Origin: Geobacillus thermoleovorans
GTDB lineage: Bacteria > Bacillota > Bacilli > Bacillales > Anoxybacillaceae
Assembly (NCBI RefSeq): GCF_001610955.1
Contig: NZ_CP014335.1
Coordinates: 1,591,001 to 1,655,000, forward strand
Reading direction: 5' to 3'
DNA: 64,000 bases
Shown here piece by piece: positions 1-64,000 of this stretch (within the stretch, counting starts at the first letter, position 1; every line of letters starts with the position of its first letter). Below the pieces are notes generated by a model. It was not told the DNA's origin. It did no database searches and saw nothing but the letters and a program-made list of their open reading frames with translations. Both the position numbers and the translations under genes were made by a program.

Positions 1-172
1 ATTCCTCGAACAATTGCAACGCTACAACGAAACGGTTTCGGCGTATTATGAGCAGCGGACAAACGGCCGCCGCCGCGACACATGGACCGGGCAGATGGCC
101 GATACGCTCAGCCGCCAAGTCCGGATGTACATGAAGGAGTTTGTGGAAGGGAAAGGGTTCAATTTACGGTAG
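1..172 (+). CDS. NfrA-like NAD(P)H flavin oxidoreductase, C-terminal end (partial)
   Basis: Only the last 56 codons are in the window; the reading frame starts at base 2 and stops with TAG at 170-172. The fragment carries a Tyr-Tyr-Glu-x-Arg-Thr-Asn-Gly stretch and ends in a Lys-Gly-Phe-Asn tail. Both resemble the C-terminus of the Bacillus NfrA/Frp group of nitroreductase-fold flavin reductases, which are cytoplasmic FMN enzymes that reduce flavins or nitro compounds with NAD(P)H. The identification is from recalled family sequence, and the catalytic part lies outside the window. A terminator follows immediately. Confidence 0.65.
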   Translation, partial: FLEQLQRYNETVSAYYEQRTNGRRRDTWTGQMADTLSRQVRMYMKEFVEGKGFNLR

Positions 173-200
173 CCTCTCTTCGTTCGGAAGAGGGGTTTTT
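173..200 (+). terminator. Rho-independent terminator after the NfrA-like gene
   Basis: An 8-bp stem (173-180 with 188-195, one G-T pair) is followed by a T run. It starts directly after the stop codon at 172. Confidence 0.75.
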
Positions 201-361
201 CTTGCAGGCGATTCCATTTGTGAGAAAACTATGCCAGCCCGTTGGACATTGGTTTTGGTGATTGATTTTGTCTGGAGTTTCAGCTATACGTTATGGCCTC
301 GAAAAGAACCGAAGGCGAGACTGGCAAAACCAAGAGGTTCGTAGGAAAGGAGAGAACGAGG

Positions 362-1105
362 ATGGACCAAATCCGGCAACTGGCGCAATGGATCAAAGAG
401 GCGAATACGATCGCCGTCCTGACCGGGGCGGGGATGAGCACGGAATCCGGCATTCCTGATTTTCGCAGCGAAAACGGCCTTTACGCCCAAGAGGACAATG
501 TCGAATATTATTTGTCAGAGTATTATTACAAAAAAGATCCGGTTGATTTTTGGCGTCGATTCAAGCGGATGTTTTCATTAAAAATGATGGGCGGCTTTGC
601 CCCGAATGACGGGCATCGGTTTCTCCGCTGGCTTGAGGAGATGGGCAAGACGGTGACGATTTTGACGCAAAATATTGACGGGCTGCATACGAAAGCAGGA
701 AGCACGAATGTCATTGAGCTGCACGGCACGCTGCAGACGGCGACATGCCCGTCATGCGGCAACAAGTATGATCTGTCGTTTATCAACCGTCACGAGGTGC
801 CGCGCTGTGAAAAGTGCCAGACGATTGTCAAACCGGATGTCGTTTTGTTTGGCGGGCTCGTGCCGCGCATGGAAGAAGCGTTTGCTGCGGCGGCCGCCAG
901 CGATTTGCTTCTGGCGATGGGAACAAGTTTGGAAGTGGCGCCCGTGAATCAAATCCCGTTTTATGTCGCCGCCGAATCGCCGGCAACAAGGAAAGTATTG
1001 ATCAACAAAACAGCGACAAGAATGGACGGGATGTTTGACCTTGTCATTTATGGCGGAATCGGGGAAACGGTCGCTAGCGTGCGCAAGCAAATACAGGCGG
1101 AATAG
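362..1105 (+). CDS. cobB: NAD-dependent protein deacylase (sirtuin)
   Basis: A 247-residue Sir2-family enzyme, a normal bacterial length. It removes acyl groups from protein lysines using NAD+, releasing nicotinamide and O-acyl-ADP-ribose in the cytoplasm. Visible hallmarks are the NAD-binding GAGMSTESGIPDFR at about 22-35, TQNIDGLH at 102-109, the catalytic His121 in ELHGT, a Zn site with Cys129, Cys132, Cys149 and Cys152, and GTSLEV near 187-192. The ATG at 362 is chosen because AGGAAAGGAG precedes it; an in-frame upstream ATG at 293 lacks a ribosome site. It stands alone, separated by a promoter from the acyl-CoA genes downstream, although deacylation would fit with acyl-CoA metabolism. 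In B. subtilis the equivalent gene is srtN. Confidence 0.93.
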   Translation: MDQIRQLAQWIKEANTIAVLTGAGMSTESGIPDFRSENGLYAQEDNVEYYLSEYYYKKDPVDFWRRFKRMFSLKMMGGFAPNDGHRFLRWLEEMGKTVTILTQNIDGLHTKAGSTNVIELHGTLQTATCPSCGNKYDLSFINRHEVPRCEKCQTIVKPDVVLFGGLVPRMEEAFAAAAASDLLLAMGTSLEVAPVNQIPFYVAAESPATRKVLINKTATRMDGMFDLVIYGGIGETVASVRKQIQAE

Positions 1106-1118
1106 ATCGATAGATTCC

Positions 1119-1155
1119 ATGCCAACGGGAGAACGCATATGGCGTTTTCCCGTTG
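1119..1155. other. Inverted repeat between the sirtuin and the acyl-CoA dehydrogenase
   Basis: A long imperfect hairpin (CCAACGGGA-type arms around an NdeI-like centre) follows the sirtuin stop. It has no clean T run on the + strand, so it may be a weak terminator or only a stable mRNA 3' end. Confidence 0.4.
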
Positions 1156-1175
1156 GACGAAAATCAAAAAAGGTA

Positions 1176-1204
1176 TTGTACTTTTCAGAACATTCGAATA
1201 TAAT
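1176..1204 (+). promoter_or_regulatory. SigA-type promoter of the acyl-CoA catabolic operon
   Basis: TTGTAC at 1176-1181 and a perfect TATAAT at 1199-1204 are separated by exactly 17 bp. The predicted transcription start falls at about 1211, against the palindrome at 1214-1231. Confidence 0.75.
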
Positions 1205-1213
1205 AAAGATAAC

Positions 1214-1231
1214 ATACCAACCGGTTGGTAT
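1214..1231. promoter_or_regulatory. TetR-type operator, copy 1
   Basis: A perfect 18-bp palindrome, ATACCAACCGGTTGGTAT, starting 10 bp after the -10 box, where a bound repressor would block initiation. Near-identical palindromes occur at 20878-20895 and, less perfectly, at 57285-57300, each in the same position relative to a -10 box. The regulator is inferred to be TetR-family, perhaps the one encoded at 5380-6030. Confidence 0.75.
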
Positions 1232-1284
1232 TTTGATGAGTGGAGTCGAGCATAAAGGCGTAACGGAAAAGGGAGGGGACCATC

Positions 1285-2463
1285 ATGTATTTGCGCTTAA
1301 CGGACGAGCAGCGCATGGTGCAAAAAGCGATCCGCAAGTTTGTCGAAAAAGAATTGATGCCGCTCGAAAATGAAGTATTGCGCAATGAGCGCGAAGGGAA
1401 GCCTGGGCTCCCGCCCGAAAAATTAAAAGAGCTGCAGCTCAAAGCGAAGGAAGCGGGGTTTTGGGGGATCAACACGCCGGAGGAATACGGCGGCGCGAAT
1501 TTGGGCCATGTCATGCAGGCGATTGTGTTGATGGAAGTGTCGAAAACGCTTGTTCCGTTCCAGTTTGGCGGATCGGCGGACAACATTTTGTATTACGCGA
1601 ATGAAGAGCAAAAGAAAAAATATTTGATCCCGACGATCAACGGCGAGAAAAAATCGTGCTTTGCCATGACCGAGCCGGGAGCAGGATCAGATACGCGCAA
1701 CATTAAAATGACGGCGGTGAAAGACGGCGACGAGTGGGTGTTAAACGGGGAGAAGACATTCATTACCGGCGGCAACGACGCTGATTTTGTCATGGTGATC
1801 GCCATCACCGACAAAGAGCGTCACCAAGCCTCGAACGGGCGTGAAGGGGTGACGTGTTTTATCGTCGACCGCGAGATGGGCTGGCGTTCGGAACCGATAC
1901 ATACGATGGGACCTTCCACTCCAGCCAGCTTAATTTTCGAAAACGTGCGCGTGCCGGAAGAAAACATTTTAGGCGAGCTGCATCACGGCTATAAGCTTGG
2001 GCTTGAGTGGATCGGCTACGCCCGCTGGGTCGTCGGCGCCCGTGCGGTCGGAGCGGCCGAGCGGCTTTTGCAAATGGCCATTGACTATGCGAAGGAGCGT
2101 GTCACATTCGGCAAACCGATCGCCGAGCGGCAGGCGATCCAATGGATGATTGCCGATTCGGCGGTAGAAATCGAAGCAGCGAAATGGCTTGTGTTAAACG
2201 CGGCCTTTACGCTTGACCAAGGGGAGGACAACCGCCATTTAGCCTCGATGGCGAAGCTGTTTGGCGCGAACATGGGCAACCGCGTCGTCGACCGCGTCAT
2301 GCAAATCCACGGCGGCATGGGCTACACGAAAGAAATGCCGATCGAGCGCTGGTATCGTGAAGCGAGATTGTGGCGCATTTACGACGGCACGGATGAAATT
2401 CAGCGCCTCATTATCGCCCGCAATTTGATCAAAGGGCACGTCAAGCTTGGACAGTTCATCTAA
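1285..2463 (+). CDS. Acyl-CoA dehydrogenase
   Basis: A 392-residue FAD-dependent acyl-CoA dehydrogenase of full family length. It would oxidise an acyl-CoA to the 2-enoyl-CoA and pass electrons to ETF. The flavin and substrate signature FAMTEPGAGSD lies near residues 130-140, a GEKTFITGG segment near 155-163, and the C-terminal YDGTDEIQRLIIARNL typical of the family near 367-382. GGGAGGGGACC precedes the ATG. It is the first gene of the operon driven by the promoter at 1176-1204. Chain length or ring specificity cannot be read from sequence. The neighbours provide an SDR, hydratase-fold proteins and a thiolase, that is, most of a beta-oxidation round. Confidence 0.93.
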   Translation: MYLRLTDEQRMVQKAIRKFVEKELMPLENEVLRNEREGKPGLPPEKLKELQLKAKEAGFWGINTPEEYGGANLGHVMQAIVLMEVSKTLVPFQFGGSADNILYYANEEQKKKYLIPTINGEKKSCFAMTEPGAGSDTRNIKMTAVKDGDEWVLNGEKTFITGGNDADFVMVIAITDKERHQASNGREGVTCFIVDREMGWRSEPIHTMGPSTPASLIFENVRVPEENILGELHHGYKLGLEWIGYARWVVGARAVGAAERLLQMAIDYAKERVTFGKPIAERQAIQWMIADSAVEIEAAKWLVLNAAFTLDQGEDNRHLASMAKLFGANMGNRVVDRVMQIHGGMGYTKEMPIERWYREARLWRIYDGTDEIQRLIIARNLIKGHVKLGQFI

Positions 2464-2499
2464 AAAAATGAAAGCGTTATCGAAAGGGAGGAGAACACG

Positions 2500-3264
2500 A
2501 TGAGCCAACGGTTTGCAGGAAGAGTGGCGTTTGTGACCGGAGGAAGCCGCGGCATTGGCAAGGCGATTGTCACCCGCTTCGCGGAAGAAGGAGCGAAAGT
2601 GGCGTTCATTGATTTAAACGCAGAAGCCCTTGAAGCGACGGCTGCGGAGCTACGGGAAAAAGGGTATGACGTTTACGCCAAGGTGGCGAGCGTCACCGAC
2701 CGCGAACAAGTAGAAGCGACGATCCAAGAAGTGGTCGATCGGTTCGGTTCGCTCGATATTCTCGTCAACAACGCCGGCGTCATCCGCGACAACTTGCTGT
2801 TTAAAATGACCGATGACGACTGGCAAACGGTGATGGACGTCCATTTAAAAGGCGCGTTTTATTGCGCCCGCGCCGCGCAAAAATATATGGTCGAAAAAGG
2901 GTACGGGCGCATCATCAACATTTCGTCGACGTCAGCGCTCGGCAACCGCGGCCAGGCGAACTATTCGGCGGCGAAAGCCGGCATCCAAGGATTTACGAAA
3001 ACGCTGGCGATTGAGCTTGGCAAATTCGGCATCACGACGAATGCCGTCGCCCCTGGGTTTATTGAAACCGATATGACGAAAGCGACCGCCGAGCGGCTTG
3101 GCATTTCGTTTGAGCAGCTCATCCAAGCGAGCGTCGCCAACATCCCGGTCGGGCGCAGCGGCCGTCCGGAAGACATCGCTCATGCGGTCGCCTTTTTCGC
3201 CGACGAACGGTCATCGTTTGTCAACGGCCAAGTGCTGTATGTCGCCGGCGGTCCGAAATGCTGA
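2500..3264 (+). CDS. FabG-like short-chain dehydrogenase (3-hydroxyacyl-CoA/3-ketoacyl reductase type)
   Basis: A 254-residue classical SDR. The Rossmann nucleotide motif TGGSRGIG sits at about residues 13-20, NNAG near 89-92, and the catalytic Ser with YSAAK around 150-164. It would interconvert 3-hydroxyacyl and 3-ketoacyl thioesters with NAD(P)H. Lying between an acyl-CoA dehydrogenase and a thiolase, it most likely performs the second oxidation step of the pathway rather than fatty acid synthesis. GGGAGGAG precedes the ATG, and the gap to the upstream gene is 36 bp. FabG paralogues are hard to separate by function, so the direction and cofactor are inferred. Confidence 0.88.
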   Translation: MSQRFAGRVAFVTGGSRGIGKAIVTRFAEEGAKVAFIDLNAEALEATAAELREKGYDVYAKVASVTDREQVEATIQEVVDRFGSLDILVNNAGVIRDNLLFKMTDDDWQTVMDVHLKGAFYCARAAQKYMVEKGYGRIINISSTSALGNRGQANYSAAKAGIQGFTKTLAIELGKFGITTNAVAPGFIETDMTKATAERLGISFEQLIQASVANIPVGRSGRPEDIAHAVAFFADERSSFVNGQVLYVAGGPKC

Positions 3265-3282
3265 AAACGAGGAGGACGGGGC

Positions 3283-3732
3283 ATGTACCAACATGACATC
3301 GGGAAACGGTCAGCGAAAGTGAAAAATGTCGTTGAGCGCGGAGCGGTGAAAAAGTTTGCGGAGGCGATCGGCGATCCAAACCCGATTTATTGGGACGAAG
3401 AGACGGGGAAACGGTCGCGCTACGGGCGCAACATTGCGCCGCCGACGTTTCCGCGCGTGTTTGACTACGGCGTCATTGAAGGGCTGAAATTGCCGTCCAA
3501 AGGGCTCATCCATGGCGAACAGCACTTCCATTATGAGCGCCCGCTGTTTGTCGGCGAAGAGCTGTATTGCTATGCGGAAGTGAAAGATTATTACGAAAAA
3601 CAAAGCAGCATGGGCCTGCTCGGCTTTTTGGTCATCGCCAACAACGGCGAAGACCCTGATGGGAATCTCGTTTTTACTTCGACCTCGACGATCATGATCA
3701 ACGAGGCGGTTAGAAAGGCGATGAGCGTATGA
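3283..3732 (+). CDS. MaoC/HadA-like hydratase-fold protein (FAS1-DH type N-terminal domain)
   Basis: A 149-residue hot-dog-fold protein. The start (KRSAKVKNVVERGAVKKFAEA, then GDPNPIYWDEE) and APPTFPRV match the N-terminal half of MaoC-like dehydratases such as mycobacterial HadA. These usually lack the catalytic Asp-His pair and pair with a HadB-like partner. The next gene encodes exactly such a partner and overlaps by 4 bp, so a heterodimeric enoyl-CoA hydratase or 3-hydroxyacyl dehydratase is the natural reading. GAGGAGGACGGGGC precedes the ATG. The function is inferred from family and context. Confidence 0.82.
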   Translation: MYQHDIGKRSAKVKNVVERGAVKKFAEAIGDPNPIYWDEETGKRSRYGRNIAPPTFPRVFDYGVIEGLKLPSKGLIHGEQHFHYERPLFVGEELYCYAEVKDYYEKQSSMGLLGFLVIANNGEDPDGNLVFTSTSTIMINEAVRKAMSV

Positions 3733-4133
3733 CGAGCATCCGCAAATGGCAAGTCGGAGAGTCGCTTCCCGAAGTAACGCTCGCACCGGTGTCCCGGCTC
3801 GATTTAATCAAATACGCCGGCGCATCAGGCGACTACAACCCGATTCATACGATCGATGAAGAGGCGAAAAAAGCCGGCCTGCCGGGCATTATCGCCCACG
3901 GCATGTGGACGATGGGCAATCTCGCGAAGCTGTTTACGCCGTACTACGAAGAAGGGTTTGTCCAAGACTATTTCGTCCGCTTCCAGTCGATGGTGTTTTT
4001 AAACGATGTCATCACCTTAAAAGCAACGGTGAAGGAAAAAGACGAGAAAGCGATCCGTTTTGCCGTCGCTGCCGTCAACCAGCAAGGAAAAGAAGTCATT
4101 AAGGGCGAAGCCGTGTTTTCTCTGTATGAGTGA
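3729..4133 (+). CDS. MaoC-family dehydratase/hydratase, catalytic partner
   Basis: A 134-residue MaoC hot-dog protein with GDYNPIHTIDEEAKKAG at about residues 35-51 and IIAHGMWTMG at about 56-65. The Asp/His pattern in the first motif is that of the (R)-specific enoyl-CoA hydratase active site. It overlaps the preceding gene by four bases (ATGA), which points to translational coupling and a 1:1 complex. The pair is probably the hydration step between the acyl-CoA dehydrogenase and the SDR. A 34-codon C-terminal part aligns with HadB-type lengths, so it appears complete. Confidence 0.86.
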   Translation: MTSIRKWQVGESLPEVTLAPVSRLDLIKYAGASGDYNPIHTIDEEAKKAGLPGIIAHGMWTMGNLAKLFTPYYEEGFVQDYFVRFQSMVFLNDVITLKATVKEKDEKAIRFAVAAVNQQGKEVIKGEAVFSLYE

Positions 4134-4213
4134 AACAAGGCAGCGAGCCCGGTAACATCGAGAACGCCCAGTTGCCGGGTTTCGTACTACAAAGGGGATG
4201 AGGAGGAGTCAGG

Positions 4214-5383
4214 ATGAGACGAGATGCCGTCATTGTGTCTGCTGTACGAACGGCCATCGCCCGCCAAGGGGGCGCTTTGGCGACGATGCCGGCGCATATT
4301 TACGGCGCGGAAGTGATCAAAGAAGCGATGCGGCGGGCGAATATTGGTCCGGAGCATGTCGATGATGTCATTATGGGCAACGTCCTAAGCGGCGGCGGCA
4401 ATATCGCCCGGCTGACCGCGCTGCAAACCGGATTGTCGCTCGAGCTGACGGGAGTGACGGTGGACCGGCAGTGCGGTTCGGGCATTAACGCCGTCAATTT
4501 AGCGGCGCAAGCCATTTGGGCCGGCGACGGAGATGTGTATATTGCCGGCGGCGTGGAAAGCATGAGCCGCGCGCCGTATTTGATGGACCGCCCGGAAAAA
4601 CCGTACAGCTCGACGCCGCCGAGCTTTCGAAAGTCGCAGCTATCGCCGAAAGAAATCGGCGACCCGCCGATGGGCATCACGGCGGAAAACTTGGCCAAAA
4701 AGTACGGCATCAGCCGTGAAGAACAAGACGCATTCGCCTTGCGCAGCCAGCAGCGCATGGCGCGCGCCATGCAGGAAGGGCGATTTGACGAGCAAATCGT
4801 GCCCATTGCCGTGCCGGTGAAAAAAGGGGAGCCGTTCATCTTCGATACGGACGAACATCCGCGGCCAAACACAACCATGGAAGCGCTCGCAAAACTGCCG
4901 CCGGCGTTTTTGGAAGGCGGCACGGTGACGGCCGGGAACAGTTCTGGATTGAACGACGGAGCGTCGGCGCTCGTCATCATGTCGCGGGAAAAAGCAGAGG
5001 AGCTTGGCTTAAAGCCGCTTGCCGTCATCCGCGCCCATGCGGTCGCCGGAGTGGATCCGAACATCATGGGCATTGGCCCGGTGCCGGCGACAAGAAAAGT
5101 GCTTGAAAAGGCGGGGCTGACGCTTGATGAGATGGACATCATTGAAATCAATGAAGCGTTTGCCGCGCAAGTGATCGCCTGCGACCGTGAGCTTGAGATG
5201 GATCCCGAAAAAGTGAACATAAACGGCGGCGCCATCGCCCATGGCCATCCGCTCGGCGCGACGGGAGCGATTTTGATCACAAAAGCGGTGTATGAACTGA
5301 AGCGCTGCGGGGGGAAATACGCGCTCATTACCGCGTGCATCGGAGGCGGCCAAGGCATCGCGACGATTATTGAGAGAGAATGA
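4214..5383 (+). CDS. Thiolase (acetyl-CoA C-acyltransferase)
   Basis: A 389-residue thiolase of standard length. The nucleophilic Cys87 lies in [12 protein letters not shown], with NEAFAAQ near 312-318, [14 protein letters not shown] near 338-351, and the second catalytic cysteine in CIGGGQG near residue 378. It cleaves a 3-ketoacyl-CoA with CoA to give acetyl-CoA and a shortened acyl-CoA, or runs in reverse. A GAGGAGGAG ribosome site precedes the ATG. An 80-bp gap with a GC-rich repeat separates it from the MaoC pair, but no promoter is obvious there. It closes the enzymatic part of the operon and overlaps the TetR gene by 4 bp. Confidence 0.93.
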
Positions 5384-6030
5384 CGCATTGGAGACCGTGG
5401 AGGATGAAAGAAAGATTAAGGGAAGTCGCCATTGAGTTGTTTGAACGCAAAGGATTCAAAGAAACGTCGGTGCAGGAAATCGTCGAAGCGATCGGGGCAA
5501 CGAAGGGGGCCTTTTACTACTATTACAAAAGCAAAGAGGAGTTGCTATGTGATATTTGCGTTTCCTATCTAGATGATTTGCTTCGGCAGCAAGCCTGCAT
5601 TGTCCAAGATCCCGAGAAAAGCTGCACGGAGAAATTGCGGGCCATCGTCCATATGGTCATCTGCAATATCCGCACACGGAAGAAAAGCGCCCGCATTTTC
5701 TTCCGTGAAATGCGGCATTTGGCTGATGACCATTTGACGGAAATCCGCGCCAAGCGGCGGTTGTTTCGCAAGCGGTATGAACAGCTGGTTCGAGAAGGGA
5801 TCGCCCGCGGGGAATTCAAGCCGTCGCTTCATGCAGAAATGATTACGTTTGGCCTGCTTGGCATCACCAACTGGAGCTATTATTGGTTCCGGCCTGACGG
5901 AGGCATCTCTGAAGAAGAACTGACGGACATTTTCGTTGATTTCATTTTGCACGGCATAAAGGCGCCAAGAGCTGGAGAAAGCGGTCGAAATGAGGCGGAG
6001 CCAGGCAATTCGGGCGGCCAGACCGAATGA
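5380..6030 (+). CDS. TetR-family transcriptional regulator
   Basis: A 216-residue one-component regulator. The N-terminal helix-turn-helix is clear ([20 protein letters not shown], then [17 protein letters not shown]), followed by a helical ligand-binding domain without recognisable family-specific features. It overlaps the thiolase stop (ATGA); an alternative ATG at 5404 would give 208 residues but has GGAGG almost touching it. Its place inside an acyl-CoA operon suggests it senses an acyl-CoA. It is the best candidate in the window for binding the shared palindrome at 1214, 20878 and 57285, but that link is inference. No copy of the palindrome sits directly upstream of this gene; autoregulation would run through the operon promoter. 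Confidence 0.9.
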
Positions 6031-6088
6031 AAGATCGGCCGCTGCTTTGATGGTCTGGCCAAACGGCAAACAAAAAGGGGGGATCGGG

Positions 6089-6952
6089 ATGGAGCTATTC
6101 ATCCAGCAGCTGTTAAACGGGCTGACAGTTGGAAGCGTTTACAGCCTTGTCGCGTTAGGTTTGACGCTTGTTTATGGCATTTTGCACATTCCAAACTTTG
6201 CCCACGGCGCGTTATATATGATGGGGGGTTATGTCACGCTCACTGCGATGACGAAAGCCGGGCTGCCGTACGGGTTGGCCGTTGTCGTGTCGATGGCCGC
6301 GGTCGGGATGCTCGGTGTATTGATGGAACGGCTTGTGTTTTATCCGCTTCGCGACGCACCGCCGCTCCATGACAAAATTGCGGCGATTGGCATTTTGTTG
6401 TTTTTGGAGGCATTCGCCCAGTTCGTCTGGGGGGCGGACTACCAGACGATGCCAACCCCATACGGCGACGTTGTCAGCATTTTCGGCTTGACCTTGACGG
6501 TTCAACGCATCCTCATCATCGCATCCGCTGTCATCATCATGATCTTGCTTTACCTCTTCTTGAAAAAGACGTTCATCGGGGCTTCCATCATCGCGATGGC
6601 GCAAAACCGCGAAGGGGCGAATTTGGTCGGCATTAACACGAATAAAGTCGCCATGCTGACGTTTTTCCTTTCCGGCAGTTTGGCAGCGCTCGCCGCGTCG
6701 CTCGCTTCGCCGATCAACCTCGTGTTTCCCGGCATGGGCCATCTTGTCATCTTGAAAGCGTTTGTCATCATCATTCTCGGCGGCATGGGAAGCATTCCAG
6801 GCGCCATTGTCGGCGGCTATATTTTGGGATTCAGCGAAAGCTTGGGAGCGACGTATGTGTCGAACGACTACAAAGACATTATCGCTTTTGCCATCCTCGT
6901 CATCATTTTAACGGTCAAACCGAACGGACTGTTTGCCAAGGAGGGACATTGA
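6089..6952 (+). CDS. livH: Branched-chain-type ABC transporter permease (LivH)
   Basis: A 287-residue inner membrane permease with about eight hydrophobic helices and the LivH-type opening NGLTVGSVYSLVALGLTLVY. The ATG at 6089 follows AAAAAGGGGGG; the frame is open further upstream but without a ribosome site. Together with LivM it forms the channel of a high-affinity uptake system. Although the family is named for Leu/Ile/Val, relatives next to acyl-CoA catabolic genes often import aromatic or short organic acids. The substrate here is probably the acid degraded by the upstream enzymes, which is inference. It lies 58 bp after the TetR gene, in the same operon direction. Confidence 0.9.
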   Translation: MELFIQQLLNGLTVGSVYSLVALGLTLVYGILHIPNFAHGALYMMGGYVTLTAMTKAGLPYGLAVVVSMAAVGMLGVLMERLVFYPLRDAPPLHDKIAAIGILLFLEAFAQFVWGADYQTMPTPYGDVVSIFGLTLTVQRILIIASAVIIMILLYLFLKKTFIGASIIAMAQNREGANLVGINTNKVAMLTFFLSGSLAALAASLASPINLVFPGMGHLVILKAFVIIILGGMGSIPGAIVGGYILGFSESLGATYVSNDYKDIIAFAILVIILTVKPNGLFAKEGH

Positions 6953-7989
6953 TGGCTGTATTCGCCAACCGGCGCTTATGGATCGCCGTTCTTGCGGCGC
7001 TGGCGCTTGCCTTTCCGTTGCTTGTCACCAACAGCTATTACTTGCACATGATGACGATCTCCTTCATTTGGATGATCGCTGTTTACGGGCTGAATTTATT
7101 TGCTGGCTATACTGGTTATTTGTCGCTTGCCCACGCCGGGTTTTTTGCGATTGGCGCGTATGCGCTTGGCATTTTGACGGTGAAAGCCGGCGTGCCGTTT
7201 TGGTTGGCTTTCGTGCTTGCTTGTTTGTTCACCACGTTGCTTGGGGCCGTCATCGGGCTTGTTGCGCTGCGGACGAAAGAGCACTTTTTCGCCATTTATA
7301 CGCTTTGTGTGGGCTATATTATCTATTTGATCATTGACAAATGGGACAGTTTAACCGGCGGAGTGCGCGGGTTTATCGGCATCCCGGCGCCGGCTGACAT
7401 CGGTCCGCTCTCGTTTCAAACGCCCGTCGCCCAATATTATTTGGTGTTATGCTTCTTGGTTGCGGTCATCTTCACCATGTACCGCCTTGTCTATTCGTTG
7501 ACCGGACGGACGTACATCGCCATTCGCAACAGTGAGGAGCTCGCGTTGACGCTTGGCATCTCGACGATGAAAAACAAACTCGCCTCGTTTGTTCTCTCGG
7601 TCTTTTTTACATCGCTTGCCGGAGCGCTGTACGCATCGTTCATCCGCTTTCTTGGCCCGGACATTGCGTACGTCAGCGTCATGTTCGACTTTTTAACGTA
7701 TTTGCTTGTCGGTGGGATTGGCACGCTCGCCGGTCCGGTCGTCGGGACGTTGCTGATTACGTTTCTGTCCCAACAATTGCAGTTTTTGCAAGATTACCGG
7801 ATGTTGATTTTCGGTCCGGTGCTGACGTTGCTCATCATCTTTTACCCACACGGCATTGCCGGGGGGGTCATCCGTTTGAAAGCAAAGCGTGAAGAAGCGC
7901 GCCGTCTCGATCCAGAAGCGAACCGAGTTGCTGCGGAACTGGCCGTCTCGAGCCAAGGACGAGGCGAGCGGCACGCAGAGGAGGGATAA
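6952..7989 (+). CDS. livM: Branched-chain-type ABC transporter permease (LivM)
   Basis: A 345-residue permease with the LivM hallmarks: a central GLNLFAGYTGYLSLAHAGFF segment near residues 46-65 and a cytoplasmic loop TGRTYIAIRNSEELA typical of the EAA-like coupling region. About nine to ten hydrophobic segments are visible. The ATG overlaps the LivH stop (TGATG) and has AAGGAGGG five bases before it, so it is preferred over an in-frame TTG at 6949. The charged tail after residue 300 is variable in the family. It pairs with LivH. Confidence 0.9.
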   Translation: MAVFANRRLWIAVLAALALAFPLLVTNSYYLHMMTISFIWMIAVYGLNLFAGYTGYLSLAHAGFFAIGAYALGILTVKAGVPFWLAFVLACLFTTLLGAVIGLVALRTKEHFFAIYTLCVGYIIYLIIDKWDSLTGGVRGFIGIPAPADIGPLSFQTPVAQYYLVLCFLVAVIFTMYRLVYSLTGRTYIAIRNSEELALTLGISTMKNKLASFVLSVFFTSLAGALYASFIRFLGPDIAYVSVMFDFLTYLLVGGIGTLAGPVVGTLLITFLSQQLQFLQDYRMLIFGPVLTLLIIFYPHGIAGGVIRLKAKREEARRLDPEANRVAAELAVSSQGRGERHAEEG

Positions 7990-7991
7990 CG

Positions 7992-8756
7992 ATGCTTTTG
8001 CACGTTGAACGGTTGACGAAGCGGTTTGGCGGGCTTCTGGCGGTCAACGATGTCACCTTTTCCGTCGAGCAAGGGAAGATCAACGCCATCATCGGCCCAA
8101 ACGGAGCCGGCAAATCGACGTTTTTCAATTTAATCAGCGGCTTGTACCGGCCGACGTCAGGGACGATTACGTTCAAAGGGCGCGATATTACCCGCCTGCC
8201 GGCAAACGAACGGGCGAAGCTCGGCATCGCCCGCACGTTTCAAACGACTCACTTGTTTGAACAGGCGACGGTGATCGACAACGTCATCATCGGCCATCGT
8301 CTCCGCACGTCATCCAACTTATTTGATGCCATTTTGCGCACGAAACGGCACCGCCGCGAGGAACAGGCATGCAAAGAAAAAGCGATGGAAGTGCTCGACT
8401 TTGTCGGTCTAACCCATGTGGCGGATCGGATGGTGGCCAACTTGTCGCAGGAGCAGAAAAAGCGGGCGGCGTTCGCGCTTGCCTTGGCGACCGATCCGGA
8501 GCTCGTGCTGCTTGATGAACCGGCAGCCGGCATCAACCCGGATGAAACGGAAGGGCTTGAGGAGTTGATCGTCAAAATGATAGAAGGCGGCCTGACTGTT
8601 TGCCTGATTGAGCACAAAATGTCGATGATCATGAAAATTGCCGACCGCATTATGGTGTTAAACTACGGAGAAAAAATCGCTGAAGGAACGCCCGAGGAAG
8701 TGCGAAACAACGAGGCGGTCATTCAAGCGTATTTAGGAGGGAGCGCCATTGCTTGA
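7992..8756 (+). CDS. livG: Branched-chain-type ABC transporter ATPase (LivG)
   Basis: A 254-residue ABC ATPase with Walker [10 protein letters not shown] at about 35-43, the LivG-specific ARTFQ segment in the Q-loop region, and Walker [12 protein letters not shown]. The signature motif reads LSQEQKK instead of the common LSYGEQRR/LSGGQ, a mild deviation worth noting. It energises the LivHM channel from the cytoplasmic side. The start is 3 bp after the livM stop, behind GAGGAGGG. Confidence 0.92.
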
Positions 8757-9456
8757 AGTTGCGAACGTATCCGTCCGCTACGGGAGTTTTACGGCCATTC
8801 GCGATGTGACGTTTTCCGTCAAGCGAGGGGAGATCGCCGTTTTGCTTGGCGCCAACGGGGCCGGGAAAAGCACATTGTTTCGCACGATCAGCGGGCTGCA
8901 CAAACCAGTGCGGGGGGAAATCCGCCTCGATGGCGAGCGCATTGATTCGCTGCCTCCTGACCGCATCGTCGGGCGCGGCGTCGTGCAATGCGCGGAAGGG
9001 CGCAAACTGTTTCCGCGCATGAGTGTATACGAAAATTTGCTGATGGGCGCTTACGTCCATCGGAAGGACAAAGAAGGCATCCGCCGCTCAATCGAACATG
9101 TATACGAACTGTTTCCGATTTTGCGCGACAAGCAAAACGCGCCAGCCGGGTCGTTAAGCGGCGGCCAGCAGCAAATGCTCGCCATCGGACGCGCCTTAAT
9201 GTCACGTCCTGCGGTGCTCTTGCTTGATGAGCCGTCAATCGGACTCGCCCCGTTGATTGTCGAGCAAATGTTTGCGACGATTAAGCAAATCAATGAGGGA
9301 GGAACAACGATTTTGTTGGCGGAACAAAACGCTCATGCGGCGCTGTCGATCGCCCATCGAGGCTATGTGTTTGAAAATGGAACGATCGTTGCCTCAGGGA
9401 CGGCGGAGGAGCTGCTCGCCAACGACGATGTCCGCAAGGCGTACATTGGTGCATGA
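8749..9456 (+). CDS. livF: Branched-chain-type ABC transporter ATPase (LivF)
   Basis: A 235-residue ABC ATPase with Walker [10 protein letters not shown] near 34-42, [19 protein letters not shown] (LivF-type Q-loop region), canonical [16 protein letters not shown] and Walker [13 protein letters not shown]. It starts at a TTG (8749-8751) with AGGAGGG six bases before it and overlaps the livG stop, which indicates coupled translation. It forms the ATPase heterodimer with LivG. Confidence 0.92.
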
Positions 9457-9532
9457 TAGGCCTCATCCTTGTCCATCAGCGAAAGCAAGGAGAGGAGATG
9501 GCACTGAAAGGGGGTGAATAACGGGTGTGCTA

Positions 9533-9550
9533 AATATTATCTAAATATTC
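9533..9550 (+). promoter_or_regulatory. Weak Ter-like B-site
   Basis: AATATTATCTAAATATTC matches 14 of 18 positions of the recalled B. subtilis Ter B-site half (WCTATGTACYAAATNTTC). It has the same orientation as the stronger site at 11084, 1.5 kb away. The stretch is AT-rich leader sequence of the binding-protein gene, so chance similarity is quite possible. Confidence 0.25.
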
Positions 9551-9582
9551 AAAATAATAGATCGTCAATAGGGGGGAGTAGA

Positions 9583-10797
9583 ATGAAAAAAAGAAAATGG
9601 TCAATCGCCGCTATGATCGCGGCCATCATGATGTTGATGCTTGCGGCGTGCAACAATTCGCCAAGCAGCAATAACGCCAACGGCGGAAACAATAGCGGAG
9701 GAGGCAGCGGTGAAACGGGCACGGTCAACATCGGCTACAGCGGCCCGCTGAGCGGCCCGGCCGCCTATTATGGCCAACGGACGTTAAACGGCTTGAAAAT
9801 GGCGGCCGAGGAAATCAACAACAGCGGCGGCTTTGAGGTGAAAGGAAAGAAATACAAAATTAACCTCGTCCCATTAGATGACAAATATTTGCCAAACGAA
9901 ACGGCAGCGAACGCCAAACGCCTTGTGCAAGAGCATCATACGCCGATCATTTTCACGCCGCACAGCGGTGGCGTCATGGCGCTGCAAGTGTTCAACCAAA
10001 CGGACAATTTCATCATCGCGGCGTATACGAGTGAGCCGAAAATTACACAAACGGGCAATAAGCTGACCGTGCGCATTCCGCCGCGCTATGACGGCTACAT
10101 CCCGACGTTTACCGATTATGCCATGAAGCATTTCGGCAAGAAACTGGCCGCCTTGCCGACGGCGACGCAATACGGGAAAGACTGGACAGAAAAACTGTTG
10201 CCGTATTGGGAAAAACAAGGCGGAAAAGTCGTCTACAAATCATCGATTGACTTTACGAAAGACACCGACTTCTTTACGATCGTGACGAATGCATTGAAAG
10301 AAAAACCGGATGTGTTGTTTATCGGGGGCGCTTCGGAGCCGACGGCAAAAGTGGCGAAACAAGCGCGCGAACTTGGTTTTAAAGGCGGCTTTATCATTAT
10401 GGACCAAGCGAAACTCGATGAGATGAAACGGGTGACGGGCTCTTATGACATGCTTGAAGGTTCGATCGGCGTCATGCCGCTTGTCGAGTCGGATCAACCC
10501 GCGGTTCCAGAGTTTGTGAAAAACTATCGGGCAAAGTTCAATGAAGATCCGGGATCGGAAGCCGCTTACAACTATTTGGCGCTTTACGCTTTCGTCGAGG
10601 CGATGAAAGCCGCAGGCACCGTCGATGACCCGCAAGCGATCCGCGAACATATGAACGACGGCTTGAAAAACATTCCAGACGAAAAGAAAGTGTATAACGT
10701 CCCAAGCATCGGCGACGATGGCGGATTTGAATCGGAAATCGTCGTGGCCGCGGTGGAAAATGGAAAAATTGTGCCGATTGAGTTAATAAAACAATAA
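9583..10797 (+). CDS. Branched-chain-type ABC transporter substrate-binding lipoprotein
   Basis: A 404-residue extracellular binding protein. MKKRKW, a hydrophobic stretch and the lipobox LAAC (Cys22) form a lipoprotein signal, followed by a low-complexity Asn/Ser/Gly linker. The mature part opens with VNIGYSGPLSGPAAYYGQRTLNGLKMAAEEIN, split here only by convention, typical of the LivJ/periplasmic binding protein type 1 fold. The ATG at 9583 has GGGGGGAG before it; an upstream in-frame GTG at 9526 would precede a poor signal sequence. It supplies ligand to LivHMGF. The binding fold is of the amide/aromatic/branched-chain group, so the ligand cannot be named. Confidence 0.9.
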   Translation: MKKRKWSIAAMIAAIMMLMLAACNNSPSSNNANGGNNSGGGSGETGTVNIGYSGPLSGPAAYYGQRTLNGLKMAAEEINNSGGFEVKGKKYKINLVPLDDKYLPNETAANAKRLVQEHHTPIIFTPHSGGVMALQVFNQTDNFIIAAYTSEPKITQTGNKLTVRIPPRYDGYIPTFTDYAMKHFGKKLAALPTATQYGKDWTEKLLPYWEKQGGKVVYKSSIDFTKDTDFFTIVTNALKEKPDVLFIGGASEPTAKVAKQARELGFKGGFIIMDQAKLDEMKRVTGSYDMLEGSIGVMPLVESDQPAVPEFVKNYRAKFNEDPGSEAAYNYLALYAFVEAMKAAGTVDDPQAIREHMNDGLKNIPDEKKVYNVPSIGDDGGFESEIVVAAVENGKIVPIELIKQ

Positions 10798-10803
10798 TAC
10801 ACC

Positions 10804-10866
10804 ATGCAGACTGACAAGCAGAGGCACCTTATCATCGGGCTTTCAATGGGAATGCTCTTTGCATGA
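10804..10866 (+). pseudogene. Possible 5' remnant of an MFS transporter gene
   Basis: A 20-codon reading frame (MQTDKQRHLIIGLSMGMLFA, then stop) starts 6 bp after the binding-protein gene. It resembles the cytoplasmic start and first helix of DHA2-type major facilitator proteins, where LxGLxxGMFLAALD is common. It could equally be a chance short frame. The rest of the transporter is absent before the terminator at 10931. Confidence 0.25.
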
Positions 10867-10930
10867 GCCCTGAAGTGTGCATCTTCTCAAGGATCCGTAG
10901 ATGGAGCGGTATATGGATGGGGCAATAGAG

Positions 10931-10980
10931 AGGCTGTCTGAAAAGGTCATCGCACGACTTTTTCCAGACAGCCTTTTCCG
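10931..10980 (+). terminator. Rho-independent terminator of the liv cluster
   Basis: A 10-bp perfect stem, AGGCTGTCTG (10931-10940) with its complement at 10965-10974, is followed by TTTT. It ends the 9.7-kb catabolic and uptake cluster. Confidence 0.8.
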
Positions 10981-11072
10981 TTTTCGCATTATGACGTTTT
11001 TTGATTCGTTAATGATAGGATTGCCGCCTGGCAGAACTGTTTCGGGTTGATCAATTCTTATTGTGCATTTCT

Positions 11073-11101
11073 TATCATAGAAAACTATGTTCTAAATAAT
11101 C
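11073..11101 (+). promoter_or_regulatory. Candidate replication terminator (Ter) site, + orientation
   Basis: ACTATGTTCTAAATAATC at 11084-11101 matches 16 of 18 positions of the RTP-binding B-site half of the recalled B. subtilis Ter consensus. The A-site half at 11073-11083 matches only partly. Two close copies lie on the - strand at 57357 and 59086. In B. subtilis forks are stopped when they arrive from the B-site side, so this copy would stop leftward forks. It lies in an AT-rich gap of about 210 bp with no gene. Confidence 0.5.
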
Positions 11102-11194
11102 AAAAAAAACAAATAGAAAAATTTTCAATAATGCGATAAAATAAAACTGCTCTGCCACATGATGAATCTAATCACAGGAGGGGAGAGACCGACC

Positions 11195-12451
11195 ATGCGG
11201 GAAATGGCCCTCGGCCTTGCCGCCTCGTTCTTTTTTGCCGTTACGTTCATATTGAACCGGTCTATGGAACTAGCTGGCGGGAGTTGGACGTGGAGCTCGT
11301 CACTTCGTTTTTTCTTTATGGTTCCGCTGTTGTTTGTCATTCTTCTTGCCCGCCGCAATCTCGGTCCGGTTTGGCGCGACATGAAGCGCCATCCATGGAC
11401 ATGGATCGTCTGGGGGACGGTCGGTTTCGGCCTGTTTTACGCACCGCTCACGTACGCCGCTGCGTACGGGCCAGGGTGGCTTGTAGCCGGCACATGGCAG
11501 TGCACGATCGTCGCCGGCGTCCTGCTTAGCCCGCTGTTTACAGAACAAATCGAAACGCAAAACGGAACTGTGTCCGTGCGCCGCCCGATTGAAAAACAGG
11601 CGCTTTTCATTTCATTTTTTATTTTGCTCGGCGTCGTGCTCGTTCAGTTCCAGCAAGCAGGCCATCTCACATGGGAAGAAATCGCGTTGGGGATCTTTCC
11701 TGTGCTCATCGCCGCCTTTGCTTACCCGCTGGGCAACCGAAAAATGATCGAACATTGTGCCGGACGGCTTGACGCGTTTCAACGCGTATTCGGGATGACG
11801 ATCGCCAGCTTGCCGTTTTGGTTCGTCGTGGCGCTGATTGGATGGGCGACAGCCGGAGTTCCTTCGGCTGGGCAAACGGCGCAGTCGCTCATTGTCGCTA
11901 TCAGCTCGGGCGTTATCGCGACGACGCTTTTTTTCATCGCCACTGACTGGGCGAAAGGAAATGAGCGGAAGCTGGCTGCTGTTGAAGCGACGCAATCCGG
12001 AGAAGTGATTTTTGCCGTTATCGGCGAAGTGCTGTTATTATCGGCTCCGTTTCCGAACGGCTGGGCGTTTGTCGGCTTAGCGGTCATTGTGGCGGGGATT
12101 TGCTGGCATAGTTTTGAGTCTGCAAAGACGGTGAACCGGCCGGCCCCACCCGGTTTCAGCAGCCTGGCGTTCCTATCGCGTGGGGGAAGAGCAGTGAGGA
12201 TGATCCTATATGCGCTGCTGGCCTGCCATGCGGCTGTGATTTATTTCTGGATTAGCGACTGGGACGTGCTTATGACGCCCGTGGGTCTTGTCGTATGGGT
12301 CGGAGGGGTTGCTGTCAGTCTCGCCATCCTTCACTTTCGCCCCAATATTCATCCCAAGCTGCGGTCTATGCTAACAACCATGACGGCGGCTTCGGTGCTC
12401 GCCGCTGTCTGTTCATTGATCATCGAATGGGCGGTGCGCTCGATGCCGTAG
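11195..12451 (+). CDS. EamA/multidrug-efflux-type membrane transporter with C-terminal extension
   Basis: A 418-residue integral membrane protein. The first about 320 residues (FFFAVTFILNRSMELAGGSW near the start, then paired five-helix repeats) resemble the 'multidrug resistance efflux transporter' branch of the drug/metabolite transporter superfamily. About 100 extra residues with three further hydrophobic segments follow a Pro/Arg-rich linker (about 325-345), longer than the usual family length. The ATG at 11195 is chosen because GGAGGGGAGAG precedes it; upstream ATGs at 11159 and 11162 have none. The substrate is unknown. Confidence 0.75.
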   Translation: MREMALGLAASFFFAVTFILNRSMELAGGSWTWSSSLRFFFMVPLLFVILLARRNLGPVWRDMKRHPWTWIVWGTVGFGLFYAPLTYAAAYGPGWLVAGTWQCTIVAGVLLSPLFTEQIETQNGTVSVRRPIEKQALFISFFILLGVVLVQFQQAGHLTWEEIALGIFPVLIAAFAYPLGNRKMIEHCAGRLDAFQRVFGMTIASLPFWFVVALIGWATAGVPSAGQTAQSLIVAISSGVIATTLFFIATDWAKGNERKLAAVEATQSGEVIFAVIGEVLLLSAPFPNGWAFVGLAVIVAGICWHSFESAKTVNRPAPPGFSSLAFLSRGGRAVRMILYALLACHAAVIYFWISDWDVLMTPVGLVVWVGGVAVSLAILHFRPNIHPKLRSMLTTMTAASVLAAVCSLIIEWAVRSMP

Positions 12452-12461
12452 GAACACTTGG

Positions 12462-12968
12462 TCAGTCGTTGCGGCCGTCAGCGGCCCGGAAGGCTTCTGG
12501 AGCAATCCGGCGGCCGACGGCATACATGATCGGCGCGCCGATGGCCATGACGACCAACTCGCTGATGGCCGTCGTCAGCCATGTGAGCCAAAACGGAAAG
12601 CCGAGCGCCAGTTTCAATTCGAAGGCGATAATGGCCATAGTCACAGTAAATGACAGCGTATTGACGGCCATGCGCGCCCAAACGTTTCGGACATACCGCA
12701 TAGAGACGATCGTGATGAGCAGCGCCAACACCGACTGGCCAACGCCGAATACAAGATCATACGCGACAATCGGCGAGAAAAACAAATTGGCAAAAAAGAC
12801 GCCAAGCACGATGCCAACAGCGTATGTTTTGCGGAACACGACCAAGTGATTCAATATTTCTGACACGCGAAACTGAATATTCGTAAAGCCAAACGGCTGA
12901 ATGAGCGTCGTCACCGCGATATACACGGCGGCGATCAAGCCATTTGCCGCTATGATCCGAATGTTCAT
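12462..12968 (-). CDS. queT: QueT-family queuosine-precursor transporter
   Basis: A 168-residue membrane protein with five to six helices. The PFGFTNIQFRVSEILNHLVVF segment (about 23-43, quoted in part: PFGFTNIQFRVSEIL) is characteristic of QueT, the substrate-binding S component of an ECF transporter importing a queuosine precursor. ECF A/A'/T components are expected elsewhere. The ATG at 12968 follows GAGGAGAGGACG. A preQ1 riboswitch often controls queT but none is evident in the roughly 75 bp before this gene. It converges with the EamA-like gene, and its upstream region is shared with divergent chrA. Confidence 0.85.
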   Translation of the reverse strand: MNIRIIAANGLIAAVYIAVTTLIQPFGFTNIQFRVSEILNHLVVFRKTYAVGIVLGVFFANLFFSPIVAYDLVFGVGQSVLALLITIVSMRYVRNVWARMAVNTLSFTVTMAIIAFELKLALGFPFWLTWLTTAISELVVMAIGAPIMYAVGRRIAPEAFRAADGRND

Positions 12969-13043
12969 AACGTCCTCTCCTCGCATTGATGATAATATGA
13001 TTGTAGCACGACAAACGAATGAACGAAAAGGAAGTGAATCTCG

Positions 13044-14252
13044 TTGACCTTGACGGATCAACAAGCAACAAGCCGGCGGCGATCGGTTTGGGAAGTCGGA
13101 AAAACAGCGCTTCTCCTCGGTTTAACGTCATTTGGTGGTCCGGTCGCTCATCTCGGCTATTTTTACGAAGAGTACGTCAAACGAAAAAAATGGATTGACG
13201 AGAAAACGTATGCCGATTTGGTCGCTTTATGCCAATTCCTCCCTGGTCCAGCGAGCAGCCAAGTCGGCATCGGCATCGGATTCATGCGCGCCGGCGTTTG
13301 GGGGGCGTTGGCAGCTTGGCTTGGTTTTACGCTGCCGTCAGCGGTCGCCCTCAGCCTGGTTGCTGTTTGGCTGCAACACCATTCTTGGGGTGACGCCGGC
13401 TGGATGCACGGCTTGCTGTTGGCGGCCGTGGCGGTCGTGGCGCAAGCTGTATGGGAGATGGCGCGCAAATTCGCCTCTAGCCGCCTCGAGGCAACGGTCG
13501 CCATCACAGCGGCGGCCGCTGTGCTTCTTGCGCCGGGCGCGTGGAGCCAAGTAGCCGTCATCGCCGCAGCGGGGGGCATTGGCGCTGTTGGAGTGCGAAA
13601 AAATGTCGCACCTTCTTCGTCTGCGGCAGGCATCCCGCCTTCCATTCGTCGTTCCACCGGTTTGACGTTGCTTTCCTTGTTTGCTGTGTTGCTTGTTGCG
13701 CTGCCGCTCATTCGTACTTGGATCCACTCACCGCTTTTGGCGCTGTTTGATAGCTTTTACCGCGCTGGGGCGCTCGTGTTTGGCGGCGGTCATGTGGTGT
13801 TGCCGCTCTTGGAGGCGGAAGTGGTGCCGCAAGGGTGGGTCACCGCCAATCAGTTTTTAGCCGGCTACAGCGCCGCCCAAGCCGTCCCTGGGCCGCTGTT
13901 TACGTTTGCCGCGTATATTGGAATGGCGGCGTTGGGCTGGAAGGGAGCGCTAGTGGCTACCACAGCCATTTTTCTTCCATCCTTTTTGCTCGTTCTTGGC
14001 GCGTTTCCGTTTTGGCACTGGCTTCGCCGTCATCCACGCTTCCAAGCGGCGCTTGCCGGCATTAACGCCGCTGTCGTCGGGATGTTACTTGCGGCGCTGT
14101 ATGATCCGATTTGGACAAAAGCGGTGAAGGGACCGGCCGATTTGGCGTTTTCCCTTGGGGCTTTTCTTCTTCTTGTTGTGTGGAAGTGGCCAGCATGGGC
14201 GGTCGTCCTTGTTTCGTTCGTCGGCGGATGGCTGCGCGCTTGGCTCGGCTGA
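13044..14252 (+). CDS. chrA: Chromate transporter (ChrA/CHR family, two-domain)
   Basis: A 402-residue inner membrane protein made of two homologous halves. The first half shows LTSFGGPVAHLGYFYEE near 34-50 and LCQFLPGPASSQVGIGIG near 68-85. The second repeats the pattern with FGGGHVVLPLLE and GYSAAQAVPGPLFTFAAYIG. These are the paired G-G-P/H and P-G-P signatures of long-chain CHR proteins, which export chromate or act as anion transporters. It starts at a TTG preceded by AAGGAAGTGA. The gene stands alone without a recognisable chrB-type regulator. Confidence 0.9.
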   Translation: MTLTDQQATSRRRSVWEVGKTALLLGLTSFGGPVAHLGYFYEEYVKRKKWIDEKTYADLVALCQFLPGPASSQVGIGIGFMRAGVWGALAAWLGFTLPSAVALSLVAVWLQHHSWGDAGWMHGLLLAAVAVVAQAVWEMARKFASSRLEATVAITAAAAVLLAPGAWSQVAVIAAAGGIGAVGVRKNVAPSSSAAGIPPSIRRSTGLTLLSLFAVLLVALPLIRTWIHSPLLALFDSFYRAGALVFGGGHVVLPLLEAEVVPQGWVTANQFLAGYSAAQAVPGPLFTFAAYIGMAALGWKGALVATTAIFLPSFLLVLGAFPFWHWLRRHPRFQAALAGINAAVVGMLLAALYDPIWTKAVKGPADLAFSLGAFLLLVVWKWPAWAVVLVSFVGGWLRAWLG

Positions 14253-14710
14253 TCTCCCTAAGCACCATGATGGCGGCTTTTCATTATCGTCCGAAAATGG
14301 ACAACGACGTGTTTGGCTTTGCCGTTGCAATAGCCGGCAGATGCAAATAGATGCATAGATCGATCAACAGCAGCGCCAGCCAAGAGAAACGCTATGAGAA
14401 AATGGATGGTCACAATAGCAGGCGGGAGGTCAAACCAGACAACAAGGGGCCGAGTGCGATCTGCGCCGCAAGCAATCCAGCCGCCGCCGACCGTCGTGGC
14501 GAGCACGATGGCGTCGATCGTCAACCTCGTTTCCTTAACGGCCGGCGCCAGTGTATTAGTGATGAGCTTGATCAAATGGTTTTCGTTTGCATGGAAGCGA
14601 TACCGAGGCGGCAGAAACAAAAGAGCGCCGGCATGGCATAGGGCTGTGCGCTGAAAGGAAAGCTCGCCGCCTGATCCGCAGGCGTATATAGGCAAAAGGA
14701 GGGGGAGCCG
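14253..14710. other. 458-bp stretch without a convincing gene
   Basis: A 145-codon - strand frame (14258-14695) carries two hydrophobic segments but no ribosome site and no family I recognise. Overlapping + strand frames are equally open. The region may hold a decayed small membrane protein gene between chrA and the DUF606 gene. Confidence 0.35.
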
Positions 14711-15145
14711 ATGAAGTGGGTATGGATGCTGCTCGCTCTAACGGCCGGGATGGCTGTCTCCGTACAGGCAGGAGTGAACGGCGGCCTCGGCAAGCGGGTC
14801 GGCGTGTTAGAAGGGGCATTCATTTCCTTTTTGATCGGGACGGTGGTTCTGTTTTTAGTGCAATTGTTTTTAGGCAAGGGAGAATTGCTTGCCATGTTTT
14901 CTGTGCCGAAATGGCAGCTGACGGGCGGCATTCTCGGCGCCTTTTACGTGTTTGTCATGGTGCTGATCGTTCCGAAAGTCGGCGTCGCCAATTCATTGAT
15001 GGCCGTGGTCGCCGGACAGCTCGTGATGAGTTCGATCATTGATCACTTCGGGTTATTCGGCGGACAGCGCATTCCGTTTGACATGACGCGCCTCGCTGCT
15101 ATAGCCTGTTTGTTTTTGGCGCTTTGGCTTTTTTTCCGCAAATGA
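14711..15145 (+). CDS. DMT-type small transporter (DUF606/YdcZ family)
   Basis: A 144-residue protein with about five helices and the family pattern AGMAVSVQAGVNGGLGKRVG near the N-terminus. DUF606 proteins are half-size members of the drug/metabolite transporter group and probably work as dimers; substrates are unknown. AAAGGAGGGGGAGCCG precedes the ATG, a strong ribosome site. The length is typical and the protein looks intact. Confidence 0.85.
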   Translation: MKWVWMLLALTAGMAVSVQAGVNGGLGKRVGVLEGAFISFLIGTVVLFLVQLFLGKGELLAMFSVPKWQLTGGILGAFYVFVMVLIVPKVGVANSLMAVVAGQLVMSSIIDHFGLFGGQRIPFDMTRLAAIACLFLALWLFFRK

Positions 15146-15203
15146 ACAACAGGACTGGCCAAGTTGGTTTAGTTTTCCGTGATCCGCTCATACTAACAAC
15201 AGC

Positions 15204-16040
15204 ATGATCGACTTGGCGGCCGCGCAACAGGCGCTAAAGACCGCACAGGCTCAATATCCATTTCTTTCCCGCCAGGTCCGCGAGCTGGCCGCCTTCCTAT
15301 CGAAAATCAAAAGAGAAACCAACATCGACGAACTGATTCGCTTGTTGAAACAAGATCCTCGGGCGAAAGGGGCGTTTTTAGCTCACCCGGTTGACGTCAA
15401 AACGTTCCGCCTTTTCCCGCTGCCGAACTATGGTTCGGGCATGAATCCATTTTACACGGTGCTGGCCATATGGGTAGGATGTTTGTTGCTTGTTTCCGTC
15501 TTGTCGACGGATCCTTCTTCGTTTTCGGAAGCGAATGAGCGGGAAAGATATGCCGGACGGCTGTTGACCTTTTGGACGCTGAATGCTTTGCAGGCGATGG
15601 TCGTGACAGCTGGAGCGGCTTTCATCTTGCCGAATATTTTCGTCCGTGAGCCGGGATGGTTCATGACGTTCGGCCTTTTGTGCAGCTTTGTCTTTATGGC
15701 GGTGGTTTTTTCGCTTGTTTCCTTGTTCGGCAATGTGGGAAAAGCGATGGCGATTGTGTTGCTCGTCTTGCAAATTGCCGGAGCGGGAGGAACGTATCCC
15801 GTTGAGCTGATTCCTCCGTTCTTTCAGCAATTAAACCCTTGGCTGCCGTTTACCTATGCCATTGATGTCATGCGCGAGGCGGTCGGCGGGATCGTATGGG
15901 AAAATGTTGAGCATGATGTCAAGCGGCTTCTCTTGTTTGCCGTTGCCGCCCTTTTGGCCGGACTTTTGTTGAAAGGCTCATTAAACCCATGGATGCGCGT
16001 GCTGAAGGAAAAAGCTGTTCAAAGTGGTTTGTTTCATTGA
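15204..16040 (+). pseudogene. YhgE/Pip family membrane protein, N-terminally truncated
   Basis: This 278-codon frame matches only the C-terminal third of YhgE/Pip proteins, which are usually 700-900 residues. A short helical region leads into FRLFPLPNYGSGMNPFYTVL and then about five or six transmembrane segments, including the AGAGGTYPVELIPPFFQ segment (quoted in part) and LPFTYAIDVMREAVGG, both hallmarks of the C-terminal ABC-2-like domain. The N-terminal membrane anchor and the large extracellular helical region are missing, and upstream DNA encodes another complete gene. The ATG at 15204 has no good ribosome site. It is most likely a deletion remnant. Confidence 0.8.
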
Positions 16041-16199
16041 AAATTGTCTGTTCTCTTTATGGAAGCATCTGTTACAATAGGGACGAGAGCGTTGCTTCAT
16101 TCTCAATTGCCCCGTAGGATCGACGTCTCCCAAGCATTGTTCACTGTTGCTTTTGCGCGATGGGAGAGCGCTCGATGGCGGGGAAAAGGGGAGAGAATC

Positions 16200-16364
16200 A
16201 TGTCGATCCGTCGACTGCTTGGTTTTGCGCTCATTTTTTTGGCGATTTCGATGTTTATCGAGCAAATGTGGTGGATCGGGGGAATTTGTTTCTTGATTGG
16301 AATTGGAATGACTGCGAAGAGTCCAATCGATCGAAAGTGGAGGAAAAAGAAGCATATATGGTAA
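16200..16364 (+). CDS. Small membrane protein upstream of NO synthase
   Basis: A 54-residue protein with one long or two short hydrophobic segments ([20 protein letters not shown], then [11 protein letters not shown]) and a very basic tail, [23 protein letters not shown] lies seven bases before the ATG. Its 3' end overlaps the NO synthase start by seven bases in another frame, so the two are probably co-translated. I do not recognise the family; the conserved-looking layout suggests a membrane helper or simply an operon leader. Confidence 0.65.
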
Positions 16365-17497
16365 ACATCGAGAGTGATATGAATCAAACAAGGGTCAGAC
16401 AGCATGATGTGCAGTTGATGAAAAAAGCAGAACAGTTTATCACGATAAGCTATCGGGAGCTTGGAAAAAGTGAGCAAGAAATGAAGCGGCGGTTGAACGA
16501 AATCCGTTGGGAAGTGGAACAAACCGGCACATACAGCCATACGTACGAAGAGTTAAGCTATGGGGCTAAGATGGCTTGGCGCCACAGCAACCGTTGCATC
16601 GGCCGCTTGTTTTGGCAATCGCTCTATGTCATTGATGCGAGAGAGGCGGTTACCGTAGACGAGGTTTTTTCTTATCTATTCCATCATATTGAGTTTGCGA
16701 CCAATGGCGGGAAAATCCGGCCGACGATCACAATCTTCCGTCCAAATGGGGAAGTGCGCATTTGGAATCATCAACTGATTCGTTATGCCGGTTATGAAAC
16801 CGAAGAAGGGATCATCGGCGACTCATCCTCCCTCACTTTCACCCGCGCCTGTGAACAGCTTGGGTGGAAGGGGGAAAAAACGCCTTTTGACGTGTTGCCC
16901 TTGGTGATCCAGGTAGGCAGCCAGAAGCCTGTTTGGACACCGATCCCTAAAGAATTGGTGCTTGAGGTGCCAATTGAACATCCGGAGTTTCCGTGGTTTC
17001 GCGATCTGCAGTTAAAATGGTACGCGGTCCCGATTATTTCAGATATGTGTCTAGAAATTGGCGGCATTCGCTATATGGCAGCACCGTTTAACGGGTGGTA
17101 CATGGGTACGGAGATTGGAGCCCGCAATTTTGCCGATGATTATCGCTACAACATGCTTCCGAAAGTGGCCTCTTGCATGGGGCTTGACACCAACTCCAAC
17201 GCATCATTATGGAAAGACAAGGCGTTGGTCGAATTGAATATCGCTGTTTTGTATTCCTACAAAAAGGCGGGCGTCAGCATCGTTGACCATCATACCGCCG
17301 CGCGCCAATTTCAGTTGTTTGAACAGCAAGAGAAAGCAGCCGGCCGCCATGTCACCGGCGATTGGACATGGCTGATTCCGCCTCTTTCTCCGGCGACAAC
17401 GCACATTTTTCACCGAACGTATGACAACACGACCATGTTGCCCAACTTTTTCTATCAGGACCGTCCATACGAACAACAAAGGGGAGAGGAACAATGA
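16358..17497 (+). CDS. nos: Bacterial nitric oxide synthase, oxygenase domain
   Basis: A 379-residue haem protein, the usual length of stand-alone bacterial NOS oxygenases. It converts L-arginine to citrulline and NO using tetrahydrobiopterin or folate and electrons from a separate flavodoxin-type reductase. The haem ligand is Cys80 in [13 protein letters not shown]. The active-site segment [19 protein letters not shown] includes the Glu that binds arginine, and the C-terminal pterin region is present. ATG at 16358 has GGAGG 14 bases upstream; an ATG at 16379 would shorten it by seven residues. It overlaps the small membrane protein gene upstream and an ABC ATPase gene downstream by 4 bp. Confidence 0.95.
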
Positions 17498-18276
17498 CCG
17501 TCATCATCCGCATGCGCGATGTGTCATGGGCAAGAGGAGGGCGCATGATTTTGCGTGATATCAACTGGGAGGTGAAAGAAGGCGAGCAATGGGCGATTCT
17601 TGGCCTAAACGGCTCCGGGAAAACATCGCTTCTCAATATCGTCACCGGCTATCAGTACCCGACGCGCGGGGATGTTGAAGTATTGGGCTATCGGTTTGGA
17701 CAGGCGAGCTTGTGGGAATTGCGCCGGCATATCGGGTTTGTGAGCAGCTCGCTTGATCAGTTTTATGATACCTTGCAAGCCGAAACAGTCGAAGATATTG
17801 TCATCAGCGGCAAGTTTGCAACGATTGGCCTGTACGATGCCGTCACTGAGGACGATCGGTCCAAAGCGCAATCGTTAATCGAGTCTTTCCGCCTCGAAGC
17901 TGTCCAAGAAAAGCGGTACGCAACGTTGTCGCAAGGAGAAAAGCGAAAAACATTGATCGCCCGAGCGTTGATGGCGAATCCGAAGCTGCTCATTTTGGAC
18001 GAGCCGACGGTCGGCCTTGATTTATTGGCCCGCGAAGAAATTTTAGCATTGATCGGACAGATCGTCACTCAGCCGTGCCATCTCTTATACGTCACCCATT
18101 ATATCGAAGAAATCGTCGACTCCATTACCCATGTCTTGCTTTTGCAAGACGGGCGCATCCTTGCGGCTGGCCAAAAAGAGGAAGTGTTAACCGACGAGCG
18201 GCTTTCAGAAGCGTTTCGCCTTCCGATCCGCGTTCATTGGGAAGACGGCCGGCCGTGGGTGTCCGTCCATCGGTAG
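17494..18276 (+). CDS. ABC transporter ATPase, YlmA-like
   Basis: A 260-residue ABC ATPase with Walker [10 protein letters not shown] near 34-42, a [17 protein letters not shown] signature, and Walker [14 protein letters not shown]. The pattern and the absence of a nearby permease resemble Bacillus YlmA, a stand-alone cytoplasmic ATPase related to the molybdate/iron uptake type. It begins on the stop codon of the NO synthase gene (ATGA overlap, GGGGAGAGG before it), so the two are translationally coupled. A role tied to NO production or to metal supply is possible but only inferred from position. Confidence 0.88.
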
Positions 18277-18311
18277 GGCGGCCGTTGGCAGCCGTTCCTA
18301 GGCCGACTGCC

Positions 18312-19562
18312 TCAACATACCGTGCACCCAAGAAGGTCAACCGCTATTTTTTGATAGACCGCATTGGTCCAGCCGAACCCTTTTTGCGAAGGGTAGCGGC
18401 CGATGGTGCGGATGCTCATGTCGACCACATTATATTTTTCGTACATGTTGCCAGTTTCCAAATACACTTTGGTGCAAAGCCGAATCCATCGCCGGGCGAT
18501 CTCTTGCGCTTCAAGGTCATAGCCGTAGTTTTGCAACCCTTTGATGACAATCCAGTGAAGCGGGGCCCAGCCGTTCGGAAAATCCCATTGAAATCCGGTT
18601 TGGACATTGGAGGCAGCCAATCCGCCGGGTTGAAGGAACAAAGGTAAATGCCGGACGACTTTTGCTGCTTGCTGTTTAGAGGCCGCCCGAGCCCATAACG
18701 GATAAAAAGCAGCCAACGAATAATAGCAGTGCTGCCGCCCGTTGAGGAAATGAAAATCAAAATACATGCCAAACGACTCGTTCCATAAATATTGATTCAT
18801 CAAGTCTTTTCGCCGCTTAGCCGCCTGCTCCCATTGTTCCGCTTCGCCGTTTAAAGCTAAAAGGCGGGCAAACGCCGCTAAATCGGTTTCGTACTTATAA
18901 AGCAAAGCGTTGAGATCCACCGGAATGAAATAGCCGCATTGCCGGTGAAAACGGCCTGTATAGTCCCAACCGGACTCCGCCTCGACCCTTTCATGCCAAA
19001 ACGCAGGCGGGATATACATTTCGTCAAAATGGAGATACGCCTCCCCCTTTACCCGCAGCATCGACTCAAGCCGATCGTAATATTTATTGAGGCCGATCTG
19101 GGGATGATAGTGAGTGGTTTCGTCCATCCAGACTTCTTTGTATTCGATTTTGGCCCATTCGTAAGCGGAGCGGAGCCACTCTTTGTCTCCGCGCCATACC
19201 TCCTCGATCATCGACGTCAATAACGGAGGCTGGGAACGGCTTAAGTGGGCCAGTTCGGAACTGTTTGGAATGATTCCAAACGTTTTCAACTCGTAAAAGA
19301 AGTTGTTGACGATGTTGCGGGCGAGTTCGTGCAGCCTTGAAATGTTCAGTCCCAATATAATGAAATAGCTGTCCCAGTAAAAGAGCTGCTGGTACACCCC
19401 GCCGGGAACGACGTATGGAAACGGAAGGGAAAACAGTTCTCCTTTGGAGTAAGGCGAGCTTGTTTTGACCAATTGTTCCCACCGTTGGTGAATGGAAGAA
19501 AACACATGCTCTACGGCTGGATCCGGGCAAATGACCGTGATGTCCGGAAGCTCAATCGGCAA
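18312..19562 (-). CDS. GH37 trehalase-family glycosidase
   Basis: A 416-residue (alpha/alpha)6-barrel protein with both GH37 signatures, PGGVYQQLFYWDSY in the first seventh of the protein and QWDFPNGWAP in the last third. The family hydrolyses trehalose to two glucoses. It is shorter than E. coli TreA because the N-terminus is reduced, and it has no signal peptide, so it should act in the cytoplasm. A TTG at 19562 with GGAGGG seven bases upstream is preferred; an in-frame ATG at 19577 overlaps that ribosome site. The window also encodes the PTS/phosphotrehalase route, so the cell has two ways to use trehalose, or this enzyme handles a related disaccharide. Confidence 0.85.
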   Translation of the reverse strand: MPIELPDITVICPDPAVEHVFSSIHQRWEQLVKTSSPYSKGELFSLPFPYVVPGGVYQQLFYWDSYFIILGLNISRLHELARNIVNNFFYELKTFGIIPNSSELAHLSRSQPPLLTSMIEEVWRGDKEWLRSAYEWAKIEYKEVWMDETTHYHPQIGLNKYYDRLESMLRVKGEAYLHFDEMYIPPAFWHERVEAESGWDYTGRFHRQCGYFIPVDLNALLYKYETDLAAFARLLALNGEAEQWEQAAKRRKDLMNQYLWNESFGMYFDFHFLNGRQHCYYSLAAFYPLWARAASKQQAAKVVRHLPLFLQPGGLAASNVQTGFQWDFPNGWAPLHWIVIKGLQNYGYDLEAQEIARRWIRLCTKVYLETGNMYEKYNVVDMSIRTIGRYPSQKGFGWTNAVYQKIAVDLLGCTVC

Positions 19563-19673
19563 CGGCTGTCCCTCCATGGGAATGGTCTATATGGCTATGT
19601 ATATGGCCAAAACGACCCGGTCATGCCGCCAATCGAGTGCACGGCGATGGCAGAGGAAGAAAACGGAAGCCGA

Positions 19674-19709
19674 GCAACAAGGGCCACCGAACAAGGACGC
19701 CCTTGTTGC
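19674..19709. terminator. Hairpin between the trehalase and a small gene
   Basis: An 11-bp perfect stem (19674-19684 with 19699-19709). It may end transcription of the small - strand gene upstream, or protect it, but T runs are modest on both strands. Confidence 0.5.
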
Positions 19710-19716
19710 CACTTTT

Positions 19717-19923
19717 TCAAAACGCGCGGTCAACCGGCGGAAAATCAATATCATCCGCCGTTTGGCGGCTGTCAGCTGGCGTGACTTCCATGACCGGCGG
19801 CCGACCGTTTTCAAAACCGCGGGCGATGTCGCGAATCGGGCTCATTTCATCGGGAACGCCAATTCCCGGGGTATAGCGCGGCAGGCTGGAAGTGGCGCCG
19901 CGTTCTTCCCAAGGCTCTCTCAT
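19717..19923 (-). CDS. Small protein of unknown function (68 aa)
   Basis: A 68-residue acidic, soluble protein without recognisable domains, beginning MREPWEERGATSSLPRY and rich in Pro, Asp and Arg. The reason to accept it is a strong ribosome site, GGAGGTG, placed seven to eight bases before the ATG. It is divergent from the 88-aa gene at 20077 and upstream of the trehalase gene, separated by a hairpin. I do not recognise a family. Confidence 0.6.
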   Translation of the reverse strand: MREPWEERGATSSLPRYTPGIGVPDEMSPIRDIARGFENGRPPVMEVTPADSRQTADDIDFPPVDRAF

Positions 19924-20076
19924 GAATCAACACCTCCATATTCTCAGTATGGCCATTGATGGAGGCCGTATAAATGGAAATCAAATCCTTTCCCGCCAAT
20001 TTCTTTTGTGGAGCCCTGTCATCTGTTGTAGGCATACTATGGATGACAATATGGGCAACAGGAGGGAAGGAACTCA

Positions 20077-20343
20077 ATGCAGTTCGGGAAAGATGCGATC
20101 GAAGCGATTTGGCGCCGCCAGTGCGGAGCGTGGGAGCGGAGCGATGCGGCATGTGTCCAATCATTTTTGGTGGAATGTTTACAACATGACCTTGATCCGC
20201 AAGACGGGCTCAATTGGATCATTGAGCACCGCACCCAGCTTTCTGACGCCGATGCAGTGGTGGACGCGGCACTCCGTTGGGTGAATGAACATACGTCCAC
20301 TGGCTCCCCGGTGTCAGGAATCGGAGCGGAACAACAAGAGTGA
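20077..20343 (+). CDS. Small protein of unknown function (88 aa)
   Basis: An 88-residue, acidic, mostly helical protein with three Trp and two Cys residues (MQFGKDAIEAIWRRQCGAW at the start). GGAGGGAAGG precedes the ATG. The next small gene begins 30 bp later on the same strand with its own ribosome site, so they likely form a two-gene operon ending at the terminator at 20686. I do not recognise a family. Confidence 0.7.
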   Translation: MQFGKDAIEAIWRRQCGAWERSDAACVQSFLVECLQHDLDPQDGLNWIIEHRTQLSDADAVVDAALRWVNEHTSTGSPVSGIGAEQQE

Positions 20344-20373
20344 GGCGGCGAACAGGAAAGGGCGGAACGAAGG

Positions 20374-20637
20374 ATGGTATGGGTCATCAAAACAAAACAC
20401 GAAAATGACCAAGGGGAGACGGTGGGGCTGGAGCTTGAGAGCGAAGATGGCTGGCTTGACGCCAACGTCCGCTGGGACGGATGCATGGAAATTCACTTGT
20501 ACTTGGTGACGGAGGAAGGCCGCGAACTGAGCGATACGCTCCATACGTGCGATTTGCAGGGGCTGATCGAGCGGTTGCAGTCATTGGATTCCGTGTGTCG
20601 ATCGTTCTTTTTCCAAATTTCAGGACAGGGGAGCTGA
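20374..20637 (+). CDS. Small protein of unknown function (87 aa)
   Basis: An 87-residue acidic protein, predicted mainly beta (VGLELESEDGWLDANVRWDG), with two conserved-looking Cys. An AACGAAGG ribosome site lies close before the ATG. It is in a short operon with the 88-aa gene and followed by a clear terminator. I do not recognise a family. Confidence 0.7.
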   Translation: MVWVIKTKHENDQGETVGLELESEDGWLDANVRWDGCMEIHLYLVTEEGRELSDTLHTCDLQGLIERLQSLDSVCRSFFFQISGQGS

Positions 20638-20685
20638 TGAAGGCCGAACCGCCGGCAGCGCCGCTGACCTCATCGATGAATGAAC

Positions 20686-20716
20686 GAGGAGCCAAAACCG
20701 AGGCTCCTCTTTTTTC
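20686..20716 (+). terminator. Rho-independent terminator of the two small genes
   Basis: The stem GAGGAGCC (20686-20693) with 20702-20709 is followed by TTTTTT. Confidence 0.85.
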
Positions 20717-20859
20717 CTGAACGGCATGGTGTTCATTGAAGGAAGGAGACGCGTTAGGAGGGGAAGCAGGCTCGATTGCCGTTGGCTTCGTCTTTGTTTG
20801 GAAGTGCAGGCTTTTCCGATTAGGGGTATAAAAATGTTTAAAATATTCTAAATGTGATG

Positions 20860-20895
20860 TATAATAAAAGAAACAACATACTAACCGGTTGGTAT
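20860..20895 (+). promoter_or_regulatory. -10 box and TetR-type operator, copy 2
   Basis: TATAAT at 20860-20865 is followed at 20878-20895 by ATACTAACCGGTTGGTAT, an 18-bp palindrome with a single mismatch, one base different from the operator at 1214-1231. The -35 region is poor (TTTAAA at 20837). The spacing after the -10 box is 12 bp, against 9 bp at the first copy. This links the downstream SDR/SDR/hydratase operon to the acyl-CoA operon at 1.3-11 kb. Confidence 0.75.
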
Positions 20896-20944
20896 ATCGT
20901 CTGTTGAAAACGGATTCAGAAGCGGATCGAAAGGTGGGAAGATC

Positions 20945-21697
20945 ATGAGGCTAAAAGGAAAAGCGGCGATTGTCACCGGCGGCGCGAGCGGCATCGGCCG
21001 GGCGACGGCGATTCGCTTTGCGGAAGAAGGCGCCAAAGTGGCGGTGAGCGACATCAATGAGAAAGGAGGGGAAGAAACGGTCCGCCTGATTCGGGAAAAA
21101 GGAGGGGAGGCGATTTTTGTCCAAACGGACGTAGCCGATTCCAAGCAAGTGAGCCGCCTTGTCCAAACGGCGGTTGATGCCTTTGGCGGCCTACATATTC
21201 TCTTTAACAATGCCGGCATCGGCCATTCGGAAGTGCGGAGCACCGACTTGTCTGAAGAAGAGTGGGACCGGGTCATCAACGTTAATTTGAAAGGAGTGTT
21301 CCTTGGCATCAAATACGCGGTGCCCGTGATGAAGCAATGCGGTGGCGGGGCCATTGTCAACACATCGAGCCTGCTTGGAATCAAAGGGAAAAAGTACGAA
21401 TCGGCCTACAACGCCTCGAAGGCCGGGGTGATTTTGTTGACGAAAAATGCGGCATTGGAATATGGGAAGTTTAACATTCGCGTCAATGCCATTGCACCGG
21501 GGGTCATTGATACGAACATCATCACGCCGTGGAAACAAGATGAGCGCAAATGGCCGATCATTTCGAAAGCGAACGCCCTCGGCCGCATCGGGACGCCAGA
21601 GGAAGTGGCGAACGCGGTGTTGTTTTTGGCGTCCGATGAAGCGTCGTTTATCACCGGCGCGACATTGTCGGTCGACGGCGGCGGGCTGACGTTTTAG
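20945..21697 (+). CDS. Short-chain dehydrogenase/reductase
   Basis: A 250-residue classical SDR with TGGASGIG (about 12-19), NNAGIGH (near 88-94), the catalytic Ser in NTSSL and YNASKAG (near 155-161). It would oxidise or reduce a hydroxy/keto group with NAD(H) or NADP(H). It is the first gene behind the second copy of the shared operator, so its substrate is probably an intermediate of the same acyl-CoA pathway. The Asp of VSDINEKGG after the second beta-strand suggests NAD preference, as is general for SDRs with an acidic residue there. Confidence 0.87.
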   Translation: MRLKGKAAIVTGGASGIGRATAIRFAEEGAKVAVSDINEKGGEETVRLIREKGGEAIFVQTDVADSKQVSRLVQTAVDAFGGLHILFNNAGIGHSEVRSTDLSEEEWDRVINVNLKGVFLGIKYAVPVMKQCGGGAIVNTSSLLGIKGKKYESAYNASKAGVILLTKNAALEYGKFNIRVNAIAPGVIDTNIITPWKQDERKWPIISKANALGRIGTPEEVANAVLFLASDEASFITGATLSVDGGGLTF

Positions 21698-21766
21698 ACG
21701 TCGGACGGCTGATACGGGGCAACGGATGAAAACAAAGGTCGCACAAACGAGAGGGGAGAGGAAACG

Positions 21767-22537
21767 ATGCGTTTTGCCAATACCGTCGCTGTGATTACTG
21801 GAGGGGGAAGCGGCATTGGCCGGGCGACGGCCGTCCGCCTGGCTCAGGAAGGGGCGACTGTCGTGCTTGTCGGCCGCACAGCCGTCAAACTGGAAGAAAC
21901 GGTGCAAGACATCACGCGTCTTGGGGTGCCAGGGGTGGCCGATCGGTTTGCGGCCGATGTCACGGACCGCGAACAAGTGCGCGCCTTGGCCGCATACGTC
22001 CAAAATCGGTACGGCGACTTGCATGTGCTCGTCAACAATGCCGGCATTTCGACCCATACGAAATGGCTCGAGCTCACCGAACAAGAGTGGGATGATGTGC
22101 AGCGCGTCAATATGAAAAGCGTCTTTCTTGTCTCGCAAACGCTCGCTCCGCTGATGATCGAAGGGGCAAAACGCGAGCGCGCCAATCGGGCGATTGTGAA
22201 CGTAGCGTCATTGTCCGGCCATCAGGCCGGGGCGGAAATTCCGCACTACAGCGCGGCGAAAGCAGGGGTCATCAACTTGACCAAATCGCTCGCTTTGGAG
22301 CTGGCGCCGTATGGCATCCGCGTCAATTCCGTTTCGCCTGGCTTTGTCGAGACGCCGCTTACCGAACGTGGACTGCAAAATGAGCGGTTTGTGAAAGCCA
22401 TCGAGCGCAACACCGCCTTAGGCCGGGTGGGAGCGCCGGAAGAGATCGCCAACGTCATTGCGTTTCTTGCCTCTTCGGAAGCGTCGTACATGACCGGCTC
22501 TGATGTGTTGGTCGATGGCGGATGGCTCATCAAATGA
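21767..22537 (+). CDS. Short-chain dehydrogenase/reductase
   Basis: A 256-residue classical SDR, clearly a paralogue of the preceding one: TGGGSGIG near 11-18, NNAGIS near 90-95 and YSAAKAG near 160-166. VGRT after the second strand, with Arg instead of Asp, suggests NADP(H) preference, which would differ from its neighbour. GAGAGGGGAGAGG precedes the ATG, 69 bp after the first SDR. Two adjacent SDRs with different predicted cofactors, plus a PaaG-like hydratase, suggest processing of a hydroxylated or cyclic acyl-CoA. Confidence 0.87.
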   Translation: MRFANTVAVITGGGSGIGRATAVRLAQEGATVVLVGRTAVKLEETVQDITRLGVPGVADRFAADVTDREQVRALAAYVQNRYGDLHVLVNNAGISTHTKWLELTEQEWDDVQRVNMKSVFLVSQTLAPLMIEGAKRERANRAIVNVASLSGHQAGAEIPHYSAAKAGVINLTKSLALELAPYGIRVNSVSPGFVETPLTERGLQNERFVKAIERNTALGRVGAPEEIANVIAFLASSEASYMTGSDVLVDGGWLIK

Positions 22538-22576
22538 AACTGAAAAGTCCAAAATGGAAAAGGAGAGGAAAGGAAT

Positions 22577-23356
22577 ATGGAAACCTCGCATTTGCTTGTG
22601 GAACAATCCGGTTCTGTATTATGGTTGACGCTGAATCGCCCGGAGCGGCTCAATGCCTTCAGCCCGGAGATGATTGCCGGACTGACGGATGAAATCGAAC
22701 GCGCCGCGGCGGATGATGCCGTCCGCGTCATCGTCTTATCCGGCGCTGGGCGGGCGTTTTGCGCCGGCGGGGATGTGAAAACGATGGGGCAGTCGAGCGC
22801 CCCGCAGGCGTATGAGCATATCGGCCGACTCAACCGGCTCATTTTGGCGATGAAATCATGCGAGAAACCGATCATGGCCGCCGTGCACGGCGTGGCGGCC
22901 GGAGCTGGGTTCAATTTGGCGCTGGCTTGCGATGTGATCCTCGCGGCCGAAGACAGTCAATTCATTTTGAGCTTTGCGAAAGTCGGCCTTGTCTCCGACG
23001 GTGGCGGGTCGTATTGGCTCCCGAGGCTTGTCGGTCCGCATTTGGCGAAACAGTTTTTCTTCACCGCCGATCCGATTTCAGCCCGTCGCCTGTATGAATT
23101 GGGCGTCCTAAGCGAGGTCGTCCCAGCTGAGAAACTGCGCGAGGCGACAGAATCGCTCGCCTCGAAGCTGGCGGGTGGGCCCACGAAAGCCATCGGAAAA
23201 CAAAAACGGCTGATTGAACACGCGCTGACCGCGACACTCGAGGAGATTCTCGAAGAAGAGCGTCTCGTTCAAGGGTTGATGGTGGAAACCGAAGACCATC
23301 GCGAAGGGGTGACGGCGTTTAAAGAGAAACGGAGCCCGGTGTTCCAAGGAAAATAA
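22577..23356 (+). CDS. Enoyl-CoA hydratase/isomerase, PaaG-like
   Basis: A 259-residue crotonase-fold enzyme. GAGRAFCAGGDV (near 56-67) and GVAAGAGFNLALACD form the oxyanion hole and CoA-binding region. The downstream catalytic position reads GLVSDGGGSYWLPRLVG, where an Asp replaces the second catalytic Glu of classical hydratases. That pattern is seen in PaaG-type isomerases (ring 1,2-epoxyphenylacetyl-CoA isomerase), so isomerisation rather than hydration is plausible. GGAGAGGAAAGG precedes the ATG. It is the last gene of the operon and is followed by a terminator. Confidence 0.88.
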   Translation: METSHLLVEQSGSVLWLTLNRPERLNAFSPEMIAGLTDEIERAAADDAVRVIVLSGAGRAFCAGGDVKTMGQSSAPQAYEHIGRLNRLILAMKSCEKPIMAAVHGVAAGAGFNLALACDVILAAEDSQFILSFAKVGLVSDGGGSYWLPRLVGPHLAKQFFFTADPISARRLYELGVLSEVVPAEKLREATESLASKLAGGPTKAIGKQKRLIEHALTATLEEILEEERLVQGLMVETEDHREGVTAFKEKRSPVFQGK

Positions 23357-23383
23357 GCGAGTGGCAGTGCCGAAAGAGCGTTG

Positions 23384-23424
23384 CGCCCTGTTTCTCCATC
23401 AGCGGGAGACAGGGCGTATTTTGT
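23384..23424 (+). terminator. Rho-independent terminator of the SDR/hydratase operon
   Basis: CGCCCTGT (23384-23391) pairs with 23409-23416, extended by a purine/pyrimidine stretch, and is followed by TATTTTGTTTT. Confidence 0.8.
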
Positions 23425-23448
23425 TTTCACTTCGCCTCAAATGAAACA

Positions 23449-23478
23449 GCCCCCCCTTTCCAAATGGGGAAAAGGGGT
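23449..23478 (-). terminator. Possible terminator of the kinase gene
   Basis: On the - strand, a CCCCTTTTCCCC/GGAAAGGGG hairpin is followed by a T-containing tail, 30 bp after the kinase stop. Confidence 0.45.
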
Positions 23479-23507
23479 GGTTGGTCGGGGAGCGGTGCGA
23501 TCAAACG

Positions 23508-24335
23508 TCAAAGCGCCCCTGCTTGATTCCGGATGGGTTCTGCGAGCAACTGATCCACGTCGTCGATCAACTCGTCAACATGGTCATACGGCGCATCCAG
23601 CTGCAGCATTTTCCGCAAGATCCTGCGGGCGTTCGAGGATAAGTCAAGTTCTTCTTCCCAGCTTTTTTCCTCGTCACTTATCGGTTCATAGGCAGAATAC
23701 AATAAAAACAAGGTGAAGTGTCCAAGGGCATAGAAATCGCTTCGTGGATGCGGTTTGCGCCGCAGCCGCTTTTCCAGCGGGTCGTCATCGCGGAAATCCA
23801 CCGGTTCGCCGATGCGGCAGGCCAAGCCGAAATCGATGATCGCCACCGTTCCATCGCGCCAAATGATGTTCGGGATGCGCAAATCGCGATGGACGATGCC
23901 GAAAGCATGGACGTGCCGGACGACCTCAAGCACCTCCTTTAACAATCGAAACGCCTCTTGTTCCGTGTACTTGGCTTCCAGCTTGAAAATCCGGTCTTCC
24001 ACCGTTTCTCCGTCGATATACTCCATCACGAGATGCGGCTGTCCGCGCTCCACAAACCGATCATACAGCCTCGGAATTTGCGGGTGGCGCAGGCGGGCGA
24101 GCACGTCAGCTTCGCGCCGAAGCAAGCGGCGGCCGTCTTCTCCTTTTGTCCGCCGCGCTTGTTTGATGACGACAAGACGGCCTGTCAGGTGATCGCACCC
24201 TTTGTAGGCGATGCCGTAGCTTCCCATCCCGAGCTCTTCGATGACTTCATAGCGGCCATGAAGTATAGTTCCGTTCCGATGCGGCCGGTCAAACCAGCGG
24301 GCGATGAGCGGATGGCGTTCGAACAAACGTTTCAT
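23508..24335 (-). CDS. Ser/Thr protein kinase (Hanks type, soluble)
   Basis: A 275-residue single-domain kinase. Visible motifs are the Gly loop GMGSYG (36-41), the ATP-binding Lys58 in VVIK, Glu75 in the alphaC helix, the catalytic loop HRDLRIPN (Asp151, Asn156; Arg replaces the usual Lys after HRDL), and DFG with Asp168. It lacks a transmembrane segment and PASTA repeats, unlike PrkC, so it is cytoplasmic and closer to small YbdM-like kinases. It begins on the stop codon of the His-rich gene (TGATG), which implies coupled expression. Its targets are unknown. All catalytic residues are present, so it should be active. Confidence 0.9.
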   Translation of the reverse strand: MKRLFERHPLIARWFDRPHRNGTILHGRYEVIEELGMGSYGIAYKGCDHLTGRLVVIKQARRTKGEDGRRLLRREADVLARLRHPQIPRLYDRFVERGQPHLVMEYIDGETVEDRIFKLEAKYTEQEAFRLLKEVLEVVRHVHAFGIVHRDLRIPNIIWRDGTVAIIDFGLACRIGEPVDFRDDDPLEKRLRRKPHPRSDFYALGHFTLFLLYSAYEPISDEEKSWEEELDLSSNARRILRKMLQLDAPYDHVDELIDDVDQLLAEPIRNQAGAL

Positions 24336-24532
24336 CAGCTGCCGAAGAAGCTCGAGAAAAAGCTGCCGCTGTGATGTTTCTTTTTGTAATGGTGATGGCC
24401 GTACTGGGACGGGTGATGGTGCGAGTGATACGTCGGGTTGTAATAATGGTGGTCGCTGCTGCTGTAATGTTTATGGTAGTGCGACGGATGATGGGGATGG
24501 TCGAAAAGTGCTTTTAGCCATTTTTTCAACAT
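24335..24532 (-). CDS. Histidine-rich small protein
   Basis: A 65-residue protein in which 17 residues are His, mostly in clusters between residues 12 and 54 mixed with Tyr, Ser and Pro. A short amphipathic N-terminus (MLKKWLKALF) and a Phe/Ser tail (SGSFFSSFFGS) flank it. AAAGGAG precedes the ATG. Such composition suggests divalent metal binding (Ni, Zn, Cu, Co), but no family is recognised. It ends one base into the kinase start codon, so the two are coupled. Confidence 0.75.
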   Translation of the reverse strand: MLKKWLKALFDHPHHPSHYHKHYSSSDHHYYNPTYHSHHHPSQYGHHHYKKKHHSGSFFSSFFGS

Positions 24533-24604
24533 CGCGATCGCTCCTTTGCGATAGATTTACCTATATATACGAGGCAATGAGAAGGAAGTTTCAGACTTCA
24601 AAGA

Positions 24605-24644
24605 TGAAAAAGAAACCGCCAGGGGCATTAGCCCCTAGCGCGGT
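24605..24644 (-). terminator. Rho-independent terminator of topB
   Basis: On the - strand a 12-bp GC-rich stem (24631-24644 with 24615-24626) is followed by TTCTTTTTC, right after the topB stop. Confidence 0.8.
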
Positions 24645-24653
24645 GTGGCAACC

Positions 24654-26747
24654 TCATTCCTTTTTTTCGTTCAACGCCTGCTTGAGCAGCTCCCCTAAAC
24701 TCGTGCCAAACGATTCGTTGGCCGGGCTGTATTTTTTGAGAAGCGCCCGTTCGCTGCCTTTTGCGGCGATGCGTTTGGTCTCGTCCGCTTTTTCGACAAT
24801 ATTGCACGGGCGGCATTGGAAATACATCCCTGCTTTTCCTTCATGCATTTCCATGCGCCGGTGGCATTGCGGACAGCGGCGGTTCGACAGTTTCGGGTCG
24901 CGCCGGCGGCGGTAGCGGCACGCTAAGTTCGAGCAGACAAGCATCCGTCCGTCTTTCGTTTTCCGCTCTTTTAAAAGCGCACCGCATTCTGGGCATGTGA
25001 GATTTGTGAGGTTTGGCGCTTTGTATACCTGCTCGCTCTGCTTGATTTCGGCGACAAGCGTTTCGGTTTGCCGGCGGATGTTGGCCAAAAATTGTTGTGG
25101 ATTTCCTTTCCCGCGGGCGATCGCCTCCAGCTCCCGCTCCCAGCGGGCGGTCAATTCCGGCGATTTCAGCTCTTCATTGACGAGCTCAATCAGCTGTTTC
25201 CCTTTTTTCGTCGGATAAAACCGTCCGTCTTTTCGCTCGACTACTTCGGTTTCAACCAGCCGTTCGATGATGTCCGCTCTTGTCGCCGGCGTGCCGAGCC
25301 CGTATTTCTCCATTTGCGCGAGCAAATCGGCTTCCGAATAACGGGCGGGCGGTTCGGTGAACGATTGTTCCCTCTCAAGCTGCACCGATGGGAGCGTCTG
25401 ACCTTCTGCGAGGTGTGACAACGTCGGTTTGGCATCCGTTTCTTCTTTGCCGAGAACCGCTTTAAATCCGAAGTTCACAACCGCCGTCTCCTTGGCGACA
25501 AACATTTCGCCGCCGATGTCAAAGACAGCTGTCGTCGTTTCGGATTCATACGGCGGGAAAAACAGCGCCAAAAAGCGACGGGCGATGAGATCATACAGCT
25601 TGCGCTCATCAGTCGACAGCCTGCTAAGGTTGAGCCGCTCATCCGTTGGAACGATGGCGTGATGATCGGTCACTTTGTCATCGTTAAATACCCGCTTGGC
25701 TGCTTTGGCTTTGCCTTTGGCAAGGAGCGGAGCGATGACGTCCTCATAACCGGATTTCATCGCCAACAACCGCTCGGTCATCGTCGCTTCCATATCGCTT
25801 GGCAAATAACGCGAATCGGTGCGCGGGTACGTGACGAGCTTGTGTTGTTCATACAGCCGCTGCAACACCGAGAGCGTCTTTTTCGCCGAAAAGCCAAACC
25901 GCTTGTTCGCATCCCGCTGCAGCTCAGTTAAATCATACGGCAGCGGGACGGGCTCGCTTTTTCGTTTCCGCTTGACTGACACGACGCGCGCCGGTTGACC
26001 GTCAAGGCGGGCGATCAGCTGCTTCGCTTCGTCTTGGTCAAACAGACGATGTCCTCCATGCCGCTCCCATACGGCCGTGATGGAACCAATCTTCGCCCGA
26101 ATCGTCCAATATGGCACGGGAACGAACGATTGGATCTCGCGTTCGCGCTCGATGATCATCGCGAGCGTTGGCGTTTGCACGCGCCCGGCCGAAAGCGGAT
26201 CGTTGTATTTTGTCGTCAAGGCGCGCGAGACGTTTAACCCAATCAGCCAGTCGGCTTCGGCGCGGCAGACGGCCGATTGATACAGCCGGTCAAACTGCGC
26301 CCCGGGCTTGAGTTGGCGGAAGCCGTCGCGGATGGCGCGGTCGGTTTGCGACGAAATCCATAGCCGCCAAATCGGCTTCGTCCAACCGATCATCTCTAAA
26401 ATCCAGCGCGCCACAAGCTCCCCTTCACGGCCCGCGTCGGTCGCGATGATGACATCTTTCACATCCGGTCGTTTCGCCAACCGTTCAATGGCGCGAAACT
26501 GGTGGCTCGTTTGCCGGATGACTTTCAAGCCCATTTTCTTTGGGATGATCGGCAAGTCCTCCAGCCGCCATGTTTCGTATTTCCGGTCGTAGTCTTCCGG
26601 CATCTTCAGCTCAACTAAATGGCCGAGCGCCCAGGTGACAATATGCTGCTTTCCTTCAAAATAATGTTTATGCGCTTGCTTGCAACCGAGCACGCGGGCG
26701 ATGTCGCGAGCGACGCTCGGCTTTTCCGCTAACACGAGCGATTTCAT
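24654..26747 (-). CDS. topB: DNA topoisomerase III (type IA)
   Basis: A 697-residue type IA topoisomerase that relaxes and decatenates DNA by passing strands through a transient 5'-phosphotyrosyl break. The toprim domain begins MKSLVLAEKPSVARDIARVL and contains ATDAGREGE. The active-site Tyr is in TYPRTDSRYLP at roughly residue 315. Near the C-terminus are two four-Cys zinc-ribbon-like units (CPECGALL...CSNLAC and CPQCHRR...CRPC). ATG at 26747 follows AAAGGGG; an in-frame upstream start at 26774 adds a non-homologous leader. The gene is separate from the kinase pair downstream by a terminator. Confidence 0.95.
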   Translation of the reverse strand: MKSLVLAEKPSVARDIARVLGCKQAHKHYFEGKQHIVTWALGHLVELKMPEDYDRKYETWRLEDLPIIPKKMGLKVIRQTSHQFRAIERLAKRPDVKDVIIATDAGREGELVARWILEMIGWTKPIWRLWISSQTDRAIRDGFRQLKPGAQFDRLYQSAVCRAEADWLIGLNVSRALTTKYNDPLSAGRVQTPTLAMIIEREREIQSFVPVPYWTIRAKIGSITAVWERHGGHRLFDQDEAKQLIARLDGQPARVVSVKRKRKSEPVPLPYDLTELQRDANKRFGFSAKKTLSVLQRLYEQHKLVTYPRTDSRYLPSDMEATMTERLLAMKSGYEDVIAPLLAKGKAKAAKRVFNDDKVTDHHAIVPTDERLNLSRLSTDERKLYDLIARRFLALFFPPYESETTTAVFDIGGEMFVAKETAVVNFGFKAVLGKEETDAKPTLSHLAEGQTLPSVQLEREQSFTEPPARYSEADLLAQMEKYGLGTPATRADIIERLVETEVVERKDGRFYPTKKGKQLIELVNEELKSPELTARWERELEAIARGKGNPQQFLANIRRQTETLVAEIKQSEQVYKAPNLTNLTCPECGALLKERKTKDGRMLVCSNLACRYRRRRDPKLSNRRCPQCHRRMEMHEGKAGMYFQCRPCNIVEKADETKRIAAKGSERALLKKYSPANESFGTSLGELLKQALNEKKE

Positions 26748-26962
26748 CGATAAACCCCTTTCTGTCGTCTCCACATGAGCACAGTCTGCTTCTTAGTATA
26801 AAGGAAGAAGGAAAAAGACGCATCCGCCAAGGTTTGTCTCCTTGGCAGGACAAGACGCCTTGGCGCGGCGCAAAGCCGCATCTCCACACTTTCTGCACAT
26901 TTGCCAAATAAAATAGTAAAATTGAAATGACACTCGGGCTTGATGGATGAGGAGAGGAATCC

Positions 26963-28336
26963 GTGCGAAAACTGTCATGGAAACTCGGAATGCTGTTTTT
27001 TGCCTTTGTCTTGGCCATTGAAATGGTGCTGTTCGTTTCCCTCTACGCTACGCTCGTCCATGCGCGCATCGAGGAAGAATTCGCGCAGCTGTTGGCGCGG
27101 GGAAACAGCCACCGCAACGTCTTGGAGAAAAATAACGATCGAACGACGTTGGCGCATGTCGTGATGATGGAATCAGAGGCGGAAACCGATGTCGCCATCA
27201 CTGACGCCCGGCGCCGGATTGTATCGGCTTCTAGCGGCATTGTTCCGTTTGCCAAGCGCATCATTCCTTTAACGAACGGTCGCCATATTCCCCGCCGGGG
27301 AATGATGGTCGAAACCGACTGGAAGCGGGCATCGCATATCGCCGCCGTCAGCCCGATTCAAATCAGGGGTGAAACAAGAGGATATGTGTATATGTTTCAA
27401 GACACCCGCTCGATCCGGACGATGGTGTATAAACTGAAGCATCATTTTATCGTCGTTGGCGTGCTGTCGGTGGCGATCACCGTGTTGACCATCGCCTTTT
27501 TCTCCCGCGCCATCACGATGCCGCTCCTTCGCATGAAACAGGCGACCGAGGCGCTCAGCCGGGGGGATTTTTCCGTCCGCCTCGAGATGAAAGGCAACGA
27601 CGAGCTGGCGCAACTCGGGAGAGCGATTCAAACGCTGGCCAACGATTTGGCGTATTTGAAACAAGAGCGGAGCGAATTTTTAGCGAGCATCTCTCATGAA
27701 TTGCGCACGCCGCTGACGTATGTGAAAGGATACGCCGACATTGCTAGGCGTCCGCATCTGTCTGAGGAGCAGCGGGCGAACTATATGGCGATCATTTACG
27801 AAGAAGCGGAAAAGATTGAAAAGATGGTCAAAGATTTGTTTGAATTAGCCAAACTGGAGCAACACTCGTTCCAGATTGAAAAGCAGCCGACGAATCTTTG
27901 TTCGTTTTTGACAAAATTGTGTGAAAAACTGCGCCCCGCGTTTCAGGAAAAATCGCTGTCGCTTGTGTGCCAGTGCCCCGGTTCGGTCATGGCCGCGATC
28001 GATCGACAGCGGTTCGAGCAAGTGATGATCAACGTGCTTGACAATGCACGAAAGTACGCGTTTTCCGGCACGACGGTGGCCGTCGCCGTTCACCTTCAAA
28101 AGCAAGGAATCGTCATTGCCGTGTCCGATGAAGGAACCGGCATTCCGCCGGAAGATGTGCCCCGGATTTTCGAGCGGTTTTACCGGGTTGACAAATCGAG
28201 GTCGCGGACAAGCGGCGGGACCGGACTCGGTTTGGCGATTGCCAAAGAAATCGTCGAGGCGCACGGGGGAACGATCGCCGCTAGAAGCGAACAAGGAAAA
28301 GGAACGACCATCCTCATTACGCTGCCGGAGGGATAA
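26963..28336 (+). CDS. Sensor histidine kinase
   Basis: A 457-residue membrane kinase. One hydrophobic helix lies near residues 8-30, a sensor region of about 120 residues outside the membrane, and a second helix near 157-178. A HAMP linker follows, then the phospho-acceptor SISHELRTPLTYVKGYA, the N box VLDNARKYA, and G boxes SDEGTGIPPEDV and GGTGLGLAIAKEI. It starts at a GTG behind AGGAGAGG. The partner response regulator begins 3 bp after its stop, in the less common kinase-first order. The stimulus is unknown; the extracellular domain is not recognised. Confidence 0.92.
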   Translation: MRKLSWKLGMLFFAFVLAIEMVLFVSLYATLVHARIEEEFAQLLARGNSHRNVLEKNNDRTTLAHVVMMESEAETDVAITDARRRIVSASSGIVPFAKRIIPLTNGRHIPRRGMMVETDWKRASHIAAVSPIQIRGETRGYVYMFQDTRSIRTMVYKLKHHFIVVGVLSVAITVLTIAFFSRAITMPLLRMKQATEALSRGDFSVRLEMKGNDELAQLGRAIQTLANDLAYLKQERSEFLASISHELRTPLTYVKGYADIARRPHLSEEQRANYMAIIYEEAEKIEKMVKDLFELAKLEQHSFQIEKQPTNLCSFLTKLCEKLRPAFQEKSLSLVCQCPGSVMAAIDRQRFEQVMINVLDNARKYAFSGTTVAVAVHLQKQGIVIAVSDEGTGIPPEDVPRIFERFYRVDKSRSRTSGGTGLGLAIAKEIVEAHGGTIAARSEQGKGTTILITLPEG

Positions 28337-28338
28337 CG

Positions 28339-29019
28339 ATGTATACCTTGCTGTTGGTTGATGATGAAGAGCGGATGCTTGATTTATTGGAATTGTATTT
28401 AGCGCCGAACGGCTACCGCTGCGTGAAACGGCGTTCGGGGGCGGAAGCCATTGACTATTTGCGGCGCCATCATGCCGATTTGGTGCTGCTTGATGTCATG
28501 ATGCCAGAACTCGACGGATGGGAAACGTGCCGCCGCATCCGATCGTTTTCGAATGTGCCGATCATGATGGTCACCGCTCGCGATGAGACGGCGGATATTG
28601 TCCAAGGATTGAAAATCGGAGCGGACGATTATGTGACGAAACCGTTTGACGAGGCGGAACTGCTTGCTCGCATTGAAGCGGTGCTGCGCCGTACAGCCGG
28701 CGGTCGTTCCGCCATTCGCGCGGCCGGGCTTGTATGGGACGAAGAGGAACATACGGTCCGCTACGAAGATAAGCCGATTGCGTTGACGCCGAAAGAATTT
28801 GCCATTTTGGGACTGCTGTTAAAGCACCCGAATCAGGTGTTCAGCCGAGGGCAAATCATCGCATCGCTATGGGGCTATCTCGCTGATACGGAAGAGAGGA
28901 CCGTTGACTCCCACATGAAAAACATCCGCGAAAAATTGCGTAAAGCGGGGTTCCCAGCGGACGAATATTTGCAGACGGTCTGGGGCGTCGGCTACAAATG
29001 GGAAGGGCGCAAGTCATAA
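28339..29019 (+). CDS. OmpR-family response regulator
   Basis: A 226-residue regulator with a receiver domain (acidic DDEE near 8-11, phospho-acceptor Asp in VLLDVMMPELDGW, Lys in YVTKPFD) and a winged-helix DNA-binding domain (ALTPKEFAILGLLLKHPNQ, then the recognition helix around ERTVDSHMKNIREKL). It is phosphorylated by the adjacent kinase. Coupled to the kinase gene by a 2-bp gap. Confidence 0.94.
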   Translation: MYTLLLVDDEERMLDLLELYLAPNGYRCVKRRSGAEAIDYLRRHHADLVLLDVMMPELDGWETCRRIRSFSNVPIMMVTARDETADIVQGLKIGADDYVTKPFDEAELLARIEAVLRRTAGGRSAIRAAGLVWDEEEHTVRYEDKPIALTPKEFAILGLLLKHPNQVFSRGQIIASLWGYLADTEERTVDSHMKNIREKLRKAGFPADEYLQTVWGVGYKWEGRKS

Positions 29020-29050
29020 CCATTTTCGGAAAGAGAGGCGTTTGGGCCAA

Positions 29051-29608
29051 ATGGAAGAACGGATGATTGAGTTCCTTCAAGCATACGGCGGAGCGGCGTA
29101 CTTCTTGAGTCTAGCCTGTAATGTGGCGATCAGCGTGCTCGGGGTCGTACCAAGCACCTTTTTGACTGCCGCCAATTTGACCGTTTTCGGATTTTGGCCC
29201 GGCTTTTGGGTGTCGTTTGCCGGCGAGGCGCTCGGAGCGGTCGTCTCGTTTGTCTTGTATCGAAAAGGACTTCGCCGATGGAGCCAAACCACATGGCTTT
29301 CCCATCCCAAGGTGAAACCGTTGCTTCATGCCAGTGGCAAGGAGGCGTTTGGGCTCATTTTCGCGCTTCGACTGTTGCCGTTTGTGCCATCAGGGGTGGT
29401 AACGTTTGTCGCCGCCATCGGCCGCACGTCCTTCCCCGTCTTTGCGGCCGCCAGTTCGCTCGGCAAGCTCCCAGCTTTATGGATGGAAGCGTATGCTGTC
29501 GATCAGGTGATCCGCGTCACGTGGCAAGGAAAACTCATTCTTGCTGTTTTATCCGGAGCCATGTTTTTGTTTATTTGGCGGAAGATAAGGAAAAAGATTC
29601 CTGAATGA
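29051..29608 (+). CDS. DedA/VTT-type (TVP38/TMEM64) membrane protein
   Basis: A 185-residue membrane protein with about five hydrophobic segments and the family pattern FGFWPGFWVSFAGEALGAVVS followed by a basic loop and RLLPFVPSGVVTFVAA. VTT proteins are thought to move or scramble lipids (for example undecaprenyl phosphate or phospholipids). The start is uncertain: TTG at 29042, ATG at 29051 or ATG at 29066 are all possible around a GAGAGG. The gene follows the two-component system by 31 bp and may be in its operon, and so in its regulon. Confidence 0.8.
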   Translation: MEERMIEFLQAYGGAAYFLSLACNVAISVLGVVPSTFLTAANLTVFGFWPGFWVSFAGEALGAVVSFVLYRKGLRRWSQTTWLSHPKVKPLLHASGKEAFGLIFALRLLPFVPSGVVTFVAAIGRTSFPVFAAASSLGKLPALWMEAYAVDQVIRVTWQGKLILAVLSGAMFLFIWRKIRKKIPE

Positions 29609-29898
29609 AACAGAGAAGCGGAAACAGCAGGCTCCCGCTCCCTCTTCCGTTTAAGGCGGTGGAAGAGACTTTGTATACTTAAAAACAGGGGAAATCCGCT
29701 GCGGCCATCTGCCGTCTTCCTGCGTTCAGGGCTCATCGGTTCCTCTTGCACCACAGCCTGCAGCTCCACAGACCGGCAAACCTCGCCTTTCCATCACATG
29801 TTTACATGCACGGTCGCCACTTTTTGCACGATCAAGGCCATCTCCATAAAATCTGCACAAATGCCGGGTATGCTAACAAGGCAAGGAGGGTGAAAACG
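29609..29898. other. 290-bp intergenic region
   Basis: No gene recognised. Short - and + strand frames lack ribosome sites. It must contain the promoter of the lipoprotein gene at 29899. Confidence 0.5.
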
Positions 29899-30465
29899 AT
29901 GAAAAAATTAAAAATGTTGCTAGGCACAACTTCGGTCATGGCAGCGCTCTTGCTATCCGCCTGCACCGGTGCAGACGACAACAAAGCGCCAAAGGAAAAT
30001 ACGGCTTCTCACACCGGTCATGAGGGAATGAACCACTCGGGTTCAGGAGAGGTGCCGGCTGGATTGAAGGAAGCGAAACAACCAAAGTATCCGATTGGAA
30101 GCCAAGTCATCATCCATGCGGATCATATGCCGGGAATGGATGGAGCCAAGGCGACTGTCACCGGTGCCTTTGACACGATCGTCTATACGGTCACATACAC
30201 TCCAACCACGGGCGGGAAACCAGTGAAAAACCATAAATGGGTCATCCATGAAGAAATCGAAAACGCCGGTGACAAACCGTTCCAGCCGGGGGACGAAGTC
30301 GTCTTGAATGCCGACCATATGGAAGGGATGAAAGGCGCGAAAGCCATCATCGACTCTGCCCAACAAACGACGGTGTATATGGTCGATTACATCGATACAG
30401 AGACCGGCGAACAAGTGACCAACCATAAATGGGTGACCGAAGATGAACTTTCGCCGGCGAAATAA
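29899..30465 (+). CDS. YdhK-like lipoprotein with two DUF1541 repeats
   Basis: A 188-residue secreted lipoprotein. The signal MKKLKMLLGTTSVMAALLL ends with the lipobox LSAC (Cys22), then a His/Met-containing linker (HTGHEGMNHSGSGE). Two tandem DUF1541 domains follow, each with ADHMxGMxGAKAxxxxA, YxVxYxxT and NHKWVxxxE (about 63-118 and 128-185). The repeated Asp-His-Met-Gly-Met motif suggests metal binding, perhaps copper, which is inference. AAGGAGGGTG precedes the ATG. The frame is open for another 51 codons upstream, but those do not encode a signal sequence. Confidence 0.87.
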   Translation: MKKLKMLLGTTSVMAALLLSACTGADDNKAPKENTASHTGHEGMNHSGSGEVPAGLKEAKQPKYPIGSQVIIHADHMPGMDGAKATVTGAFDTIVYTVTYTPTTGGKPVKNHKWVIHEEIENAGDKPFQPGDEVVLNADHMEGMKGAKAIIDSAQQTTVYMVDYIDTETGEQVTNHKWVTEDELSPAK

Positions 30466-30674
30466 GGAATGGACCATCCACGCAGCGAGGGAGTTCCGAA
30501 GCGGCGAGACGCCCCTTTTGTCCATTGCACGACAGGGAGGGCCTTAGGGGCATCCCTGTTGTTTTTAAGGTCATCAGGTAGAATGAAATCAAAAGTCTGT
30601 TGGATGACAGAAAGAATGAGCGAGAAAATCCGCCTTTTCCGGCGGAAGGGAACATGAACAGGGAGAAGGAAACG

Positions 30675-30884
30675 ATGAAAGGGTTTTGGCTGGGGGCATT
30701 GTTGTTTTGCCTCGGTTGGTTCGTATACGGGGCTGCGATCCGTTTGTATCGTTTATGGGCCGAGCGGCGAGTGGATGAGCAGGCGCCGATCTTAGCGTTC
30801 GGCATGGCGGTTATCGGCTGGCGGGCATGGGAGGAATGGCGGGGGATCAGCCGGGGACGACAAGAGAACAGGCGCCGGCCATAA
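30675..30884 (+). CDS. Small membrane protein (69 aa)
   Basis: One or two hydrophobic helices (GFWLGALLFCLGWFVYGAA, ILAFGMAVIGWRAWEEW) and a basic Arg-rich tail. AGAAGGA before the ATG at 30675 supports it; an ATG at 30654 would add seven residues. No family is recognised. It is convergent with the permease gene at 30919. Confidence 0.6.
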   Translation: MKGFWLGALLFCLGWFVYGAAIRLYRLWAERRVDEQAPILAFGMAVIGWRAWEEWRGISRGRQENRRRP

Positions 30885-30918
30885 CGGCACGAGCGGCCTG
30901 TTTTTTGTGCACTCTTGT

Positions 30919-32292
30919 TCATGCAGATTGTTCGTCGATGTTCTGTTCCGGCAGCCGGCGCTGTTTTTCTTTGACCGCCCCATACATCGCCAGAACCGCC
31001 AAGATCACTAGGCAAAGAACCGACCCGATTCGATGATCATGCTGGAATAAAAAGCTCACCCAAATCGCGCCGAGCGACACGACGGCGATGAGCGTCGTGT
31101 ACGGAAATCCTTTGACGCGGAAAAACGGATTCGTGTCGTAATGCGGCCGCAGTTTGAGTTGGGCCGCGCCGATCATCATCCAGACGATCAGCACCGTAAA
31201 CCCAGGGATTGTCATCAGCTCGCCGATGATCCGCCCCGGCGCCAAGTACGCGCCAACGACCCCTAGAGCGATGCAGACGGCGACCATTCCCATCCCGTAA
31301 AGCGGAACCCCGTGTCGCGTCGTCCGCAACAAGCGGCGGCTCGCTTCTCCTTGCTCAGCCATGGAAAAGAGCAAGCGAGACGTGGCGTACACCCCGGTGT
31401 TGGCTGCCGATAAGACGGCCACAAGCAAAACAGCGTTCATCACATGGGCGGCGCCCGGAATGCCAGTGGCCTCGAGCACTTGGACGAATGGGCTGTTTTC
31501 CGCCGATACGGCGCTCCAGGGCATGATGCCGCAAATGATGGCGATCGGCAACACATAAAAGCCGATGACCCGCCATATCGTCGTTTGGATCACCCGCGGC
31601 AGCACCCGGTCGGCGTCTTTCATCTCCGTCACCGCTACACCGATCAGCTCCGCCCCGCCGTATGAAAACATGACGACAAGCAGGGCGCTGATCATGCCGC
31701 CGATCCCATGCGGAAACCAGGCGTCGTACGTCGCATAACGGCTCCATGGGTTTCCGTCCGCTCCTTCGATCACTCCCAACCACATGCCGACCCCAAGCAA
31801 GATGAACAGCCCCAGCGCCGCCACTTTCAACCCAGCGAGCCAAAATTCTGTTTCCCCATAGTAGCGAACAGGAAACAAGTTCAGCACGATGATAAACAGC
31901 GCGCAGCTAAGAGCGAGCAGCCAAAGCGGCACCGCCGGCATCCAATAGCGCAAAAAACTGCCTGCCGCCAGCAGCTCGACGACCGTGACCAACGTCCAGT
32001 TCGCCCAATACAGCCACCCGACGAGAAACGACCAGCGAAATCCAAACGCCCGGCGGATCAAATGCTGAACGTTTTCACCCGGATAGGCGATGGCCATCTC
32101 CGCTAAGGCGGCCATAATGAGAAACAACAGCGCGCCGCCGAGGAGATACGTAAGAATAACGCTCGGTCCGGCCATGTGAATCGTATCAGAGCTCCCTTTG
32201 AAAATGCCGGTGCCGATCATGCCGCCGAGCGCCATCAACTGCACATGGCGAGGCAGCAGCCCTTTTTGCAATGAGGGGCGGGAATGTTCCAT
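30919..32292 (-). CDS. Amino acid permease (APC superfamily, AAT/LysP-like)
   Basis: A 457-residue transporter with about twelve helices. The N-terminal ALGGMIGTGIFKGSS motif (about 22-36) and the later FSYGGAELIGVAVTEMKD (near 225-242) are typical of the bacterial amino acid transporter (AAT) branch, proton symporters for amino acids such as Lys, Phe or gamma-aminobutyrate. AAAGGTTG precedes the ATG. It stands alone, so the substrate is not indicated. Confidence 0.9.
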   Translation of the reverse strand: MEHSRPSLQKGLLPRHVQLMALGGMIGTGIFKGSSDTIHMAGPSVILTYLLGGALLFLIMAALAEMAIAYPGENVQHLIRRAFGFRWSFLVGWLYWANWTLVTVVELLAAGSFLRYWMPAVPLWLLALSCALFIIVLNLFPVRYYGETEFWLAGLKVAALGLFILLGVGMWLGVIEGADGNPWSRYATYDAWFPHGIGGMISALLVVMFSYGGAELIGVAVTEMKDADRVLPRVIQTTIWRVIGFYVLPIAIICGIMPWSAVSAENSPFVQVLEATGIPGAAHVMNAVLLVAVLSAANTGVYATSRLLFSMAEQGEASRRLLRTTRHGVPLYGMGMVAVCIALGVVGAYLAPGRIIGELMTIPGFTVLIVWMMIGAAQLKLRPHYDTNPFFRVKGFPYTTLIAVVSLGAIWVSFLFQHDHRIGSVLCLVILAVLAMYGAVKEKQRRLPEQNIDEQSA

Positions 32293-32497
32293 ACAGCAAC
32301 AACCTTTCTCACACGAAGTTCATTTCATGATGTGCTTTTTTGCTTTTACGCTTTTATGCAATTAAGCAAAAAAGATAGTTTTAGAATATAATTGTTTTGT
32401 TTTTCTGTCAATGTTTCGCAAAAAACATGTCGTTAATGTGGAAATGTTTTGTTATACTGGAAACAGATTTTGAACTCGCCAAAAGGAGATTGGTAGG

Positions 32498-32980
32498 ATG
32501 CTTCGCAACAGCGGTAAACCGATTTCGGAAAAAGCCATCACCGTGTGGCGTTGGACCGGAGCGTTGGGGACATTGGTTTCTGGCGCCGTCATTGGCGGAA
32601 TGGCGTGGGTGCTGGCGCGCTTTCATGTCCCGAAATGGTGTTTGGGGATGTTAGCCGGCATCTGGTTGATTGAAGTGGTTCTATGGGTGGGATGGGTGCC
32701 TGTGCTTCGCCAGCGCCGTTGGCGTTACGCTATTCGCGAAGAAGAAATCGACATTCAGCGCGGGGTCTGGTCTACGAAGCGAACGCTCATTCCGATGACC
32801 CGCGTTCAGTATGTCGATGTGCGGCAAGGCCCGCTCCTTAAGCGGTATGGATTGGCTTCCATCGCGGTGTTCACGGCGGCGGCCGCTCATGAAATTCCCG
32901 CTCTTCCGATGGAAGAAGCAGAACGGCTTTGCTGCTTGATTGCGGAGTGGGCGAAGGTGGCGGATGACAATGACGCGTAA
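32498..32980 (+). CDS. bPH2-domain membrane protein (YdbS-like)
   Basis: A 160-residue protein with two adjacent N-terminal transmembrane helices and one bacterial PH (bPH2) domain: YAIREEEIDIQRGVWSTKR, then LIPMTRVQYVDVRQGPLLKRYGLASI. AAAGGAG lies nine bases before the ATG. It overlaps the next gene, a YdbT-like protein, and in B. subtilis ydbS and ydbT are likewise adjacent. They are implicated in cell envelope processes, but the molecular function is unclear. Confidence 0.87.
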   Translation: MLRNSGKPISEKAITVWRWTGALGTLVSGAVIGGMAWVLARFHVPKWCLGMLAGIWLIEVVLWVGWVPVLRQRRWRYAIREEEIDIQRGVWSTKRTLIPMTRVQYVDVRQGPLLKRYGLASIAVFTAAAAHEIPALPMEEAERLCCLIAEWAKVADDNDA

Positions 32981-34418
32981 AGCAAGACGCCGCCTCCATC
33001 CGATTGCCATTATGGCCGGGCTAGGAAAAGAATTAAAAAATATGGTCGTTCCTCTTCTAGTCATCATGGCAGCCGGCAGTCGCCATGGGTTTTCATGGAC
33101 CGATATTCTTGTGCCGTTGGCCGCCCTCATTTACACGCTGGTCATGGGCGTTCTTTCTTGGCTTCGTTTTACATATGAGTGGGATGACACTTGCTTGGTC
33201 GTTGAAGAAGGGGTGTTTGTTCGCAAAAAACGTTCCATTCCGTTGGAGCGCATTCATGGGATTTCGGTGACAGAGGGAATCTGGCAGCGGATGGCGGGGG
33301 TCGTCCAAGTGCATATTGAGACGGCGGGCGATGCCCTCGGTGAAGCAGAAGTGACGCTTCGGGCCATATCAAGGGAAGAAGCCCGCCGCCTGCAACGATG
33401 CGTGGAACAGGCGAAACACAAGGCGGAAAACGCTTCCCATCCGGAACCACTCGCGAACCGCCCACATCCTGTTCTGTTTACCTTATCGATGAAAGAAGTA
33501 TGGGTCGCTTCGTTGACAAGCGGTGGGGCGCTTGGCGTGGTCGCCGCTTTATGTGCGTTTTTGTCGCAATTTAGCGACTTCATTCCGTATGAGGCGCTTG
33601 TCCGTGATATTCAGTCGACATGGAACGGACATGGACGATGGTATATTGCTCTATTGATCTTGTCGATTCTCTTGGCCGCCTATGGAGTGGCCATCGTGCA
33701 AAATATGATCCGGTACGCTTCGTTTGTCGTGCGGAAACAAGAAGACACGATTGTGATTGCTCGCGGATGGTTGGAACGAAAAGCGGTGTCCGTCCCTGTT
33801 GACCGCGTCCAAGGCGTCGTTATTCATGAGAATTGGCTGCGCCGTTTTTTCGGATACGCCTCTGTATCCATTATTCATGCCGGCGGAGCGCTCGATGGCG
33901 GACCGTCAGGGGAAGTCGTTCTTTGCCCGCTGGTCAAAAAGCATCGCATCGTCCCCATTGTTCAGGCTTGTTTGCCCGAGTATCGCCTCGATGTGCCATT
34001 TTGTCCGCTTCCTCAGCGTGCAAAAAGTCGATATATGCTTCGCCCGCTTTATTGGTTGACGATTCCGGTTGGAGTTGCCGCGTATATGGAGCGTCCATGG
34101 GGAGCAGGGCTTTTGTTTGTGTTGCCGCTTGCTCTGTGGATCGGGGCGCGGCGCTATCAAGCGGCCGGCTGGGCGCTTTCCTCGAAGCAGCTGTCGCTCC
34201 GCAACGGCTGGTTTCGGCGAACGACCGCGCATTTGTTAAAGCGTCACGTCCAATCGTTGGAAATCGCAACGACATGGTGGCAAAGAAAAAAACAGTTGGC
34301 GACAATCTCGGCTTCCGTCATGCCGGTCGGCACCCGCTCCCGTGTCGTGGATGTGGATGAAGAAGATGCCGCTTCGATCTATCGCTGGCTGCAAGGGGAA
34401 AAGGGGGACCAAACATGA
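32970..34418 (+). CDS. bPH2-domain membrane protein (YdbT-like)
   Basis: A 482-residue protein with three bPH2 units separated by pairs of transmembrane helices, as in B. subtilis YdbT. PH cores are seen near FVRKKRSIPLERIHGISVTEG, in part, near residue 80; at VPVDRVQGVVIHENWLRRF near 270; and at TAHLLKRHVQSLEIATTWW near 415. The ATG at 32970 has GAAGGTGG nine bases upstream; an ATG at 32964 is possible. It overlaps the YdbS-like gene by 11 bp and the LysE-like remnant by 4 bp. Confidence 0.87.
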   Translation: MTRKARRRLHPIAIMAGLGKELKNMVVPLLVIMAAGSRHGFSWTDILVPLAALIYTLVMGVLSWLRFTYEWDDTCLVVEEGVFVRKKRSIPLERIHGISVTEGIWQRMAGVVQVHIETAGDALGEAEVTLRAISREEARRLQRCVEQAKHKAENASHPEPLANRPHPVLFTLSMKEVWVASLTSGGALGVVAALCAFLSQFSDFIPYEALVRDIQSTWNGHGRWYIALLILSILLAAYGVAIVQNMIRYASFVVRKQEDTIVIARGWLERKAVSVPVDRVQGVVIHENWLRRFFGYASVSIIHAGGALDGGPSGEVVLCPLVKKHRIVPIVQACLPEYRLDVPFCPLPQRAKSRYMLRPLYWLTIPVGVAAYMERPWGAGLLFVLPLALWIGARRYQAAGWALSSKQLSLRNGWFRRTTAHLLKRHVQSLEIATTWWQRKKQLATISASVMPVGTRSRVVDVDEEDAASIYRWLQGEKGDQT

Positions 34419-34777
34419 TGAAGGCCTTTCTTCACGGGCTTATCCTTGCGTTTGGACTCATTTTGCCATTGGGGATGCAAAACGTGTTCATTTTGACCCA
34501 AGGAGCGGTCCAGCGGCGTTGGCGGCATGCCTTGCCGGCGGTGCTGACGGCGTCGTTGTGTGATACGTTGTTGATTTTCCTCGCCGTTTTGGGCGTCTCG
34601 CTCGTTTGGCTTGGTTCCGCTTGGCTGAAAACAGCCGTGATGGGGGCTGGCATTCTTTTTTTGCTGTATATGGGCTGGAGTACATGGAAGAGCGAGCCTT
34701 CAACAGGCGAAAGCGAAGCGGCGGAACGGTTTCCGCCCCGCAAACAAATCGCTTTTGCCGCCTTGAAAGCGACCTGA
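34415..34777 (+). pseudogene. LysE/ArgO-family amino acid exporter, truncated
   Basis: The frame encodes 120 residues, of which the first about 105 match the N-terminal half of LysE-type exporters (GLILAFGLILPLGMQNVFIL, then three more helices). Family members are about 200 residues, and here the frame ends in AALKAT just where the conserved central Asn-Pro motif is expected. The C-terminal helices are missing, and DNA polymerase IV starts 65 bp later. A deletion is the simplest explanation. It remains translationally coupled to the ydbT-like gene. Confidence 0.8.
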
Positions 34778-34788
34778 GTTGTTCCCAA

Positions 34789-34810
34789 CGAACAAATGAT
34801 CTGCTAAAAT
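34789..34810 (+). promoter_or_regulatory. Possible LexA (SOS) box and -10 of the polymerase IV gene
   Basis: CGAACAAATGATCT (34789-34802) matches the Bacillus LexA pattern CGAAC-N4-GTTCG except at two bases. It is followed by TGCTAAAAT, an extended -10 (TAAAAT at 34805-34810), 33 bp before the ATG. Confidence 0.45.
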
Positions 34811-34842
34811 AGGAAACAACGAAAGAAAAGAAGGGAAGAAAG

Positions 34843-36072
34843 ATGCAAACGGAGCGCGAATCGCATGGGCGGATCATTTTTCATGTAGACGCCAATTCGT
34901 TTTTCGCTAGCTGTGAGATCGTCCGTGATCCATCGCTTCAGAAAAAACCGGTCGTTGTGGCAGGAGACCCGAAAGAGCGGAAAGGAATTGTGCTGGCGGC
35001 CAGCTATGTAGCGAAACAACAGTTTGGCATCTATACGACGATGCCGCTTTGGGAAGCGAAAAAACGCTGTCCATCGCTCGTCGTGCGGCCGCCGGATTTC
35101 GCGTTATACCGCGAAGTAAGCCGTCGCTTGTTTCAATGCTTACAGCGTTTCTCGCCCGTATTGGAGCGCGCCTCCATTGATGAAGGCTATTTGGACATGA
35201 CCGGGCGGACGCCAACGGTTCACCCGCTCGCTTTGGCGCACCATATCCAACAAGAACTGCTTGAGCGGTTGTCGATTCCGGTGAGTATTGGCATCGCCCC
35301 GAATAAGTTTTTGGCGAAAATGGCAAGCGACATGAAAAAGCCGCTTGGCATCACCGTGCTGCGCAAGCGCGATATCCCGTCTGTGTTATGGCCGCTTCCG
35401 GTCGAACAGATGCATGGCGTCGGCGACAAAACAGCGAAGAAGCTTCATGCGCTTGGCCTCCATACGATCGGCGATCTTGCCAAAGCTGACCGCGAGCGTC
35501 TTCGTCAGACGTTTGGCATCTATGGTTTGCGCCTTCAAGAGAAAGCGAACGGCATCGACCCGCGTCCGGTTGATCCAGTGGCGGCGGAAAAGAGAAAATC
35601 GATCGGACACTCAACAACGTTGCCGTACGATATGGATGAGGAACAGAACTTGCTCGTTGTCTTGCGCCAGTTGGCTGAGTCTGTCAGTGCAAGGATGAAC
35701 GAAAAGCGGGTTGTCTCGCGGACCGTTCAACTGACCATTCGCTACTACGATTTTCAAACCATCACTCGTAGCCAAACCGGAATGGATCCGTTATGGGATG
35801 CGGAAGACATCTTTTCCTATGCTGTACGGTTGTTCCAAAAGCATTGGGACGGTCGTCCAGTGCGGCTTCTTGGCGTCGCCGCGCTCCATGTGTTTGACCG
35901 GACCGGGGCCGTGAAGCAGCTCGATTTGTTTCATTATGAAAAGGAGGTGAAAATGGAACCGCTTTGGAAAACGGTTGAACAGCTGCAGGCGAAGTTTGGC
36001 GCCCGTGCCTTGCAGATAGGTGTTGAGCCGCTTTCATCCGACAGGCAAACGAAAGAGGGGGAAGAACGTTGA
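34843..36072 (+). CDS. dinB: DNA polymerase IV (Y family)
   Basis: A 409-residue translesion polymerase. It has the Y-family start FHVDANSFFASCE near 12-24 with the catalytic Asp, the second acidic motif SIDEGYLDM near 107-115, the (HhH)2 region GVGDKTAKKLHALGLHTIGD near 192-211 and a little-finger domain. QLDLF near residue 364 is a consensus beta-clamp-binding motif. AAGGGAAGAAAG precedes the ATG. In B. subtilis the related YqjW/DinB2 polymerases are partly SOS-inducible; a LexA-like box is seen upstream. It overlaps the next small membrane gene by 4 bp. Confidence 0.93.
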   Translation: MQTERESHGRIIFHVDANSFFASCEIVRDPSLQKKPVVVAGDPKERKGIVLAASYVAKQQFGIYTTMPLWEAKKRCPSLVVRPPDFALYREVSRRLFQCLQRFSPVLERASIDEGYLDMTGRTPTVHPLALAHHIQQELLERLSIPVSIGIAPNKFLAKMASDMKKPLGITVLRKRDIPSVLWPLPVEQMHGVGDKTAKKLHALGLHTIGDLAKADRERLRQTFGIYGLRLQEKANGIDPRPVDPVAAEKRKSIGHSTTLPYDMDEEQNLLVVLRQLAESVSARMNEKRVVSRTVQLTIRYYDFQTITRSQTGMDPLWDAEDIFSYAVRLFQKHWDGRPVRLLGVAALHVFDRTGAVKQLDLFHYEKEVKMEPLWKTVEQLQAKFGARALQIGVEPLSSDRQTKEGEER

Positions 36073-36257
36073 CGATCTCAATGATTGCCGCGGCTGTCGT
36101 GATGCTTGCAGGCCTCATCGGCACGCTCGCGCTGTCGGGGCGGGGGGACGAACAGTACACATCAGCAACCAAAGGCAATCTCACCCGCCTAGTGTTGATT
36201 TATGCCGGGTTGGCCCTTGTGCTAGCGGCGGGAATCGGGGTATATCTAGTGTTATAA
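36069..36257 (+). CDS. Small membrane protein downstream of dinB (62 aa)
   Basis: Two predicted helices (MIAAAVVMLAGLIGTLALSG, then LVLIYAGLALVLAAGIGVYL) joined by a polar loop with GDEQYTSATKGN. It starts at a TTG that overlaps the dinB stop (TTGA), with AGAGGGGGAAG before it. I do not recognise a family; the coupling to dinB looks conserved enough to call it real. Confidence 0.65.
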   Translation: MTISMIAAAVVMLAGLIGTLALSGRGDEQYTSATKGNLTRLVLIYAGLALVLAAGIGVYLVL

Positions 36258-36568
36258 CAAGCGAAAGACGATGCCCGCCGTCGAGTTTAGATGCCGCGGC
36301 ACCATTTAGAGACAAACGGTTATGGACAATCGAGCCCTGGTGACAAAGTAGCCATCGGTTCATCTCAGGCAGAGCGTCGCTCTCTTCGACATGGGATGAA
36401 CCGATTGGCTTTGGTTGAGTGAAAAAGTCGGCCTACGGCTTTCCGTCAATGAGGGGAAGCACCTAGGTATTGGAAGTGCCCCTGCGTTTGTGGTGTGATG
36501 ATCCTCACTCCGACGGGATGGTTTTTTGGGGTAAAATGGATGGTAAACGGAACAACCATGGAGGATGT
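36258..36568 (+). other. 311-bp intergenic region with strong hairpins
   Basis: No gene. It contains GGTTCATC/GATGAACC arms (near 36356-36402), a GGGGAAGCAC/GTGCCCC hairpin (about 36452-36485) and a small stem followed by TTTTTT (about 36509-36527) just before the next gene. It reads like a structured leader or 3' region, but it matches no riboswitch I recognise. Confidence 0.4.
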
Positions 36569-37069
36569 ATGGCCCACTATGTTTGGATGATCATTAATGC
36601 GCTGTTGGTGATCGGCACGGCGGTTTATATCTGGCTGTTTCGCCCGAACGACTCAGCTGCGGTGCTGGCAGGAAAATGGCTGGCACAAGTGGCGGTGCTG
36701 CTGTTTTTGGTCAATGTCAATATGTATTTTATCTTCCTTGTCATCCGCAAAACAAAAATCCGGAAGGTCAAAGTCACGTTAGCGCGGATAGCAAGAAGCA
36801 TGATGAAAGCCCACATCCCGCTCGCGGTTGTCGGAACGAGCTTGATTGTCTTTCACGGAGTGGTGATGGCATGGAAACTCGGAGCGGTGATCGGTTTTGG
36901 CCATGGGAAACTGGTGACCGGTTATGCAAGCCTCGCGATGTTGGCCATCACCTTGTTTGCAGGTGTCCTTCGGCGGCAAAAAGCGTCAGGGTGGAGAAGA
37001 ACGTTTCATCTTGTCTCTGCCTTGCTGTTTGCCGGTTTGTTTCTCCTTCATCTATTTTGGCCGATCTAA
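36569..37069 (+). CDS. Membrane protein with four helix histidines (cytochrome b561-like?)
   Basis: A 166-residue protein with five predicted helices. Four His fall in hydrophobic surroundings: MKAHIPLA (about residue 83), VFHGVVMAW (about 97), TFHLVSALL (about 150) and LLHLFW (about 162). Paired intramembrane His is the haem-ligand pattern of b561/ferric-reductase-like proteins, so a haem-binding redox role is possible; this is inference. The start ATG lies after GGAGGATGT, in an unusual four-base spacing. No family is named with confidence. Confidence 0.65.
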   Translation: MAHYVWMIINALLVIGTAVYIWLFRPNDSAAVLAGKWLAQVAVLLFLVNVNMYFIFLVIRKTKIRKVKVTLARIARSMMKAHIPLAVVGTSLIVFHGVVMAWKLGAVIGFGHGKLVTGYASLAMLAITLFAGVLRRQKASGWRRTFHLVSALLFAGLFLLHLFWPI

Positions 37070-37093
37070 TCACGTGTAAGGGAGAGAGAAAAC

Positions 37094-37363
37094 GTGGGTG
37101 ACTTGCTTTCTTTGCTGACGGAATACCGCCATCGCCAAGTTGTCGTCAACTTCTATGAAGAAGACGAGCTGGTGGCGCGTGACGGGTTTTTCTTTGATGG
37201 CATCGAACGATCAGACGGTCTGCTATCTTTCATCAAAGATGGGCGCATTCGCTGGTCCATTCGGTTGGATGACTACCCAAGCTATGAGATCGTACACGAT
37301 TTCCCGAGGCGTTATCGGTTTTATGGCCAGCATCGGGCTGTAGAGCTCTATTTCCCTTCTTAA
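37094..37363 (+). CDS. Conserved-looking small protein (89 aa)
   Basis: An 89-residue soluble acidic/aromatic protein with likely beta structure (RQVVVNFYEEDELVARDGFF). It starts at a GTG with AAGGGAGAGAG before it, 24 bp after the membrane gene, and is followed by a very strong terminator. I do not recognise a family. Confidence 0.7.
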   Translation: MGDLLSLLTEYRHRQVVVNFYEEDELVARDGFFFDGIERSDGLLSFIKDGRIRWSIRLDDYPSYEIVHDFPRRYRFYGQHRAVELYFPS

Positions 37364-37381
37364 CGGTGTCCGCTTTAGGAG

Positions 37382-37436
37382 AAACCGGTCATTCATCTCC
37401 TCATTTTCACGAGGAGATGAATGACCGGTTTTTGAC
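37382..37436 (+). terminator. Strong terminator hairpin
   Basis: A perfect 21-bp stem (37382-37402 with 37411-37431) with an 8-base loop, followed by TTTTT. Unusually long for a terminator. Confidence 0.9.
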
Positions 37437-37566
37437 TATATATCATGTAAGTGGTTGAAATGTTTTTATACTTATTACGATTATACCAGGGCATCGTATA
37501 TTCTTTCCGGCAGGCAGTGGTTGTCCGTTGAGCGGTACTTTCATAAGAAAATAGCGTATGATCAAG

Positions 37567-37700
37567 CTATTTCTGACGCAAGGCATCCACCCCCGTTGCT
37601 GCAGTCACTGGCTTCCGCATCGTAAACGTCAGCTCCGGATCAAGCACGGCTAACGCCGGGCGGAGAGCGGCATCTTTTAGCGTCAATTGAATCGTCAACG
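37567..37700 (-). pseudogene. Remnant of an iron-containing alcohol dehydrogenase gene
   Basis: Read on the - strand, about 44 codons include LRPALAVLDPELTFTM and AATGVDAL. These are diagnostic of the group III Fe-dependent alcohol dehydrogenases, where P-A-x-A-I-L-D-P-E-L-T-x-T-L-P and A-x-G-x-D-A-L-x-H occur just before the metal-binding His. The frame stops right after VDAL, before that His. No start or other domains are found nearby, so only an internal scrap remains. The rest of the 650-bp gap (37437-38013) is AT-rich and empty apart from the katG promoter region. Confidence 0.7.
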
Positions 37701-37915
37701 ATGTTCTTAGTGCTGCGTTTGCCTTTTTCAGCTAGCGGCGTTTTTCATGAAACAAGCCATCGTCTTTTATATATTAAAAAATAACTGAATTCTAAATCAA
37801 TTGAAACATAAATTAATAGTGGCATACCTTGGACTGGTATAGCAACACAAATAAAAATAATAAAAGGTATCTTTTATTATTTACTATCAAATATAAATTT
37901 AGTATAATTCTAATG

Positions 37916-37930
37916 TACAAATCATTATCA
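37916..37930 (+). promoter_or_regulatory. Fur/PerR-like box upstream of katG
   Basis: The 15-mer ending ATCATTATCA matches 12 of 15 positions of the Fur-type 7-1-7 repeat (TGATAATNATTATCA) and 11 of 15 of the PerR box. It lies 84 bp before the katG ATG. PerR control of a peroxidase would be expected in Bacillaceae, but the site is AT-rich and could be chance. Confidence 0.35.
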
Positions 37931-37968
37931 TTTTTGACTGGCAACAAAACAGTTAGAAATGGTAATGA

Positions 37969-40221
<2,253 letters not shown>

Positions 40222-40236
40222 TAAAGGGAAGAAAAA

Positions 40237-40273
40237 CAAGGCAGAGGGAGAAGATTCCCTCTGCCTCGTTTTT
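40237..40273 (+). terminator. Rho-independent terminator of katG
   Basis: The AGGCAGAGGGA stem pairs with TCCCTCTGCCT and is followed by CGTTTTT. Confidence 0.85.
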
Positions 40274-40361
40274 GTAGAATACCAAACGGCTGCATAGGCA
40301 AAGAAAATCTTCACCGTAAAAACTGATTTTGCGAAGAGCTAGGGGAAATATTACTAAATAG

Positions 40362-41729
40362 CTGTAGATGAGCAAATTCACTGACATAAATTGACAACTA
40401 AACAAAAAAGGAGACATGAACCCGATTCCTTGGTTAGAATAGATGTACCACCAACTATCCACAAGGAGGTTCATGTCTCATGAATAGATTAGCACATCAC
40501 CAAGGAATCCACAAGTTTTTCTTCACGCTGGGGTTGACGCTGCAGCTTTCCAAACCGGTCATCAAGCATCTCATTCATATTGTCGATGCCTTGACCACCA
40601 AGGGATTCTCGGGAACATTGACTGATATTCATTACTGGAGCTTTCATCCGAATCATCGAACGACGCTCCGTCACTTTTTCACGAAAAGCCCTTGGAACGA
40701 GGAAAGGCTGCTTGGGAAGCTTCAAGAGTGGATCCTTTCCCAGGTCGAACGACTGGCCAAACGGAAGAATCAACCCCTTTTTGTTTCGATTGATGATACG
40801 ATTTGCCAAAAAACAAAGCCTTCGTCACGGGCTGTGCACGCCATTCAAGGGTGCGACTGGCACTACTCGCATAAAGATCATCAATCGGTCTGGGGGCATT
40901 CGCTCGTTTGGCTGATGGTGCACACCTTCACGCAGGCGTTCCCATTTGCGTTCCGCCTGTATGACAAGAAAGCGGGAAAAAGCAAGATCGACCTGGCGAT
41001 CGAGATGCTTTCCTCGCTCAAGGTGAAGCGGGCTCAGCCGGTGTATGTGCTCATGGATTCGTGGCATCCGTCTAAGAAGCTCATCGAAGCCTGTCTGAAA
41101 CAGGGATTCCATGTCATCGCGATGCTCAAGACGAACCGGATTCTCTACCCGAAAGGCATCGCCATCCAAGCCAAGCAGTTTGCCCGCTATATCGAGTCCA
41201 AAGACACCCGCCTCGTCACGGTGGGGCAGGAGCGTTATCGCGTGTATCGCTATGAGGGGGCCATCCATGGCCTCGATGACGCGGTGGTGCTGCTGGCTTG
41301 GAAGGCGGATCAGCCGCTGACGCCGGAACATCTTCATTGCATCTTGAGCACCGACCGGGAACTCGGGGACGAAGACATCTTGCGTTACTACGCCCAGCGC
41401 TGGACGATCGAGTGCTTTTTCCGGCAGGCGAAAGATCAACTGAAGCTGGATGGATACCGCGTTCGCCACATTCGGGCGGTGAAACGGTATTGGGCGGTGG
41501 TGCTGTTGGCCTGCGTGTACAGCATCGCCGAATCCCGACAAAACCTCTCCACCGGGCTGGAGCTTCTTCGGTCGCGGAAAGACCACAGCGTCGTCGAGTT
41601 CATTTATGACGCTGCAAAGCAAGATATTCCCATTGATGTGATCAAAAAACAGCTCCGTATCGCGTAAGGGGTACCCTGTTTGTCTCTCTAACCATGGAAA
41701 TTATTGTAATGAAAAATGCTCATCTACAG
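40362..41729 (+). mobile_element. Insertion sequence with 13-bp terminal inverted repeats (IS4/IS701 type)
   Basis: CTGTAGATGAGCA at 40362-40374 is repeated inverted at 41717-41729, enclosing a single intact transposase gene, for about 1.37 kb in total. I see no convincing target duplication in the bases immediately outside. It is inserted between katG and a second, damaged element. Confidence 0.85.
40480..41667 (+). CDS. DDE transposase (IS4/IS701 type)
   Basis: A 395-residue RNase H-fold transposase. Catalytic acids appear in FVSIDDTICQKTKP, VLMDSWHPSKK and in YYAQRWTIECFFRQAK, which is the Y-x2-R-x3-E-x6-K signature of the IS4 group. AAGGAGG lies before the ATG. The frame is intact, so the element may still move. 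Confidence 0.92.
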   Translation: MNRLAHHQGIHKFFFTLGLTLQLSKPVIKHLIHIVDALTTKGFSGTLTDIHYWSFHPNHRTTLRHFFTKSPWNEERLLGKLQEWILSQVERLAKRKNQPLFVSIDDTICQKTKPSSRAVHAIQGCDWHYSHKDHQSVWGHSLVWLMVHTFTQAFPFAFRLYDKKAGKSKIDLAIEMLSSLKVKRAQPVYVLMDSWHPSKKLIEACLKQGFHVIAMLKTNRILYPKGIAIQAKQFARYIESKDTRLVTVGQERYRVYRYEGAIHGLDDAVVLLAWKADQPLTPEHLHCILSTDRELGDEDILRYYAQRWTIECFFRQAKDQLKLDGYRVRHIRAVKRYWAVVLLACVYSIAESRQNLSTGLELLRSRKDHSVVEFIYDAAKQDIPIDVIKKQLRIA

Positions 41730-41845
41730 AAAGTTAGATAAATTATCTAAGCAGATGCAGAAAGGAATCTTCGCTAAAAATTTCAACCATCCTGCGAATA
41801 AAAGAAAAAAAAGTTTAAGGCAACAATATTCCATTAATCAAATAA

Positions 41846-42853
41846 TCAAATAGATTCTAACTTCCTGCATCGGGATAACGCCCATGCCGCCTCGCATAAC
41901 GCGGATTTAATATGAGGATTACCCTTTACCGTTCGTGTACTTTTGCGTTTTCCAGCGCTTTCGTGATTTCCCGGGGCCACCCCAGCCCAAGAAGCGAGGC
42001 GCTGCGGTGTCGGGAACTGTCCCATATCCACTCCGATTTCGGCGATGATGACGGCGGCGGTTTCCTTTTTCACTCCAGGAATCGTCATCAGAAGATCCAC
42101 TTCCTGTTGATACGGTTGTAAGAGATGGTCGATGCGTTGGTCCATCTCCTGAATCAAGCTTTCCAAATACTCGATGTGCTTCCACGATTGGCGAATCATG
42201 AACAACTCATGTTCGGTTAATGTCCCAAAGAGCGATTCCTGAATTTGTTGCTTTTTCCCTTTCATTCTTCCGTGAAGGCAAGCGTCGATATCGGCTTCTT
42301 CGATGTACCCCTGTTCCATTAAACGGGTCAAGAGTTTTCGGCCCGATACTCCGAAGATGTCGGAAATCACCGTACCCAGCTTGATATTGGAACACTCCAA
42401 TACTTTATGAATTCGGTTTTTTTCCGCAATCAATTGACCCACCCACTTTTTGCGTAAACGGGTCAAGTCCCGCAATTCTCGAATTGGCGCGGGTGGCACA
42501 AAACTCTTTTCAATCAGTCCATAACGCAATAATTTAGCGATCCATTCCGCATCGGATACATCCGTTTTTCTCCCTGGGACATTCTTGATTCGCTGAGCGT
42601 TGGCCAAGGTAATGTCAAAGTAGTCCTCTAAAATGTTAAAGACCGGTTTCCAGTAAACCCCCGTACTCTCCATCGCTAGATGAGTGATTTCTCGATCCTC
42701 GAGCCATTTCAGGAGGCGAAACAAGTCTTTGGTAAACGTCGAAAACGTTTCGATCTCCTTTTGAATGTGGTCTTCTTCTCCCCAAAGCGCACAAACGACA
42801 ATCGTTTTGGCATGAACATCTAAACCTGCGCAACGATGATAAAGCACATCCAT
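41846..42853 (-). pseudogene. IS110-family transposase, C-terminally truncated
   Basis: The 335-codon frame encodes the N-terminal RuvC-like DEDD domain (GLDVHAKTIVVCALWG at about 10-25, AMESTGVYWKP near 59-69, TDVSDAEWIAKLL near 97-109) and most of the C-terminal Tnp20 domain (IPGVKKETAAVIIAEIG, then WAGVAPGNHESAGKRKS). It stops at SRCRKLESI, where relatives continue for roughly 70-90 further residues. The ATG at 42853 with GGAGTCC before it is the natural start; the frame continues upstream without homology. Probably inactive. Confidence 0.85.
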
Positions 42854-44358
<1,505 letters not shown>

Positions 44359-44360
44359 AA

Positions 44361-44407
44361 AATAAAATAAAAACGCGCAGCCTCTTGATTCTCATTCAAG
44401 AAGCTGC
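44361..44407 (-). terminator. Rho-independent terminator of the 64-aa gene
   Basis: The 12-bp stem 44377-44388 with 44396-44407 is followed on the - strand by TTTTTATTTTATTTT. Confidence 0.85.
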
Positions 44408-44469
44408 ACGTTACCCACTGCGCGTCGGCAGCTGCAGGGACCGCATGATCTCATCCTTTCTCCTTTCGT

Positions 44470-44664
44470 TTAGGCAATATCCGTTTGACGATAGCGGACG
44501 CCTTTATACCGAACGCGAACTGGCACGCCTTTTTCTTGCTTATGTTTCACCAGAAGCCGTTGGGCTTTTGAAAAGGCTTCCATCATCCCAGATGCCGGAA
44601 TGGCCTCTTCCCACACAATCGTTTTCCCTTGGACTGTGTAGAAGGAAAAGACATACTGTTTCAC
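44470..44664 (-). CDS. Small protein of unknown function (64 aa)
   Basis: A 64-residue basic protein (KQYVFSFYTVQGKTIVWEEA at the start; ending KGVPVRVRYKGVRYRQTDIA, in part). It begins at a GTG with GGAGGTG before it and has its own terminator. Codon use is like the host, unlike the AT-rich gene before it. I do not recognise a family. Confidence 0.65.
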   Translation of the reverse strand: MKQYVFSFYTVQGKTIVWEEAIPASGMMEAFSKAQRLLVKHKQEKGVPVRVRYKGVRYRQTDIA

Positions 44665-44770
44665 CGTCTTCACCTCCCTATTATTATTATAATCAAAGAC
44701 TGTTTTTCCTAAACACAAAAACTGTTACAATTATGTTAACATTTTCTCTTCGGCGTTTCCGCAACAAATA

Positions 44771-44820
44771 AAGGTGTCCCAATCCTTCCTAAAAGAGATC
44801 GGAACACCTTTTTCTTTTTG
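44771..44820. terminator. Terminator-like hairpin
   Basis: The stem AAGGTGT (44771-44777) with 44804-44810 and inner pairing is followed by TTTCTTTTT on the + strand. No + gene leads into it. A related hairpin occurs at 50570. Confidence 0.55.
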
Positions 44821-44902
44821 CGCATATGTGGCTGTTGGACCTTGCGGGTTGTGATGACCTTGCCGGTTAGCGCCGCAATCCGATTTAGCACAGTTCAGTT
44901 TC

Positions 44903-44942
44903 TTAGAAAAAGAAAACCGGCATCATGATTCAATGCCGGTTT
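44903..44942 (-). terminator. Rho-independent terminator overlapping the DHH gene stop
   Basis: The stem 44933-44941 with 44915-44923 contains the stop codon and is followed on the - strand by TTTTCTTTTTC. Confidence 0.8.
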
Positions 44943-46164
44943 GTTGCTTGTATTGTTTGACGGCCGCTTTATAGTCGGCTTGAATGGCATCTTTGTCTCG
45001 TCCGAGCCGAACGCTTAAAAAGTCGAGCACGGCTGCATCATGGGCAAGGCCAGCGGCAAACTGCCGCTTCAGCCAGCGTTCGCCGGCGATTTCCTCTGGG
45101 AACGTATGGGTCTCTCCCCCATCGGCATACACGTTCCAACCTTGAGCGGTTTTACGACTCAGCCACCATTGGCCATGGTGATTTGTCCAAAACACTCCTT
45201 CGGCCTCGTCTTTTTTGTTCAATTGGTTTTGTTCCGCATCACCGTATACCGGCAGAAGCGGGAACGTCTCGACGACAAACAGCGGAAATGTTGTATCATC
45301 GATCAAACAGCCGGACGCCTTGGGATGGCCGCCGCCACCGAATTGCAGGGCAAACTCAGCGACGTTGACGTCATCATGAATGGTGCGAAAGCCAATATGT
45401 TTCGTCCCCATGTTGACTAAAGCGATCAAGTCAAGATGAGGATAACGCTTGGATAACGCATTGCCCAATTCCGACAAATGGCGCTCGGCAAAGACGACGC
45501 CGATGCAATAGTCACCAAGCCAGCGCTGAACAAGCTGTTTTTGCTTTTGCCGAATGTAACGCTGAATTTTCTTCTCTTCCATATCGAGAAGCAGCTCTTC
45601 CGTCTCGGTCAAGGAGAACGGTTCTCTGGAGGCGAGCCGCTCGCTCATCGTCTCCCAAAAGCCGTCAAGCCCGAAAATCGTCAACAAATCATTCAGCCGC
45701 TTCGCTTGCAAATTCCCATTCTCTTCCCATTCCCACGTGTCGTATTGGCGGACGAGCTCGACGAACCCATCTAGCGTTTCATTAGGTGCGAGTTTTCCCT
45801 CGCGGACGAGATAGTCGTAAAAGAGCGAGGTGGCGCACGTCTTTTTGCCATCATCCCTCACCGGCACCACCTGTCCCCACGGGTAGTCATTGAAATGAAG
45901 CGCCGTCACGTGGTGGTCGATCACTTGCACATGGCCGCCGCGCGCCGCCCGTTCGGCGAGTTGCTGTTCCACTTCCTTGCCGACGGCCAAGTCGGTGATA
46001 AACAACATGGCGCCGTTGGCCTCGTCGCTTTGCAAGAATTGGATGACCCGTTCATCCAAATTGCGATAGGAACAAAACGAAATGTTCACCTCGGCAAACG
46101 CCAGCTTCGCGAGCAATCCGCAACCGATGCCGTCTAGATCGCTGTCAGTGAATAATTTGATCAT
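44923..46164 (-). CDS. DHH-family phosphoesterase
   Basis: A 413-residue protein with the DHH/DHHA1 arrangement: a metal-binding TDSDLDGIGC near 6-15, FITDLAV, DHHVTALH near 88-95, and the substrate loop GGGGHPKASGC in the second domain. Relatives hydrolyse short RNA (nanoRNase), cyclic dinucleotide products or similar phosphodiesters. About 110 extra residues after the DHHA1 domain (Trp-rich, YADGGETHTFPEE) are unusual and may bind another ligand. ATG at 46164 follows AAGGTGGG; an upstream in-frame ATG at 46203 overlaps the preceding gene. It is last in a - strand run with the NorD/NorQ-like pair. Confidence 0.85.
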   Translation of the reverse strand: MIKLFTDSDLDGIGCGLLAKLAFAEVNISFCSYRNLDERVIQFLQSDEANGAMLFITDLAVGKEVEQQLAERAARGGHVQVIDHHVTALHFNDYPWGQVVPVRDDGKKTCATSLFYDYLVREGKLAPNETLDGFVELVRQYDTWEWEENGNLQAKRLNDLLTIFGLDGFWETMSERLASREPFSLTETEELLLDMEEKKIQRYIRQKQKQLVQRWLGDYCIGVVFAERHLSELGNALSKRYPHLDLIALVNMGTKHIGFRTIHDDVNVAEFALQFGGGGHPKASGCLIDDTTFPLFVVETFPLLPVYGDAEQNQLNKKDEAEGVFWTNHHGQWWLSRKTAQGWNVYADGGETHTFPEEIAGERWLKRQFAAGLAHDAAVLDFLSVRLGRDKDAIQADYKAAVKQYKQQTGIES

Positions 46165-46181
46165 GGGGTCCCACCTTTTTG

Positions 46182-48086
46182 TCACAAACTTTTTTGCAAC
46201 CACGTTTTCAAGAGCGGCAACAGCCGATCCGGCAACTCGCTCACATGCGGAACAAAGACGCGGAAGCGACCATAGATGTTTTCAATCGTCCGCCGCGTTG
46301 ACTCATCGTCGGCCCCGTGGCCTAAAAAGAGATTGACGACCTCAATGCCGCGGCGGCGCGCTTCGGCGACTGCTTCGTGCGTATCGATGATGCCGTTTTG
46401 TTCATATCCGTACGCGGCGGGTTCGCCGTCAGAGAAGACGAGCAGCACTTTTTGTGCTTCCGGGCGCTTGAGGAGCTGTTCGGTCATCCAGCGAATCGCC
46501 AATCCATCGCGATTATCTTCATGCGGCTCGAGCTGCAGGATCGCCGGGCCGCTCGACGGCTCAAGCGAGCGATGGAATGAGACCGCCATCTGCAAATAGT
46601 TCGGCTGACGCGAAGCGGCTGCTTCGTTCGCATCTTCCCAAAATCCGACAATTTGGTGCGGCACGCGCAACGTTTTCAGCACCTCATGGCAAAGAACGAG
46701 CCCGGTTTTCGTCTCTTCCATTTTGTCATGCATCGAAGCCGAGCAATCGACAAGCAGGCCGAAGACTGCATCAAACCGCCGCGTCGGCTCGCCTTTTTTG
46801 TAAAACAAGCGCGGCCGCTCATCAGTGAAAAACGACACCAATTGTTTGCGCAGCCGACCGACGGGCAAGTTCGTGCGCCAAGCGGAGCGCTTGTGTTCAA
46901 GCCATTGTTCCATGATGCGCACAAGCCGTTTTCGGTACGGCGCCACCGCCGCCTGTTTGGCGCGGTATTGCTCAAGATGCGCGAGGTTTGGCGACGAAGG
47001 AAGAAGCACAAGATCGGCTTGGCGGTTGGCCTCGCCATACGGCGCACTGTTTCCAGCCGGCGGCTGTTCGCTGAAGGATGCTTGCGCTTCCAGGCCATAC
47101 TCGTTTCGCGCCGTCGGCCGAGACGTTCCTTTCACGACGGCCAGCGCCTGATCACCGTCTTCACCCGGCCTCGCCTTATCGCTGATGATCTCGGTGCGGC
47201 TGCCTCGTTCGAGCTCAAAGCGGAGAAAGCTTCCACCCGCCCGGCTCGTTTCCCGATGCCACGTTGGCAGCACTTGCCGCTTGGCCTCTCCATCGGCCTC
47301 TTGAAGGGCATCGCGGTTTTCCAATGGGTTGGTCCGTTTGAGATCTTGAAGCGTCATCGTTTTCTCGTCCGCATCATCCTCAACGATTGGCAGCGATGTA
47401 TAGGCATTGACCATATCATGAGGCAGCACGTCCTTCATCAGTTCCACAACGGCGAACGCCCAGTCCGCCACCTCGGCTGTCGAGGAAGCATCAAAAAATT
47501 GCGGCCATAACGTTTCAAGGCGCGCCTGCACCGCTTCATCCGCCATCGGAGCCAGCGGCGCATCATCAAGCGGCGAATCGGCCGTGAGCCGCAAATACAT
47601 CCCCGCCAAAAACTGATCAGCCCAAGCGCCGCGCGTTCGATTCGCTTGCCATTGCTGAGTGAAGTAGCGGCGGTACAAGCGGCGGCGCGTGCGGAACCAT
47701 CGCTTCATCCCGGGACGTTCCCGCTCACAGACGGCTTCCAAGCGAAGATCTTCAGCGAATGTAAACAGCTGTTTGGAAAGCTTGGAGAGCGGTCGGGATT
47801 CCACCGCATGTCGGAAGGCGCGAACCGCCAATCGGTCGGTGTGCCGATACGTGCCGATGATGCGCAAGCCGACGTCGCTTTTCATTGCCGTTTCCCGCTC
47901 CAATGGTGGATACCCATCCCAAAAATGGCTGACGTAAACGACCGGCTTGACACAATGCACGCCGGAATGGGCGGCGAACTGGATGGCAACGTCGCGGCGG
48001 CGCATGAGCGTTTGGGCGAGGTCAGAAAGCTGCATGACCAAACTCGAGTCGACCGTTCGGTCATTGAACATCATAAACCGCTCCAT
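46182..48086 (-). CDS. VWA-domain protein, NorD/CoxE-like
   Basis: A 634-residue protein with a charged N-terminal region and a C-terminal von Willebrand A domain (about 435-634) whose metal-ion site reads DCSASMHD, with SDGEPAAYGYE later. This matches the NorD-like 'nitric oxide reductase activation protein' family, which works with a MoxR-type AAA+ ATPase to insert or activate metal centres. The ATPase gene lies 10 bp upstream on the same strand. AGGAGG precedes the ATG at 48086; the frame is open upstream only through the ATPase gene in another frame. No NO reductase is in the window. Confidence 0.87.
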   Translation of the reverse strand: MERFMMFNDRTVDSSLVMQLSDLAQTLMRRRDVAIQFAAHSGVHCVKPVVYVSHFWDGYPPLERETAMKSDVGLRIIGTYRHTDRLAVRAFRHAVESRPLSKLSKQLFTFAEDLRLEAVCERERPGMKRWFRTRRRLYRRYFTQQWQANRTRGAWADQFLAGMYLRLTADSPLDDAPLAPMADEAVQARLETLWPQFFDASSTAEVADWAFAVVELMKDVLPHDMVNAYTSLPIVEDDADEKTMTLQDLKRTNPLENRDALQEADGEAKRQVLPTWHRETSRAGGSFLRFELERGSRTEIISDKARPGEDGDQALAVVKGTSRPTARNEYGLEAQASFSEQPPAGNSAPYGEANRQADLVLLPSSPNLAHLEQYRAKQAAVAPYRKRLVRIMEQWLEHKRSAWRTNLPVGRLRKQLVSFFTDERPRLFYKKGEPTRRFDAVFGLLVDCSASMHDKMEETKTGLVLCHEVLKTLRVPHQIVGFWEDANEAAASRQPNYLQMAVSFHRSLEPSSGPAILQLEPHEDNRDGLAIRWMTEQLLKRPEAQKVLLVFSDGEPAAYGYEQNGIIDTHEAVAEARRRGIEVVNLFLGHGADDESTRRTIENIYGRFRVFVPHVSELPDRLLPLLKTWLQKSL

Positions 48087-48096
48087 GCCGAGCCTC

Positions 48097-48972
48097 CTAT
48101 TCGTCAAACCACGTTTCAGCGATGTTGCGCACTGCGGCCCGTTCCCGTTCATCGTCGAGCTTATCGACGATGCTTCGTTCAATGGCCCGCAATGGCGGCA
48201 TGTACGCCGCCAAATCGCACGCATCCAACAAAGCGCGCACCGAAGCCGCTTCCTCGGCGATTTGTCCGTTTCGCACCTGCACAAGCAGATCAGCCGACAG
48301 GGCGACGAAACGATCGATCAACGTTTCATCCGTTAATGTAGTTTGCGCCAACAATACCGATTTTAATGTTTCTCCTTGCACATACGGCACATTGATGACG
48401 ACAAACCGGTTTTTGAGCGCCTCATTGAGCGGTACGGTGCCAATATAGCCTTCATTGATCGCGGCGATGACGCCAAATGTCGGTTTCGCCTGCACGAGAT
48501 CGCCGGTGAGCGGATTCGTGAGCCGCCGCCGGTAGTCAAGGACGCTGTTTAAAATCGGCAGCGTCTCTGGTTTCGCCATATTAATTTCGTCAATATATAG
48601 CAAATGCCCTTTTGTCATCGCCTGGATGACTGGTCCGGGCACGTACTCGATCACCGCCTGGCTGTTTTTGTGCACGATCGTCTTAAAACCGAGCAATGCT
48701 TCGGCGTCTAAGTCCACGGAACAGTTGATGCTGTGCATCGGTTGACCAAACAAAGCGGACAACGTTTCAGCAAGCCGCGTTTTTCCCGATCCGGTCGGGC
48801 CTTTTAAGAGCACGTTTTTCCCAAGCGCGAGCGCAATGGCGGCATCGTGCACGATCGCCTCATCTGCCGCCTTGTACCCGCCCGCTCCAATCAACGCGCG
48901 ATCCGGATCGCGGCGGAACAGTTCTTTTCGCTTTTCCATTTCTTTCGTGACCGTCAACGGCCATGTTCCCAT
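48097..48972 (-). CDS. MoxR/NorQ-type AAA+ ATPase
   Basis: A 291-residue AAA+ protein with Walker A GPTGSGKT at 58-65, Walker B LLYIDEINMA near 124-133, and NEALKNRFVVINVP with the arginine finger. It belongs to the CbbQ/NirQ/NorQ clan of chaperones that remodel metalloenzymes together with a VWA partner, here the next gene. GAGAGGAAG precedes the ATG. The pair is likely one operon with the DHH gene after it. Confidence 0.9.
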   Translation of the reverse strand: MGTWPLTVTKEMEKRKELFRRDPDRALIGAGGYKAADEAIVHDAAIALALGKNVLLKGPTGSGKTRLAETLSALFGQPMHSINCSVDLDAEALLGFKTIVHKNSQAVIEYVPGPVIQAMTKGHLLYIDEINMAKPETLPILNSVLDYRRRLTNPLTGDLVQAKPTFGVIAAINEGYIGTVPLNEALKNRFVVINVPYVQGETLKSVLLAQTTLTDETLIDRFVALSADLLVQVRNGQIAEEAASVRALLDACDLAAYMPPLRAIERSIVDKLDDERERAAVRNIAETWFDE

Positions 48973-49046
48973 CTTCTGACTTCCTCTCTGTGGCGATCTT
49001 CCCCTCTCATTCTACTAGATCGCCCGGCGGGACGCAAAACAAAAGA

Positions 49047-49074
49047 ACTAGACCATAAATATATTATGTAAATA
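49047..49074. other. Candidate dif site (XerC/XerD chromosome-dimer resolution site)
   Basis: The right half contains ATATATTATGTAAA (49059-49072), identical to 14 bases spanning the centre and XerD-side arm of B. subtilis dif as I recall it. The XerC-side arm is divergent (4 of 11 positions). The 28-bp site sits in a 126-bp AT-rich island, 25 bp past the rtp stop, at a place where gene orientation along the chromosome changes. The dif assignment is inference from recalled sequence. Confidence 0.65.
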
Positions 49075-49098
49075 TAACAAAGAAAAAACGAGGCGCTC

Positions 49099-49473
49099 TC
49101 AACCGAAGTTGTCCTCAATCGCCTTGCGAATGAGCGCCGCGCACCGATCAAGCTCCGCTTTGAGCTGGCGTTTGTACAGCTTCGCCTTTTCCTGTCCGCC
49201 CTCGGCGAACCGATAGTAAACGACTTCTTGGTACTTCATTCCCTCTTTTTTCTGTTTCACTTGTTTTAAAATGCCGTCTTCGATCAAATCGTGCAGCGCC
49301 TTATACACTTCGGAGTGGTTCGGCCGGTAGCCGAACGGCTTGAACTCTTGGCGCAATACATCAAGCAGCTTCAGCCCGTAGAGCCGCTCCTGTTCGGTGA
49401 GCGTAATCAAATACAATTTTAAAAACGCACGTTGTTTTAACAGAAAACCGCTGGGCGTCCGTTTTTCTCCCAT
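49099..49473 (-). CDS. rtp: Replication terminator protein (RTP) homologue
   Basis: A 124-residue winged-helix protein, almost the length of B. subtilis RTP (122). The N-terminal region SGFLLKQRAFLKLYLITLTE and the dimerisation tail LYKRQLKAELDRC match RTP closely from memory. RTP dimers bind Ter sites in a polar way and arrest replication forks by contacting the helicase. The domain also belongs to the PadR-like winged-helix set, so an automatic label might read PadR, but the resemblance is specifically to RTP. AAGGAGGG precedes the ATG at 49473; the longer frame to 49542 is not supported. See the Ter-like sites at 11073, 57357 and 59086. Confidence 0.9.
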   Translation of the reverse strand: MGEKRTPSGFLLKQRAFLKLYLITLTEQERLYGLKLLDVLRQEFKPFGYRPNHSEVYKALHDLIEDGILKQVKQKKEGMKYQEVVYYRFAEGGQEKAKLYKRQLKAELDRCAALIRKAIEDNFG

Positions 49474-49582
49474 AGGCTTTTTCCCTCCTTCCCTACGGAT
49501 GAAATTTCGCTCTTTGGGCGGCCAAATCCTGCTTGTCTTCATTATACCATGCGGGAAAGGAAAAATCCTCTCCCGCTTGGGT

Positions 49583-50485
49583 TCAATAAAACACGATCGT
49601 TTTGTTTCCGTGGATGATGACCCGGTCTTCCAAATGCCACCGAAGCGCCCGGGCGAGCACCGTTTTTTCGATCAGTCGGCCGATCCGCTTTAAGTCGTCC
49701 GGATGGTGGCGGTGGTCCACGCGGGCGACGTCCTGCTCAATGATCGGCCCTTCATCCAAATCGTCGGTGACGTAGTGCGATGTGGCGCCAATCAATTTGA
49801 CGCCGCGCTCATACGCCCGCTCATACGGACGCGCGCCAATAAAGGCGGGCAAAAATGAGTGGTGGATGTTGATGATCCGTCCCGGGAATTCAGCGACAAA
49901 CGCCGGCGACAAAATTTGCATGTAGCGGGCAAGCACGATGGTGTCGATCTGATAGTCGCGAAGCAGACGGATTTGTTCGGCTTCGGCGTCCGCTTTCGTT
50001 TCTTTCGTCACCGGAATATGCACATAAGGGATGCCAAATGACTCGACCGTCTCGCGCAAGTCGGGGTGGTTGCTGATGACAAGGGCGATGTCGGCGATCA
50101 GCTCTCCCGCCTGCCATTGCCAAAGAAGTTCAAGCAGACAATGCTCGGCTTTGGAGACAAAAATCGCGATTCGCCGAATGTCGTTGTGCAGCCGAAGCTG
50201 CCAACGCATCTCAAATTCAGCAGCGATCGGGGCAAACGCCGCTTCGATCTCTTCTTTTCGCTCGGCGATGTTTGGACAGTCGAACTCCAAGCGGAGAAAA
50301 AACGTCCCTCCCTCAGGATCGGTCGAATATTGGCTCGATTCAACGATATTCGCCCCTTGTTCGTACAGAAACGACGTCACTGCCGCGACGATGCCCGGGC
50401 GATCTGGGCAGGAGATAAGGATTCGAGCGCGCTGCTCGTAACCTTGCAAAAATGATTGCCAGCGATGTTGGCGAAATGTCGTCAT
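49583..50485 (-). CDS. purU: Formyltetrahydrofolate deformylase
   Basis: A 300-residue enzyme that hydrolyses 10-formyl-THF to THF and formate, balancing one-carbon pools and supplying formate for PurT. An N-terminal ACT domain (ARILISCPDRPGIVAAVTSF) is followed by the formyltransferase-like domain with NIHHSFLPAFIGARPY and the catalytic Asn-His-Asp set. GGGAGAGAC precedes the ATG at 50485; the frame extends 14 codons further without support. Confidence 0.94.
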   Translation of the reverse strand: MTTFRQHRWQSFLQGYEQRARILISCPDRPGIVAAVTSFLYEQGANIVESSQYSTDPEGGTFFLRLEFDCPNIAERKEEIEAAFAPIAAEFEMRWQLRLHNDIRRIAIFVSKAEHCLLELLWQWQAGELIADIALVISNHPDLRETVESFGIPYVHIPVTKETKADAEAEQIRLLRDYQIDTIVLARYMQILSPAFVAEFPGRIINIHHSFLPAFIGARPYERAYERGVKLIGATSHYVTDDLDEGPIIEQDVARVDHRHHPDDLKRIGRLIEKTVLARALRWHLEDRVIIHGNKTIVFY

Positions 50486-50569
50486 GCGTTGTCTCTCCCT
50501 TTTCTTGCTTTTCTTGCAATTCATCATACAAAAAATTCATGAACTTGCCAACAGGGAAGATAACAAAAG

Positions 50570-50603
50570 AGGGTGTCCCAAAAGGATCGGGACACCCTTT
50601 CTT
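50570..50603. terminator. Bidirectional terminator between purU and hmp
   Basis: A perfect 10-bp stem (50570-50579 with 50589-50598) has T-rich tails on both sides. On the - strand it would end hmp transcription. Confidence 0.7.
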
Positions 50604-50708
50604 ATTACCGTATATAGGTATAAAACAATCATTAAGAAACAATATGTTGTGTTTTGTTAAGAAAAATGACCCTTTTGGGTCATCCCCCTGGCAAGCGAAA
50701 AACCTCTC

Positions 50709-51944
50709 TCAGTCTTTCGTCAAATCGCCGGCCGGGCCGAAAAATTCGTAATGGATGTGCTCCTCTGGCACACTCCATTGTTTTAGGGCACGATAGACGG
50801 TTTTCATAAACGGCATCGGGCCGCAGAAATAAAAGTCTGCGTCTTTCGTCGGGATCACGGATTGCATCCATGCGAGGTCGATCCGCCCTTCTTTGCCAAA
50901 ATGTGGATGGCGGCGATCCTCGTCGGATGGCGACTCGTAACAAATACGGTAAGAAAATGACGGGCGTTCCGCCAACATCCGAAGCTCCTTATCAAACGCG
51001 TGCACGCGGCCATTCAAAGCAGCATGCAAAAACGCCGCTGGGCGGGTCGGTTGGCGGATGGCCAACGTATGCGCCATGCTCAAAAGCGGAGTGATGCCGA
51101 CGCCGCCGCTGATGAACACAACCGGCGTCGTTTTGGACAAATCAAGCGTAAAATCGCCGGCTGGAGCGCTAAGCTCGAGCACGTCGCCCTCTTGGACATG
51201 ATCATGCAAATAGTTGGAAACAATGCCGGCCGGCTTGTCCGCTGTAGCTGCTTCCCGTTTGACGCTGATGCGGTAATACCCTTTTCCAGGTGCATCCGAT
51301 AAGCTGTATTGGCGAATATGCGTATACGTCTCGCCCGGAATCGACAGTTTGACGCTCACGTATTGACCCGGCAAATAATCACTGATGGCCTTGCCGTCTT
51401 CCGGCTCCAAATAAAACGAAGTAATGACGCCGCTTTCTTTCACCTTTTTCACGACGACAAATCGGCGAAAGTCACGCCAGCCTCCGTGTTTGGCCGCTGC
51501 CTCATCGTAGAGCTCTTTTTCCACTTGAATGAAAACGGACGCAATGGCTTCATATGCTTCCGTCCAAGCCGTGATCACTTCGTCGGTGGCGGCGTCGCCG
51601 AGCACGTCTTTGATCGCCAGCAACAAATGCTTTCCGACGATCGGGTATTGTTCTGGTTTGATTCCTAAGCTGCGGTGTTTATGGCCGATTTGCCGCACAA
51701 CCGGCAAAATAGCATCAAGCTGGTCGATATAGCGCGCTGCCGCATACACGGCTGCGGCCAAGGCACGTTGCTGCCGCCCTTGCTTTTGGTTGGCGTGGTT
51801 GAAAATATGGAGCAGTTCCGGATGATTGGAAAACATGAGTTCATAAAACCGCTTCGTAATTTGTTCGCCATGTGTTTCCAAGACAGGCACCGTTGATTTC
51901 ACAATTTCAATCGTTTTTGGATGCAATTTCGTTGTCGTTGTCAT
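50709..51944 (-). CDS. hmp: Flavohaemoprotein (NO dioxygenase)
   Basis: A 411-residue cytoplasmic enzyme that oxidises NO to nitrate with O2 and NAD(P)H. The globin domain (about 1-145) shows Tyr34 in KRFYELMF (B10) and proximal His90 in GHKHRSLGI. The FAD domain contains RQYSLSD, and the NAD domain ISGGVGITPLLSMA and FYFCGPMPFMK. It faces nsrR across a 171-bp intergenic region carrying two NsrR-like sites, so NO-responsive repression is well supported by context. With the NO synthase at 16.4 kb, the window encodes both NO production and NO removal. Confidence 0.96.
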   Translation of the reverse strand: MTTTTKLHPKTIEIVKSTVPVLETHGEQITKRFYELMFSNHPELLHIFNHANQKQGRQQRALAAAVYAAARYIDQLDAILPVVRQIGHKHRSLGIKPEQYPIVGKHLLLAIKDVLGDAATDEVITAWTEAYEAIASVFIQVEKELYDEAAAKHGGWRDFRRFVVVKKVKESGVITSFYLEPEDGKAISDYLPGQYVSVKLSIPGETYTHIRQYSLSDAPGKGYYRISVKREAATADKPAGIVSNYLHDHVQEGDVLELSAPAGDFTLDLSKTTPVVFISGGVGITPLLSMAHTLAIRQPTRPAAFLHAALNGRVHAFDKELRMLAERPSFSYRICYESPSDEDRRHPHFGKEGRIDLAWMQSVIPTKDADFYFCGPMPFMKTVYRALKQWSVPEEHIHYEFFGPAGDLTKD

Positions 51945-51965
51945 GATTTCATCCCCTTGTAAAAC

Positions 51966-51982
51966 ATGTATTTTTAATACAT
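51966..51982. promoter_or_regulatory. NsrR-type operator 1 (hmp promoter side)
   Basis: ATGTATTTTTAATACAT is a 17-bp palindrome with perfect 7-bp arms, close to the Bacillus NsrR consensus ATRTATYTTAAATATAT. It lies 22 bp before the hmp start. Confidence 0.75.
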
Positions 51983-52013
51983 CTTTTATTCAACCATGAG
52001 CACTGCGAAAAAA

Positions 52014-52030
52014 CAATATTTCAAATACAT
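52014..52030 (-). promoter_or_regulatory. NsrR-type operator 2
   Basis: Read on the - strand, ATGTATTTGAAATATTG matches 14 of 17 positions of the Bacillus NsrR consensus. It sits between hmp and nsrR, so it may serve autoregulation or a second hmp site. Confidence 0.6.
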
Positions 52031-52115
52031 CTTTAATAAATTGTTCACAATTCTCCGTTCGAATCAGGTGTGGTACAATGGGATCAAGAATGTCGCTTAA
52101 AGGTTGTGAATCACG

Positions 52116-52559
52116 ATGCAGTTGACGAACTATACGGAATACGCCTTGCGCGTCCTCTTGTTTTTAGGCGCGCTTGATGAAGAAGAAAAAACGAACATCA
52201 AAGACATTGCCGCTGCCTTTTCCATTTCAGAGCATCATTTAAGCAAAATCGTCTATGAGCTTGGCAAACTCGGCTACATTGAAACGATCCGTGGGCGCAA
52301 CGGTGGAATCCGCCTTGCGAAACGCCCCGCGGAGATTGTCATCGGCGCGGTTGTTCGCGAAACGGAGGAAAACTTGTCGCTTGTCGAGTGTTTTGCCGCC
52401 CACGGCAATGAGTGCGTCTTAACGCCGGTATGTCGGCTTCGCTTCGCACTTCACGAGGCGTTAGAGGCGTTTTTGCGTGTGCTGGATGCGTATACGCTCG
52501 CCGATTTGCTTGAAGACCGAGCGTCGCTTCGTTCTTTATTGAAAGAGCGGCGCGGTTGA
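52116..52559 (+). CDS. nsrR: NO-sensing Rrf2-family repressor NsrR
   Basis: A 147-residue winged-helix regulator. The Fe-S cluster ligands Cys92, Cys100 and Cys106 (ECFAAHGNECVLTPVC) have the same positions as in B. subtilis NsrR, which loses DNA binding when NO attacks the [4Fe-4S] cluster. The HTH is in the first 65 residues (IKDIAAAFSISEHHLSKIVY). It is divergent from hmp, its classical target. The start has AAAGGTTGTG before it. Confidence 0.94.
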   Translation: MQLTNYTEYALRVLLFLGALDEEEKTNIKDIAAAFSISEHHLSKIVYELGKLGYIETIRGRNGGIRLAKRPAEIVIGAVVRETEENLSLVECFAAHGNECVLTPVCRLRFALHEALEAFLRVLDAYTLADLLEDRASLRSLLKERRG

Positions 52560-52855
52560 GAAAACTTTCTGGCTATAAGCTGGAGAGTTTTTTGGCGTTT
52601 GGCAGGCACACGATCACTAAGCATCGCTCTACGGAAGGAAGACGCGGGATGATGCGAAACCAATGGCGGCCTTTGCGCGGGATGTGGCGGCAAGAACGAT
52701 CATCAGTTGGAAAAACGAAACCAGTCGTCAAACATGGGCGGCGGGATGAATACGTCCGGCACCGGCCGATCACATCCCCTTTGTTTGCCACAAGACGAAG
52801 AATATATTAAGATTAGAAAGGTGTGAAAACATCTGCATGACTAAAGGAGGTCACA
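52560..52855 (+). other. 296-bp region before the spermidine synthase gene
   Basis: An 84-codon + strand frame (52556-52810) is very Arg-rich, has no ribosome site and shows no family resemblance, so it is not annotated. The end of the region carries the AAAGGAGG of the next gene. Confidence 0.5.
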
Positions 52856-53731
52856 ATGAAACACGAAGGAAGCGCTTTGCCACCTTACTTGCATATGGAC
52901 AATGGAGAGCTTTGGCTCACCGAAGATGATCGCGACAACTTAAAAATCAGCTATCGAATCAAAGAGGTGATTTTTGCCGAGCCGTCCGAGTACCAGCATG
53001 TGATGATTTTGGATTCGTACGATTTTGGCCGCATGCTCGTACTCGATGGCGTCGTGCAAACGACCTCGATTGACGGCCATATTTATAACGAAATGATTTC
53101 GCACGTGCCGCTGCAGTTTCATCCGGAAGCGAAGCGGGTGCTCATCATCGGCGGCGGCGACTGCGGCGCAGCTCGTGAGACGGCGAAATACGCTCATCTT
53201 GAAGCCATCGATATGGTGGAAATCGACGAAAAAGTCGTCCGGGCGTGCAAAGAGCATTTGCCAGCCGTCTCCGGCAACTTATCGGATCCGCGCGTGCGGT
53301 TTGTTTATGATGATGGCGTCGTGTTTGTGCAAGAGAAAGAAAACGTCTACGACGTCATTATGATCGACTCGTCTGACCCAGTCGGCCCGGCGGAAGCCTT
53401 GTTTTCACCGGAGTTTTACGCCAACGTCCATCGCGCGTTGAAAGCAGACGGGCTGATGGTCTGCCAAAGCCAGTCGCCGATTTTCCACTTGGATATTTTG
53501 AAACGGACGTACCGCAATATTCGCGAACTGTTCCCGCATGTGCTTGTGTACACCGCGGTGGTGCCGACGTATCCAGGCGGACTGTGGAGCTTTACGATCG
53601 GCTCGAAACGGCCGCTCGATTTTCCGGCGCAGACAACCATTCCAAACGACACGAAATACGTCAATGATGCGGTCTTTCGCCAATGTTTCGCCTTGCCCGA
53701 GTTTTTGCGCTCGGCGCTTGAGGTGGAATAA
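52856..53731 (+). CDS. speE: Spermidine synthase (polyamine aminopropyltransferase)
   Basis: A 291-residue enzyme transferring an aminopropyl group from decarboxylated SAM to putrescine. IIGGGDCGAARETAKY (Gly-rich dcSAM loop), DMVEIDEKVV and MIDSSDPVGPAE (catalytic Asp region) are all present, and the N-terminal beta domain carries LDGVVQTT. CTAAAGGAGGTCAC precedes the ATG. In Bacillus speE is usually followed by agmatinase (speB); here a terminator follows directly, so this may be a second, stand-alone copy. The branched-chain polyamine synthases of thermophiles are related, so the exact product is open. Confidence 0.93.
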   Translation: MKHEGSALPPYLHMDNGELWLTEDDRDNLKISYRIKEVIFAEPSEYQHVMILDSYDFGRMLVLDGVVQTTSIDGHIYNEMISHVPLQFHPEAKRVLIIGGGDCGAARETAKYAHLEAIDMVEIDEKVVRACKEHLPAVSGNLSDPRVRFVYDDGVVFVQEKENVYDVIMIDSSDPVGPAEALFSPEFYANVHRALKADGLMVCQSQSPIFHLDILKRTYRNIRELFPHVLVYTAVVPTYPGGLWSFTIGSKRPLDFPAQTTIPNDTKYVNDAVFRQCFALPEFLRSALEVE

Positions 53732-53744
53732 CGGCTTGGCATGG

Positions 53745-53785
53745 AAAAAGCTGTCCCTGCTTTGTGAGGGGACAGCTTTTTTTGT
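53745..53785. terminator. Rho-independent terminator after speE
   Basis: The AAGCTGTCCC stem (about 53748-53757) pairs with GGGACAGCTT, followed by TTTTTTG. T/A runs on both flanks make it usable by the convergent gene at 53829 too. Confidence 0.85.
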
Positions 53786-53828
53786 GTCATTTGAGTGATC
53801 TTTCTATTATTCCACCCGCTTTCTTGTT

Positions 53829-55007
53829 TCATTGCGCCGGTGGGTTGTGGGTCAGTGCCCGCTTAGCAAGCCATTGAAACGTCAAGTCATCCGCCGGCGG
53901 GTTGTGCAATCCAGCACGGACGTCACGGTAATGCCGCTGAAGCGGATTGTCAGCAAACAAGCTTTGTCCGCCGACAATGCGCATCGCCCAATCGACGACT
54001 TCAAGCGCGGTATTGGTGGCGACCAATTTGGCTGTTGCCAACTCCTCTTTCATCGCCATCCGTTTTTCCGGATAGCGATCCCATAAGTCGGCGACCGCGT
54101 ACAGGAAATGGCGCGCATGGGTGAGGCGCCATTCCATTTCAGCGATTTTCCGCTGCACTTCGGGTGTTAGGGCGATTGGGTGAGGCAGGGTATTAGGCTG
54201 GTACGTCTTGGCAAAGCGAAGCGCCTCATTGCGCGCCGCAATGGCGATGCCTAAGTAACAAGCCGGCACGTGCAACAGCCATCCTTGCGCCGGAGCGGCT
54301 TCGTTCGCTTCTCCAAGCGTCTCTACGAGCGCCTCTTGGTCGACTTCGACTTCTTCAAGAACAAGATCATCGCTGCGCGTCGCCCGCATGCCAAGCGTGT
54401 TCCACGTCGGCTCGATGCGGATGCCTGAAGCAGACATCGGCACGAGAAATTCACCGACCCGACCGTCTTCCATCGTGGCGGAAATCAATACGTAATCGAG
54501 CGCAGGGGCTAACGATGCAAATGTCTTTCGCCCCCGAAGCACCCAGCGGCCATGGCGAAAGACGGCCGTCGTTTCCGGTTTACCGCCGCGCGCCGGGCTG
54601 CCAGTTGTCCGTTCAGAGTGGGCGCTGTTGATGAGCGCGTGGCGGCAAACGACTTCATTCGCCAAACGGGCGAGAACGGGCTCCGGCCAGCGGCGGAGCA
54701 AAAATAAACGCATGAGAATGCTGGCGTGCCAACCAAACGACAATGCCGTTGCCCCAGAGCCTTGGGCGATCGTTTCTTGCACGAGCACAAGCTCATAAAG
54801 CGATGCCCCTTGGCCGCCGTATTCAGTCGGGACGGTCAAGGAAAGGAATCCAGCCTCTTTTAAATCGGCAAAATCGGCAAATGGAAACGTTGCCTGTTCG
54901 TCATCATGCGCTGCCCGTTGGACAAATCGTTCCGCAAGGCGGCGCGCTTGGTTGTACAATTGTTGCTCCCGATCGGTCCGCACAAGCAAATGGTACAATT
55001 CGTTCAT
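53829..55007 (-). CDS. Acyl-CoA dehydrogenase-like flavoprotein
   Basis: A 392-residue protein of the acyl-CoA dehydrogenase/DszC-SfnB-like superfamily: a helical N-domain, the beta-domain with NSAHSERTTGSPAR where classical dehydrogenases have T-E-P-G-A-G-S-D, and a C-terminal helical domain with RIVGGQSLFADNPLQRHYRD. The altered flavin-loop motif and the QRHYRDVRAG ending are more like DszC/SfnB-type flavin-dependent monooxygenases than beta-oxidation enzymes. A role in sulfur scavenging or oxygenation is therefore possible. AAGGGGAG precedes the ATG at 55007. Confidence 0.8.
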   Translation of the reverse strand: MNELYHLLVRTDREQQLYNQARRLAERFVQRAAHDDEQATFPFADFADLKEAGFLSLTVPTEYGGQGASLYELVLVQETIAQGSGATALSFGWHASILMRLFLLRRWPEPVLARLANEVVCRHALINSAHSERTTGSPARGGKPETTAVFRHGRWVLRGRKTFASLAPALDYVLISATMEDGRVGEFLVPMSASGIRIEPTWNTLGMRATRSDDLVLEEVEVDQEALVETLGEANEAAPAQGWLLHVPACYLGIAIAARNEALRFAKTYQPNTLPHPIALTPEVQRKIAEMEWRLTHARHFLYAVADLWDRYPEKRMAMKEELATAKLVATNTALEVVDWAMRIVGGQSLFADNPLQRHYRDVRAGLHNPPADDLTFQWLAKRALTHNPPAQ

Positions 55008-55111
55008 CGGTTCTCCCCTTCTTTTGGTCAAGATGCCTTTATTGTACCGAGTTCTGGCTAGGACTGAAAACAAAAACGCACGGGAAAATGACCGTCCTTG
55101 CTCTCGGAAGC

Positions 55112-56611
55112 TTAAAAGAGAAAGAAATGCCGAATGTACCGATCATCGTCACGGTGGACGAACTCATTTTTCCCAGCATCGTACTCGTATTCCTCCTGCC
55201 AGCGGCGGCCATAGCGGGCGATTTGACGGACGGCGCGGATGATCGCATACACTTCTTCGTTCGTCATCGTAGGATGGAGCGACAGACGCACCCATCCTGG
55301 TTTGGCAAGAGGATTGCCGTTTTTGACTTCTTGAAGCAGCGCAGCGGATTGTTCCTTGTCGATGCCAAGCAAATAGTGGCCGTATGGTCCGGCGCAGGAA
55401 CAGCCGCCGCGCGCTTGAATGCCGAAGCGATCATTCAGCAGTTTGACAACAAGGTTGTAATGCAATCCATCTATGACAAATGAGATGATGCCAAGACGGT
55501 CGTCCCGATGTCCTTCAAGCACGCGGACGCCGGGAGTGCTTTTTAGCGCCGGCAAAAGAAGGGAAACAAGTTCCTTTTCGCGGGCGCGCATCTGTTTTAC
55601 GTTCATTTGCTCTTTCAGCTGGATGGCCAACGCTGCCTTGATGGTTTGCCAAAACGGCGGTGTTCCGCCATCTTCGCGTTCCTCAATGGCTTGGATGTAT
55701 TCATAGTTCCCCCACGGGTCAGTCCAGTACACCGTCCCGCCGCCGGGGTGATCCGGAGCGTGCTGATGATAAAGCCGGCTGTCAAAGATGAGCACGCCGG
55801 CGCTTCCCGGCCCCCCGAGAAACTTATGGGGAGAGAAATAAATGGCATCAAGCTGCTCCATTGGGTCGTCCGGATGCATATCGATGCGGACGTACGGAGC
55901 GGAAGCAGCAAAATCAACAAAGCAAAGGCCGCCATGCTCGTGCATGATTTTCGCCAGCTTATGATATGGGGTTTCCAACCCCGTGACGTTCGAGCAAGCA
56001 GTAAATGCACCGATTTTTTGCGGCCGATCTCGGTAGCGCTCCAGCAGCTCGCGCAAATGGTCAAGATCGACATCCCCGTTCTCTGTCGGCCGGACCGCCA
56101 CGACTTCCGCGATGGTTTCCACCCATGGCAATAAATTTGAATGGTGCTCCATATGGGTGACAAAAACGACTGGCCGCTCCTCATCATGAAGGGACAAGCG
56201 GCGCTTCCACCGTTCCGGTACGCGCAAGCCAAGCAGACGCTGCAGCTTGTTGACGGCGCTTGTGGTCCCGGCGCCTTGCATGATCAAGACATCGTTTTTC
56301 CCGGCATGAACGTGCTGTTTGATGATTTCTTTTGCATAGCGATAGGCAAGCGTCGTTTTCGTTCCGGTCACATTCGATTCCGTATGCGTGTTGCCGACAA
56401 ATGGACCGAGCTCATGCGTCAGCTTCTCTTCAATCGGCCGGTACAGCCGCCCGCTTGCCGTCCAGTCGGCGTAAATAAGCCGCTGTTTGCCAAACGGCGT
56501 AGAAAACGGATGAAAGCGGCCGATCGTTCCATCGCGAAACGGCTGAAAATACGTCTCAAGCTCTCCGCGGCATGTATACACCGCATTGCCGATCACAGCG
56601 TGAATGGCCAT
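55112..56611 (-). CDS. Class V aminotransferase (cysteine desulfurase-like)
   Basis: A 499-residue PLP enzyme of the SufS/CsdA fold. The PLP Lys is in SPHKFLGGPGS; EHHSNLLPW, the Asp in CFVDFAAS and the loop RGGCSCAGPYGHYLL, whose Cys fall where the sulfur-carrying Cys of desulfurases lies, are visible. It is longer than SufS (about 405), with about 50 extra N-terminal residues and a C-terminal YEYDAGKNEFV tail. The substrate may be cysteine, selenocysteine or another alpha-amino acid. GGGGGAATCAAC precedes the ATG, a weak site. Confidence 0.85.
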   Translation of the reverse strand: MAIHAVIGNAVYTCRGELETYFQPFRDGTIGRFHPFSTPFGKQRLIYADWTASGRLYRPIEEKLTHELGPFVGNTHTESNVTGTKTTLAYRYAKEIIKQHVHAGKNDVLIMQGAGTTSAVNKLQRLLGLRVPERWKRRLSLHDEERPVVFVTHMEHHSNLLPWVETIAEVVAVRPTENGDVDLDHLRELLERYRDRPQKIGAFTACSNVTGLETPYHKLAKIMHEHGGLCFVDFAASAPYVRIDMHPDDPMEQLDAIYFSPHKFLGGPGSAGVLIFDSRLYHQHAPDHPGGGTVYWTDPWGNYEYIQAIEEREDGGTPPFWQTIKAALAIQLKEQMNVKQMRAREKELVSLLLPALKSTPGVRVLEGHRDDRLGIISFVIDGLHYNLVVKLLNDRFGIQARGGCSCAGPYGHYLLGIDKEQSAALLQEVKNGNPLAKPGWVRLSLHPTMTNEEVYAIIRAVRQIARYGRRWQEEYEYDAGKNEFVHRDDDRYIRHFFLF

Positions 56612-56741
56612 GTTGATTCCCCCTTTCCGCCATTTCGTCTATTTACAAAGTATGTCGCCTTCGGTGGTTCGGTCCAAAAAACGTGGGAAAGTTGAAAATG
56701 AAAAATCCGCCGTACAGGCGGATGATATTCCACTCCCTTTT

Positions 56742-57191
56742 TTACTCCTTTTTTTTGCACGATAACGGCGAAATCGTTTCCCCCACGGACGGCGCAAGGT
56801 ATTCGGCAAGCATGGTCCGCAAGTCATCGGGCAATGGTTCGCTCGTTTGGGTTTGGAAATTAAAATGGACGACCGCTGCCTCTCCGATGGCGATCAGTCT
56901 TCCTGTTTCCTCTTCCATGATGCGATGAATGCATTGAAAGCTTTTATTGCCGATCCGGGAGACATTGGTTTCCACGCGCAATCGTCGTCCGAAGAATCCT
57001 TGGTTGATAAAATCGCACTTGGTGGAAGCTAAAATAAAATGCCAGTCGTCCGTTCGCCCGCCGTAACGCAATTCATCAAACAGGCGGGTGCGCGCTTCTT
57101 CTAAATAAATAAAATAGCTAATGTTGCTTAAATGTCCGAGCGCATCAGTTTCACAAAAGCGTGGATTGACGGTAATGATGTGCGTCTTCAT
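56742..57191 (-). CDS. Acyl-CoA thioesterase (4HBT hot-dog fold)
   Basis: A 149-residue single-domain hot-dog thioesterase. ETDALGHLSNISYFIYLEEAR near 13-33 (quoted to 20 residues: ETDALGHLSNISYFIYLEEA) is the 4-hydroxybenzoyl-CoA/YbgC-type motif with the catalytic Asp and a central helix. It would release free acid and CoA from acyl-CoA. AAGAGGGAG precedes the ATG at 57191. It has a perfect promoter and the third copy of the shared TetR-type operator upstream, tying it to the acyl-CoA regulon. Confidence 0.87.
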   Translation of the reverse strand: MKTHIITVNPRFCETDALGHLSNISYFIYLEEARTRLFDELRYGGRTDDWHFILASTKCDFINQGFFGRRLRVETNVSRIGNKSFQCIHRIMEEETGRLIAIGEAAVVHFNFQTQTSEPLPDDLRTMLAEYLAPSVGETISPLSCKKKE

Positions 57192-57284
57192 TTCTCCCTC
57201 TTCCTTTCTTGCCTTTTTTTGCCCCTTTCGCCCACAATATTCGTTTGGGTGAGCATGGGGCGGGAGCAAGTTTGATTTGTAGCT

Positions 57285-57300
57285 ACCAACTAGTCAGTAT
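57285..57300. promoter_or_regulatory. TetR-type operator, copy 3
   Basis: An imperfect palindrome (two mismatched pairs), read on the - strand as TACTGACTAGTTGGTA, in the same sequence context after a -10 box (AAAACAACA-) as the copy at 20878. It lies about 95 bp before the thioesterase start. Confidence 0.6.
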
Positions 57301-57309
57301 GTTGTTTTT

Positions 57310-57338
57310 ATCATACTCCGATTGATTGGGATATGCAA
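57310..57338 (-). promoter_or_regulatory. SigA-type promoter of the thioesterase gene
   Basis: On the - strand TTGCAT (57338-57333) and TATGAT (57315-57310) are separated by 17 bp, with the operator just downstream. Confidence 0.7.
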
Positions 57339-57356
57339 TTGTTTTTTTGGGTTATT

Positions 57357-57385
57357 GATTATTTAGAACATTGTTTGTGACATGA
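57357..57385 (-). promoter_or_regulatory. Candidate Ter site, - orientation (half-site)
   Basis: The - strand 18-mer ACAATGTTCTAAATAATC (57374-57357) is one base different from the site at 11084, matching 15 of 18 consensus positions; the A-site half is poor. Orientation is opposite to the 11-kb copy. It lies in the 408-bp gap between the thioesterase and NhaC genes, which is otherwise only a promoter region. Confidence 0.4.
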
Positions 57386-57599
57386 AATATTGTCGCGAAT
57401 CCAGTACGTTGCACGAAAGGATGAAAATCTCTTTCAATTAAGTTGAATTTTTGGTTTACACTTCGCCGATTGCCTGACACATTAGATTGCATCCGCATGT
57501 ATCGAAGTGCAAATGGTAACGAACAATTGGAACCTATATAGTTTTGACATTTTCAGGGTAGATAAAAAAGCCCGGCGAGGGCAGACGGGGCGTCTGCGG

Positions 57600-59012
57600 T
57601 CAACCGGCCCAAAGCGGCAAAAGAACGTATCCTGCAAGCGACACGCCGGCGCAAAGGAGAGAGAGGCGCAATTTGTATTTCGCATAGCTCATCAAGTCCA
57701 TATCCATAATGGCTGCCGTTGTAATCGTCGTATCGCCAAGCGGCGAAGCAAAGGCGCCAAACGTCCCGCTCGCAAACACGGCGCCGACTGTCACCTCGAG
57801 CGGCGCCCCGGTCGCATGGGAAAGCGTGACGCCAAGCGGCATCAAAATGCCCCACGTTCCCCATGAAGAACCGATAAAGTATGATAAAAACGATCCGACC
57901 AAAAACACGGCCGCTGGCACGAATGCCCCCGGCAGCCATGTGCCGAACGTCGACGACACGTACTCCGCAAATCCGAGTTCCCCCGCCACCGCCGAGACCG
58001 CCCATACGAGAACGAGCATGCCGATCGGCGCCATCAGCTCGTTTCCTCCGGCAAAAAAGTGGTACGTCAACTCTGAGAGCGATTGTCGGCGCCACAAATA
58101 AAACATCATCGACAAAAGGATGGTCACAAACAGCGCCAACAGCATCGCCCATGTCGCATCGGCCGCGGAAAACGCCTCCCACCAATTCTCTGCCCCGCGT
58201 TTCCTCCCGTCGTACACGAAAAAGGCAAACGTCAGCGCGATTAACAGCGCCAGCGGGACAAACAAGTGCAACGGCTCCCCGTTGATCAGCGCCAGCTCCT
58301 TGCGCAATCCGAGCCCGTGCAGTGTATTCGTTTCCCCTTCTCCTTTTTTCGCCCGCGGTTTGCCGATCCGGATGTTCAACATCGTCGTCAACACCCCGAC
58401 GGCCAGAGCGACAATCGCAAACAAGTTGTACGGCAGGCTGCGCAAAAACACGTCATACGGCGATTCGTGAATGTCGTTTTGCTCAAGCGCCGCGGCGACA
58501 ACAGAAGTCATAAAGCCGACGAACGCTGTCGCCGCTGGCAAAAGCACGATGATCGGCTCGGTCGAGACGTCGATCATGTACGCCATGCGGCGGCGGTCGA
58601 TGCGAAACTGGCGAAGGACCGCTTTCATCACTGGTCCAAGGAGCATAATGCGAAACATCGGCATAAAAAACGTCACCGGCACCGTCAGCCAAACGAACAA
58701 CAAAATCCCCCGCTTCGAGCGGATGCGGCCGGAGAGTCTCTCGACAAACCCTTTGATCCCGCCGGTAATTTGCATCATGCCGACAAGCGAACCGAACAAA
58801 TACAAAAACGCGGCCACCTTCATATGCTCCGGATCGGTCAGGGCGTGAAGAACAGCGGAAACAGCGCGCTCAATCGCGCCGACAGCCGACCACTCAAGGC
58901 AAAACGCTCCGACGAGCAATCCGGCCACGAGGCCGGGCAAAATTTCTTTCAGCCATACCGCCAACGGAATGATGAGCAGAAAAGGCAACAGCGACCACCA
59001 TGTTCCTTCCAC
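57600..59012 (-). CDS. Na+/H+ antiporter, NhaC-type
   Basis: A 470-residue membrane antiporter with about eleven to twelve helices and the NhaC/ArsB-like segments SWGTWGILMPLGVTLSHATG near 390-409 and SPLGDTTITTAAIMDMD near 430-446, the conserved Asp/Thr pair of the family. It exchanges cytoplasmic Na+ (or a substrate such as malate/lactate in MleN-type relatives) for protons. Within the NhaC superfamily several subfamilies transport organic acids, so the ion assignment is provisional. Confidence 0.85.
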   Translation of the reverse strand: MEGTWWSLLPFLLIIPLAVWLKEILPGLVAGLLVGAFCLEWSAVGAIERAVSAVLHALTDPEHMKVAAFLYLFGSLVGMMQITGGIKGFVERLSGRIRSKRGILLFVWLTVPVTFFMPMFRIMLLGPVMKAVLRQFRIDRRRMAYMIDVSTEPIIVLLPAATAFVGFMTSVVAAALEQNDIHESPYDVFLRSLPYNLFAIVALAVGVLTTMLNIRIGKPRAKKGEGETNTLHGLGLRKELALINGEPLHLFVPLALLIALTFAFFVYDGRKRGAENWWEAFSAADATWAMLLALFVTILLSMMFYLWRRQSLSELTYHFFAGGNELMAPIGMLVLVWAVSAVAGELGFAEYVSSTFGTWLPGAFVPAAVFLVGSFLSYFIGSSWGTWGILMPLGVTLSHATGAPLEVTVGAVFASGTFGAFASPLGDTTITTAAIMDMDLMSYAKYKLRLSLLCAGVSLAGYVLLPLWAG

Positions 59013-59085
59013 GTCGGCGCCTCCTTTGCGATGATGTTGTTACCAAGAAGGATAGCCATAATGCAGTTTTTTTATGATTTTCATT

Positions 59086-59114
59086 GATGATTTAGAACAT
59101 AGTTTTATTTATAA
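59086..59114 (-). promoter_or_regulatory. Candidate Ter site, - orientation
   Basis: The - strand 18-mer ACTATGTTCTAAATCATC (59103-59086) matches 16 of 18 positions of the Ter B-site half; the A-site half at 59104-59114 matches about half. Its orientation would stop rightward forks. It is intergenic, in an AT-rich stretch between nhaC and the treR terminator. Confidence 0.5.
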
Positions 59115-59135
59115 AATTTATGTTGCCCGCGCAAA

Positions 59136-59169
59136 CAAAAAAAGCCGCGCTGCAGTTTGCAGCGTGGCC
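59136..59169 (-). terminator. Rho-independent terminator of the tre operon
   Basis: The stem 59145-59156 with 59157-59169, GC-rich, is followed on the - strand by TTTTTTT. Confidence 0.85.
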
Positions 59170-59226
59170 CACATTTCCATCCGCCCCGGGCTGACTCCCA
59201 AACAACCTGGGGCACAGAAGGCGTTG

Positions 59227-59940
59227 TCATTTCCGGCGCGCAAAATCGACAAATCGGAACTTGTCGAGCCGGTGACGCGATTCCGTGTATTGAAACAATG
59301 CAGCATTGCTTAAATACACATAGTTTTTGACGACAACGACGCGGTCATCGCCATGCAAATCCAAATAGCGCCGGTCTTCGTCCGTCGCTTCGTCGACCGA
59401 TATTTCTTTTTTCGCAAAGCTGATCGGCAAATGCAGCTTCGTTTCCAAGTATTCATAGATCGAGTCTTCGCAAATTTCTTTGGTCAATAGCGGCACATGC
59501 TTTTTCAGAAAAAAGTCTTTATCCAAAATAATCCGCTCTCCGCCGATTTCCCGGACGCGCACGACTTTCCACACTTCGTCTTTGCCTGAGGCGCGCAGAT
59601 GCTGCCTGAGCTCGCGATCCGGCTTGATGATCGCCAGTTCATGCACGATCGTCCGCACCGGCTGCTTCATCGTCTGCGCCAGTTCTTTAAAGCTGACCAA
59701 TCCGGATACGGGAAAGTCATATTTGCCGACGTCAAGGACGATAGATCCTTTTCCTTTCATTTTTTGGATATAGCCGTGCTCGGACAACAAATGGAGCGCT
59801 TTGCGAATCGTCTCGCGCGATGTCTCATACCGGGCGGCCAGCTCGTGTTCCGATGGCAGCTTGTCGTACGCCTTCCATTCTCCGCGGCGGATGCGGGAAA
59901 TGAGGTCATGGTAAATGGTTAAATATTTGTTTTCATGCAT
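59227..59940 (-). CDS. treR: Trehalose operon repressor TreR (GntR family)
   Basis: A 237-residue regulator with an N-terminal winged-helix GntR domain (KLPSEHELAARYETSRETIR) and a UTRA effector-binding domain. B. subtilis TreR releases DNA on binding trehalose-6-phosphate and recognises TTGTATATACAA, which occurs twice upstream of treP. The ATG at 59940 has only a weak GGTGAT before it; the upstream frame runs into the treA gene. It is the last gene of the treP-treA-treR operon. Confidence 0.93.
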   Translation of the reverse strand: MHENKYLTIYHDLISRIRRGEWKAYDKLPSEHELAARYETSRETIRKALHLLSEHGYIQKMKGKGSIVLDVGKYDFPVSGLVSFKELAQTMKQPVRTIVHELAIIKPDRELRQHLRASGKDEVWKVVRVREIGGERIILDKDFFLKKHVPLLTKEICEDSIYEYLETKLHLPISFAKKEISVDEATDEDRRYLDLHGDDRVVVVKNYVYLSNAALFQYTESRHRLDKFRFVDFARRK

Positions 59941-59962
59941 AAGAATCACCGCTTGTATTGTA

Positions 59963-61654
59963 TCACGACCGGCGCAAAAGATAAACAACCGATTCGTATG
60001 GGCGCAGCTGCATGCGGCGAAAATCGGCCGGCGCGTCCGAATAATTGGCAAGCAGCAGTTCTCCCGTATAGCCATCGGCTCCTGCTTCTTTCGGCAGCGT
60101 GAACGTCGTTTCGATTGGATAAAAATTGTTGACAACAAGCAGCTTTTCTCCATCGCCATGACGCATATAGGCGAAAATATGCGGATCGTCCGCAAGCAGT
60201 AGCTCATAGCGCCCGGTCGTAATGAGATCATACTGTTTGCGCAGCTCAATGAGCCGCTTATAGTGGTAGAAAATCGAGTCGCGGTCGGCGAGCGCCTGTT
60301 TCACGTTAATGCGCCGGTAGTTGTCGGCGACGCGAATCCACGGCGTCCCGGACGTGAAACCAGCATGCGGGCTGTCGTCCCATTGCATCGGCGTGCGTGA
60401 GTTGTCGCGCGATTTTCGCTGCAAAATTTCCATCACTTCTTGCTCGCTTTTGCCTTGTTCTCGCAAAATCCGGTACATGTTGAGCGACTCAACGTCGCGG
60501 TAGTCGCGAATATCGGTGAATTTCGGATCGGTCATGCCGATTTCTTCGCCTTGGTAAATATAGGGCGTCCCTTGCATCAAATGGATCGTCGTCGCCAGCA
60601 TTTTCGCTGACTCTTTCCAATACGTCCCGTCATCGCCATAGCGCGACACGATGCGCGGCTGATCGTGGTTGCACCAAAAGAGCGCATTCCAGCCGCCGCC
60701 TTCATACATCCGGACTTGCCATTCGGACAAAATGCGTTTTAAGGCAAGGAAATCAAATGGGGCGACTGCCCATTTTTCTCCGTTCGGGTAATCGACCTTC
60801 AAGTGGTGAAAGTTAAACGTCATATTGAGCTCGTGGTTTTCCGGGTTCGTGTAGCGGATGCAATGATCGATCGTCGTCGACGACATTTCCCCGACCGTCA
60901 TGACGTCATATTTCGAAAACACTTCGCGGTTCATCTCTTGCAAAAACTCATGAATGCGCGGTCCGTCCGTATAAAAGCGGCGCCCGTCCCCCGGCGGCAC
61001 CGAACCGTCATCATCCGGGAAGCGCTGGTCTTTTGACAACAAGTTGATGACGTCAAGCCGAAAGCCGTCCACTCCTTTTTTGAGCCAAAAATGCATCATG
61101 TCATAAATGCGGCGGCGCAGCTCTTCGTTTTCCCAGTTCAAGTCCGCTTGTGTCACATCGAACAAATGCAAGTAATATTGGCCGGTTTGTTCGTCGTATT
61201 CCCACGCCGAGCCGCCGAATTTCGATTGCCAGTTGTTCGGCGCTCCGCCGTCCGGCTTCGGGTCGCGCCAAATGTAAAACGAGCGGTATGGGTTCGTTTT
61301 CGAGGAGCGCGCCTGCTGAAACCATTCATGGTCGGTTGAGGTATGGTTGACGACCATGTCCATCACCAGCTTCATGCCGCGCGCATGCACTTCGTGAAGC
61401 AGACGGTCAAAATCGTCCATCGTTCCGTATTCGTGATGGATGCGGAAATAATCGCTGATGTCATAACCGTTGTCGCGCTGCGGCGACGCGTAGATCGGCG
61501 TCAGCCAAATGACATCGACACCCAATTTTTGTAAATAATCAAGCTTCTCGATCACGCCCGGCAAATCGCCAATGCCGTCTCCATTCGTATCGTAGAAGCT
61601 TTTCGGATAAATTTGATAAACGACCGCTTTTTTCCACCAAGGGGTTGTTGACAT
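59963..61654 (-). CDS. treA: Trehalose-6-phosphate hydrolase (phospho-alpha-(1,1)-glucosidase)
   Basis: A 563-residue GH13 enzyme that splits trehalose-6-phosphate into glucose and glucose-6-phosphate. The (beta/alpha)8 motifs are present: DMVVNHTSTDH, the nucleophile Asp in GFRLDVINLLSKD, the acid/base Glu in TVGEMSSTTID and FWCNHDQPR. In oligo-1,6-glucosidases the same motifs occur, so the operon context (TreP, TreR) decides the specificity. Starts 18 bp before the next gene's promoter region; GAGGTGAAGAGAG precedes the ATG. Confidence 0.94.
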   Translation of the reverse strand: MSTTPWWKKAVVYQIYPKSFYDTNGDGIGDLPGVIEKLDYLQKLGVDVIWLTPIYASPQRDNGYDISDYFRIHHEYGTMDDFDRLLHEVHARGMKLVMDMVVNHTSTDHEWFQQARSSKTNPYRSFYIWRDPKPDGGAPNNWQSKFGGSAWEYDEQTGQYYLHLFDVTQADLNWENEELRRRIYDMMHFWLKKGVDGFRLDVINLLSKDQRFPDDDGSVPPGDGRRFYTDGPRIHEFLQEMNREVFSKYDVMTVGEMSSTTIDHCIRYTNPENHELNMTFNFHHLKVDYPNGEKWAVAPFDFLALKRILSEWQVRMYEGGGWNALFWCNHDQPRIVSRYGDDGTYWKESAKMLATTIHLMQGTPYIYQGEEIGMTDPKFTDIRDYRDVESLNMYRILREQGKSEQEVMEILQRKSRDNSRTPMQWDDSPHAGFTSGTPWIRVADNYRRINVKQALADRDSIFYHYKRLIELRKQYDLITTGRYELLLADDPHIFAYMRHGDGEKLLVVNNFYPIETTFTLPKEAGADGYTGELLLANYSDAPADFRRMQLRPYESVVYLLRRS

Positions 61655-61768
61655 CTCTCTTCACCTCGTTCGTCGGGATAAAAAACATACCATTGGCATC
61701 GGCGGCCAATGGTACGGGCGGGAAATAAATGATTTCGCACATCGTTCTCTTGCTTCCACACACGGCAA

Positions 61769-63187
61769 TCATGAGCGGGCGGCTTTACGCACTTTCCCAA
61801 AGACAAACGTCAGCGCAAACGGCACCGCAATCGCGATCGCCATGCCGATAAAGAACGGCGTCCACTTTTGCGGCACGATCGACAAGAAACCCGGCAGGCC
61901 GCCGACGCCGATCGACGGGGCCATCACTTTATTGATCGTGATGAACATGCCAGCGATTGCCGCCCCTGTCATCGCTGCGATAAACGGGAAGCGAAAGCGC
62001 AAGTTGACCCCGAACATCGCCGGTTCCGTGATGCCTAAATACGCGGAAACAGCCGACGTAAACGACAAACCGCGCAGCTTTTCCTCCTTCGCGACAAACA
62101 TCATCGCCAACGCTGCCGAACCTTGGGCGATGTTTGACATGACCAAAATCGGCCAAAGGAACGTGCCACCGGTATTGGCAATCAGCTGCAAGTCAACCGG
62201 CAAGAACGTATGGTGCATCCCGGTGACGACAAGCGGCGCATACAACGCTCCATACAACAATCCTCCAAGAGCCGGAACCGTGTCAAAAATCGTGACAAAC
62301 AAGTGGGTAATGGCATTGCCGATCGCAAATGTGATCGGCCCAATGGCGATGAACGCCAAAAAGCCCGTAATGAGCAACGCAAGCGGCGCGACAAGCAACA
62401 GCTGAAACGCATCCGGAATGCGCTTGCGCAAAAACAGCTCCAGCTTCGCCAGCACGTAGGAAGCCACCAGCACCGGCAGCACTTGTCCTTGGTAGCCGAC
62501 TTTTTGCACTTCAAAGCCGAACAAGTTCCAAACTGGAATCTCTCCTTTTTCTTTCGCCGCTCCCCAGCCCCAAGCGTTGAGCAAATCTGGGTGGACGAGC
62601 ATCAAACCAAGGACAATCCCTAAGAGCGGGCTGCCGCCGAATTTCGTCACCGCCGACCAGCCGATCAAACCGGGCAGGAAGACGAACGCCGTATTGGCGA
62701 TCAAGTTGATCATGTTCGCCAAATCGGCCCATTCTTTGTGCACCTCGACAAACGATTTCCCTTCGTAAAAAATGCCTGGGCCTGTCAAGACGTTGTTAAT
62801 CCCCATTAACAAACCGGCCGTCACGATTGCCGGCAAGATGGGAATGAAAATATCAGCCAGCGTCTTAATCGCGCGTTGCAGCGGATTGAGCTTCGCTTCC
62901 GCAGCGTCTTTAATCTCCTGCTTTGTCGCCCGGCCGATGCCCGTCAGCTCGATGAGGTCGTCATACACTTTATCGACAAGCCCTTGGCCGATGACGACTT
63001 GAAACTGGCCGTTTGCCGAAAACGACCCTTTGACGACATCGATGCGCTCAAGCGCTTCCTTATTGACTTTTCCTTCCTCTTTGAGCGCAAACCGAAGCCG
63101 CGTCACACAATGCGTGGCGGCGACGATGTTTTCTTTGCCGCCGATGGCTTCAACGATTTGCGCGGCTGCTTGTTGGTATGCCCCCAT
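61769..63187 (-). CDS. treP: PTS trehalose permease, EIIBC
   Basis: A 472-residue phosphotransferase permease: an N-terminal EIIB domain with phospho-acceptor Cys27 in ATHCVTRLRFAL and a membrane EIIC domain of about ten helices. It has the trehalose/sucrose-type features and no EIIA domain, as in B. subtilis TreP, which borrows EIIA from PtsG or another system. AAGGGAGGCG precedes the ATG. Expression should be induced by trehalose through the operators at 63267 and 63296 and be subject to CcpA at a possible cre site. Confidence 0.94.
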   Translation of the reverse strand: MGAYQQAAAQIVEAIGGKENIVAATHCVTRLRFALKEEGKVNKEALERIDVVKGSFSANGQFQVVIGQGLVDKVYDDLIELTGIGRATKQEIKDAAEAKLNPLQRAIKTLADIFIPILPAIVTAGLLMGINNVLTGPGIFYEGKSFVEVHKEWADLANMINLIANTAFVFLPGLIGWSAVTKFGGSPLLGIVLGLMLVHPDLLNAWGWGAAKEKGEIPVWNLFGFEVQKVGYQGQVLPVLVASYVLAKLELFLRKRIPDAFQLLLVAPLALLITGFLAFIAIGPITFAIGNAITHLFVTIFDTVPALGGLLYGALYAPLVVTGMHHTFLPVDLQLIANTGGTFLWPILVMSNIAQGSAALAMMFVAKEEKLRGLSFTSAVSAYLGITEPAMFGVNLRFRFPFIAAMTGAAIAGMFITINKVMAPSIGVGGLPGFLSIVPQKWTPFFIGMAIAIAVPFALTFVFGKVRKAARS

Positions 63188-63232
63188 GATGAACGCCTCC
63201 CTTTTCTTTCCTTAACAACGACCGCTATAGCG

Positions 63233-63246
63233 TTAAATCGCTTTCA
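63233..63246 (-). promoter_or_regulatory. Possible cre site
   Basis: On the - strand TGAAAGCGATTTAA matches 12 of 14 positions of the cre consensus TGWAARCGYTWWCW, between the TreR operators and the treP start. Confidence 0.45.
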
Positions 63247-63266
63247 GCAACCGGTTGCAAACAAAC

Positions 63267-63278
63267 TTGTATATACAA
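63267..63278. promoter_or_regulatory. TreR operator 1
   Basis: TTGTATATACAA, a perfect 12-bp palindrome identical to the B. subtilis tre operator core. Confidence 0.85.
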
Positions 63279-63295
63279 CCTGAATTCATTTTATC

Positions 63296-63307
63296 TTGTA
63301 TATACAA
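63296..63307. promoter_or_regulatory. TreR operator 2
   Basis: A second perfect TTGTATATACAA, flanked to CTTGTATATACAAG, centred 29 bp from operator 1. Paired operators match the B. subtilis arrangement. Confidence 0.85.
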
Positions 63308-63483
63308 GTTTGTCAACATCTTTCGATGACCTTCTTCATTTTTCGACAATAGTTGTTGTTTTTTTACTAACTTCCACTTCTTTTGTTATGTTTTGTCAAG
63401 CGGCAGGAAAATCAACGACCGAGTAGGAAAATAAAACATAACGCAAATCAATGCCAAAAGACGAGAAAGGATGAGGAAATGCG

Positions 63484-64000
63484 ATGAAAACCTATACACT
63501 CCGCGAAGCAGCGAAAAAAATCGGGGTCACCGCCCGCGATTTGAAACAATGGGAAAAGCAGTTCGCCGGATCGATTGCCGTCCCACGCACAACCGAGGGG
63601 GCACGCATGTACACCGACGAGCTGATCGACCGGTTTCGCCATATCCGCACTTGGCTTGAGGACGGCCGCCATCCGCGCGAAGTGGCTGAAATGATCAGGC
63701 AAATGGACGGACAACCGGCAGAGCGAGCCAACGAGACAGCCGCTCAAGTGGAAACAGCCGTCATGGAAGGGGAAATCATCGATGTGCCCCGCCTGCTGCA
63801 TCAAGGGATGCCATACATAGCCGAGCAGTTGGCGGCCCGCTTAAAAGACGATATCGTCGACGCCTTGAAACAGGAAACGACAGCCACGGTCCGGCAAGCG
63901 ATGGATGAGGTGAAAGGCCGCCTTGACTACATCGAGGAGCAAACGACGGCAGCTGCCGAAACGGTGCGCCGTTCACTCCGCGATTACGAGGACGCATGGC
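63484..64000 (+). CDS. MerR-type HTH protein with coiled coil (partial, RacA-like layout)
   Basis: The frame starts with ATG at 63484 (AAAGGATGAGG upstream) and is still open at the window end, giving 172 codons. Residues 1-75 form a MerR-like winged HTH (TLREAAKKIGVTARDLKQWE), then a linker and from about residue 95 a long charged helical region with heptad-like spacing (AEQLAARLKDDIVDALKQ). A DNA-binding MerR domain joined to a coiled coil is the layout of B. subtilis RacA, the sporulation chromosome anchor, and of some phage proteins. The assignment is only architectural. Confidence 0.6.
   Translation, partial: MKTYTLREAAKKIGVTARDLKQWEKQFAGSIAVPRTTEGARMYTDELIDRFRHIRTWLEDGRHPREVAEMIRQMDGQPAERANETAAQVETAVMEGEIIDVPRLLHQGMPYIAEQLAARLKDDIVDALKQETTATVRQAMDEVKGRLDYIEEQTTAAAETVRRSLRDYEDAW

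Follow-up and report, generated by a model that had tools for sequence, protein, structure and literature searches.

Results

Terminus of the Geobacillus chromosome

The window, by which we mean the whole stretch of 64,000 nucleotides analyzed here, contains the terminus of a Geobacillus chromosome (contig C1). GC skew computed along the window changes sign near 42-44 kb, and when the skew was sampled across the whole genome the switch of sign again fell inside the window, as the original prediction had anticipated. The dnaA gene lies at 3406.7 kb on C1 and its antipode at 1681 kb, so that the terminus is opposite dnaA; the clockwise replication arm is 92 kb shorter than the other. No DnaA box was found in C1:1-3000, since dnaA is located at 3.41 Mb. 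Long open reading frames, judged by eye, run mostly on the plus strand before about 41 kb and mostly on the minus strand after it, with exceptions on both sides, which agrees with the gene orientation originally described. The following features were mapped:

11084..11101 (C1:1602084-1602101), plus strand: left inner Ter-like site; compared with the consensus half, 14/14 in the B half and 9/14 in the A half
41000..44500, no strand: region of GC-skew sign change and cumulative maximum, from the skew computation
44251..44278, minus strand: dif, a canonical Firmicute site for chromosome dimer resolution, differing from the genus pattern at 2 positions; 0 matches expected
49047..49074, plus strand: conserved AT-rich element that lies between rtp and a gene for an AAA ATPase and has the XerD side of dif only
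49099..49473, minus strand: rtp, replication terminator protein (RTP), 124 aa; PF02334 178.8 bits, B. subtilis RTP 1bm9 E 1.2e-50
57357..57374 (C1:1648357-1648374), minus strand: first right Ter-like site; B half 14/14, A half 6/14, 1 mismatch to the 18-mer
59086..59103 (C1:1650086-1650103), minus strand: second right Ter-like site, another 1.7 kb to the right; 13/14 in the B half and 8/14 in the A half

The terminus is thus opposite oriC, at the skew switch and with dif inside it, as expected of a fork trap. The dif site is located between the innermost Ter-like sites and was found in 14/14 genomes of the genus. It had originally been placed at 49047-49074, which proved to be the wrong position: that element has the XerD side without the XerC side, and the full site is the one at 44251-44278. 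A B. subtilis-like dif pattern matched neither the window nor the genome, because the Geobacillus spacer differs.

The rtp gene, correctly recognized from the outset as a close homologue, is present in a single copy in this genome and was found in 14/14 genus genomes; its product is 69% identical to the B. subtilis sequence P0039. An apparent second rtp in genome G011, in three fragments on contig C5, was set aside, C5 being read as a redundant contig because it holds a copy of dif as well. The 500 bp upstream of rtp (49474..49973, minus strand) contain no Ter site (best match 9/16 positions), an absence that the original prediction did not mention. Across the 14 genus genomes the nearest Ter site lies 7.8-10.0 kb from rtp, and Geobacillus lacks the Ter site that 13 of 18 loci in related genera carry just before the gene. 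Promoter autoregulation of rtp is described for B. subtilis (excerpt of PMC10331603) and, there being no Ter site before the gene, is not expected in that form in Geobacillus. A Ter site in the rtp promoter characterizes the B. subtilis gene and is dispensable for fork arrest.

Ter-like sites switch orientation at dif

Three matches to the Ter-like 18-mer occur in the window, at the places predicted, against 0.02 expected, and none of 100 shuffled sequences reached three. At two mismatches or fewer, four further chromosomal sites were found outside the window (1532974, 1534593, 1983288 and 2031799). The seven sites cluster within 0.5 Mb, forming two opposed groups that flank the terminus, and all are on the plus strand left of dif or on the minus strand right of it, so that the predicted clustering and flip at dif were both recovered. 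The proposal of a trap of about 48 kb made by three sites was right as to the sites but not as to the extent, since the pair in the window, 46 kb apart, forms the innermost part of a set that comprises seven sites and extends over 0.5 Mb. The three chromosomal matches found at three mismatches are all oriented against the rule, and their count is no higher than that of the reversed control (5 matches). In the seven sites a conserved B half (13-14/14) is joined to a weaker, partly inverted A half (6-9/14), the partial A-half match having been foreseen; the A halves are likewise weak in chromosomal sites of relatives.

Every one of the 14 genus genomes carries 4-8 Ter sites, the reversed control giving 0. 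All 64 sites found on the same contig as dif (64 of 94 genus sites, the other 30 being on contigs without dif) have the orientation that would let forks in but not out; these sites are largely orthologous, so that 64 is not a number of independent events. One of the sites scored as consistent, in genome G007, is 1.2 Mb away from dif. A Ter site was present in 9 of 22 strong-RTP genomes as against 3 of 98 other genomes, the stricter 18-mer having no match in 13 of the 22, and all 8 genomes with Ter sites at two or more places have RTP. Applied to the B. subtilis group, the same scan recovered the opposed Ter pair next to rtp.

The core of the sites varies between groups

The Geobacillus sites have GTTC where the B. 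subtilis site has a GTAC core. The original prediction took TTC in place of TAC for a Geobacillus-specific variant, which does not hold: among 80 rtp loci, TTC is the sole type nearby in 22 and TAC in 9, all nine of the latter being Bacillus. This comparison of sequences suggests that the GTAC core marks the B. subtilis group and not the whole RTP-Ter family, GTTC being the commoner core among rtp loci. Thirteen RTP positions differ between GTAC and GTTC users, including S54, K58, Q74, M79 and Y86 of the Geobacillus protein; as these differences oppose one clade to all others (9 against 22 of the 80 loci), we take their association with the core as a lead only.

A probable RTP-Ter fork trap

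The sites, their orientation rule, rtp, dif, the skew, the position of dnaA and the conservation in the genus are direct observations on the DNA. As originally proposed, they are best explained by a replication terminus with an RTP-Ter fork trap, in which opposed sites surround rtp and dif, and we consider this explanation very probable. By analogy with B. subtilis, RTP would bind each Ter site at two halves around a short core, B being strong (GTTCTAAATMATCA) and A weak, and a fork reaching the site from the B side would be halted whereas one arriving from the A side would pass. The left inner site, with its B half on the right side, is predicted to stop leftward forks, and the first right site to stop rightward forks 13 kb past dif; as the sites are on the plus strand to the left of dif and on the minus strand to its right, forks would enter but could not leave. 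Since the clockwise arm is the shorter one, the clockwise fork would be expected to pass dif first and then to wait for the other fork at the two right sites, located at 57.4 and 59.1 kb.

The trap could be real by descent and yet work weakly or lie partly idle, with RTP bound too poorly at some or all of the sites for forks to be stopped and with their meeting near the antipode set by timing only. The weak A halves and the missing Ter site before rtp, which may mean that the RTP level is controlled otherwise, would fit such a state, as would the report that some B. subtilis ter sites do not block in vivo (excerpt of PMC13220808); the preservation of B halves at 13-14/14 in the seven chromosomal sites and of sites in all 14 genus genomes makes it improbable. 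It is more improbable still that the 18-mers are operators through which RTP, or a PadR-like relative, regulates transcription, with clustering that follows the regulated genes: RTP does match the PadR regulator family (31.1 bits) and the left site sits 58 bp ahead of an ORF start, but neither the strict orientation flip at dif (64/64) nor the position opposite dnaA is predicted by such a role.

The fork trap proposed for Geobacillus resembles the B. subtilis RTP-Ter system in its close RTP, its sites with strong B and weak A halves and its opposed site groups around rtp and dif opposite oriC. It differs, besides the core and the lack of a Ter site before rtp, in the spacing of the innermost pair, which is 46 kb here and about 0.1 kb in B. 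subtilis (excerpt of PMC13220808). Nested, oppositely oriented one-way barriers are likewise found in the Tus-ter system of E. coli, whose protein and site are unrelated according to the same excerpt.

Ter sites beside plasmid replication genes

Host-type Ter sites are also carried by plasmids of Geobacillus, Parageobacillus and Priestia, and 30 of the 33 plasmid records matched by the Ter query belong to these three genera, which have rtp. In Geobacillus rep439 plasmids an asymmetric site lies about 315 bp past the rep gene and antisense to it in 13/13 cases, two of them with weakened sites. Of 184 RepM plasmid records, all but three from Priestia, 14 were examined, and 12/14 have a nearly symmetric, double-B site 57-60 bp after the stop codon. 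Conjugative plasmids of Geobacillus and Parageobacillus have a symmetric site beside the gene for a 280-aa protein. No similarity was detected for rep439 or for this protein. A second Ter site on the plasmid of the present strain (C2) was discounted, the start of C2 being repeated at its end (1-15951 = 32738-48708, 99.7%), which leaves a circular plasmid of about 32.7 kb with a single site. Near the rep439 plasmid sites no full DnaA box was found in any of the 13, and short box-like words in 2.

A host-type site at a fixed place near the replication gene is what a plasmid fork barrier would look like, and we rather favor the view that plasmids of RTP-bearing Bacillaceae use host RTP in this way, unrelated families each having kept an RTP-type Ter site by the replication gene. 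Such a barrier, as deduced from site placement, would make replication one-way or halt rolling-circle over-replication; the near symmetry of the RepM and conjugative sites makes its polarity there uncertain. We regard it as unlikely, though less so than either alternative for the chromosome, that the plasmid sites resemble Ter but instead form RNA hairpins downstream of the rep gene or serve some plasmid function. The distance of 57-60 bp past the RepM stop codon and symmetric changes in the two arms at some positions would suit a hairpin, and of two RepM-type sites folded as RNA one gives a strong structure (-17.6 kcal/mol, z -4.45); the second, however, folds no better than its shuffles (z -1.03) and no terminator-like site was called. 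Moreover, all 12 RepM plasmids that have the site at +57-60 show a B half of 13/14, with A-half matches ranging between 11 and 13; the sites of the rep439 plasmids lack symmetry and run antisense to their rep gene; and the matched records come overwhelmingly from genera with rtp.

A GTAC-type query on B. subtilis-group plasmids matched 6 records and gave no support for Ter sites of this type there. The two top matches, both linear, carry chromosomal genes (rtp-proC-proB-gltB; msrA and cge genes) and were read as mislabelled chromosome pieces; the others are two weak matches on 215-kb plasmids (E 4), one in Methanothermococcus and one in Acinetobacter. Among phages 31 records matched the Ter query, the 30 matches listed having E values of 1-4, which is chance level; viral contigs gave three exact 19-mer matches, two of them with identical flanks.

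Discussion

With these observations the RTP fork trap, for which B. subtilis is the main known case, would extend to a genus of thermophiles in which the predicted arrest sites are clear, and the textbook GTAC core would be a dialect of the B. subtilis group, GTTC being the commoner core. Our literature search found no report of an RTP-type Ter site beside plasmid replication genes. Plasmid R1 uses the host Tus-ter fork barrier close to its origin (terRL and terRR; excerpt of PMC10331603), and the Geobacillus and Priestia plasmids likewise have Ter close to replication genes; here the site is of the RTP type and mostly single, whereas R1 has two. Plasmids with a conserved host-type Ter site by the replication gene offer a means to test the purpose of fork traps, and their near-symmetric sites are natural test pieces for the cause of polar RTP arrest. 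If they do act as barriers, the plasmid sites would be to RTP what the R1 sites are to Tus, and one could then ask of RTP, as has been asked of tus, whether it began on plasmids.

Predicted Ter sites converge on dif in the chromosome terminus

The chromosome carrying the window measures 3,450,609 bp and is accompanied in the assembly by one plasmid contig. The three 18-mers that the original prediction had read as RTP-binding Ter sites were all recovered (3 matches against 0.02 expected, and 0 of 100 shuffles reaching 3). With up to three mismatches allowed, the 18-mer pattern occurs at 12 places in the genome, 10 of them on the chromosome and two on the plasmid contig.

Chromosomal matches to the 18-mer pattern in the genome-wide scan, and dif
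1532974, +, Ter site, at most 2 mismatches
1534593, +, Ter site, at most 2 mismatches
1602084, +, Ter site, at most 2 mismatches
1648357, -, Ter site, at most 2 mismatches
1650086, -, Ter site, at most 2 mismatches
1983288, -, Ter site, at most 2 mismatches
2031799, -, Ter site, at most 2 mismatches
835077, -, 3 mismatches, wrong-facing
1688596, +, 3 mismatches, wrong-facing
3079715, +, 3 mismatches, wrong-facing
44251-44278 (window), -, dif, 2 mismatches to the genus pattern

The seven better sites span less than 0.5 Mb and their strand flips between 1602 and 1648 kb with dif in between, which is the clustering and switch of orientation that had been anticipated. The three 3-mismatch places violate the rule that forks may enter but not leave (+ sites left of dif, - sites right) and are taken as chance matches, since a reversed-pattern control yields 5 matches in the genome at the same tolerance. 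GC skew, computed from 49 sampled chromosome stretches including the window, was positive in all samples up to 1639 kb, negative from 1639 to 3342 kb apart from the sample at 3150 kb (+0.021), and back to positive values at 3420 kb, so that the sign changes inside the window, as expected. The dnaA gene lies at 3406.7 kb, its antipode at 1681 kb, and the two arms leading to dif measure 1679 kb and 1771 kb. Separate from dnaA, a 140-aa frame (G000:C1:1775392-1775574, -) also matches the DnaA_N domain, with 47 bits.

The RTP homologue was corroborated (PF02334, 178.8 bits; B. subtilis RTP structures, E down to 1.2e-50) and is the sole copy in the genome. The element at 49047-49074 had been proposed as dif, but only its XerD arm matches; the full dif, at 44251-44278, lies near the cumulative skew maximum. 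The dif pattern was found once in each of the 14 genus genomes, except that G011 has a second match on contig C5, where a dif copy is accompanied by three rtp-like gene fragments with broken frames (C5:5029-10517); this is probably a redundant low-quality contig. In a scan covering 60 of 80 named rtp loci, all eight from Geobacillus and Parageobacillus (8/8) have a full dif downstream, 5-7 kb from the start of rtp; in 11/15 Anoxybacillus loci the distance is no more than 10 kb. The element at 49047-49074 is kept after rtp with at most three mismatches in 9/14 genomes, and by eye in more, and is followed by an AAA ATPase gene; we interpret it as operator-like or as a relict. It is AT-rich and resembles a XerD arm, and some Anoxybacillus loci (L096-L098, L112) have a longer palindromic form of it at a greater distance from rtp.

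Conservation of sites, core and promoter

Each of the 14 genus genomes has a strong rtp and 4-8 Ter sites at up to one mismatch, a tolerance at which the reversed pattern gave no match in any of them. The orientation rule is obeyed by 64/64 sites sharing a contig with dif, which are largely orthologous and not 64 independent events, and by 55/55 in the subset of nine assemblies with sites to either side of dif on its contig. The remaining 30 of the 94 sites, located on other draft contigs, a second contig of G008 or plasmid contigs, fall outside this count. Across 120 genomes of the order, PF02334 exceeded the Pfam cut-off in 34, and 22 of those passed our threshold for true RTP (>100 bits). 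A stricter 18-mer at up to one mismatch was present in 9/22 strong-RTP genomes (39 places, the doubled place on the G. thermoleovorans plasmid contig counted) versus 3/98 remaining genomes, one place apiece (Fisher p = 7e-6), and all eight genomes with at least two places have strong RTP. The 13/22 strong-RTP genomes with 0 matches to it may use other site dialects.

The TTC core variant had been considered Geobacillus-specific, but GTTC sites also occur in Anoxybacillus, Metabacillus, Peribacillus, Sediminibacillus and others. With a strict pattern applied to the fetched flanks of the 80 named rtp loci, 22 have exclusively GTTC sites, nine exclusively GTAC, one exclusively GTGC and 48 none. 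All nine GTAC loci are from Bacillus, those with species names belonging to the B. subtilis group and the others being unnamed. As a positive control, the scan of 60 rtp loci recovered the opposed Ter pair beside rtp in that group.

Of 18 loci from Parageobacillus, Anoxybacillus and Thermolongibacillus, 13 have a Ter site 91-131 bp upstream of rtp; among the five without it, one offers just 46 bp of upstream sequence. In named Geobacillus loci the count is 0/6. In the window, the 500 bp upstream of rtp hold no Ter (best match, 9/16 positions), and across the 14 genus genomes the nearest Ter is 7.8-10.0 kb from rtp. Autoregulation of rtp via a promoter ter has been described (PMC10331603); judging from these sequences, this link seems to be absent in Geobacillus.

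In B. subtilis, a fork halts on meeting the B side of Ter (PMC13220808, PMC10331603). By analogy we infer RTP binding and fork arrest at the chromosomal sites: the left + sites would halt leftward forks and the right - sites rightward forks. Because its arm is shorter, the clockwise fork would be expected past dif first and would be held for the other fork at window position 57.4 or 59.1 kb, which is 13-15 kb farther on than dif. Outer sites would serve as back-ups, some paired 1.5-2.8 kb apart (here 1533/1535 and 1648/1650 kb). The predicted chromosomal trap is a further case of the known RTP-Ter type, without a Ter before rtp.

Ter sites on plasmids

The first 16 kb of the G. thermoleovorans plasmid contig recurs at its end with 99.7% identity (L014-L016). 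The contig is thus an unclosed circular assembly with features counted twice, and the plasmid carries one Ter on a circle of ~32.7 kb. When a 34-base Ter query was run against 72,556 plasmid records, 33 matched (Priestia 14, Geobacillus 12, Parageobacillus 4, others 3), and all three named genera have rtp; against phages, the query gave chance-level matches alone. An exact 19-mer Ter was seen in three viral contigs (L159:838-856, L160:3421-3439, L161:1374-1392), with identical flanks in two. In the B. subtilis group, two records listed as plasmids in PLSDB (L231, L230) are linear, with chromosomal terminus genes and, in one, rtp, and are probably mislabelled chromosome pieces.

Eighteen plasmid sequences (14 complete, four partial) were scanned, nine of them named records of a Rep_3 similarity list, five taken from Ter matches and four being contigs of genomes used. 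Exactly one Ter with no more than one mismatch is present in 16 of the 18, and the reversed pattern gave 0 in the 699,617 bases scanned. Among the 13 Geobacillus-group records of the Rep_3 list, 11 were scanned (two represented by contigs with equal length and site position), nine having a site and two weakened copies; the remaining two match the Ter query, one within an annotated integrase gene. Of the five Parageobacillus records on that list, one has a Ter-like match and four gave none with the Ter query.

Position ties these sites to replication genes. In plasmids encoding a 439-aa replication protein, Ter lies 232-325 bp past the gene on the opposite strand in 13/13 (311-325 bp in 12), as a conserved block amid diverged flanks, two copies being weaker, with 2 and 3 mismatches. 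Fourteen Priestia RepM plasmids were compared, nine found via Ter and five picked by rep alone; 12 of them carry a near-symmetric Ter (B half 13/14, A half 11-13/14) with its core 57-60 bp past the rep stop; the rep-picked plasmids have it in 4/5 and lack it in 1/5. On pBM300, a weak Ter occupies the RepM position and a strong one lies 1.56 kb beyond. The 12 RepM sites score 24-26 of 28, against a best of 20 among 2800 flanks shuffled by single bases. Counting against protein sites, one of two RepM sites tested forms a good RNA fold, although no terminator-like site was called. Four conjugative plasmids of Geobacillus and Parageobacillus share a symmetric Ter adjoining a 280-aa gene with no assigned function. 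For comparison, A halves of chromosomal sites match the consensus half at 4-9 of 14 positions.

That plasmid RTP-type Ter is a conserved sequence tied to replication genes is well supported, and we consider these sites candidate fork barriers. Plasmid R1 carries terRL and terRR (PMC10331603), rtp is described as confined to a Bacillales subgroup, and tus has been proposed to be domesticated from plasmids (PMC6549158). Titles and abstracts of open-licence papers, weak evidence of absence, yielded nothing on Geobacillus Ter sites or plasmid RTP sites. It is the plasmid-borne RTP-type sites that form the surprising part of these findings.
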